DNA of 29,753 bases from a virus. Each line of letters opens with the position of its first letter. The first letter of the stretch is position 1. Both the position numbers and the translations under genes were made by a program. The stretch lies in the IMG/VR virus record IMGVR_UViG_3300033550_000024, positions 1-29,753 of that record. One strand, written 5' to 3'. Of the stretch, positions 1-29,753 are shown piece by piece. Below the pieces are notes generated by a model. It was not told the origin of the DNA. It made no database searches and saw only the letters and a program-made list of their open reading frames with translations.

Positions 1-85
1 GTACGCAGGATCTGCGGATATGGCATGGCCCCCGAGGCCCGAGCTAGAGCGGTTGAGCCCATTCCAACCCGCGAATCGCGCGCAT

Positions 86-108
86 TAAAAAGCCCTCGAA
101 TAGAGGGC
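86..108 (-). terminator. Rho-independent terminator after the HNH gene
   Basis: Read leftward there is a 6-bp GC-rich stem (GCCCTC / GAGGGC, 5-nt loop) followed by a run of five T. It lies about 20 bases beyond the HNH stop codon and so ends the leftward operon. Read rightward it has only a poor T tract (ATTTAG), so it mainly acts leftward. Positions 1-85 beyond it show no start, RNA gene or domain I can support; short open frames exist there on both strands but cannot be judged at the window edge. Confidence 0.75.
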
Positions 109-129
109 ATTTAGTTGCGTGTCATTGGT

Positions 130-483
130 CTAGCCTTTGCGTTGAGCGCCTATGCCGCCTTCCTCGCGTGCTGTCTTAGCCGAGTGGCAGGGTAAGCAGC
201 TCGATCTCCACAGGGCCTTATCCCAGAAGATCTTCTGATCGCCTCGATGCGGGACGCTGTGGTCGACCACGTTGGCCGCTGTCACGCGTCCTTCCTGTTG
301 GCAGTACCAGCACAAGGGGAACTTGGCGAGGTGACCGAGCCTCGCCTTCTGCCATCTGTACCCGTACCCACGCTGCGCTGTGGTCAGCCCTTCACGCCAT
401 GCGTCGGGGTTCAGCATCTGCACGGACTGCGTACTGACCTCACGCGCTCGGGTGGGCTGCATGGTGACGCGGGACTTAGCCAT
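130..483 (-). CDS. HNH endonuclease, phage packaging type
   Basis: This 117-residue protein has the layout of small phage HNH nucleases. A basic N-terminus with YGYRWQKAR precedes a first Cys pair (LCWYC), then the HNH core VVDHSVPHRGD and a closing LPCHSAKTARE with the last metal Cys and the final His. Such proteins cleave DNA and are often coded next to the terminase genes, where they assist cos cleavage or packaging, so the terminase may lie beyond the left edge. I chose the ATG at 483 (MAKSRV); an in-frame ATG at 498 would add five residues. The gene overlaps the end of the upstream gene slightly and is followed by a terminator. Family call is confident; the packaging role is inferred. 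Confidence 0.85.
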   Translation of the reverse strand: MAKSRVTMQPTRAREVSTQSVQMLNPDAWREGLTTAQRGYGYRWQKARLGHLAKFPLCWYCQQEGRVTAANVVDHSVPHRGDQKIFWDKALWRSSCLPCHSAKTAREEGGIGAQRKG

Positions 484-670
484 CGGACTGGGCTCCATGC
501 TCCTCGCTCAGCGCCTGCATGAACGCCTCGAAGCGCGCCTTCTGCCCAGGCGTAGGGGGCGGGGGCGTAACTACCTTCTCGCCTTTCTCAAGAAGCCACG
601 TGCTGCCTTCCATCGACTTAGCCCAAGAGGCCCACTCTTCTGGTGTCCAGTCTTCGCCCATAGCGCTCAT
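476..670 (-). CDS. Small hypothetical phage protein
   Basis: A 64-residue acidic protein begins MSAMGEDWTPEEWASWAK and has a proline-rich middle (VVTPPPPTPGQ) followed by an amphipathic helix. The ATG at 670 overlaps the stop of the upstream gene in an ATGA arrangement, and its own end overlaps the HNH gene start, so it sits in a translationally coupled leftward operon. An in-frame ATG at 661 is a possible alternative start. I do not recognise a domain. Its position between small regulatory-size genes and the HNH nuclease suggests a minor accessory role, but no function can be assigned. Confidence 0.65.
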   Translation of the reverse strand: MSAMGEDWTPEEWASWAKSMEGSTWLLEKGEKVVTPPPPTPGQKARFEAFMQALSEEHGAQSDG

Positions 671-918
671 CGTGAGTTCAACCCTGTTGGCCTAGCGTTA
701 AGAGCCTGTGGTGCGATCTCAGCCGCGTTAACCTCTGGCATGCGTCCTTGGGCGGCTATCTCCTCTAGCGCCACGCATACGCGCTCCAGCAAAGCGTGGT
801 GCCCTGTTTGCAGCTCCACGTCTACGCCTGCTGGCAGAACCATAGGCTCAACGCCCAGTGCGTCAGCAGTCGGGCGAATCACTTCCGTCAGCTCGTCGAG
901 TTTCTTGTCCGACACCAT
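667..918 (-). CDS. Hypothetical phage protein
   Basis: From the ATG at 918 this is an 83-residue protein (MVSDKKLDELTEVIRP...) with a helical central section (HHALLERVCVALEEIAAQGR). The open frame extends upstream to an ATG at 972, but that extra segment is antiphase to a more protein-like frame belonging to the gene at 863-1033. I therefore prefer the inner start, although neither start has a strong ribosome binding site. The stop overlaps the next gene's start by four bases. No domain is recognised. Confidence 0.55.
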   Translation of the reverse strand: MVSDKKLDELTEVIRPTADALGVEPMVLPAGVDVELQTGHHALLERVCVALEEIAAQGRMPEVNAAEIAPQALNARPTGLNSR

Positions 919-1033
919 CCCGCTGAGTTTCAGTACCAGTAATCCGTTGCTTGAGTTCTTCGAATCGTTCATTGGCTAAGTCCAATAGTTTTTTGAGTTT
1001 CGCCCGACGTCGAGCGCATCCGGAACATGCCAT
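863..1033 (-). CDS. Small Cys-motif protein (MACSGC type)
   Basis: A 56-residue frame starts at an ATG preceded by GGAG with an 8-base gap. It reads MACSGCARRRAKLKKLLDLA and then a charged helix (NERFEELKQRITGT). The CSGCARRR start resembles very small phage proteins with a CxxC pair followed by a basic coiled helix. Its end overlaps the next gene by 56 bases, and the last 20 or so residues look less protein-like. Its ribosome binding site is better than those of its neighbours. Function is unknown; a metal knuckle or nucleic-acid contact is only a guess from the CxxC and the basic residues. Confidence 0.5.
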   Translation of the reverse strand: MACSGCARRRAKLKKLLDLANERFEELKQRITGTETQRDGVGQETRRADGSDSPDC

Positions 1034-1075
1034 GGGTTCCGCTCCATGTGGTGAGGCGATGCCGGTATTCCGGCT

Positions 1076-1144
1076 TCAGTGTTCAGCGTACCCGTAAACC
1101 GCGAACCAGTGGAAGGCGTCTCGGCCAGTGGTCGTGATCTGCAT
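1076..1144 (-). CDS. Possible 22-residue peptide gene
   Basis: The frame from the ATG at 1144 gives 22 residues, ending FHWFAVYGYAEH, with a composition that looks protein-like for so short an ORF. It lies between the repeat block and the MACSGC-type gene and reads in the same direction. The ribosome binding site is weak, which keeps this call tentative. A competing 35-residue frame over the same bases looks less natural. Confidence 0.3.
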   Translation of the reverse strand: MQITTTGRDAFHWFAVYGYAEH

Positions 1145-1226
1145 TACGCGCAATTCTTGCGGGTTTATGTTCAATCTTCTGATTCTGCATTTCTTGCACC
1201 TTCAGTATTGCGTTGCTCGAAAACAG

Positions 1227-1325
1227 GGTTGCACGTTGCACACCCCTAAAGGGGAGTGTGTGCAATGCAACCTTAACCGAGTTGCAAATAAGCAATTTGC
1301 AACCCTATTTGCAATGCAACCTTAA
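1227..1325. repeat. Palindrome and direct-repeat block with GTTGCA units
   Basis: Just past the 3' end of the primase-helicase gene lies a nested inverted repeat. Its outer arms are GGTTGCA (1227-1233) and TGCAACC (1266-1272), and its inner arms are TTGCACAC (1236-1243) and GTGTGCAA (1258-1265), closed by CCCCT/AGGGG. A 15-base direct repeat, GCAATGCAACCTTAA, occurs exactly at 1262-1276 and 1311-1325. Two further TTGCAA units fall between them (1282-1287 and 1297-1302). Read leftward the hairpin is followed by TGTTTT, so it could also end primase transcription. Repeats of this kind next to a primase gene suggest a replication origin or a regulator binding site. The rest of 1034-1226 holds only the possible 22-residue peptide gene. 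Confidence 0.6.
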
Positions 1326-3296
1326 TCATTCTGCATTTTCTGCGGATAAGAAAAGGCTGCCGTTTTCCTCAAAAATAGCGCCTTTCTCCAAAAGCGTTTC
1401 CATTGCGCGTTTAAAAGCCTGATTTTTGTAACTCTGCCGCTTGCTAGGATCGAACTGCGCGCAGAATTCAGCTTGAACCCTGGCCGTTTCGACCCCTGCT
1501 TTCTCGTCTGATAGGCCGAAGACGTTGTGAAGCGCGTCCAGAAAAGCCAGTTCGTTAGCTCCGGTCTTCTTTTTATACTCTGGTTTCGCCTGTCCGGCGC
1601 CTGTGAATTCGACGATACAACTAGTGATATCGTCGCCGTCCTCGTCTTCCCCTAGGACCACGGTATGTAGCTTGAATAGGTAGCCTACACCTTCAACGCC
1701 ATCCTTCATCTTACTGGTAGTGATGCTGCGGGTGTCGTTGCTGCGTTCCACCTTTATCTCCACGTCACAGGCCGCCTTGATGCTCGAGTGGCCCCGTGAA
1801 CCCTTCGAGGCGTCCTTACCACTGTGGTGCACCAGAAGAACCATGGCGTCGCAGCGGCGGGCGATGCGCTTGCACTCGGCCAAGGCTATACCAACGTCCA
1901 TTCCGTTGTTCTCATCGGCGCCAGACATCACCTGGGCGAAGGTGTCCATTACGATAAGGTCGTACGGCTCACGCTGCCGGATCTCGCTAATAAGGTCAGT
2001 GATCTGCGCCACGTTGGTCAGGTTCGGCGTGATGTCGTAAATCACGTCCATACCAATGCGGGGGATAGCCTGTTGGTGACAGTACGCCTTGATACGCTGC
2101 CGAAAGCCTGAGACGCCTTCAGCGACCACGTAGAGGACGCGACCCTTGGATACCCGGTGACCGTTCCAGAACTCCAAGCCGCGGCAGATAGCGGCACTCA
2201 GATCCAGCATGGCGAAGGACTTACCGGAACCTGATTCACCGAAGAGCACTCCGAGATTAGCCTTGGGCAAGAAGCCCTTCACCAACCACTTAAGGTTTGA
2301 TTCCTGCGCCGCGAAATCGTCGTCGGAGGTTATCTTGAACTTGCCGCCTTGTGGCATCGGCAGGACTTCGAACTCGTCCGCAGAAGCCGTCTCCAATCCT
2401 GTTTCGCCGCCAGCGTCACGGATCATCTTTAAGACGGTGCCCATGGTCGTATACTCGGCGGTCGTGTTGATCCCGAAGGAATCCCAACGTGCTTTGCCGA
2501 ACTCCATGCCGCCGTACTTAGAGGAATGCGCCGACCAGTCGTCCCAGAGGTCGAACCCGTCACCGTAGGTCTGGTGGTGGACGGCCATGCCTACGTTGCG
2601 CCAGTCTTCGTACCCTAGATCTTCTGGCAGCTTGTGCAGCAGTTCTGTTACCTGCTCAGGCGAAAGCGGGAGAGGAGGTTTGCCATCGCCTTCGTATTTG
2701 TCGCGCAGCTCTTTGACGCGCAGGAAACGTTTAAGACTATAAGCGCGGTGGATCTCCTTAACAGGCGCCAGGGTATTCTGATCACCCATCAGCTCTGTCA
2801 GGTCGGTGACGTTGCCTGTGAACGTAACGAAGCCCTTTGAATGGAAAACCTCATACCCGAATTTGTGGTCCGGGTTACGGGGCGGGCTGTCCTTGTCGTC
2901 GGGGATCACACCGGCGAAGAAAGCACGGATACCGTTACCTGATGGGCTGTACTCAGCATAGGAGCCTTCGGTCAGCTCTTCGACCAGAGTGTCTACCTTG
3001 CCATCGATCACGCAGTCGTCGAAGTCCAGGGCGGTTATGCCGAACTCAGGCATCAAGGCGAAGCCAACCCCGGCAAAGTCGTGCTTCTCCGCTGCGGCTT
3101 TGGCCTCTTCGAAAGTAACGAGCAAAGCCCGGTCTTCATCTGAGCAATGGGTGTATTTTCGGACAATCCCCGTAACGTAGTAAGGCATTTTGGCGGCTTT
3201 TGGACGACCGGGTTTACGAACCCACCTCCAGACAAGCCAGCCCTTCAAATCCCGCATGGCATCAGGTGCCTGCAGGTTCTCAAATTTCTTTGCCAT
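1326..3296 (-). CDS. PrimPol-type primase / RepA-like helicase fusion
   Basis: A protein of about 656 residues combines primer synthesis with DNA unwinding (numbering from a GTG at 3311, which would add five residues). The N-terminal half matches phage primase-polymerase domains: PYYVTG near 44, the metal motif ALDFDDC at 94-100, SPSGNGIR at 122-129 and a TFTG near 163. A PriCT-2-like linker follows at about 220-300 (EDWRNVGMAVHHQT). The C-terminal half is a RepA/AAA_25 hexameric helicase with Walker A GESGSGKS (358-365), Walker B DLIVMDTF (451-458) and VLLVHHSGKD (491-500). I preferred the ATG at 3296, which begins MAKKFENLQAPDAM; neither start has a strong ribosome site. It lies downstream of the HTH regulator in a leftward early operon and would start phage DNA replication with the polymerase subunits coded at 14581-16643. 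Confidence 0.9.
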   Translation of the reverse strand: MAKKFENLQAPDAMRDLKGWLVWRWVRKPGRPKAAKMPYYVTGIVRKYTHCSDEDRALLVTFEEAKAAAEKHDFAGVGFALMPEFGITALDFDDCVIDGKVDTLVEELTEGSYAEYSPSGNGIRAFFAGVIPDDKDSPPRNPDHKFGYEVFHSKGFVTFTGNVTDLTELMGDQNTLAPVKEIHRAYSLKRFLRVKELRDKYEGDGKPPLPLSPEQVTELLHKLPEDLGYEDWRNVGMAVHHQTYGDGFDLWDDWSAHSSKYGGMEFGKARWDSFGINTTAEYTTMGTVLKMIRDAGGETGLETASADEFEVLPMPQGGKFKITSDDDFAAQESNLKWLVKGFLPKANLGVLFGESGSGKSFAMLDLSAAICRGLEFWNGHRVSKGRVLYVVAEGVSGFRQRIKAYCHQQAIPRIGMDVIYDITPNLTNVAQITDLISEIRQREPYDLIVMDTFAQVMSGADENNGMDVGIALAECKRIARRCDAMVLLVHHSGKDASKGSRGHSSIKAACDVEIKVERSNDTRSITTSKMKDGVEGVGYLFKLHTVVLGEDEDGDDITSCIVEFTGAGQAKPEYKKKTGANELAFLDALHNVFGLSDEKAGVETARVQAEFCAQFDPSKRQSYKNQAFKRAMETLLEKGAIFEENGSLFLSAENAE

Positions 3297-3314
3297 CTTC
3301 GAGGCACCCACGGC

Positions 3315-3629
3315 TTATACGTCAGACGAGAAGCTAGGATCAGCCAGGGCCGCAGCGTATTTAGGATTCATCAGTTCATTACGCGGCACGCCGTAAAGCG
3401 ATTCCAGCTCAGTAACGCGGGTCAGAGGAACGTAACCCTGCGAGTGCCACTGCTGGACAGCCTGGTAGGTCACACCTACGTCGCGGGCAAGCTGCGAGAA
3501 TCCGCCGGCCTTAACGATGGCGTGCAGAATGCCGCTGTAACGCTTAGCCGCCATTACAGCGTTGAGCAGACCGCCGGGGGCGCCATCTTTGATCATTTGT
3601 TCGGTCAGTGCTTTAAGGCGCTTGTCCAT
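3315..3629 (-). CDS. Cro/YdaS-like HTH transcription regulator
   Basis: A 104-residue protein carries a helix-turn-helix in the middle (GGFSQLARDVGVTYQAVQQWHSQG, about residues 42-65), then PLTRVTELESLYGVPRNELMNP. This is the pattern of Cro-like and YdaS-type regulators, in which the second helix of the motif reads the operator. The conserved tail PRNELMNPKYA is typical of the YdaS/Cro group. It is second in the leftward operon from the divergent control region at 3851-4036, the classical place for a phage early switch. It is the best candidate for binding the ACAA-N8-TTGT dyads found in promoters along the window; that link is inference. An N-terminal helical extension of about 40 residues is longer than in a minimal Cro. 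Confidence 0.8.
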   Translation of the reverse strand: MDKRLKALTEQMIKDGAPGGLLNAVMAAKRYSGILHAIVKAGGFSQLARDVGVTYQAVQQWHSQGYVPLTRVTELESLYGVPRNELMNPKYAAALADPSFSSDV

Positions 3630-3850
3630 CAGTTCTTCTCCTGCGACTTCAAAAATTCTTCTTTACGAGCCCAAAGCATTCCTTCTGCCACGCGGAAGGC
3701 GGCTGAAGCGAGCGCCATGAATACTACGTCCTGCATTTGCGGAGTACGTGCCTTCAGACAGAAGGGCTCTTGGTTAATAAGCTGAGTCATCGCCGCGAGC
3801 GCTGCTGCGTCACGGAAAGCCAACTCCTCGGCGGTACGTTTTTCGGACAT
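3629..3850 (-). CDS. Small hypothetical protein, first gene of the leftward operon
   Basis: A 73-residue, mostly helical protein starts MSEKRTAEELAFRDAAALAAM. The ATG at 3850 follows GGTAAGAGAA, a fair ribosome site, and the longer open frame upstream runs through the promoter region and can be ignored. Its stop overlaps the start of the HTH regulator, so the two are probably translated together. In lambda-like phages this position holds a switch protein, an antitoxin-like partner or a replication modulator. I recognise no domain, and a partnership with the regulator is only suggested by gene order. Confidence 0.7.
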   Translation of the reverse strand: MSEKRTAEELAFRDAAALAAMTQLINQEPFCLKARTPQMQDVVFMALASAAFRVAEGMLWARKEEFLKSQEKN

Positions 3851-3878
3851 TTCTCTTACCTCGTTTGTGAATGGCGCC

Positions 3879-3908
3879 ACCATACAACACTTGATACAAC
3901 GCATGCAA
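3879..3908 (-). promoter_or_regulatory. Leftward early promoter
   Basis: On the minus strand TTGCAT and TATGGT are separated by 18 bases, about 30 bases before the first leftward gene. It overlaps the rightward promoter at 3891-3919. Two ATACAA half-sites (3882-3887, 3894-3899) lie inside it, so a regulator bound there could switch both directions. Confidence 0.5.
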
Positions 3909-3919
3909 GCTTGTATAAA
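3891..3919 (+). promoter_or_regulatory. Rightward early promoter 1
   Basis: TTGATA and TATAAA with a 17-base gap form a near-consensus sigma70 promoter. The -10 overlaps a TTGTAT half-site (3911-3916) that faces an ATACAA (3894-3899). The spacing of this dyad is larger (11 bases between ACAA and TTGT) than in the other promoters. It reads toward the rightward genes from 4037, with a second promoter about 80 bases further on. Confidence 0.7.
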
Positions 3920-3969
3920 GTTGCGACACGGCCCAAGGTGCGCCCGGACTAACGGTAAGAAAATAACAC

Positions 3970-3998
3970 TAGACATCACAAGCCGCAGCTTGTATATT
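3970..3998 (+). promoter_or_regulatory. Rightward early promoter 2 with spacer operator
   Basis: TAGACA and TATATT are separated by 17 bases. The spacer holds the dyad ACAA-N8-TTGT (3978-3993), whose last T is the first base of the -10. This exact geometry recurs in the promoters at about 5320 and 10980, so I read it as a repressor site. The first rightward gene starts 39 bases downstream. Confidence 0.7.
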
Positions 3999-4036
3999 GA
4001 ACTCATCGAAAGCAAACAACCAAAGGGAATACGGAA

Positions 4037-4213
4037 ATGAACAACTTCAAAGCCCAAGACAAAGCACTGAAAGCAGCTCGCGCAGCAGTAAACGCGCTGA
4101 CCTTCGGCACCAGCGAATGGGAAGCAGCAATGCAGGTTGTTCGTGATCTCTGCGAGAAAGCAAACGCCGCCGACAACGCGATCCTGAACCATCGCTGCGA
4201 CTTCAGCCGGTGA
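4037..4213 (+). CDS. Small hypothetical protein, first rightward gene
   Basis: A 58-residue protein starts at an ATG preceded by AGGGAATACGGAA. It is helical and alanine-rich (KALKAARAAVNALTFGTSEWEAAMQ) and ends in HRCDFSR. As the first gene behind two strong promoters it should be among the earliest expressed, a common position for small host-takeover proteins. No domain is recognised, and the takeover idea rests on position only. Its stop overlaps a GTG start for the next gene. Confidence 0.65.
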   Translation: MNNFKAQDKALKAARAAVNALTFGTSEWEAAMQVVRDLCEKANAADNAILNHRCDFSR

Positions 4214-4362
4214 AGCCGGTTGTCCACTACCCTAGGGACGGGGTGACGTATATGAGAGGGCAATGCGGGGCGAATTCGATTAGCTCCTCTACCGATCTGA
4301 AACTCGTCACCTGTCCTGCTTGCTTGAAACTGCTCCGGAGTAACCCCGATGCCCAAGCCTAA
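4210..4362 (+). CDS. Small CPAC-motif protein
   Basis: A 50-residue frame opens with a GTG that overlaps the stop of the preceding gene (GTGA). It reads VKPVVHYPRDGVTYMRGQC, and later VTCPACLKLLRSNPD. The single CPAC pair plus the Cys at residue 19 could form part of a metal knuckle. Such short proteins with a TCPAC motif recur in Pseudomonas phages, as far as I recall. The next gene starts inside its last codons. Function unknown. Confidence 0.6.
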   Translation: MKPVVHYPRDGVTYMRGQCGANSISSSTDLKLVTCPACLKLLRSNPDAQA

Positions 4363-4471
4363 GAAACCCAAGATGTCCAAAGTCAACACCAGCGACTGCG
4401 CCAAAGGTCAGATGCACGAGCCGGCGGCACAGCGATACGTGAAAACCATGCCAGGAGGATTTATAGCGTGA
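4349..4471 (+). CDS. Small basic hypothetical protein
   Basis: A 40-residue protein begins with a lysine- and proline-rich stretch (MPKPKKPKMSKVNTSDC) and ends PGGFIA. The ATG lies within the preceding gene, and the stop overlaps the GTG of the following gene, so it is coupled on both sides. A ribosome site (CCGGAGTAACCCCG) sits just upstream. The charge suggests nucleic-acid or membrane surface contact, but nothing firmer can be said. Confidence 0.5.
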   Translation: MPKPKKPKMSKVNTSDCAKGQMHEPAAQRYVKTMPGGFIA

Positions 4472-4884
4472 GCCAGTGGATTAAATGCAGCGACAGGCTG
4501 CCGGAAGCGAAAGATGACACGGACACCGAAGTTATCTTGGCCGTGAAGAGGGCAAGCGGAAAGACCTACGTTTTTGCAGCCAGCTTTCTGCAGAACAAAG
4601 AGCTTTACAGCGAGGAGGACGATGCAGACGACGAGGGCCGCATCTACGTTACGGGCTGGTACGAATTGCGTGACGATCCTGAATACGACACCGCTTGGCA
4701 TCAGGTGCTTAATTCCGGTGACTCGGTAACTCACTGGATGCCTTTACCTGCGGCTCCAGATGAAGAGGCACCTCCTAAAGACTGCCCTGTATGCGACGGC
4801 TGGGGCTCTGTCAGTACCGGTATCGACGAAGCGCCTAGCACCCTATGCAAAGCGTGCGACGGCAACGGTAGTCTGCCCAAATGA
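4468..4884 (+). CDS. DUF551 protein with C-terminal DnaJ-like zinc pair
   Basis: A 138-residue protein with two parts. Residues 1-95 match DUF551, a common phage and prophage domain: WIKCSDRLPEAK at the start, a central GWYEL, and VTHWMPLP at the end. Residues 104-138 hold two CxxCxGxG-type units, CPVCDGWG and CKACDGNG, as in the zinc-binding region of DnaJ. Two units make one zinc site. The GTG start follows a strong AGGAGG site. DUF551 has no established function, and the zinc tail suggests a partner-binding role. I do not recall this pairing as common. Confidence 0.8.
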   Translation: MSQWIKCSDRLPEAKDDTDTEVILAVKRASGKTYVFAASFLQNKELYSEEDDADDEGRIYVTGWYELRDDPEYDTAWHQVLNSGDSVTHWMPLPAAPDEEAPPKDCPVCDGWGSVSTGIDEAPSTLCKACDGNGSLPK

Positions 4885-5054
4885 CCCTCCAATGCCCAAA
4901 GTGCGGTAACCCGGACGTGATACGTATGAGCAGCCTACGCATTATCCACTGCCCGGATTGCCATACCGAATCGCCCTGGCCGTTGAAGGACGGTCAGAAG
5001 CCCCTTGTGAATTCAAATCGAGGAGATAGGAAGAAATGCGAACCATCGAGCTAA
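4881..5054 (+). CDS. Small zinc-ribbon protein
   Basis: A 57-residue frame starts with an ATG that overlaps the stop of the DUF551 gene (ATGA). It has two Cys pairs, CPKCGN at residues 5-10 and CPDCHTE at 24-30, spaced as in a zinc ribbon, then a polar tail. Similar tiny ribbons in phages resemble NinF-like or transcription-factor ribbons, but a specific match cannot be claimed. The 3' end overlaps the next gene by 19 bases. Confidence 0.65.
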   Translation: MTLQCPKCGNPDVIRMSSLRIIHCPDCHTESPWPLKDGQKPLVNSNRGDRKKCEPSS

Positions 5055-5296
5055 ACGAAAGGGAGCTGCAGCTTTACCGTGACGCTCTCGACGTTGACGA
5101 AGCGCATACAGGCCCATCCATCCCACAGGAATGCTATCGCACAATGACCGGCATCCTACGGTCGAGAGGGTTAGTAGGATTCCCTGAAAAGGTAACGATT
5201 GAGTTCCGCGGCTGCTCCAAGAGCTACGAACTCCATTACTCCGCTGCGCACAGCCCGGATATCGACTACCGAAACGACCCTTATCTGAAACCCTAA
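5036..5296 (+). CDS. Hypothetical phage protein
   Basis: An 86-residue protein starts MRTIELNERELQLYRDAL after a good GAGGAGATAGGAAGAA ribosome site. The N-terminal half is helical; the second half looks like beta strand (KVTIEFRGCSKSYELHYS). No domain is recognised. It is the last gene before the promoter region at about 5320 and so closes the first rightward transcription unit, although I see no terminator behind it. Confidence 0.7.
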   Translation: MRTIELNERELQLYRDALDVDEAHTGPSIPQECYRTMTGILRSRGLVGFPEKVTIEFRGCSKSYELHYSAAHSPDIDYRNDPYLKP

Positions 5297-5313
5297 CCGT
5301 TCGTCGGACCTAC

Positions 5314-5342
5314 AAGCAATCGCAAGTTTCATGTTGTATAGT
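5314..5342 (+). promoter_or_regulatory. Internal rightward promoter with spacer operator
   Basis: A -10 of TATAGT (5337-5342) follows the dyad GCAA-N8-TTGT (5322-5337), placed exactly as in the promoters at 3970 and 10970. The -35 position reads AAGCAA, which is weak. The promoter may therefore be poor without an activator, or tuned by the dyad-binding protein. Confidence 0.5.
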
Positions 5343-5371
5343 GGCGTCACACAAATGCAGATAGGAGAAGG

Positions 5372-5620
5372 ATGATGTTCAGCCGATTGATCAAGTGGTT
5401 CAAGGGTCCGACCCCAGCGGAAGCATACGAGAACGGGCGCCGGGTAGCGCGAGAAGAAATAGCAAAAGCCGAGGATAAGTCCCGCGAAGCGGATCATCTT
5501 TGGAATATGGCCGGCGGCGGATTTAACGTCAATAAGACTGACCATGAATTCGACCGCGGGCTAACTGATCAGCTCCACGAAATGGGCTACCAAGCGCCCT
5601 ACCAAAACGGGCAATTCTGA
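5372..5620 (+). CDS. Small hypothetical protein
   Basis: An 82-residue protein starts MMFSRLIKWFKGPTPAEAYENGRR after AGGAGAAGG. The first dozen residues form a short amphipathic hydrophobic helix; the rest is polar and charged, with DKSREADHLWNMAGGGF in the middle. It is the first gene behind the promoter at 5314-5342. An inner ATG at 5375 is equally possible. No family is recognised; a membrane-surface association is conceivable from the N-terminus. Confidence 0.7.
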   Translation: MMFSRLIKWFKGPTPAEAYENGRRVAREEIAKAEDKSREADHLWNMAGGGFNVNKTDHEFDRGLTDQLHEMGYQAPYQNGQF

Positions 5621-5790
5621 TGAACCGCTTCAAACCCAATCAGACCGTTCGCATTAATGACACGCAGAGCGAGTACCACAAGTGCCTGGCGCGTGTCGTG
5701 AAGGTCGCTGAGAAGAGCTACGACGTGATCGTAGGGCCTACCACCATGCGCGTCGTCCCCGAACAACTGCTAGGAGTACGCAAGCCGTGA
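5620..5790 (+). CDS. Small hypothetical protein, KOW/SH3-like strand pattern
   Basis: A 56-residue protein reads MNRFKPNQTVRINDTQSEYH and later CLARVVKVAEKSYDVIVG, ending VVPEQLLGVRKP. The alternating short strands resemble a small SH3 or KOW-like barrel seen in many tiny phage proteins. The ATG overlaps the previous stop and the stop overlaps the GTG of the next gene. The fold is a guess from pattern; function unknown. Confidence 0.6.
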   Translation: MNRFKPNQTVRINDTQSEYHKCLARVVKVAEKSYDVIVGPTTMRVVPEQLLGVRKP

Positions 5791-5975
5791 GCCAAGTACG
5801 AGAAAACCTAATGTCGCGTGAGGGATACACGCCTTATTGCGGCAAAGATCGCTGCAGCTTCGGATGGCCTCGCACTACGTGGTACCACGGGCAATTCGAA
5901 TGTATGTGTGGATGGCGCTCTGAGTTCCCGGCAGAGTTTGTGGAACAGTACAAAGCGAAGTGGGGTAAGAAATGA
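5787..5975 (+). CDS. Cys-rich small protein, paralogue of the 13630 gene
   Basis: A 62-residue protein holds RENLM near the start, then PYCGKDRC and CMCGW, and FPAEFVEQYKAKW near the end. The same framework recurs in the protein at 13630-13926, so the phage carries two copies. The Cys pairs are spaced as in a treble-clef or ribbon zinc site. The GTG start overlaps the preceding stop. Function unknown; retention of two diverged copies suggests a useful but non-identical role. Confidence 0.7.
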   Translation: MSQVRENLMSREGYTPYCGKDRCSFGWPRTTWYHGQFECMCGWRSEFPAEFVEQYKAKWGKK

Positions 5976-6202
5976 TCACCCGCGCACAGGCTGAAGCATT
6001 ACTAACCCTGGCCGAGTCGCTGGAAGCGTGCGAGCGCAGCGGAGTTACCCTTGAAGGCGTAGCCGACCTAGTACATGGCGACAACGAATTGCTGGCATCG
6101 CTTGGCGACCCAATCAGTGGTATGGCAGTCCGTCTAGCGGTCAACGCGCTGATCCCAAAGACTGAGCAGACCTACGCCCTTAACTGGGAGGAGAGGCCGT
6201 AA
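5972..6202 (+). CDS. Hypothetical helical protein
   Basis: A 76-residue, mainly helical protein (MITRAQAEALLTLAESLEACERSG, later GDPISGMAVRLAVNALIP) overlaps its upstream neighbour by four bases and shares one base with the next gene. The composition is even and acidic, without metal or membrane motifs. I do not recognise a family. It sits in a coupled run of accessory genes, so it is probably expressed early. Confidence 0.65.
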   Translation: MITRAQAEALLTLAESLEACERSGVTLEGVADLVHGDNELLASLGDPISGMAVRLAVNALIPKTEQTYALNWEERP

Positions 6203-6270
6203 TGGACGACGCCGACTTCATGTTCCTGAGCCTCCTCCTGCTGATCCTGATCGGCTTCTATTTCGCATAA
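6202..6270 (+). CDS. Tiny single-span membrane peptide
   Basis: A 22-residue frame begins with an acidic MDDADF and continues as an unbroken hydrophobic stretch (FLSLLLLILIGFYF). That is one transmembrane helix with almost nothing outside it. The ATG shares a base with the preceding stop, and a GGAGGAGAGG site lies just upstream, which supports real translation. Phage membrane peptides of this size can modulate host envelope proteins; no specific role can be assigned. Confidence 0.55.
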   Translation: MDDADFMFLSLLLLILIGFYFA

Positions 6271-6282
6271 GGGAGTCCCAAC

Positions 6283-6468
6283 ATGCTTCAGCCACCTGTA
6301 ACTGACCTGGCACCATGGCGCCCCGGGCACTGGATCACACAGACCGGGTACGCGCTTAACGAAGACGATGTCGTCGTAGGCGTCAAGAAGGACAAGAAGC
6401 GGCAGATCGACATGATCGTGTCTGTTCGCAAAGTCGACTCAATGATTCGGAAGGGGTTCGGGAAATGA
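6283..6468 (+). CDS. Small hypothetical protein
   Basis: A 61-residue protein starts MLQPPVTDLAPWRPGHWITQ after GGGAGTCCCAAC. The second half is basic and strand-like (VVVGVKKDKKRQIDMIVSVRKVDSM). It ends in an overlap with the next gene. No domain is recognised. The basic face would suit nucleic-acid binding, but this is only a composition argument. Confidence 0.6.
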   Translation: MLQPPVTDLAPWRPGHWITQTGYALNEDDVVVGVKKDKKRQIDMIVSVRKVDSMIRKGFGK

Positions 6469-6815
6469 ATATTGATTGGGATGGAAAAGGTTTGCCGCCG
6501 GTTGGCGCTGAATGCGAATTCTGGCTATCCACTGACAATTGGCAGTTCGCTACGTGCGTAGCGCTCGATACCCTGGATGGTGTACCTGTTGCCGTAGTTC
6601 GGTATGACGGCGGATATTACGGGGCTTCTGCTAAGACTCTAGGCCCGATATCTAAAGAGCGAAAAGCGGAATTGCAACGCGAGAAGGATGCCGAAGAACT
6701 GGCGTTTATAGCCACGGGACACCGCGACCGCAGCAAAGATTGCTGGCTTTCAGTAGCTAAGGTTCTGCTTGACGCCGGCTATCGCAAATTCGAAATCGTC
6801 GAGGATGACGTATGA
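6465..6815 (+). CDS. Hypothetical phage protein (IDWDGKGLPPVG type)
   Basis: A 116-residue protein begins MNIDWDGKGLPPVGAECEF, an opening I recall from many Pseudomonas and enterobacterial phage proteins of unknown role. The N-terminal half is beta-rich with several tryptophans; the middle is a charged helix (KERKAELQREKDAEELAF); the C-terminus is short and mixed. It overlaps both neighbours by four bases. The CsrA-like gene follows directly. Confidence 0.7.
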   Translation: MNIDWDGKGLPPVGAECEFWLSTDNWQFATCVALDTLDGVPVAVVRYDGGYYGASAKTLGPISKERKAELQREKDAEELAFIATGHRDRSKDCWLSVAKVLLDAGYRKFEIVEDDV

Positions 6816-7096
6816 CAAATCTCGTGTTGACCCGTAAAGCCGGCCAGTCCGTTCGTCTTCTGATCGGCGACAAAACGGAATACGTCGAGATCCTCGATGT
6901 GACCGGCGGCTTCTGCAAATTCCGTTTGCTGTCCACCCTCCAGGTGGAACGCGTCCGGTTCCGCGACTCCATGCAAATTGCCGAGGGCGTATCAGTCTGC
7001 GTCGTTGACCTCGCCAAAGGCCATGCAAAGCTGAATTTCACCGCGCCGCGCGATGTTCACATCCTGCGTACTGAACTGATAAAGGAAGAAATCTGA
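6812..7096 (+). CDS. CsrA/RsmA-like RNA-binding protein with insertion
   Basis: A 94-residue protein reads as CsrA split by an insertion. Residues 4-11 (LVLTRKAG) match the CsrA first strand, including the RNA-contacting Leu and Arg. Residues about 60-92 (SVCVVDLAKGHAKLNFTAP, then RDVHILRTELIKEE) match the second half, including the AP-x-D/E-V and the Arg of the CsrA RNA-binding face (R86 here). Host CsrA is about 61 residues, and the extra 35 or so lie between these parts (about 22-58). CsrA proteins bind GGA motifs in mRNA leaders and change translation. A phage copy could reprogramme host or phage mRNAs, or compete with host RsmA; that is inference. It overlaps both neighbours within the operon. 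Confidence 0.7.
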   Translation: MTNLVLTRKAGQSVRLLIGDKTEYVEILDVTGGFCKFRLLSTLQVERVRFRDSMQIAEGVSVCVVDLAKGHAKLNFTAPRDVHILRTELIKEEI

Positions 7097-7506
7097 TGAA
7101 TAAGGGACCGGTTCACTACCATTTACGTGATTTTGCGGACAGCACAGGTGTAATAGTCGATGTTCGAAAATGGTACGTAAGCAGTGAAACGCCGTGCGGC
7201 TACTGGATCGTCAGCGAGTATTACTCCGACTACATCGGGCGTGAAGACCGGTGGTGCCAGAGCATCATTAAGCACAATCGCAAATGGACACCGAAGAAAT
7301 ACCCGAAGCGCTTCAGCCCTAATCTGAAGGACGCAGTGTTCTCGTTTCGCCGACGCAAAGCCGTACAGCTTTCGAAATTGGAATGGCAGCTCCAGCAAGC
7401 CCGACAGGTTGACGCGTTCCTGCAAACTTTGGACGACTCCACAGTTACCGAAGAGGGTTTCAACTGCGGTACTCCAGAAGAATGGCTCGGACTGCGTTGG
7501 GAATGA
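7096..7506 (+). CDS. Hypothetical phage protein
   Basis: A 136-residue protein has an aromatic N-terminal half (VRKWYVSSETPCGYWIVSEYYSDYIG), a basic middle (KWTPKKYPKRF, FRRRKAVQLSKLEWQLQQARQ) and an acidic tail. The basic stretch and helix suggest contact with nucleic acid or a host protein. It begins on the last base of the CsrA-like gene and ends in an ATGA overlap with the next. No family is recognised. Confidence 0.7.
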   Translation: MNKGPVHYHLRDFADSTGVIVDVRKWYVSSETPCGYWIVSEYYSDYIGREDRWCQSIIKHNRKWTPKKYPKRFSPNLKDAVFSFRRRKAVQLSKLEWQLQQARQVDAFLQTLDDSTVTEEGFNCGTPEEWLGLRWE

Positions 7507-7814
7507 ACCGCTTCCCATGCCGCTGTAGGTCTTGCGATGGCCGCAGAACGTTTACGCAGCTACCCGAGAACATGCGCAACGGTTGCAAGTGCAAAGCATG
7601 CCGGGAAGCACGAGCAAAAGGTATAGAGCCGATCGTGCATTGCGACTGCGGCGGCACGTACCGGGTAGACGTTTACAGGCTCAAGGTTGAACACAAGAAA
7701 TACGGCTGCCAGTGTTCGGGCTTTCCGTTCGACAACGGCACCCACCGCAAAGGCAGTTCCAGCCCCTCGAATGGGTGGTACTGCATCCATAACGTGAAAG
7801 GAGAAGGACGATGA
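7503..7814 (+). CDS. Multi-cysteine zinc-binding protein
   Basis: A 103-residue protein starts MNRFPCRCRSC at the ATGA overlap; an open frame seven codons longer exists but lacks support. Cys pairs recur: CRCRSC, CKCKAC, CDCGG and CQC, enough for two zinc sites of ribbon type. The strands between the pairs (GGTYRVDVYRLKVEHKKYGC) fit such a fold. It may bind nucleic acid or a transcription partner. The family is not recognised with certainty. Confidence 0.7.
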   Translation: MNRFPCRCRSCDGRRTFTQLPENMRNGCKCKACREARAKGIEPIVHCDCGGTYRVDVYRLKVEHKKYGCQCSGFPFDNGTHRKGSSSPSNGWYCIHNVKGEGR

Positions 7815-8140
7815 ATGAATTTAAAGGCACACCAGGACCGTGGTTCCATCACGGCCCATCTGGTTCACAACACACCATGGGCGGCTACATTAATTCCTCG
7901 CCGGAGAGGAATAGTTCTAACGTTGTGTGTTCGGTCTACGGAACGAATGGCCAGCCGCACGAGGAAAACGCGAAGCTCATCGCCGCTGCGCCGGAACTAT
8001 TAGAAGCCCTGGCCGCCGCTTCCAAGAAATTGGAAGACGTAAAGAGTACTTTTCACGGAGGGTTCTACACGGGCCGCGAGTTGTATACCGACCTGTTCGC
8101 CAAGATCGACGGCGCCTTAGCCAAAGCCCTCGGTAAATAG
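7811..8140 (+). CDS. Hypothetical phage protein (TPGPW...ENAKLIAAAPELLEAL)
   Basis: A 109-residue protein carries two signatures seen again and again in phage and prophage proteins: GTPGPW near the N-terminus and ENAKLIAAAPELLEAL in the centre. A helical tail follows. The role of this group is not established. It closes the second rightward transcription segment, and a promoter follows about 25 bases after its stop. Confidence 0.75.
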   Translation: MNEFKGTPGPWFHHGPSGSQHTMGGYINSSPERNSSNVVCSVYGTNGQPHEENAKLIAAAPELLEALAAASKKLEDVKSTFHGGFYTGRELYTDLFAKIDGALAKALGK

Positions 8141-8165
8141 CTACAAGTATTAGCAACTAAACCAC

Positions 8166-8204
8166 TTGACATACCTTGTGCCGCTCTCTACCATCTGCGG
8201 CACA
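8166..8204 (+). promoter_or_regulatory. Rightward promoter for the nuclease/SSB module, with flanking dyad
   Basis: A consensus -35 TTGACA (8166-8171) and -10 TACCAT (8189-8194) lie 17 bases apart. A perfect 8-base inverted repeat, TGTGCCGC (8177-8184) and GCGGCACA (8197-8204), brackets the -10 element. It could be an operator or a hairpin. This differs from the ACAA-N8-TTGT dyad of the other promoters, so this module may be timed separately. The first gene starts at 8230. Confidence 0.65.
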
Positions 8205-8229
8205 CCTTAACCAAAAAGGAACTTGCAAC

Positions 8230-8649
8230 ATGTCGATCGAAACCCTGATCCAAGCCCATACCGAAGCGCTGCTCGCGAACACCGAAGCCGTCAAGCTGCT
8301 GACCCTCTCCCTGGCCGGCCGTACGCCTACTGCTGAAAAGCCGAAGGTGGAGAAAGTCGAGAAGGTTAAGCAGGAAGAAAAGAAAGAAGAGCCGAAGGTT
8401 GGCGTTGTGGTCACCGACGAAAAAGGAGATGCCGTTATCGAAGAACCGGCAGCAGTCCCTTACGAAACTGTCCGCGCACTGGTGCTCAAACTGGCCCCGA
8501 CGCAGCGTGACTCGATCAAGGCGCTGAACGCTAAGCACGGTATTGCCAACTTGAAAGTCCTGCTGGACAAGGAAGACGACTTCAGCACCGTGAACGACCA
8601 GGCGAAGCTGGAAGCCGTCTACGCCGATCTGCAGGCACTGGAGGCGTAA
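8230..8649 (+). CDS. Hypothetical protein upstream of the RecB-like nuclease
   Basis: A 139-residue protein from the ATG at 8230, after AAAAAGGA; an 18-codon longer frame crosses the promoter and is unlikely. It has an N-terminal helix (SIETLIQAHTEALLANTEAVKLL), a Lys/Glu-rich linker (PKVEKVEKVKQEEKKEEPK), and a compact helical C-terminal domain (VRALVLKLAPTQRDSIKALNAKHG). Proteins of this build often precede the DUF2800 nuclease in phage genomes. Its place directly before the nuclease and ssDNA-binding genes suggests a recombination or replication accessory. Confidence 0.75.
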   Translation: MSIETLIQAHTEALLANTEAVKLLTLSLAGRTPTAEKPKVEKVEKVKQEEKKEEPKVGVVVTDEKGDAVIEEPAAVPYETVRALVLKLAPTQRDSIKALNAKHGIANLKVLLDKEDDFSTVNDQAKLEAVYADLQALEA

Positions 8650-8652
8650 GCC

Positions 8653-10107
8653 ATGGCCCATGCATTCTTCGCGCCGTCCGGCGCGCCTGCCGCGATGCTT
8701 TGTAATGTGAAGCCGTGGCGGGAAAAGGAGTTCCCCGATATGGGTAACGATGCTTCTGACGAAGGTACAGCAGCGCACTTCCTGCTTGAGCAATGCTTGA
8801 CACAGCAAAACGAAGCAAAAGCTTTTCAAGGTCTGCGAATCAAAGTGGAAAATGGTAACGCCGAGTTCCACACGTCCGGTGCTTACCCGGTCGGGCTCGA
8901 CATGATCCATGAGATACAGAAGACCCTGGACGTGATCTACTCGCTGGCTGATGGCGCTACTGTGTACCCGGAACAAGTGTTGTCGATTGAGTTCATCACC
9001 GGCGAAGAAGGCGCTACCGGCACCAGCGATACGGTAATCATCAAAGGCGATACGGCAATAATTGCCGATTTGAAATATGGAAGAGGCGTCCAGGTCTTCG
9101 CAGAAGGCAACGAGCAGTTGCTGATCTACGGTGCTTCAGCGGTAGCGGACTTCGACGCGCTTGGCGAGATCGAGCATGTAGAGCTGCACATCCTGCAACC
9201 CCGTCTCAACCACTTCGACGTTTGGAAGTTGTCGGTTGCCGAGATGAACGAGCGTATTGAACAGATCCGCCAAACGTCCAAGCACATCCTGGCCGGTCCT
9301 GAAGGTTTGACAGCAGTGCCAGGCGACAAGCAGTGCCGATTCTGCAAAGCGTCCGCGACCTGTCCTGAGCGAACTGCTTTCACCATGGAGCTAATCGTCG
9401 GCGAGTTCGTCGATCTCGACAAAGGCTTCATCAAAGTAGAAATGCCGCAGGCTGAAAAGCTGTTGGCTCAAGCATTCGACGTGAAGCCCGCGGCGATTAC
9501 ATTTCAGCACGAGATCGACGACGGTGCGCAGAACCATATCGCTGCCTGCTTCACCGTCAAAAAGCCGAACATTCGGCCAAGTCTTGAAGCGGCGGAAGCC
9601 AAGTTGCCCGACGCATCGGATGAGCGCTTGGCGACCCTGATGGACGCGGCCGATATGATCGAAGGCTTTGCCAAAGCGGTACGTGCTGAGGTTGAGCGGC
9701 GTCTCCTGGCAGGTAAGTTCACCGATGCCCGATACAAGCTGGTCGAAGGTCGGCAGGGAGCGCGTAGTTGGACCAGCGAGGAGGAAGCTGAAGCCGCGCT
9801 GAAGGCGATGCGGTTGAAGGTCGACCAAATGTACGACTTCAAGCTGATCAGCCCCACAACGGCGGAGAAGGTCTTGAAGGAAGCGAACCCACGCAAGTGG
9901 AACAAACTGCAGCCATTGATTGGCCGTAGCGATGGCAAGCCATCCGTAGCACCGGCCAGCGACAAGCGTCCCGCTTTGAGTATGGCGATTGCCGACAGCT
10001 TCGAGGTTCTGACTGAAGAAGATGTCAAAGAAGTTTTCGACCGTTACGAAGCATCAAAAGCTGCAGAACAATCCGTCGCCGAAGATAACTTCGACGATCT
10101 CGTGTAA
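8653..10107 (+). CDS. DUF2800 RecB/Cas4-like exonuclease with iron-sulfur ligands
   Basis: A 484-residue protein of the DUF2800 group, related to RecB and Cas4 nucleases. Visible motifs are EGTAAH (37-42), GTSD with D126, ADLKYGRG (138-145; D139 and K141 of the D...(D/E)xK site) and QLLIYG (155-160). Cys228, Cys231 and Cys237 (CRFCKASATC), together with Cys17 near the N-terminus, have the spacing of the 4Fe-4S ligands in Cas4 and AddB. The remaining 240 residues are an added C-terminal part. It probably resects DNA ends for recombination and works with the ssDNA-binding protein coded next. All catalytic residues I know for this fold appear present. Confidence 0.85.
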   Translation: MAHAFFAPSGAPAAMLCNVKPWREKEFPDMGNDASDEGTAAHFLLEQCLTQQNEAKAFQGLRIKVENGNAEFHTSGAYPVGLDMIHEIQKTLDVIYSLADGATVYPEQVLSIEFITGEEGATGTSDTVIIKGDTAIIADLKYGRGVQVFAEGNEQLLIYGASAVADFDALGEIEHVELHILQPRLNHFDVWKLSVAEMNERIEQIRQTSKHILAGPEGLTAVPGDKQCRFCKASATCPERTAFTMELIVGEFVDLDKGFIKVEMPQAEKLLAQAFDVKPAAITFQHEIDDGAQNHIAACFTVKKPNIRPSLEAAEAKLPDASDERLATLMDAADMIEGFAKAVRAEVERRLLAGKFTDARYKLVEGRQGARSWTSEEEAEAALKAMRLKVDQMYDFKLISPTTAEKVLKEANPRKWNKLQPLIGRSDGKPSVAPASDKRPALSMAIADSFEVLTEEDVKEVFDRYEASKAAEQSVAEDNFDDLV

Positions 10108-10138
10108 TTCAAACCTAAACTGATACTGAGGATTTACC

Positions 10139-10687
10139 ATGAAACATACTTTCCAAGACGCGCGCATTTCCTTCCCGAACATCTTCACCGCCAAAGCCAA
10201 CGAGCAAGGTAAGGAGCAGTTCTCCGCAGCCTTCCTGTTCGAACCTGACCACAAAGGAATCCCGGCACTCGACGCGGTGATCGAAGAAGTCGGCAAAGCC
10301 AAGTGGGGCGCCAAGTGGCCGGCGGTGAAGAAAGAGCTGACCGCAGGCGGAAAGCTGCTCGTCCACAACGGTGACAGCAAAGCCTCCCTGGCTGGCTACG
10401 AGGGCAATCTGTTCTTCAACGCCTACAACACTGTCCGTCCTACCGTGGTCGACCGCGACCGCTCGCCGCTGACCGCACAAGACGGCAAGCCGTACTCGGG
10501 CAGCTTTGTAAACGTGATCGTCGACATCTGGGCCCAGGACAACAGCTACGGCAAGCGCATCAACGCTCAGCTCCAAGGCATCCAGTTCGTCAAGGACGGC
10601 GAAGCGTTCTCCGGTGGAGGCACCTCGGCGGATGCTAGCGACTTCGAGGAGATCGCAGACGGCGCTGACGCGGAAGACCTGGCATGA
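10139..10687 (+). CDS. Enc34-type ssDNA-binding protein (DUF2815)
   Basis: A 182-residue protein fits the DUF2815 family, whose phage Enc34 member binds single-stranded DNA through an OB-like fold. The typical opening is MKHTFQDARISFPNIF; GYEGNLFFNAYNT, TVVDRDRSPLT and YSGSFVNVIVDIWAQDN follow in the expected order. The tail after residue 160 is acidic (DFEEIADGADAEDL), as in many ssDNA-binding proteins that use it to recruit partners. It is coded directly after the nuclease, and the pair is expected to protect and process phage DNA ends. The ATG follows a GAGG-containing site. Confidence 0.85.
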   Translation: MKHTFQDARISFPNIFTAKANEQGKEQFSAAFLFEPDHKGIPALDAVIEEVGKAKWGAKWPAVKKELTAGGKLLVHNGDSKASLAGYEGNLFFNAYNTVRPTVVDRDRSPLTAQDGKPYSGSFVNVIVDIWAQDNSYGKRINAQLQGIQFVKDGEAFSGGGTSADASDFEEIADGADAEDLA

Positions 10688-10902
10688 AGCGCATCGACTA
10701 TACGGAGTATGACGAAAAACTCTTGAAGTCGATTCGAGAAGGCTATAACACCTTTAGCGCCTTGGATGTCCACATGGACGAGGAGAACAAAAAGCTTCAA
10801 CCGGTCGGCGATAGGTGGCGGATTATTGATCGCCGTCTGACAGCGCTGAAGAAGAAAGGAATCGTAGTTTTCCACGGGAGGAAGTGGCACGTTCAGGGCT
10901 AA
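10684..10902 (+). CDS. Small winged-helix-like protein
   Basis: A 72-residue basic protein (MKRIDYTEYDEKLLKSIREG, later DRRLTALKKKGIVVFHGRKWHVQG). The helix-helix-strand order, with a LKKKG turn and a closing strand pair, resembles a winged-helix DNA-binding domain of minimal size. It overlaps the ssDNA-binding gene start-to-stop and is followed at once by a terminator, so it ends the module. A regulatory or replication-accessory role is possible but not shown. Confidence 0.65.
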   Translation: MKRIDYTEYDEKLLKSIREGYNTFSALDVHMDEENKKLQPVGDRWRIIDRRLTALKKKGIVVFHGRKWHVQG

Positions 10903-10923
10903 CCGCTAAAGCAACACCAGAAG

Positions 10924-10946
10924 GCCCGGCTTGTGTCGGGCTTTTT
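10924..10946 (+). terminator. Rho-independent terminator after the SSB module
   Basis: A GCCCG/CGGGC stem (10924-10928 and 10937-10941, 8-base loop) is followed by five T. It lies 22 bases past the winged-helix gene and 24 bases before the next promoter, so it separates two transcription units clearly. Confidence 0.8.
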
Positions 10947-10969
10947 GTTGACCGCTCGTCGGGATACGC

Positions 10970-10998
10970 AAGACAATACAAGTAATGCGTTGTACATT
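10970..10998 (+). promoter_or_regulatory. Rightward promoter with spacer operator
   Basis: A -35 of AAGACA and a -10 of TACATT are 17 bases apart. The dyad ACAA-N8-TTGT (10978-10993) occupies the spacer and shares its last base with the -10, as at 3970 and 5314. It drives the accessory block starting at 11035. Confidence 0.65.
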
Positions 10999-11034
10999 TG
11001 CTTTAACGAAAACAAACGCAGGGAGTAACGGGAA

Positions 11035-11286
11035 ATGCGCATTAACGAAGATCTCCTAGAATCCTTGGTAGAGCTTGAAGAATACGTTGGAAATTTGGGG
11101 AAAGTTACGGGGGATTCGCTCGTAATATACAACAAAGCCGGGAAGGCGATAGCCAAAGCTAAGGCCTCCAAGAGACTATCCGCCGCTAAATATTGTGAAG
11201 AGGCTTTTCGCCAAGTCCCAGAAGCTAAGGCCTACAAGCTGCTGGATGAACTGACCCACTGGCATGAAGTCGGGAGATACCAATGA
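11035..11286 (+). CDS. Hypothetical helical protein
   Basis: An 83-residue protein starts MRINEDLLESLVELEEYVGN after GGGAGTAACGGGAA. It is nearly all helical, with a lysine- and alanine-rich centre (KAGKAIAKAKASKRLSAAKY). As first gene behind the promoter at 10970-10998 it should be well expressed. No family is recognised. Its last codons overlap the next start. Confidence 0.65.
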   Translation: MRINEDLLESLVELEEYVGNLGKVTGDSLVIYNKAGKAIAKAKASKRLSAAKYCEEAFRQVPEAKAYKLLDELTHWHEVGRYQ

Positions 11287-11483
11287 AACCGGATTGGAAA
11301 GAAGCGCCAAAATGGGCGAACGATTTGCTAGTTCAACCCGGTTTCAACGGCCCTTGCTACTGCTGGACTGAAGCGTACACAGACGGATCTAAGGCGCAAT
11401 GGCATGAAGATTTGGGACGAGATCACATGGCTTTTGAACTCCGTACTTCGTGCTGGGATTACGTCGAGGGCCGCCCAGTATGA
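11283..11483 (+). CDS. Small hypothetical protein
   Basis: A 66-residue protein rich in Trp and Cys (KPDWKEAPKWANDLLVQPGF, CYCWTEAY, TSCWDYVEG). It overlaps both neighbours by four bases. The aromatic and Cys content suggests a compact fold, possibly metal-stabilised, but there are too few Cys for a regular zinc ribbon. Function unknown. Confidence 0.6.
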   Translation: MKPDWKEAPKWANDLLVQPGFNGPCYCWTEAYTDGSKAQWHEDLGRDHMAFELRTSCWDYVEGRPV

Positions 11484-11596
11484 ACATCGCATTCAGCATC
11501 CAGTGCTACAAGAAGCTCCGGGCCAAGGGTTACAAACCCGCCGCCGCGCTCTACGCAGCAAAGTTCTACAAATCGCGTTATCCGTTCATCAAGTAG
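11480..11596 (+). CDS. Tiny basic peptide
   Basis: A 38-residue, strongly basic frame (IQCYKKLRAKGYKPAAALYA, then KFYKSRYPFIK) starts in an ATGA overlap. Its net charge is about +9. Such peptides may bind nucleic acid or ribosomes, yet no motif is distinctive. The coupled start and the gapless operon support it being a real gene. Confidence 0.5.
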   Translation: MNIAFSIQCYKKLRAKGYKPAAALYAAKFYKSRYPFIK

Positions 11597-11607
11597 GGAG
11601 AAAGGAA

Positions 11608-11799
11608 ATGAACATCGAAGAGGCTCGCACCAAGATCAACGCTCTACTAGACCTCGTAGCCGCAGGTGCTGAATGCGATGTTACGGAAATCGTTATGCAA
11701 GAAGTAGAGCCTCATACAGATACTCCTCGATACTTCGCGCCAAGGTACAAACTGGTCGTCGACTTCGAAATCCTAAAGCTCAAGGAAGCCGCCAAATGA
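11608..11799 (+). CDS. Small hypothetical acidic protein
   Basis: A 63-residue protein starts MNIEEARTKINALLDLVAAG after GGGAGAAAGGAA. It has an N-terminal helix, then strands (YKLVVDFEILKL). The longer open frame starting upstream lacks a ribosome site. It ends in an ATGA overlap with the lipoprotein gene. No domain is recognised. Confidence 0.6.
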   Translation: MNIEEARTKINALLDLVAAGAECDVTEIVMQEVEPHTDTPRYFAPRYKLVVDFEILKLKEAAK

Positions 11800-12179
11800 A
11801 AACCCTTACCGCCGCTGCACTGCTCATGAGCCTCACCGGCTGCTCTACCATGATGAACGACCGCATTACCGACGTCAGCGTGCTGTCGGAGCCGTCCGGC
11901 CAGCGCTACAGCATCACGGACGAAGACGGTAAGCGTGTGCGCACGGGTACTACGCCTGACCAGATCAAGCTGGACGCAGCGGCCGGGTTCTTCGACGGTC
12001 AGACCTACCAGGTCGAGTACGAGGACGGCAAGACGACCGAACTCGACTCGCACACCACGCCTTGGTACTGGGTTGGCTTCTGCATCACCGTTGTATCCGG
12101 CTTCATCGTCGATCCGCTGACCGGCGATATGTTCTCGCTCCCTGCGGAGGTGTCGAATGTTAACCCCGATCGTTCTTAA
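11796..12179 (+). CDS. Phage-encoded lipoprotein
   Basis: A 127-residue protein has a short type II signal peptide (MKTLTAAALLMSLTGC) with lipobox LTGC; cleavage before Cys16 would leave a lipidated, envelope-anchored protein. The mature part has strands (YSITDEDGKRVRTGTTP, YQVEYEDGKTTEL). Near the end is a hydrophobic stretch, PWYWVGFCITVVSGFIVDP, followed by LTGDMFSLP. Bacterial lipoproteins with a W-WxG...G-x-x-DP-x-TG-x-x-x-x-LP ending are common in Pseudomonas. Lipoproteins outside the lysis set often act in superinfection exclusion or host conversion; that role is inference. The next gene begins inside its last codons. Confidence 0.75.
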   Translation: MKTLTAAALLMSLTGCSTMMNDRITDVSVLSEPSGQRYSITDEDGKRVRTGTTPDQIKLDAAAGFFDGQTYQVEYEDGKTTELDSHTTPWYWVGFCITVVSGFIVDPLTGDMFSLPAEVSNVNPDRS

Positions 12180-12303
12180 CGGTTACGTCCAGTGGGTTCA
12201 TCCGTGGCGAGCTGCGCAAGGCCAGTCCGTCTACCTGTACGGCGAGGACTACAATTCCCCGTACTGCCCAATTCAGTTCGAGGTGCGCAATGACTCCGTT
12301 TGA
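12157..12303 (+). CDS. Small hypothetical protein
   Basis: A 48-residue frame begins inside the end of the lipoprotein gene, after a strong GGAGG site. It reads MLTPIVLNGYVQWVHPWRAA and ends FEVRNDSV. It looks like a small beta-rich domain. The good ribosome site and the gapless chain make a real gene likely. Function unknown. Confidence 0.55.
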   Translation: MLTPIVLNGYVQWVHPWRAAQGQSVYLYGEDYNSPYCPIQFEVRNDSV

Positions 12304-12442
12304 GCTTGGCTACCAGGCGTTCCTTGCCGGCCTAACGCGCGATGAAAATCCGTTCGATAAGGACGACTCGCCCTGGTCTCTCGGCAAGTGGATCGAGGGC
12401 TGGAACAAAGCCTATCGCGCACGGCAGGAGAAGCAGACATGA
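12290..12442 (+). CDS. RMF/CrpP-like small protein
   Basis: A 50-residue protein reads GYQAFLAGLTRDENPFD, then WSLGKWIEGWNKAYRARQ. The pattern G-Y-x-A-(F)-x-A-G-x-x-R-x-x-N-P-(F/Y) followed by W-x-x-G-W-x-x-A is that of ribosome modulation factor and the RMF-like CrpP group of Pseudomonas. RMF binds 70S ribosomes and drives dimerisation to inactive 100S particles. Small phage copies might alter host translation, but short length and weak similarity leave this open. The gene overlaps both neighbours. Confidence 0.6.
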   Translation: MTPFELGYQAFLAGLTRDENPFDKDDSPWSLGKWIEGWNKAYRARQEKQT

Positions 12443-12552
12443 CCTGGTGGCAGTGGTGGCTCCTCGCCTCAGTAATCCTGTGCTCCGCCTACAGCCTGAT
12501 GCGGTCCCGGCAGAAGCGGCGCGAAACGTACAACTGGGTGTTTACCGCCTGA
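12439..12552 (+). CDS. Small single-span membrane protein
   Basis: A 37-residue frame with a tryptophan-rich start (MTWWQWWLLASVILCSAY) forms one transmembrane helix and then a basic tail (MRSRQKRRETYNW), which predicts an N-out, C-in orientation by the positive-inside rule. It starts in an ATGA overlap. It may belong with the preceding lipoprotein as an envelope-modifying set; that link is position only. Confidence 0.55.
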   Translation: MTWWQWWLLASVILCSAYSLMRSRQKRRETYNWVFTA

Positions 12553-12570
12553 TCAATTGGAGATTTTGGA

Positions 12571-12909
12571 ATGAGTGAAGTAACTGAGGTGAATGGCCAG
12601 CTGCGCGGTGAACTTGAGCGAATCGCGGCATGCGTCGGCGAGGATCACCCTGACCTTGCGCGAGATCTGCGCGCGGCTCGACTGGATGTCTGCCGTCTTG
12701 AGGCTCGCGAGCATGTCGTGCGCAACTCAAATGATGAATACCAATCCCAGCTCGCTGCTTTGCGGGAAGAGCTGGCGCAGAAAGTTGTGCTATCAATCCG
12801 CGATATCTGCGAGCTTGAGCCTGCCGATAGTGATGATCCTGAATGTATCCAAATAAAGGCGTCAGATCTCGGCGCAATTCTTTCGCGGCATTTTGAGGGC
12901 ATCGAATGA
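12571..12909 (+). CDS. Hypothetical coiled-coil protein
   Basis: A 112-residue protein starts after TTGGAGATTTTGGA. The centre is a long charged helix (ARDLRAARLDVCRLEAREHV, then SQLAALREELAQKVVL) suited to coiled-coil dimers, and the end is acidic. Proteins of this kind with N-terminal helical repeats are common in phage accessory blocks. No specific domain is recognised. Confidence 0.65.
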   Translation: MSEVTEVNGQLRGELERIAACVGEDHPDLARDLRAARLDVCRLEAREHVVRNSNDEYQSQLAALREELAQKVVLSIRDICELEPADSDDPECIQIKASDLGAILSRHFEGIE

Positions 12910-13193
12910 ACATCAAGCGATACGATATTTTCCCGGTCAATCATCAGGCCGGCAACGAGATCGAAAACACCGACGGGCGTTATGTCCGGTTTGAAGATGC
13001 CTCCGACCTACAGCAGCGCCTTGCGGACGCCGAGCGGCGGAATGCGGAGCTGATTGAGTTGATGTCGGAGGTATCGAAACAGGCCGGCGATCATCACATG
13101 AGCCACCAAACGTGGAACCTGAAGACGCAGTTGGCGAATATCCACCAGAAACTTGAAGCCGCCCTCAACAACCCCGAAGAGGCCAAGTCATGA
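12906..13193 (+). CDS. Hypothetical coiled-coil protein
   Basis: A 95-residue protein opens NIKRYDIFPVNHQAGNEIEN, then GRYVRFEDASDLQQRLADAE and a long helix. The opening with YD-x-x-x followed by a G-x-Y-V-x-x-x-D strand recurs in many phage proteins that end in a coiled coil. It is coupled to the genes on both sides. Function unknown. Confidence 0.7.
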   Translation: MNIKRYDIFPVNHQAGNEIENTDGRYVRFEDASDLQQRLADAERRNAELIELMSEVSKQAGDHHMSHQTWNLKTQLANIHQKLEAALNNPEEAKS

Positions 13194-13633
13194 GCGAATT
13201 GAAACCATGTCCGTTCTGTGGGAGCAAGCCCGAGCAATATGACAACGAATACGCCTGCTGCACTGGCAGTAAATGCCCAATGGCCAACATGGTCATCGAC
13301 AACAGGGTATGGAACACCCGCGCCGTTCTCGCTCAGGAAGCGGGGAAGTGCGAGCCGGTGGCGTGGGCCAATGGTGAACAGTTGAAGCTATGCGCTGCGT
13401 CGCCCCGCGAAGTGCAGCCGAACAATCCTATGCTGCACAACCTACCACGCAACATCGCCGGTAGCGCCTTACCGACTGAATACTGCAATACGCCGCTGTT
13501 CGCCGCACCGCCAGCGCCGGTATCGGTGGTGCTGCCTGCGCCTAAAGTGCCTGACGATGACGGTTTTGATCCGGACCAATACAGTTATGGGTGGAACGCC
13601 TGCCTCGACAAGGTCAAGGAGCTGAATCAATGA
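13190..13633 (+). CDS. Lar-like zinc ribbon with phage C-terminal extension
   Basis: A 147-residue protein. Residues 1-45 (LKPCPFCGSKPEQYD, C-x-x-C pairs, ending VWNTRA) match the Lar family zinc ribbon, which in the Rac prophage relieves type I restriction. Residues 50-115 (CEPVAWANGEQLKL, TPLFAAPPAP) and the tail with GFDPDQYSYGWNAC are typical of phage accessory proteins of unknown role. An anti-restriction role is suggested by the ribbon only. The final 39 bases sit in another frame of the next ORF, whose true start is at 13630. Confidence 0.7.
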   Translation: MSELKPCPFCGSKPEQYDNEYACCTGSKCPMANMVIDNRVWNTRAVLAQEAGKCEPVAWANGEQLKLCAASPREVQPNNPMLHNLPRNIAGSALPTEYCNTPLFAAPPAPVSVVLPAPKVPDDDGFDPDQYSYGWNACLDKVKELNQ

Positions 13634-13926
13634 GCATCATTCGCGAAAACCTTATGCGCGAGAAAGAATATCGCCCGTACTGCGGAAACGGTTACTGCGG
13701 CGGGAATATGCCGCGCACCGTATGGACCGGAAAGCAATTCAAGTGTTTTAGCTGCCACTGGATCTCAAAATTTCCCGATGACTTTATCGCCGAGTACAAG
13801 GCCAAATGGTATCCGACCGAACCACTCCACCCCCACAACGACGGCCTCGACGAATACCGGCAGCCCGTGCACGTCGGTGAACTTGATCCGGCGCAACGGT
13901 TGGCGCTGGCCATGGGTGGAAAATGA
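13630..13926 (+). CDS. Cys-rich protein, paralogue of the 5787 gene
   Basis: A 98-residue protein begins MSIIRENLMREKEYRPYCGN and holds PRTVWTGKQFKCFSCHW and FPDDFIAEYKAKW. The first 60 residues align without large gaps to the protein at 5787-5975, sharing the RENLM, PYCG, PRT-W, F-C-x-x-C/G-W and YKAKW elements. A unique C-terminal 36-residue tail follows (HPHNDGLDEYRQPVHVGELD). Start chosen at the ATGA overlap. Zinc binding is likely; function unknown. Confidence 0.75.
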   Translation: MSIIRENLMREKEYRPYCGNGYCGGNMPRTVWTGKQFKCFSCHWISKFPDDFIAEYKAKWYPTEPLHPHNDGLDEYRQPVHVGELDPAQRLALAMGGK

Positions 13927-14147
13927 GATCGAAATATGGACAGATCTGCGCAAAGCATCCTGAGCTAGAAGGTCGTCGTTACATTCCTAGCAACGGTTGC
14001 ATCAAATGTCATAACGAACTTTCCAGAGCGAATCACGCACGTCGCAGAGAACTGCTACAAGAAGTGCTTGAAGCAGCACACCAAGCGCGCCAGTGGTCCA
14101 CTCGGTTAGATGAAGCTTTGAAGGCGTACGGTTATGGCGAGGCCTGA
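13923..14147 (+). CDS. KHPEL-type zinc-finger protein, copy 1
   Basis: A 74-residue protein has C-A-KHPELEGRRYIPSNGC-I-K-C near the N-terminus, that is, a Cys and His before and a CxxC after a conserved PEL-x-G loop, like the zinc knuckle found beside HNH cores. A basic helix follows (RANHARRRELLQEVLEAAHQ). A second protein with the same motif is coded at 16715-16864. The likely action is nucleic-acid binding; the catalytic HNH part is absent. Confidence 0.7.
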   Translation: MRSKYGQICAKHPELEGRRYIPSNGCIKCHNELSRANHARRRELLQEVLEAAHQARQWSTRLDEALKAYGYGEA

Positions 14148-14277
14148 GATCCCCTTGGCCGACCTGGCCTTTGCTTATGAACTTCGCTGCCAGGGTTTCT
14201 CATGGAAAACCATAACGCGCCACGTATCTTGGGAACGCACCGCGCTTATCAAGGGCATCGCCCGGCGCATGAATTAG
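14134..14277 (+). CDS. Small HTH-like protein
   Basis: A 47-residue protein reads IPLADLAFAYELRCQGFSWKTITRHVSWER, then TALIKGIARRMN. The pattern of a helix, a C/GxSWKxI turn helix and a recognition-type helix is that of a short helix-turn-helix as in resolvase or Sigma-70 region 4-like domains. It starts inside the preceding gene. It may be a DNA-binding regulator of minimal size, not proven. Confidence 0.6.
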   Translation: MARPEIPLADLAFAYELRCQGFSWKTITRHVSWERTALIKGIARRMN

Positions 14278-14287
14278 GAGAAGGGAA

Positions 14288-14584
14288 ATGTCAGAACAAA
14301 TAACCTGGACGCACGTCGACAAACTGGTCCGCAAGATGCACGACGAGAAAGGCATGTTGCCTATCGGCTCTACGGACGCCGAAGTCGCCCACAGTTTCAT
14401 CAAGTGGCAGGAACGTAACCGCGACATTCTCTTGGCAAAGCTCGAGGAACATGATCGGGAAATCGTCCAGTTGCGCTATCAGCTGGACGATTTAAAAAAT
14501 AAGCCGGTAGGGAAAACCAAAGCACGTCTTGACAAACTTGAGTGCCAAGTCGCGCGGCTAATAGAATTGGCCAAGCAAGAATGA
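14288..14584 (+). CDS. Hypothetical coiled-coil protein before the polymerase
   Basis: A 98-residue protein starts after AGGAGAAGGGAA and consists of a short mixed N-terminal part (ITWTHVDKLVRKMHDEKGML) and then one long helix with heptad character (LLAKLEEHDREIVQLRYQLD, then ARLDKLECQVARLIELA). It overlaps the polymerase exonuclease gene in an ATGA arrangement, so it is translated with it. A polymerase accessory role is possible from position only. Confidence 0.65.
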   Translation: MSEQITWTHVDKLVRKMHDEKGMLPIGSTDAEVAHSFIKWQERNRDILLAKLEEHDREIVQLRYQLDDLKNKPVGKTKARLDKLECQVARLIELAKQE

Positions 14585-15654
14585 ACCTCGACAAATGCAT
14601 TTTCCTCGACACCGAGACCTTCTGCGAAACGCCGATCAACAACGGGACGCACCGTTACGCAGAAGGCGCCGAGATCATCATGTGGCAGTGGGCGGTCGGC
14701 GATGGGGAAGTAATTATTCGTGATGGGGATGAGGATGTTTCGGATCTGATGGAGATGATCGCGAGCGGAAAGTATACGATCGTTATCCACAACTCTGCTT
14801 TCGACAGAACAGTGATTTTGCATGCAACTGGGGTAGAGATTCCGATAGAGGATGTCTTCGATACGATGGTCTGCGCTATGGCGCATTCACTGCCAGGCGC
14901 TTTGGAGAAGCTGGGGGACATACTCGGGATTGCTAAGGACAAAGCTAAGGACAAAGCCGGTAAGGCGTTGATCCAGTTGTTCTGCAAACCGCGGCCAAAG
15001 AATCAGATCCTACGCCGGGCGACTAAATTAACGCATCCAGTCGAGTGGGAAGCTTTTCGCGAGTACGGGCGTCTCGACATCGAGGCGATGCGCGAGATTT
15101 ACAAGAAGCTGCCGCGGTGGAATTACCGGGCGGCCGAAAAGGAGTTGTGGCACCTTGACCAGCGTATCAATGAACGCGGCGTGCTAATGGATCTAGAGCT
15201 CTCCCACGCCGCTATCCGCGCCTCAGATCGTGCGCAGAAGGAATTAGCGCGCCAGGCAAAGCACATGACAGATGGCGCCGTAGAAAGCGCCAACCAGCGC
15301 GATAGGATGCTAGAGCACATCCTCGAGGCCTACGGCATCCAACTGGCCGACCTGAAGGGCAGCACCGCCGAGAAGGTGCTCGAGGATGAAGACATCCCGC
15401 GTGAGCTCAAAGAATTGCTCATGGTGCGCATCGAGGCCAGTAAAACCAGCGTCTCGAAGTACCGGCGCGTATTAAACGGGGTTAGCTCAGACGGCCGCTT
15501 GCGCGGCCTTCTTGCGTTCTGCGGAGCTCTCCGCACGGGACGGTGGGCAGGCCGTCTTCTTCAACCGCAGAACATGAGGAGAAGTTCGCTCAGCGACATC
15601 GAAGTAGAACGAGCTATTGAAGCGTTGCTCGCCGACGCAGAGGATTTGGTATGA
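14581..15654 (+). CDS. Family A DNA polymerase, part 1: exonuclease and thumb/fingers start
   Basis: A 357-residue protein equals the first part of a phage PolA. The 3'-5' proofreading domain shows all DEDDy motifs: FLDTET (8-13), NSAFD (71-75), and YGRLD with Y162 and D166. After it comes the polymerase entry region with ELLMVRIEASKTSVSKYRRV and LRTGRWAGRLLQPQNM, which in full-length enzymes leads straight into motif A. Here the frame ends after AEDLV in an ATGA overlap, and motif A opens the next gene. A minus-one reading shift at this point would rejoin both parts in frame. An upstream extension to 14542 is not used, since the ATG at 14581 overlaps the previous stop. Confidence 0.9.
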   Translation: MNLDKCIFLDTETFCETPINNGTHRYAEGAEIIMWQWAVGDGEVIIRDGDEDVSDLMEMIASGKYTIVIHNSAFDRTVILHATGVEIPIEDVFDTMVCAMAHSLPGALEKLGDILGIAKDKAKDKAGKALIQLFCKPRPKNQILRRATKLTHPVEWEAFREYGRLDIEAMREIYKKLPRWNYRAAEKELWHLDQRINERGVLMDLELSHAAIRASDRAQKELARQAKHMTDGAVESANQRDRMLEHILEAYGIQLADLKGSTAEKVLEDEDIPRELKELLMVRIEASKTSVSKYRRVLNGVSSDGRLRGLLAFCGALRTGRWAGRLLQPQNMRRSSLSDIEVERAIEALLADAEDLV

Positions 15655-16643
15655 CAAGCGTTATGGAAATGTGTGCCAGCGCTGTGCGCGGCGTGTTCAT
15701 CTGCCCGCCCGGCAAAAAACTGGTGATAGCCGACTTGGCAGGTATAGAAAACAGGGTACTCGCCTGGCTGGCCGGTGAGTCTTGGAAGATCGACGCTTTC
15801 CGGGAGTTCGACGCAGGGCGCGGCGCGGACATGTATAAGCTGGCCTACGCGAAAGCATTCGGCATCGACCCGAGTCAAGTATCAAAAGACCAGCGTCAGA
15901 TCGGCAAGGTAAAAGAGCTCATGCTAGGGTACGCCGGCGGTGTAGGGGCGTACCTTACTGGAGCTCTTACATACAGGATCGACCTCGAGCAGATGGCCGA
16001 AGGCGCCTACGACTCGATCCCTGCTGACGTTCTAGCCGAGGCCGCTGATTTCCTCGAGTGGCAGCTCAGTCAGGGTAAAAGCCAATACGGCTTGAGCGAT
16101 CGTGCGTTCATTGTATGCGATAGCTTCAAGCGCCTGTGGCGCGCCACCAATCCTAACATTGCCTCTTGGTGGAAAGAGCTCGAGCTCGTCTGCATCCAGG
16201 CAGTGAACAACCCGGGGCAGACCTACACGAACCGGATGCACAAGATCCGCCGAGACGGAGCGTGGCTGCGGATCATGCTGCCATCCGGTCGGTACCTGTG
16301 CTACCCGTCGCCACGCGTTGAGGAAGGCGGCGGTCTGACCTATATGGGCGTCAACCAGTACACAAGGAAGTGGGAGCGCCTGCGTACCTACGGCGGCAAG
16401 ATCGTCGAGAACATCTGCCAGGGGGTCGCCCGCGATGTCCTAGCCTCTTCCATGCAGCCGATTGAATCCGCCGGCTACGAAATCGTTCTGACCGTCCACG
16501 ACGAGATCATCAGCGAAGCGCCGGACACCGACGAGTACACGCATGAGCGCCTGGCCGAACTGATGTCCGCTGGTTGCGACTGGACAGAAGGCCTACCGCT
16601 CGCTGCAGCCGGCTTCGAAGCGTATCGCTACCGGAAAGGTTAA
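15651..16643 (+). CDS. Family A DNA polymerase, part 2: palm and fingers catalytic subunit
   Basis: A 330-residue protein carries all polymerase motifs: motif A DLAGIENRVLAWLA (28-41), motif B region QRQIGKVKELMLGYAGG (81-97) and motif C TVHDEI (281-286). It has no exonuclease. Its first 14 residues (MTSVMEMCASAVRG) continue the homologous sequence of full-length polymerases without a gap, so nothing seems lost at the junction. With the preceding gene it should rebuild a complete replicative polymerase. The catalytic Asp of motifs A and C are intact, so it is not a decayed fragment. Confidence 0.9.
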   Translation: MTSVMEMCASAVRGVFICPPGKKLVIADLAGIENRVLAWLAGESWKIDAFREFDAGRGADMYKLAYAKAFGIDPSQVSKDQRQIGKVKELMLGYAGGVGAYLTGALTYRIDLEQMAEGAYDSIPADVLAEAADFLEWQLSQGKSQYGLSDRAFIVCDSFKRLWRATNPNIASWWKELELVCIQAVNNPGQTYTNRMHKIRRDGAWLRIMLPSGRYLCYPSPRVEEGGGLTYMGVNQYTRKWERLRTYGGKIVENICQGVARDVLASSMQPIESAGYEIVLTVHDEIISEAPDTDEYTHERLAELMSAGCDWTEGLPLAAAGFEAYRYRKG

Positions 16644-16650
16644 GAAAAGG

Positions 16651-16704
16651 TTGAGTACAAGCCGAATCTAGGGATACTATCTAGATTCTACGGTTTCTAG
16701 ATAG
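16651..16704 (+). promoter_or_regulatory. Rightward promoter overlaid by CTAG palindromes
   Basis: TTGAGT (16651-16656) and TACTAT (16675-16680) are 18 bases apart. Three CTAG-centred sites start at 16668, 16681 and 16697. They build two mutually exclusive inverted repeats: GAATCTAG/CTAGATTC (16664-16671, 16681-16688) and CTATCTAG/CTAGATAG (16677-16684, 16697-16704). They cover the -10 and the start region, so they may be operators or alternative leader hairpins. The next gene starts at 16715. Confidence 0.6.
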
Positions 16705-16714
16705 GTTAAATGTG

Positions 16715-16864
16715 ATGCGCGAACAAGTATATTTTGGTCGGCTTTGCCCGAAGCACCCCGAGCTAAAGGGCGAGCGCTGGATCAAGTCCTACCGCTGCGT
16801 CGAATGCCTGCGGATCTACCAGAAGTCATACCGCGATGCGAAGAAGGAGAAGGCCTGTGTCTGA
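16715..16864 (+). CDS. KHPEL-type zinc-finger protein, copy 2
   Basis: A 49-residue protein reads GRLCPKHPELKGERWIKSYR, then CVECLRIYQKSYRDAKKEK. The Cys-x-x-His-PEL-x-G...C-x-x-C framework is shared with the protein at 13923-14147, so this is a second copy, with a shorter basic tail. It is the first gene behind the CTAG promoter, and no strong ribosome site is seen; a GTG at 16712 is an alternative start. The next gene starts in its last codons. Confidence 0.65.
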   Translation: MREQVYFGRLCPKHPELKGERWIKSYRCVECLRIYQKSYRDAKKEKACV

Positions 16865-17108
16865 CACCGTGAGCATTTTCGAAAGGTTCTCCGGCCTTCA
16901 AGAGTGGCCGGCAGAGATCGCTCATCTCAAAGGCAAAAAGCTGTTCCGCAAGAAGGACAATGGCCAGTACATCATTCGGCATCCGAGCGGCCAAACAATC
17001 GGCGGTAAACCTGCCGCGTACCTTGAACCCGCCGGCTGCGACTGGGAAGCACGCAGCCACTGGAAGACTCACGCCAAGATCCTTACCGACTTTGTGGTGA
17101 AGTCATGA
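16857..17108 (+). CDS. Hypothetical phage protein
   Basis: An 83-residue protein from a GTG at 16857 that overlaps the preceding stop and follows AGGAGAAGG; an ATG at 16836 in frame would add a basic MRRRRRP stretch. It reads SIFERFSGLQEWPAEIAHLK, then KKLFRKKDNGQYIIRHPSG, and may be a small strand-rich domain. No family is recognised. It precedes the homing endonuclease in a coupled way. Confidence 0.6.
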   Translation: MSDTVSIFERFSGLQEWPAEIAHLKGKKLFRKKDNGQYIIRHPSGQTIGGKPAAYLEPAGCDWEARSHWKTHAKILTDFVVKS

Positions 17109-17641
17109 CGCCGACCCTAAAGGGCTTCACGCGCGAGTATTTGGCGTCGCTGTTCTCCTATGATCCTGAGACAGGATTGATTACTCGCTTGGTTCGCAGA
17201 AGTCGTAACGCACTCGTAGGGGATGTGATCGACTGTTTGCATAGCGCCGGGTATTTCCATACGCAACTAAACGGCAAGCGTCTTTTAGCGCACCGCTTGG
17301 CCTACTTTCTTCACACCGGCGAGACGCCTCAGGAAGTCGACCACAAAGATCTCAATCGGCAAAACAACAGGTTCGAAAACCTGCGCGGAGCTAGCAGCTC
17401 CCTCAACAAATACAATATCCCGCTAAAGAGCAACAACACTTCCGGCTTCAAAGGTGTGCACTACTGCAAAAGTAAACGCAGGTTCACCGCGCAGATCCAA
17501 GTGGACGGTAAGTACATTCACCTCGGACGCTTCAAGACCGCCGAGGAAGCCGCACGGATCTACGATGCGGCAGCAGTAGAGGCCGTTGGTGAATTCGCCT
17601 TGACCAACGAAAAGATGGGTTTGCTTAAGGAGTGCGCGTGA
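17105..17641 (+). CDS. HNH-AP2 homing endonuclease
   Basis: A 178-residue two-domain protein. Residues about 58-95 are an HNH_3-type nuclease core (LAHRLAYFLHTGETP, EVDHKDLNRQNNRFENLR) with the DH and the closing N residues. Residues about 113-167 are an AP2-type DNA-binding domain (SGFKGVHYCKSKRRFTAQIQ, then HLGRFKTAEEAARIYDAAAV). This combination marks free-standing phage homing endonucleases that spread by cutting intron- or gene-less copies of their target site. It sits between the polymerase and VRR-NUC genes, a typical insertion place, and overlaps both neighbours by a few bases, so it is well fitted into the operon. Confidence 0.9.
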   Translation: MTPTLKGFTREYLASLFSYDPETGLITRLVRRSRNALVGDVIDCLHSAGYFHTQLNGKRLLAHRLAYFLHTGETPQEVDHKDLNRQNNRFENLRGASSSLNKYNIPLKSNNTSGFKGVHYCKSKRRFTAQIQVDGKYIHLGRFKTAEEAARIYDAAAVEAVGEFALTNEKMGLLKECA

Positions 17642-17955
17642 TGCTGGAAAGAGACATTGAAGCGTATTTGGTGAAACGGTGTAAGGAAATAGGGGCTCTT
17701 TGTGACAAATTTGTGTCGCCTCAGCGTCGTTCGGTGCCTGATCGGATGATCACCTTCAGCGGGCGCGTGTTGTTTGTTGAGCTGAAAGCGACCGGCAAAA
17801 AGCCTACCGAAGCCCAGGTGCGCGACCACGAGCGTCGCCGTGCTGCGGGTGCCGAAGTGGTTTGGCTGGACAGCAAAGAGCAGGTCGATCACATGCTTTT
17901 CTTCCTCTGTCTGAAAAGCCCGGTGCTGGCACTGGAAGATTGGAGCGTGGCGTAA
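17641..17955 (+). CDS. VRR-NUC domain nuclease
   Basis: A 104-residue stand-alone VRR-NUC protein. Core residues are visible: PDRM (33-36, D34), the ELK of VLFVELKA (47-49) and Q59 in EAQVRDHERR, which fit the D...ExK...Q site of this PD-(D/E)xK family. In phages such small nucleases process branched or replication intermediates and are regularly coded beside an SNF2 helicase, as here. I chose the ATG at 17641, 9 bases after AAGGAG; a GTG three codons upstream is in frame. Its stop shares a base with the helicase start. Confidence 0.9.
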   Translation: MLERDIEAYLVKRCKEIGALCDKFVSPQRRSVPDRMITFSGRVLFVELKATGKKPTEAQVRDHERRRAAGAEVVWLDSKEQVDHMLFFLCLKSPVLALEDWSVA

Positions 17956-19355
17956 TGGCAATTGACTTCGTACCGCACGCGTACCAGCACCTCATCATCG
18001 ATCACATCCAGCGGGTAAAGCGTTGCGCTATATGGGCTAGCATGGGTACTGGGAAAACTCCGTCCACCTTGACGGCGCTAGAAGACCTGAGTCTGACAGA
18101 AGACGTGTACCCCGTACTGGTTATCGCCCCGAAGCGAGTAGCGCGGACAACCTGGACGAACGAAGCCCGCAAGTGGAACCACTTGAAGCACCTGCGCGTA
18201 GTGTTCGTAGGGGGTTCTCTCAAAGAGCGAATCGCAGCTCTCAGGATCAAAGCCGACATATATACAACGAACTTCGAACAGCTCCCTTGGTTGATTGAAT
18301 ACCTTGGGGATAGATGGCCGTTTCCAACAGTTGTGCCCGACGAAGCGACTAAGTTGAAAGGGTTTCGCTTACGGCAGGGCACGCAGCGCGCCAAGGCACT
18401 CGCCCGAGTCGCCCACACCAAGATCAAGCGCATCATCCTGTTGACCGGTACGCCCAGTCCTAACGGCTTACAGGATCTGTGGGGGCAGATGTGGTTCGTC
18501 GACAAAGGCGATCGCCTTGGCCGAACGTTCGACGCCTTCAAGCAGCGCTGGTTTCGCGCTTCGCACACCGGGTTTGGGGTAGAGGCGACCGACCAAGCAC
18601 AAGGCGAGATCCAGGCAGCACTTAAAGACGTGTGCATCACGATCGACGCCGCTGACTGGTTCGCACTGGAAGAGCCAATCATCAACCGCATCATGGTGGA
18701 GCTGCCGGCATCGGCCAAGGTCATGTACAAGCAAATGGAGAAGCAATTCTTCATGGAGCTGGAAGGCGGACAGCAGATCGAAGCGCTGAACGCTGCGGCT
18801 AAGTCGATGAAGCTGCTGCAGATTGCGAACGGCGCGGCGTACTTGGAAGGTGGCGAACAGTGGGAAAAGATCCACGACGAGAAGCTGGACGCACTCGAAG
18901 AGATCATCGAGGAAGCCGCCGGTATGCCGGTTCTTACCGCGTACCACTTCAAGAGCGACCTGGCACGCCTCAAGAAGCGTTTCCCTGACGGTATTGACCT
19001 GTCGGCCAAAGGTGGGCTGGAACGTGCTCAAGCAGGCGAGGGACGCGTTTGGTTCGGCCACCCGGCGTCGATGGGGCACGGCGTGGACGGTTTGCAGTAC
19101 CACACGAACATCATGGCGTTCTTCGGGTATAGCTGGTCGCTGGAAAACTACCTGCAGTTCATTGAACGCATCGGGCCTACCCGTCAGTTGCAGGCCGGGT
19201 TCAAGCGCCCGGTGTTCATGCACATGATCATGGCAGCGGACACCGTGGACGAACTGGTACTGGAGCGGCTGCACAGCAAACGCGAGGTACAGGATGTGCT
19301 GATGGAAGCGATGAAAGAACGCGGGTTCAAAACAATCACAGAGGATGCAGCGTAA
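17955..19355 (+). CDS. SNF2-type DEAD-like helicase
   Basis: A 466-residue superfamily 2 ATPase. Motif I is ASMGTGKTP (28-36), Ia IAPKRVA (57-63), II VVPDEATKLKG (126-136), III LLTGTPSPNG (162-171), V FGHPASMGHGVDGLQ (367-381), VI QFIERIGPTRQ (401-411). The Walker B variant PDEAT is usual in this phage branch. It lacks accessory domains of chromatin-type SNF2 proteins. With the VRR-NUC protein coded just before, it probably remodels replication forks or recombination intermediates. The frame upstream to 17862 is not used because the ATG at 17955 follows the VRR-NUC stop directly. Confidence 0.9.
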   Translation: MAIDFVPHAYQHLIIDHIQRVKRCAIWASMGTGKTPSTLTALEDLSLTEDVYPVLVIAPKRVARTTWTNEARKWNHLKHLRVVFVGGSLKERIAALRIKADIYTTNFEQLPWLIEYLGDRWPFPTVVPDEATKLKGFRLRQGTQRAKALARVAHTKIKRIILLTGTPSPNGLQDLWGQMWFVDKGDRLGRTFDAFKQRWFRASHTGFGVEATDQAQGEIQAALKDVCITIDAADWFALEEPIINRIMVELPASAKVMYKQMEKQFFMELEGGQQIEALNAAAKSMKLLQIANGAAYLEGGEQWEKIHDEKLDALEEIIEEAAGMPVLTAYHFKSDLARLKKRFPDGIDLSAKGGLERAQAGEGRVWFGHPASMGHGVDGLQYHTNIMAFFGYSWSLENYLQFIERIGPTRQLQAGFKRPVFMHMIMAADTVDELVLERLHSKREVQDVLMEAMKERGFKTITEDAA

Positions 19356-19585
19356 TGGCTATCAGAAAAGCGAAAGACGGAACCTTCTGCATCTCGGCGT
19401 ACGGCTGCTGGCGCCCCGGGGTTTACGAAAGCGAAAAGGCGTGTCGAATTGCGCAGCGCCGTACTGACGAAGCACTTCAGTTCCTTCAGGATCGCGCGAA
19501 TTTCCGCGAACCCGGCGGCGTAGGCGGAACCATTACGGAGCAAGACCTGGCCGACTTCAAACCAACTAAAGGATACCCGACATGA
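19355..19585 (+). CDS. Hypothetical phage protein
   Basis: A 76-residue protein begins MAIRKAKDGTFCISAYGCWR, then PGVYESEKACRIAQRRTDEA. It shares one base with the helicase stop and four with the next gene. The pattern of a short beta hairpin with Arg/Lys followed by a YESEKACR helix resembles an AP2-like or integrase-arm-type DNA-binding fold, but this is a weak resemblance. Function unknown. Confidence 0.65.
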   Translation: MAIRKAKDGTFCISAYGCWRPGVYESEKACRIAQRRTDEALQFLQDRANFREPGGVGGTITEQDLADFKPTKGYPT

Positions 19586-19878
19586 GCGATAAACAACCTT
19601 GCCCAAGACACGATGTCTACGACATCACCTGTCAGCATTGCTTCGCGCTCGGCGCGCCACCTAAGAAAGCGCTAGACACTCAGATCGGCGGCGGACACTA
19701 CAAAGATATGGCTATCCAGCCGATGGAATACTCGATGAAGAACGGCTTGGACGCTTGCCAGCATACGGCGATCAAGTACATCAGCCGGTTCCGTGCCAAG
19801 GGCGGCGTCGAGGACTTGCGCAAAGCGAAGCACGTCATCGACATGCTGATCCAGTTCGAAGAGGAGAAAGGTCAATGA
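19582..19878 (+). CDS. DUF3310 protein
   Basis: A 98-residue protein whose residues 33-98 match DUF3310: GGGHYKDMAIQPMEYSM, then GLDACQHTAIKYISRFRAKG, then VEDLRKAKHVIDMLI. Such proteins are widespread in phages, are sometimes called nucleotide kinase-like, and have an unclear role; a link to nucleotide metabolism near replication genes is often assumed. An N-terminal Cys/His knuckle (CPRHDVYDITCQHC) adds a likely zinc site, which the core family does not need. It overlaps both neighbours. Confidence 0.85.
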   Translation: MSDKQPCPRHDVYDITCQHCFALGAPPKKALDTQIGGGHYKDMAIQPMEYSMKNGLDACQHTAIKYISRFRAKGGVEDLRKAKHVIDMLIQFEEEKGQ

Positions 19879-20078
19879 GCTGGCCATCGGTTCACCGCTT
19901 GTGCCGCCACTGCGGAGGGGTAAGTACCAGCGCGCGGGAATGGGCGACGGGCGCCCAGCTTCGCAGGCTTGATAAATGCGACCTTTGCAGCGCCCCTCTT
20001 ACAGCTGAGGACGACTACGATACCTACAGGCTGCCACCTGCGCACTCCGAGGAAAAGTCAAATGAAGTACAACGCTGA
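19875..20078 (+). CDS. Small zinc-ribbon protein
   Basis: A 67-residue protein with CRHCGG at 10-15 and CDLCSAP at 35-41 separated by a helix (REWATGAQLRRLDK), then an acidic tail. The pairs would bind one zinc. It starts in an ATGA overlap with DUF3310; the longer open frame upstream is out of step with that gene. Function unknown. Confidence 0.6.
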   Translation: MSWPSVHRLCRHCGGVSTSAREWATGAQLRRLDKCDLCSAPLTAEDDYDTYRLPPAHSEEKSNEVQR

Positions 20079-20139
20079 GAAAGTCGAATTCTTCGGCGCT
20101 CGCATGGTGCGGGCCGCGAAAAGGAGTGAAGCGGAGTAA
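20062..20139 (+). CDS. Possible 25-residue basic peptide
   Basis: A 25-residue frame (KYNAEKVEFFGARMVRAAKR) starts inside the end of the zinc-ribbon gene behind GAGGAAAAG. It ends just before the next promoter. Short and amphipathic; retained mainly because the ribosome site is good and the gap would otherwise be empty. Could be chance. Confidence 0.35.
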   Translation: MKYNAEKVEFFGARMVRAAKRSEAE

Positions 20140-20142
20140 GGG

Positions 20143-20171
20143 TTGACTACAAGAGAAAGGTTGTATATCCT
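20143..20171 (+). promoter_or_regulatory. Rightward promoter for the methyltransferase unit, with spacer operator
   Basis: TTGACT and TATCCT are 17 bases apart (TATATC at 20164 is an alternative -10). The dyad ACAA-N8-TTGT (20149-20164) fills the spacer. Its last T is the first base of the TATATC form, as at 3970, 5314 and 10970. Confidence 0.65.
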
Positions 20172-20203
20172 TGCGTTACTTAAACCAGTTCAGGAGAAGG
20201 AAG

Positions 20204-20548
20204 ATGATCGAAGCAATCGTAACGATAAACGGGGTTCAGCTAACCGTAGGTCAGTCTATGACGCTTCGGTTAGCTGTTGCCAGTTTTCTCACTACTATGC
20301 AAAACGAAGGTTTAGGGGAAGACGGCGCGGGAAAAGCAATGGCTGATGCGTATATCGCTCGCGCGTCTGAAATAGAGCAATTGCTTATACAGCCTTTTCG
20401 TATCGTCTCCGGCAGAACTTCAGCTAGCGTGGGGCTAAAACAATGCGCAGCATCCGGCGGCCATAACGATTGCCCAAACAGCGCTTTGCCCGATTCCCAA
20501 TACTGCGCAGAGCATTCCAATCGGCGAGATCCTTGGACCCCGGTATGA
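20204..20548 (+). CDS. Hypothetical phage protein with Cys-rich tail
   Basis: A 114-residue protein from the ATG at 20204, after AGGAGAAGGAAG. It opens MIEAIVTINGVQLTVGQSMT, then TLRLAVASFLTTMQNEGLGE and a helix AMADAYIARASEIEQLLIQ, a framework I recall from many Pseudomonas phage proteins. A tail with C-A-A-S-G-G-H-x-x-C and YCAEH (about 89-107) could bind zinc and may be a late addition. Function not established. Confidence 0.75.
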   Translation: MIEAIVTINGVQLTVGQSMTLRLAVASFLTTMQNEGLGEDGAGKAMADAYIARASEIEQLLIQPFRIVSGRTSASVGLKQCAASGGHNDCPNSALPDSQYCAEHSNRRDPWTPV

Positions 20549-20691
20549 AAATCCTAGCGATGCTCTACATGCTAACCGCAAACGGTCAGGTGCCAGTGGC
20601 CGCGTACTTCACGCAGGACGCCCAGGTTATCTGTCAGGCGACAGCCGCTGCGCAAAATGCAACTGAGGAAGAGGAGTATTGGTGCGAATGA
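20545..20691 (+). CDS. Small hypothetical protein, possibly exported
   Basis: A 48-residue frame starts MKILAMLYMLTANGQVPVAA, a moderately hydrophobic N-terminus that may act as a signal or membrane anchor, and continues YFTQDAQVICQATAAAQNAT with an acidic end. It overlaps both neighbours by four bases. The mature part would be very small. No family is recognised. Confidence 0.55.
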   Translation: MKILAMLYMLTANGQVPVAAYFTQDAQVICQATAAAQNATEEEEYWCE

Positions 20692-21620
20692 ATCTTATGC
20701 ATGGCGATTGCATAGAACGGATGAAAGAGATCCCGGACGGCTCAGTCGACCTGGTATTGACCGATCCTCCCTACGGAACTGTTAAGGGCATAGGAGGGGA
20801 CTCCGGTATAAACCACGGTATGAAAGGAAAAACCTTATGGGACGATGCTTTAGATCCCGCTCTTTTCTTCGCTGAATGTAACCGGATACTGCGCACCAAC
20901 GGCGCTCTTATCCTTTTTAGCCAAGAACCGTACACATCTCGGCTAGTCACCGAAGCACACAATAATATACCCTTCAGCTACCGCATGGTTTGGGTGAAAG
21001 ACCATTTTGCTAATGCTTTAATCGCCAAAATAGCACCTGTTTCCTACTTCGAGGACGTTCTCGTATTCTTTAAAAAGTATGACGCGCAATTTTCCAACCC
21101 ATTGCGAGAGTATACAAAGAAGCTTTTTGACTTTATAGGAAGGGGCAAAAAGGAAATATTTACTGATATGGGTCATCAAGGCGCTTGTCATTTTATGCGT
21201 CACGATTCCTTGCAATTTAGCCTTTGCACAGAAAAAACCTACTCTGAAATATGTCAGATTTACGAAGTAGGTGAACAGGACTGGTTCGTGTCTTACGCCG
21301 ACCTTCAGGAGATAGACAGGCAATTTAGTCGGCGATTCAACCTCAGCGAAGGGCGAAAATATAAGTCAAATATTCTGACCTACAAGAAAGATTACGATGG
21401 CTTCCACCCTACACAGAAGCCCGTGGACCTCCTGACAGACTTGATAGAGACCTATTCCAATATCGGCGAGGTCGTTTTAGATTTCACCATGGGCAGCGGC
21501 TCGACAGGCGTAGCGGCCGTGAACACCGGCCGAAAGTTCATCGGCATCGAGCGCGACGAAAAATACTTCGCCATCGCGCAGAAACGTATTGAAGACGCGA
21601 TGTACGGCGATCTAGTTTGA
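20688..21620 (+). CDS. DNA methyltransferase, beta class (N4-cytosine/N6-adenine)
   Basis: A 310-residue amino-methyltransferase. The catalytic motif IV is TDPPYG (25-30), at the N-terminus, and the SAM-binding motif I is DFTMGSGSTG (265-274), near the C-terminus, with HPTQKP (240-245) before it. This motif order marks the beta class. The target-recognition part lies between (about 100-230). DPPY does not separate N6-adenine from N4-cytosine targets with certainty. Phage methylases of this kind shield DNA from host restriction. No restriction gene is adjacent. It is the last rightward gene, and its 3' end overlaps the convergent Rz gene by nine bases. I chose the ATG at the overlap (20688) over a TTG three codons upstream. 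Confidence 0.9.
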   Translation: MNLMHGDCIERMKEIPDGSVDLVLTDPPYGTVKGIGGDSGINHGMKGKTLWDDALDPALFFAECNRILRTNGALILFSQEPYTSRLVTEAHNNIPFSYRMVWVKDHFANALIAKIAPVSYFEDVLVFFKKYDAQFSNPLREYTKKLFDFIGRGKKEIFTDMGHQGACHFMRHDSLQFSLCTEKTYSEICQIYEVGEQDWFVSYADLQEIDRQFSRRFNLSEGRKYKSNILTYKKDYDGFHPTQKPVDLLTDLIETYSNIGEVVLDFTMGSGSTGVAAVNTGRKFIGIERDEKYFAIAQKRIEDAMYGDLV

Positions 21621-22070
21621 CGAACGCTTCCTCAATTCCGACCGGCAGAACTGCAACTCGGCGTACTGCCGGTCGAGTCCTCTTCGCAGATCCCAATAAG
21701 CACGTCCAGCTTCGGCTGTAAGCTCTGCGGTTCCGCTGACAGTTCCGCCGGGAACGGTTCCATCGGCGGGCACTGCTGCGGGGCAGGTTGCTTTGATCCG
21801 CAGCCGCTTAGTGCCATCAGCAACAGCCCGCTCAAGAGCACTCGTCTCATTTTCTTTACCTGCCTTGTACTCGATGAACGTCGCCCGGATGGCTTCCGTC
21901 TGTGCGCGTGACGCGATTAGGTGTTGGTTCACTGCGTCCACGTTCGCGCTGATAGCTGTAGCGGTTACCAAGTCGGTGGCCTGCGCATCGTTGTCCCAGC
22001 GCAACCCCTGGACGTACCACGAGCCGGCAGCGCCGATCAGGAACGCAGCGACGTAGCCGTAACCCGGCAT
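21612..22070 (-). CDS. Rz: Rz-like inner-membrane spanin
   Basis: A 152-residue i-spanin. It has an N-terminal transmembrane helix (GYVAAFLIGAAGSWYVQGLR), a long periplasmic coiled region (VNQHLIASRAQTEAIRATFI, EYKAGKENETSALERAV) and a final AYWDLRRGLDRQYAELQFC segment typical of Pseudomonas phage Rz proteins. Spanins connect inner and outer membrane and disrupt the outer membrane at the end of lysis. The ATG at 22070 follows the endolysin stop in a TGATG overlap; a GTG one codon earlier is possible. The Rz1 frame is nested inside. Confidence 0.85.
   Translation of the reverse strand: MPGYGYVAAFLIGAAGSWYVQGLRWDNDAQATDLVTATAISANVDAVNQHLIASRAQTEAIRATFIEYKAGKENETSALERAVADGTKRLRIKATCPAAVPADGTVPGGTVSGTAELTAEAGRAYWDLRRGLDRQYAELQFCRSELRKRSSN
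21632..21850 (-). CDS. Rz1: Rz1-like outer-membrane lipoprotein spanin, nested in Rz
   Basis: A 72-residue frame lies wholly inside Rz in another phase. It starts with a lipoprotein signal (MRRVLLSGLLLMALSGC, lipobox LSGC) and continues into a proline-rich mature part (KQPAPQQCPPMEPFPAEL). Prolines and the embedded position are hallmarks of Rz1, the o-spanin that pairs with Rz across the periplasm. The mature protein of about 55 residues is within the usual range. Confidence 0.8.
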   Translation of the reverse strand: MRRVLLSGLLLMALSGCGSKQPAPQQCPPMEPFPAELSAEPQSLQPKLDVLIGICEEDSTGSTPSCSSAGRN

Positions 22071-22546
22071 CACGATACTGTTCCGCCGGCAGCTTTGAAC
22101 TTAGCGATCAAAGGCGCTACGCCATGCTCTTTCTGCCCGTATCCCGCACCTGGCAAACTGGCCCAAATGTTTTTGCATTTCTCGATAGCTGATTCAATCT
22201 TACCCGATTCGATATCCGCTAAAGCTCTTCGCTCTTTGATCTGCTGAATAGCTACCGCGTCCTGGCTAGCCGGGGAAAAGTCTTTAAGGCCTAATTGATC
22301 CTTGTAGATCTTCCAGTACCGGTGAAGCAACTGGTAGCGGCCGGCGGCGGTAGACTTCAAGCCGTTGCGGTTCACGGTAACGAGAACACCCGGGTGGTCC
22401 GCATAGCTGCTGAATGTGTTCGGGCTGTCAATCCCCCCGACAATGACATCGTAGCCGTCGTTCTTCGTATACCGGCTAGTCGAAGTGCCCTCGGACCATG
22501 CCAGCATGTCGAGGAACGCACGGAGGTTTTTGCTGATAGCTGTCAC
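22070..22546 (-). CDS. R: Endolysin, lambda R-type lytic transglycosylase
   Basis: A 158-residue endolysin very like lambda gpR. The opening FLDMLAWSEGT includes the catalytic Glu at residue 19, the same position as in lambda. GYDVIVGG, STAAGRYQLL, LKDFSPASQDAVA and NIWASLPGAGYGQ follow in order. It cuts the glycan strand of peptidoglycan, giving anhydro sugars (GH104). There is no signal or SAR segment, so it needs holin holes to reach the wall. The start is a GTG in a GTGA overlap with the holin-like gene. Confidence 0.95.
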   Translation of the reverse strand: MTAISKNLRAFLDMLAWSEGTSTSRYTKNDGYDVIVGGIDSPNTFSSYADHPGVLVTVNRNGLKSTAAGRYQLLHRYWKIYKDQLGLKDFSPASQDAVAIQQIKERRALADIESGKIESAIEKCKNIWASLPGAGYGQKEHGVAPLIAKFKAAGGTVS

Positions 22547-22848
22547 AGGAATAACCTCGGATTAATCGGCGGGATCATCTTAGCCACGTTACCCTTCGCT
22601 CTAACCAACAAACCTAACACGCAGCCGAAGGCTATGATCAGCAGGCCATGAACCATGGCCGGACCGGGCTTAACGATATGGAAGAGGATAAGGGTAAAGA
22701 GTCCGACGTTAGCTGCGGCGAGCCCTACGGCTAGCATAGAGACGCCCCAGCGTTGTCGTGAGTGGGAACCGTTGTAGACGAAAAGAATCAGGAAGGTTGC
22801 GAAATGGATGACGCACTCTACCCAAAGCAGAATCACGTTAAGCTCCAT
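22543..22848 (-). CDS. Holin-like three-span membrane protein
   Basis: A 101-residue protein with three transmembrane helices (about 5-24, 36-58, 66-83) and a basic C-terminus (VRAKGNVAKMIPP). Directly upstream of the endolysin and coupled to it, it fits a class I holin, or an antiholin partner of the membrane protein coded before it. The open frame upstream to 22929 is not used, because that segment is a shadow of the neighbouring gene and lacks hydrophobic sequence. Which of the two proteins forms the lethal hole cannot be told here. Confidence 0.7.
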   Translation of the reverse strand: MELNVILLWVECVIHFATFLILFVYNGSHSRQRWGVSMLAVGLAAANVGLFTLILFHIVKPGPAMVHGLLIIAFGCVLGLLVRAKGNVAKMIPPINPRLFL

Positions 22849-23221
22849 CGTTGCCACCCCGGCTTTTGAAAAATGGAATGAGACCGATGATTGTCTTAAT
22901 CCACTCTGGCACTGGGCCATCTTTCTCAACCATATAGCCTAGAGCGGTAAATACGACCGCGATAAGCGCGCCAATGGCTCCTGATACGAACAACGCTTTC
23001 TCGTCATATGGCGGACCGCCACCATAGAAATAGACACCGCCGCCGTAGGCCATACCCCATGAGAACAGCGTAAGCATAAATCGTTCCCGAAACGAGGTAG
23101 CTTTCGGCGCGGCCAGGTAGAAGCAACAACCTATCGCGGCGCCGGCGGCGGCGTAACCATTCATCCCGGCTAGCAAAGCGCAAACCCAAAGGTATGCGTA
23201 AGTCTCGCACTGATCCCGCAT
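22838..23221 (-). CDS. Putative holin
   Basis: A 127-residue membrane protein of a phage holin group I recall in Pseudomonas. It opens MRDQCETYAYLWVCALLAGM, has glycine-rich spans at about 10-38, 48-66 and 76-97 (YGGGVYFYGGGPP between), and ends in GPVPEWIKTIIGLIPFFKSR with a charged tail. It is first in the lysis set after the tail genes. The 3' end overlaps the next membrane gene by 11 bases. A 41-base gap separates it from the tail tip gene, with no terminator visible, so late transcription may read through. Confidence 0.75.
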   Translation of the reverse strand: MRDQCETYAYLWVCALLAGMNGYAAAGAAIGCCFYLAAPKATSFRERFMLTLFSWGMAYGGGVYFYGGGPPYDEKALFVSGAIGALIAVVFTALGYMVEKDGPVPEWIKTIIGLIPFFKSRGGNDGA

Positions 23222-23262
23222 GGCCTAACCCCTATGTGTTTCGGCCATGATACCACGCACAA

Positions 23263-25992
23263 TTAACTAGGCGGGAACGCGTCGTCGTCTGCGTACATCC
23301 TCACATCGTAATTGACAGCCTTCACGCTGCAGGTCCGCGTTCCGCTTGGCGAGACATCCGTAATCAATGCGGGAAAGGCCCACGTTGATTCATGCCCGAA
23401 CTGGATGATCGGCGGCGTGTCTATGTTGCCCGACACGTTAGGCACGAAGTCCAGGGTTGGAATGGTGAACGTGTAGTCATCAACACGCGTGGCGGTGTAG
23501 GGCCCGGATGCGCTGCCATCAAGGCGGCGCACGACGACTTTGTGAACCCCTGGTACAGACCAGTCGAGCGGTTGCGACACTTCCAGTGTGATCGGGGCAC
23601 CTGGTGCGTAAGGCTGCGGCGAGTAGCTTACGACCTCGGCGCTTTGCCCATAGCCGGGCGTCGCAACGCCGAGCGCCACGTAGTCGAAGTAAGCGCTGTT
23701 CAACGCGTCAAGCTCTGTCTTGAAGCTGTACTGGCGCTGGCGGTAGATATGGCTGCGGCGTCGACGCATGCCGATGCGCCAAGCCTTGTACCGAACACCC
23801 ACGCCATCTACGCGGATCTTCTCTACCCTTTCGCCTGCATCACCCGACAGTCGGCATTCTACTGTTTCGTCTTGGCGGGTGATGTGATCGTAATACTCGA
23901 CGTCCACACCATCAAAGTCGTCCGGCTGATCAGGCATCACAAAATTGTCAGCCAATGGTTCGAGCATGATGTGAGGGTTGTAAACGTGGTCGAACGCAGG
24001 GCCACGTGGCTCGTCGCGCACCGGCACCAACAGCCCGCGGTCGATCGTCAGCTCAGAAAACCCGGCTTGCAAAGCGTCGATCAAGTTCGACTTAACCGTC
24101 TTCGAGTCGTTGACAATGCGATCGTAGGTATCCCCTCGTGGCGTCCATCGGGTGGCCTCAAGCCGGTTAAGCTCTGCTAGGTCGATGTCTGTAACGTCGT
24201 TATACCCGACGTTACGGATGATATGGCCGACCGCCGCGGAGATCTCCCGCGTGGGTTGAGGGGCTTGCCATACTCCGCCGCGAAGCACAGGCAGGATTCT
24301 AGTACACGCCAAGTTAATCAGGCTTTCGCTTTGCGAGGAAATCCTGTCGCCGCCACGGATGTCGCAAGTAAGCACAGTCATGCCGGCATAAGACGTAGGC
24401 GACGAGTAGATCATCAGACCCTTCAGCGCCTTCCACATCATGGTGTCGTTCTGCTCTTTATCCGGGTCCCCACTCCCTTGGTTGACGAAGATTTTCTTCA
24501 TGCGAACTTCGGGGCGCATCGGGTACGGCAAATTAATGCGGTAGGTATACCCTTGCGCATCAAGAGTATTATCTGTCGCGGATATCTCGGTAACGGTCCA
24601 CGCGCCTCCCAAGGCCATGTCTCGGTATTCCCATGACTGATACGCAACTAGCTGTTGGTAATTTCCTTTCGCGTCCAGGAACACGATCCCGCTCGGGTAA
24701 AAGATATCGACCTCAATAGCCGCTACCAACTGGCCGATAGGGCAGGCAGGGAAAGGTCCGCGGTATCCCGCTGTGAGGTTCGAGCTATCGAGCAGGATCT
24801 GCGCAGTGTTTGACGATAGCGCGTCCCAACCAGGCCAAGAGTTGTCGTCGGTCCCGTCCGCGCGGATACGCTTAACCTGCATGGTCGTAGAGGTTATCGC
24901 GAGTATTCGGAAACGGAATCCGCGGTAAGACATCGCCATAACGACTGGACCGGTTACCAAGCCTGTGCCTGGTGCCCCGCCGTCATAGTCCAGCTCCAGC
25001 GTGGTCGGGCTAACAGCGGTGACCGTGTAGAACCCTTGGTTCTGCCCAGTGATCTGTATCTGATCTCCAACGATGAAATTGAACTGGGCGATTGGTCCTG
25101 AGATAACATCGCGCCCGCCGGTGCCGGTGCCGTCCGCTACGGTGAAGTTGTAGGGGGCCGCAGGGTTAATAATCAGCCCTACTGTCCAGTCTGCGGGGAA
25201 CGTACCCGCGCCGCCCGGAAGCGTTACGGTATCACCGGCGAAGTTCATAACCGAAGAGGTTACGCTAGAAGTCAAGCCGCCGGTGCTAACAGTCAGTTCA
25301 AGGCCGGACGCCCCGGTATTACTCGCGCCAACCTCTGGCGCCGTATACCAGAAATAATGGGCAGCATTGGCGGACAGGTCGGCACCTGGTCCGTACACGG
25401 AGAACAATGCATCGCTACCCAGTGAAGTCAATGGCGTTTCGCCGGTCTTGATCTCATTAACGTTTATCTGGTACGAACCTTGCCCCACGGCCAGGCACAT
25501 TTCTGTGCGGATCTCGCGTGGTGCGGCAAAGTAGCTACGTGGTGGCACTAGGTAGTCTGGGTAGCGCTGCGGGTTGTACCCGAAAAGCTCAGGACGCACG
25601 TCGTTAATCTTTACCTTGTTGCCCTTACTACTGGACTGGTCGAGCGATTTGCCTTGTTGGCTCGACTGCTGGTTAACCCCTGGCAGCTTCGGCATCAGCA
25701 AGCCGAGCACCGCCTTAGCGCCGGCGATCAGCGCGAAGGTAATCGAGAAGGGGTCTGTGCCTTTCGGCTCACGGTAGATCTCTACGTGATCCTCTGCGGT
25801 AATCAGCTTGGTCAGCCATTGGCGCGGTAGCAGCCTTTCGTCATTCACGTAAAGGCTAATTGCCAGCTTATCCAGCGGCGTGCGTCGAGAGATCCCGTGA
25901 CGGTATAACCACTCAGCGACCATCTGTGGTTTGCGGATCTTGTAAGTTTCCTTCCCGTCGTCCGAAAGGCGGCTCGCGTAAACTTCAATCAT
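23263..25992 (-). CDS. TipJ-like tail tip / host-recognition protein
   Basis: A 909-residue structural protein from the ATG at 25992, which overlaps the NlpC/P60 stop; a further 15 upstream codons are a shadow. The N-terminal 80 residues (IEVYASRLSDDGKETYKIRK) are followed by a hydrophobic stretch at about 81-104 (FSITFALIAGAKAVLGLLMP) and a Ser/Gln-rich linker, then NDVRPELFGYNPQRYPDYLV. This layout, and the place after a NlpC/P60 gene, match TipJ-type central tail tip proteins, functional relatives of lambda gpJ. The later part has repeated beta domains, with PYTATRVDDYTFTIP near the end. It probably forms the tail tip and helps in receptor contact or DNA delivery. Confidence 0.85.
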   Translation of the reverse strand: MIEVYASRLSDDGKETYKIRKPQMVAEWLYRHGISRRTPLDKLAISLYVNDERLLPRQWLTKLITAEDHVEIYREPKGTDPFSITFALIAGAKAVLGLLMPKLPGVNQQSSQQGKSLDQSSSKGNKVKINDVRPELFGYNPQRYPDYLVPPRSYFAAPREIRTEMCLAVGQGSYQINVNEIKTGETPLTSLGSDALFSVYGPGADLSANAAHYFWYTAPEVGASNTGASGLELTVSTGGLTSSVTSSVMNFAGDTVTLPGGAGTFPADWTVGLIINPAAPYNFTVADGTGTGGRDVISGPIAQFNFIVGDQIQITGQNQGFYTVTAVSPTTLELDYDGGAPGTGLVTGPVVMAMSYRGFRFRILAITSTTMQVKRIRADGTDDNSWPGWDALSSNTAQILLDSSNLTAGYRGPFPACPIGQLVAAIEVDIFYPSGIVFLDAKGNYQQLVAYQSWEYRDMALGGAWTVTEISATDNTLDAQGYTYRINLPYPMRPEVRMKKIFVNQGSGDPDKEQNDTMMWKALKGLMIYSSPTSYAGMTVLTCDIRGGDRISSQSESLINLACTRILPVLRGGVWQAPQPTREISAAVGHIIRNVGYNDVTDIDLAELNRLEATRWTPRGDTYDRIVNDSKTVKSNLIDALQAGFSELTIDRGLLVPVRDEPRGPAFDHVYNPHIMLEPLADNFVMPDQPDDFDGVDVEYYDHITRQDETVECRLSGDAGERVEKIRVDGVGVRYKAWRIGMRRRRSHIYRQRQYSFKTELDALNSAYFDYVALGVATPGYGQSAEVVSYSPQPYAPGAPITLEVSQPLDWSVPGVHKVVVRRLDGSASGPYTATRVDDYTFTIPTLDFVPNVSGNIDTPPIIQFGHESTWAFPALITDVSPSGTRTCSVKAVNYDVRMYADDDAFPPS

Positions 25993-26387
25993 GGGCGGTC
26001 TCGATGGAAGGTCACGGTAGAGTGGTCTCGCAGCCACTTATTCAAAGGCAGGCAACGAGGGCCGCGCGCCGGGTTGATCTCCAGAATGCGTAAGCCGTCG
26101 GGGGAGTCGATAACCAGGGCGACGTGGGTACAGATACGCCCTATCATTACCGCCGCGATAGCACCGTGCTCAGGCTCGCAACGCTCCATGCACGACGACT
26201 CTTCCTCGTAAGCACGGGTGAACTCGCGAGGATCGGTGTTGCGCAGGCTGCCGTACTCGGCCAGGAGTCGCTTGCCGAGTTCAACATGGCGGACGTGCCT
26301 ACAGAGCCCCCAACAATCATACTTGTCAGGACCGCGGGCGCCGTCCTCGTAGGAGCAACCGAGATACTTGTTCACAAAATCCATCAT
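25989..26387 (-). CDS. NlpC/P60-type tail tip peptidase
   Basis: A 132-residue protein with the NlpC/P60 Cys in YDCWGLCRHV (about residues 22-31) and the partner His in CTHVALVI (about 85-92), as in the peptidase domain of lambda gpK. It cleaves peptidoglycan peptides during DNA entry. I chose the ATG at 26387 (MMDFVNKYLG), which overlaps the preceding stop; a longer open frame to 26438 lies within the neighbouring gene. The Mov34-type half found in lambda gpK is absent, which is usual in this tail type. Confidence 0.85.
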   Translation of the reverse strand: MMDFVNKYLGCSYEDGARGPDKYDCWGLCRHVRHVELGKRLLAEYGSLRNTDPREFTRAYEEESSCMERCEPEHGAIAAVMIGRICTHVALVIDSPDGLRILEINPARGPRCLPLNKWLRDHSTVTFHRDRP

Positions 26388-26878
26388 ATGTACCTGAGCG
26401 CGGGAGCGTAGTTCACAGTGTACAACGCTCTCGGCCACGCTACACCGATCAGATTGAAATACCCAGTCTCCAACTGGGCTTCCTGCCCTTGCAGCGTTCC
26501 TCCTAGCACCGTCAAGACATACGGCTTCTCCGCTGGCGCAGAGAGGTTCGTGTTCAGATACGTACGATAGATCGCGGTAACCCGGGCGTTCGCCGCAATA
26601 GCTTGGTCGATACGCCTAGACACCTCGCCCGTGGTGTTATCCACGGCGAAGGCCAAGGTTTGATTTCCCTTGTTGTTCTTCGCGGCCAGGGCGATGTCTA
26701 TGTTCGCGGCGATGAACGTTATAGTGCGCCCGGATTCATCAACGGCAGTCACGTCGTCAAAACCGGTGCAGATGAAAACAGACTCGGTCCACCCGGGGGA
26801 GGTCAGTTCGAGCGTCCTGATAATCGCATCAAGACGCTCGTTGGCCCCCGCGTTTACTTCCGCGAGTATTTGGCTCAC
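26384..26878 (-). CDS. DUF1833 tail assembly protein
   Basis: A 164-residue protein from a GTG at 26878 in a GTGA overlap with the tailspike gene; the GTG one codon upstream is also in frame. It fits DUF1833: ILAEVNAGANERLDAIIRTL, then WTESVFICTGFDDVTA, ATNIDIAL-type strand, and ETGYFNLIGVAWPRALY at the end. DUF1833 proteins occur just before the NlpC/P60 gene in siphovirus tail tips and have the role of lambda L or M-like tip parts. The order here is standard. Confidence 0.85.
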   Translation of the reverse strand: MSQILAEVNAGANERLDAIIRTLELTSPGWTESVFICTGFDDVTAVDESGRTITFIAANIDIALAAKNNKGNQTLAFAVDNTTGEVSRRIDQAIAANARVTAIYRTYLNTNLSAPAEKPYVLTVLGGTLQGQEAQLETGYFNLIGVAWPRALYTVNYAPALRYI

Positions 26879-29025
26879 CACGCAGCGTCCGACGTTTCGA
26901 TGTAAGTTATAGCGATTCGCACCTTGGCTCCCGCAGCGCCTGCGGCACTGGCGGTAACGTTTGTTCCATCGACCGACACTGCCGGTATCCCTACCGCCTC
27001 CGTCGAGGCCCCTTTATACATAGCCGTAACGTGCAAGACCTTGAGATTACCTGCGGCGATCCCGTGCGCCCAGGTAGCTACACCGGACCCGTTAGCGGTA
27101 ACGGTGGACGTTTTAGTTCTAGCTCCCCCGATAACCAGCTCATTGTAGATATCCTTGTTAATCAACCCTTGGATATTGTCGCTGTAGTATCCGATGCCGG
27201 AAGGCGCCGATATCTGAGCACCGTATAGGTGATTTTTAGTGACTACGTGCGGCCCGTCGACGGAGGCCACGAAGAATAATTGAGTGCCGGTAGCCCCGAG
27301 TGTCGACAATTCATTGCCGATTGCGATAACGGTTCCTGCTGGTGCGGAGATTATCGGCTGAACGAATCCAGCGTCAGGCTGATAGATAAAATTGTTCCCT
27401 GTTAGTAGCAGCTTACCCGCTGAGAGGATAAACAGGCACGCGTCATTCGGCTTGTAAACCTGGCAGCTGGTCATCGATACGACTGCGGAACCTGACAAAG
27501 TCATCCATGCGGAGAATAAAGCCGCAGGGAAATTCGCGCCTACCTGGAACTGCACCCCTGTATAGGAAAGATTCCCCCCTGAGATATTAAGTTTCGGGGT
27601 ACTAACTTGGCCCGCAGATTGGAAGCCCCCGATCACAGAAATAGAGCCCGCGCTCATAGTAATCCCGCCGAACCCGTCGAGGTCGCAACTCGTGATAGTA
27701 CCGAAGCACGATCCAGGGTTAGCACGAACGCCGCTAAAAAAGTTGAACGGGGTAGCGCAGTACGTGAGGCAATCGGTTACGTGAAGATCGTCGCAACGAC
27801 CGACGTTCCAACCTGTCGCACCCCCCGCTTGAGTCATGATCAAGGTTTGATTGGTAGTCAGGTACGCGGGCCACAGGTGGCACTTGTCGAAACGGACACT
27901 ATCAATAGCGCCGTCCAACCAAAAGCCTTTAGAGAACGCGGCCATGGTGATGTCTTCAGCCGTGGACTGACCGACGTTGTCGCGCCAATCGAAACCAACG
28001 ATAGCGCCGGAAACGATCAGGGATTTGGCGCGCTGGCCGGGAATGTTAAGCCCGCTAATAGCTGGTGGATACTGGGTCAGGTTGGCAAATACTGAGGTGT
28101 CAGGCTGAGTCATAAGAACGGAAAAGTTCTCGTACTCGATACCCGACGCGGCGGATACAAAGACGCCCGTTGCGGAAAGGTTGAACGTAGAGTCGACCTT
28201 AATTACAGAACGGTACTTTCCGACCCCCTCTACACGCTGACCGGACGTCGCAAGGGTGATCGCGTCACGTACAAGCCATGCCGCCTGACCGAGGTTTATG
28301 TTTAGGCCTTTAGCCGCGATATTACTTAGCGCTTGCGTAGCGTCTTCAACGCCACCTGGCTTACCCCCGGCCTGTGCCACACCGACGGTGCCATTGTGGT
28401 TGAGAACCCACAGGCCCCCGTCGTCAGCCTCGATTACAGACCAATCGTCCGCTACGAGACCCGTGGTCACCAAGGGTACGTAATAAAACGCGCCGCCGCC
28501 TGGGATGTCTTCGTAAAAACTAGAGGTCTGCGCGAATCTTGAGGCGCCGATAGTTGGCAGAGCCTTAAGGGCCGCAACGCTTCTCGCAGTTTGTGACGCG
28601 CCTGCAATAATACTGGCGCCCACTGCAGGGTCACTTAGCTCGGAGCGTAAGATAGCGTCTGCGTTAAAAGCAAACAACTGTGGCTGATCAGTCGCCCAAG
28701 TTCCGGTTAGGGTCAGTGGTAGCACCGCGTCGGTAGCAGGTTTATACGCGATACCGTCGCGTACTGTGTACTGATTGCGCGAAGTGAAAGTCAGACCTGC
28801 TTCGTATTCACCGATGTACTGGTACCCGAACGCTAACAGAAAATCATCGACCATTTTCTCAATGCCATGCCAGGTATAGCGAACACGCGGCACGCCGGAA
28901 GGTCCGCGGTCAATCCAGCTGGTTTGCACGGGGTCATTTACCGCGACATCCAGGTTTTGCGCGTTGTCGTAGAGATCTTTTACGGCGGTAGAGCCTATAG
29001 GGTTGCCAGTGTTATAAGTCGTCAT
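26875..29025 (-). CDS. Tailspike with probable beta-helix depolymerase body
   Basis: A 716-residue protein from the ATG at 29025, after AGAAGG. The first 115 residues form the attachment part seen in phage tailspikes (STAVKDLYDNAQNLDVAVND, then TWHGIEKMVDDFLLAFGYQY). The centre (about 190-620) is rich in short strands, glycine and asparagine, with repeated turns such as ITMSAGSISVIGGFQ and LNISGGNLSYTGVQF, the look of a right-handed beta-helix. The last 90 residues form a compact strand domain (ATWAHGIAAGNLKVLHVTAM). Such proteins bind and often cleave capsule or LPS O-antigen. No catalytic residue can be named by eye. It lies between the fibre gene and the tail tip genes, which is unusual for lambda-like order. 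Confidence 0.8.
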   Translation of the reverse strand: MTTYNTGNPIGSTAVKDLYDNAQNLDVAVNDPVQTSWIDRGPSGVPRVRYTWHGIEKMVDDFLLAFGYQYIGEYEAGLTFTSRNQYTVRDGIAYKPATDAVLPLTLTGTWATDQPQLFAFNADAILRSELSDPAVGASIIAGASQTARSVAALKALPTIGASRFAQTSSFYEDIPGGGAFYYVPLVTTGLVADDWSVIEADDGGLWVLNHNGTVGVAQAGGKPGGVEDATQALSNIAAKGLNINLGQAAWLVRDAITLATSGQRVEGVGKYRSVIKVDSTFNLSATGVFVSAASGIEYENFSVLMTQPDTSVFANLTQYPPAISGLNIPGQRAKSLIVSGAIVGFDWRDNVGQSTAEDITMAAFSKGFWLDGAIDSVRFDKCHLWPAYLTTNQTLIMTQAGGATGWNVGRCDDLHVTDCLTYCATPFNFFSGVRANPGSCFGTITSCDLDGFGGITMSAGSISVIGGFQSAGQVSTPKLNISGGNLSYTGVQFQVGANFPAALFSAWMTLSGSAVVSMTSCQVYKPNDACLFILSAGKLLLTGNNFIYQPDAGFVQPIISAPAGTVIAIGNELSTLGATGTQLFFVASVDGPHVVTKNHLYGAQISAPSGIGYYSDNIQGLINKDIYNELVIGGARTKTSTVTANGSGVATWAHGIAAGNLKVLHVTAMYKGASTEAVGIPAVSVDGTNVTASAAGAAGAKVRIAITYIETSDAAW

Positions 29026-29039
29026 TTGATGCGCCTTCT

Positions 29040-29753
29040 TTAAGCGATTGGGTACGAGCCGTTTATGTAGACGACACAGCCGTTTGCGGTAATAAGATCG
29101 GTGTTGTCGTATGCGATCACGGAACCAGCTGTACCCGCTGAATTCAAACGCATGACTCCGGACTTCCCATTGACCAAGTTCTCTACGGCTGGTATTGGCA
29201 TAGACAGAGCTGGGGCCAGGGCGGTAAATGGCAAGGTGATGATCGGTACGGCACCCGTCCCCTTGGTAGTTACGGTGATGACAGCTTGAAAATAGCAAAT
29301 ACCGAAAGCGACCATATACTTCATAGTGGCAGACGCCGCGGTATAAGTGCCGGTTGTAGCGGTAAGCACCGTGCTGAAGTTCGTCCACGGTCTCTTGTTA
29401 GCGATCTCCGCTTGAACCATAGCGGACTGCGCAAGCTCTGTGGTATTGGTCCCCACCGCCGAAACGCCGAGGTTGGCGCCTGCGGTCAGCTTGCTAGCCC
29501 CTCCCGTGCCCCCATTAGCGATGGGGGTAGACACTGACCCTGCGGTAACCCGCCCTTTTGCATCCGTGGTAACGCTCCCATACGTACCGGCCGTTCCTAC
29601 GGATGCTAGGGTCATCGCCCCCGTAGCGTTAGCAGACCCGTCAAAGCTTACCGACCATGTGCCATCTCCAGTGGATGCAATAGTGCGCGCCGTAGTCAGC
29701 TTAGCAGCACTACCGGTGATATTTTCAGAAGATCCTATCGCACCGATCGCAGC
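29040..29753 (-). CDS. Tail fibre protein, N-terminus beyond window
   Basis: An open frame of 237 residues with no start before the window edge. Visible features are fibre-like repeats: ARTIASTGDGTWSVSFDGSA, then LASVGTAGTYGSVTTDAKGR, followed by TPIANGGTGGASKLTA. These GTYGSVT-D-KGRV and IANGGTG units are typical of phage tail fibres. The end is a beta-rich tip domain (FGICYFQAVITVTTKGTGAV) that probably meets the receptor. With the tailspike coded directly downstream, the phage has two candidate receptor-binding proteins. Confidence 0.8.
   Translation of the reverse strand, partial: AAIGAIGSSENITGSAAKLTTARTIASTGDGTWSVSFDGSANATGAMTLASVGTAGTYGSVTTDAKGRVTAGSVSTPIANGGTGGASKLTAGANLGVSAVGTNTTELAQSAMVQAEIANKRPWTNFSTVLTATTGTYTAASATMKYMVAFGICYFQAVITVTTKGTGAVPIITLPFTALAPALSMPIPAVENLVNGKSGVMRLNSAGTAGSVIAYDNTDLITANGCVVYINGSYPIA

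Follow-up and report, generated by a model that had tools for sequence, protein, structure and literature searches.

In the window, i.e. the whole 29,753-nt stretch of viral DNA that was analyzed, rightward promoters spread across 16 kb share a 16-bp dyad, ACAA-N8-TTGT or a close form of it. Conservation of this dyad, its strand, its position and its separability from the promoter indicate that these promoters very likely form a shared regulon. The dyads are best explained as operators of the Cro/YdaS-type helix-turn-helix (HTH) protein whose gene adjoins the first of them, and through which four rightward gene blocks would be turned down together in infection, a reading to which we assign a probability of about 0.6. 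The location of the dyad inside the 17-bp spacer points to repression.

Binding by the HTH protein, its repressive effect and its timing, which we infer, would proceed as follows. The protein would be made from a leftward operon along with the primase-helicase. Its dimer would bind NCAAG-N6-(C/G)TTGT and block RNA polymerase at the promoters P_A, P2, P_B and P4 (Table 1), which are read as early and middle promoters. The gene blocks begun by these promoters (early small genes; CsrA-like/DUF2800/Enc34-type SSB; DNA polymerase; methyltransferase) would then fall jointly as infection proceeds, early and replication operons being damped in lytic growth in the manner of lambda Cro at PR and PL. A readable regulatory map of an uncultured phage lineage is thus proposed from sequence alone, with operon starts, a likely regulator and a predicted operator. 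If true, it would describe control by a Cro-type protein in the absence of a lysogeny switch, and co-evolution of repressor and operator could be tested on the natural variants already at hand (helix changes, half-site losses, GCAA form).

A dyad in the spacers of rightward promoters

Exact copies of ACAA-N8-TTGT are found three times in the window, in P_A, P_B and P4, as announced in the preliminary description of this DNA, and nowhere else in it. The expected number is 0.31 and none of 100 shuffles reached three copies. When one mismatch was allowed at any position, nine matches were obtained for 8.2 expected. This count is at chance level and the GCAA variant of P2, also proposed at the outset, is therefore not credible by count alone and requires outside evidence. 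The relatives provide it: the promoter CAAGCAATCGCAAGTTTCRTGTTGTATAGT and close variants of it, with GCAA, are kept in 21 of them and the ACAA form is found with a TAGCAA/TAGTAA -35 box in two more (G009 and G013), so that the variant can be regarded as real. The four listed sites are all intergenic, whereas gaps between genes represent only 6.6% of the arm (3851 to 21620) on our own gene list.

Table 1. Dyad-bearing promoters, control-region half-sites and associated genes in the window
Feature	Position	Strand	Description
P_A	3969..3998	+	TAGACA 3970-3975, 17-bp spacer with dyad ACAAGCCGCAGCTTGT 3978-3993, TATATT 3993-3998
P2	5313..5342	+	AAGCAA, 17-bp spacer with variant dyad GCAAGTTTCATGTTGT 5322-5337, TATAGT
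P_B	10969..10998	+	AAGACA 10970-10975, 17-bp spacer with dyad ACAAGTAATGCGTTGT 10978-10993, TACATT 10993-10998
P_C	~16649..16680	+	decayed fifth copy, GTTGAGTACAAGCCGAATCTAGG; intact in 18 relatives
P4	20142..20171	+	TTGACT 20143-20148, dyad ACAAGAGAAAGGTTGT 20149-20164 abutting -35, TATCCT 20166-20171
Half-sites ATACAA/ATACAA/TTGTAT	3882..3916 (3882, 3894, 3911)	.	leftward control region
HTH protein	3315..3629	-	Cro/YdaS-type helix-turn-helix protein, 104 aa, candidate dyad binder (Pfam and model)
Primase-helicase	1326..3311	-	PriCT_2 + AAA_25; downstream of HTH gene, leftward operon

The last T of the dyad was initially described as the first base of the -10 hexamer at every promoter. This holds for P_A, P2 and P_B, with their 17-bp spacers, and fails for P4. 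The better promoter fit at the latter (TTGACT-17-TATCCT) also has a 17-bp spacer, in which the dyad stops one base short of the -10. Near-identical copies of P4 occur in G015 and G028 and changed ones, still similar, in L121 and L116; its arrangement corresponds to a distinct second promoter class in the relatives. Since a simple sigma-70 scan was at chance overall (8 vs 8.9), the promoter calls rest on conservation. In most relatives the HTH gene is flanked by a dyad promoter homologous to P_A. P_B occurs in 24 records, in several of which its sequence is identical, and the intact P_C of the relatives, which reads GTTGACTACAAGTCGAATCTTGCATAAGCT or differs little from it, is located some 12 kb to the right of the HTH gene. 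Just 3' of the -10 of P_A, P2 and P_B, about 6 bases downstream, a recurrent A(T/A)CGAAAnCAAA or TCACACCAA-like sequence is observed in many relatives, where the transcript likely starts.

The ATACAA/TTGTAT half-sites reported in the divergent control region are indeed present, at a spacing other than N8. The two closest relatives have them unchanged, and conservation is partial in others. By inspection, a leftward promoter is probably located in this segment, with TATGGT on the - strand as its -10. This region contains half-sites and no 16-bp dyad, which counts against the proposed reading in that autoregulation of the HTH gene is left unexplained.

Recurrence in related phages

The comparison was made on 31 IMG/VR records with 57-100% identity in the HTH protein, amounting to 980 kb with the window. 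As these relatives were retrieved through the HTH gene or the SSB gene, the fact that no close phage without the HTH gene was found applies to a set defined in this way. The N8 spacing is outlying, with 62 copies in 980 kb that are not independent events (many relatives have near-identical sites), vs mostly 1-15 at other spacings and 15 at N8 in the reversed control. Lesser peaks at N13 (43) and N18 (25) were considered as other motifs and rejected. They mostly correspond to P_A, P_B and P2 read in another register: in P_A and P_B, the TTGT is matched with the ACAA of the -35 (AGACAA), and in P2 with an ACAAG located upstream of the promoter.

The matrix scan of the phage and its relatives suggested in the preliminary description was performed with a promoter-plus-dyad matrix derived from 31 distinct sites, all dyad-bearing. 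It gave 75 matches, all rightward, with none on the opposite strand and 0-1 in shuffles. Dyad promoters recur in about thirty relatives and the site is conserved at the promoters of related phages. A check independent of the dyad used promoters picked by hexamers and 17-bp spacing only. The core CAA-N8-TTG occupied one fixed place in 45 of the 61 distinct rightward (A/T)AG-type promoters. Among the TTGAC-type promoters, eight out of nine contained the dyad, again in a constant location, two bases closer to the -35. Of 21 promoters picked in the same way on the other strand, 0-1 contained the core or the dyad. The inner bases showed no symmetry past the outer NCAA/TTG core; position 5 was complementary in 22 of 48 cases, as predicted from the column make-up. 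A DNA search of named phages returned no match, and a search of host genomes (one genome per species) yielded only a 47% primase relative, on two MAG contigs, and three weaker matches.

The candidate regulator and the nature of the site

The HTH protein, named first candidate in the preliminary description, is likely the regulator of the dyad promoters and is the best candidate for this function. It matches the Pfam family YdaS_toxin (PF15943; E 4.5e-9, 36.5 bits, cut-off 30) and scores 26.2 against P22_Cro (PF14549), under the cut-off of 30.2. Its AlphaFold model (pLDDT 86) has a Cro-like fold. The closest PDB structures are Xfaso 1 Cro and N15 Cro, with a TM of 0.83 by target length for Xfaso 1 Cro, though at a Foldseek E of 4.5e-3. 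Gln56 and Gln59 of the recognition helix are invariant in a 13-row alignment. The gene is present in all 14 records above 40 kb used for gene comparison and encodes the sole HTH protein found in all long relatives. The generic HTH_3 model had no match above its curated cut-off in these records, the HTH protein of the window included, and its weak matches were mostly this protein and its counterparts.

Solely to examine whether the dyad and the HTH gene occur together, the whole viral collection was searched with the promoter-dyad pattern; at least 119 stretches matched, mostly by chance. Among the matches listed, two or more copies were found only in L142, L162, L164 and L198, all from phages of the HTH group; two of these stretches, L162 and L198, derive from G008 and G010, and both of the latter encode the HTH protein. 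Just upstream of the genes of distant orthologs, ACAA(G/C) half-sites are more numerous than expected (5 vs 0.67 in L131; 6 vs 1.03 in L133; 3 vs 0.57 in the cI-cro gap of Ab31). Against this assignment, Caulobacter phage GB2A, which has an ortholog, contains no such dyad in 30 kb and no extra half-sites upstream of the gene. Upstream of the ortholog of L131, nested inverted repeats CCACAAGCAAAT...ATTTGCTTGTGG surround ACAAGTATTTACTTGC (L131:1910-1960). Two HTH paralogs were observed in one phage in G026 and G031 (L164, L142) and in the contig of L103/L104.

Two clades of the HTH protein (G020/25/27/28/29/30 and G015/16/18) bear on this assignment. In both, the right half-site has disappeared from the promoter next to the HTH gene (spacers TGGCAACTATAAGACCG and AAGCAAGAAAACACAAT), G014 being left out of the count because it is truncated before P_A. 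Five members have Gln60 changed to His in the helix. Wherever the P_B region is present, its dyad is retained in phages with an altered helix and a lost P_A dyad. This invariance speaks against the HTH protein and for another phage protein, without a recognizable HTH, as the binder, the Cro-like protein then governing only the divergent control region. The many conserved small proteins of no known family would leave room for such a binder. However, where the helix is typical, the dyads of P_A and P_B are the same, half-sites adjoin the gene in several distant orthologs, and none of nine small proteins scanned matched a DNA-binding regulator family, a missing match being weak evidence. We consider this alternative unlikely.

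The dyad could also be a promoter recognition element, read by a phage-altered RNA polymerase or another sigma factor, or the site of a MerR-type activator bound between -35 and -10. Its conservation together with the hexamers and its constant rightward orientation would agree with such a function. Nevertheless, dyad and promoter can be separated. The two promoter classes differ by 2 bp in the register of the dyad, which is therefore not part of the core promoter. In the two clades mentioned above, the promoter at the P_A place retains TAGACA, the 17-bp spacer and a TATATT/TAGATT box without the full dyad. Two further conserved promoters, P_D (leftward, structural genes of relatives) and P_E (8166), have no dyad. 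Taken together, the register shift, the half-site losses and the dyad-free promoters indicate that the dyad is an added site. MerR-type promoters have spacers of 19-20 bp, vs 17 bp here. The activator and sigma-element readings were not retained, given the spacer length, the register of the dyad and the promoters that lack it, and appear quite unlikely; the dyad is best read as an operator that would compete with RNA polymerase.

The two dyad-free promoters have features of their own. P_E (8165-8208) is a rightward TTGACA-17-TACCAT found in at least 22 relatives, with an inverted repeat TGTGCCGC-N12-GCGGCACA spanning its -10. One pair of the arms partly covaries, from C-G to T-A in three distinct sequences, and is broken or G-T in three others. 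P_D, e.g. at G003:38321, is a conserved GTTGACA CTTGTG... TA(A/G)AGT.

A host regulator could use the dyad and keep the phage early genes under host control, symmetric sites of such length being typical of host dimeric regulators. A host site would however be expected in other, unrelated phages that infect this host, whereas repeated copies are confined to the HTH phage group among the pattern matches listed; this possibility is very unlikely. Chance resemblance among promoters, with which the one-mismatch count in the window would agree, deserves almost no credit and is already refuted by the conservation of the site, with variable inner bases, in about thirty relatives.

Life style and comparison with known systems

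The preliminary description proposed that one repressor would silence four blocks over 16 kb. The shared rightward regulon is strongly supported; silencing of the prophage type is not. No S24/CI-type peptidase (PF00717) or resolvase (PF00239) was found in 22 records and no tyrosine integrase (PF00589) in 17 records, which may be fragments. The records of 44-54 kb have the same core genes. No close prophage was found in the one-genome-per-species host collection, and the elements of a lambdoid CI/Cro switch, an opposed CI repressor and an integrase, were not seen in the records searched. As no integrase, resolvase or CI-type peptidase was found, a role in lysogeny is unlikely and a Cro-like down-modulation of the lytic cycle fits better than prophage silencing. 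To a circuit based on Cro only, in which a lineage without integrase or CI would time its lytic development with a single Cro-type protein and one operator in rightward promoter spacers, we would give slightly less than even odds.

The operators of P1 C1 and the conserved inverted repeats of phiC31 constitute dispersed-operator regulons of phages that serve immunity. As in these phages and with the stoperators of cluster A mycobacteriophages (PMC9283540, PMC6550527), one type of site is repeated through the genome, the same operator-like site being found at several separated promoters of the window. The dispersed operators of P1, phiC31 and cluster A serve temperate-phage immunity, whereas the sites described here lie in rightward promoter spacers of phages without recognized lysogeny genes.

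The closest known systems are lambda-type Cro proteins of the same fold and family, in particular the all-helical Cro of N15/phiKO2 and YdaS of CP-933P. The Cro of phiKO2 binds a 16-bp operator (PMC4997575), and YdaS of CP-933P is a Cro analogue that represses PR and PL (PMC8630535). As with N15/phiKO2 Cro and CP-933P YdaS, operators that are here predicted overlap early promoters by the gene (PMC4997575, PMC8630535), and the predicted operator has the 16-bp length of those of phiKO2/N15. The half-sites differ: NCAAG here, TA-N10-TA in N15/phiKO2 and GTTTAGTAA repeats in CP-933P. Unlike lambda-type Cro at OR/OL, no cI partner, integrase or lysogeny module was found here, and the sites are single and spread across promoters instead of clustered in two control regions. 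The operator of the 434 repressor and Cro, ACAA-N6-TTGT, has an identical outer half-site but a different spacing, N6 (14 bp) vs N8 (16 bp), and the protein is distant (fold match E 0.7). Some recognition-helix positions that are Gln in the HTH protein are also Gln in the 434 repressor and Cro.

A CsrA-like protein is encoded in the early region at 6812-7096 (PF02599, E 2.5e-12), and related genes are present in 12 of the 14 long relatives.
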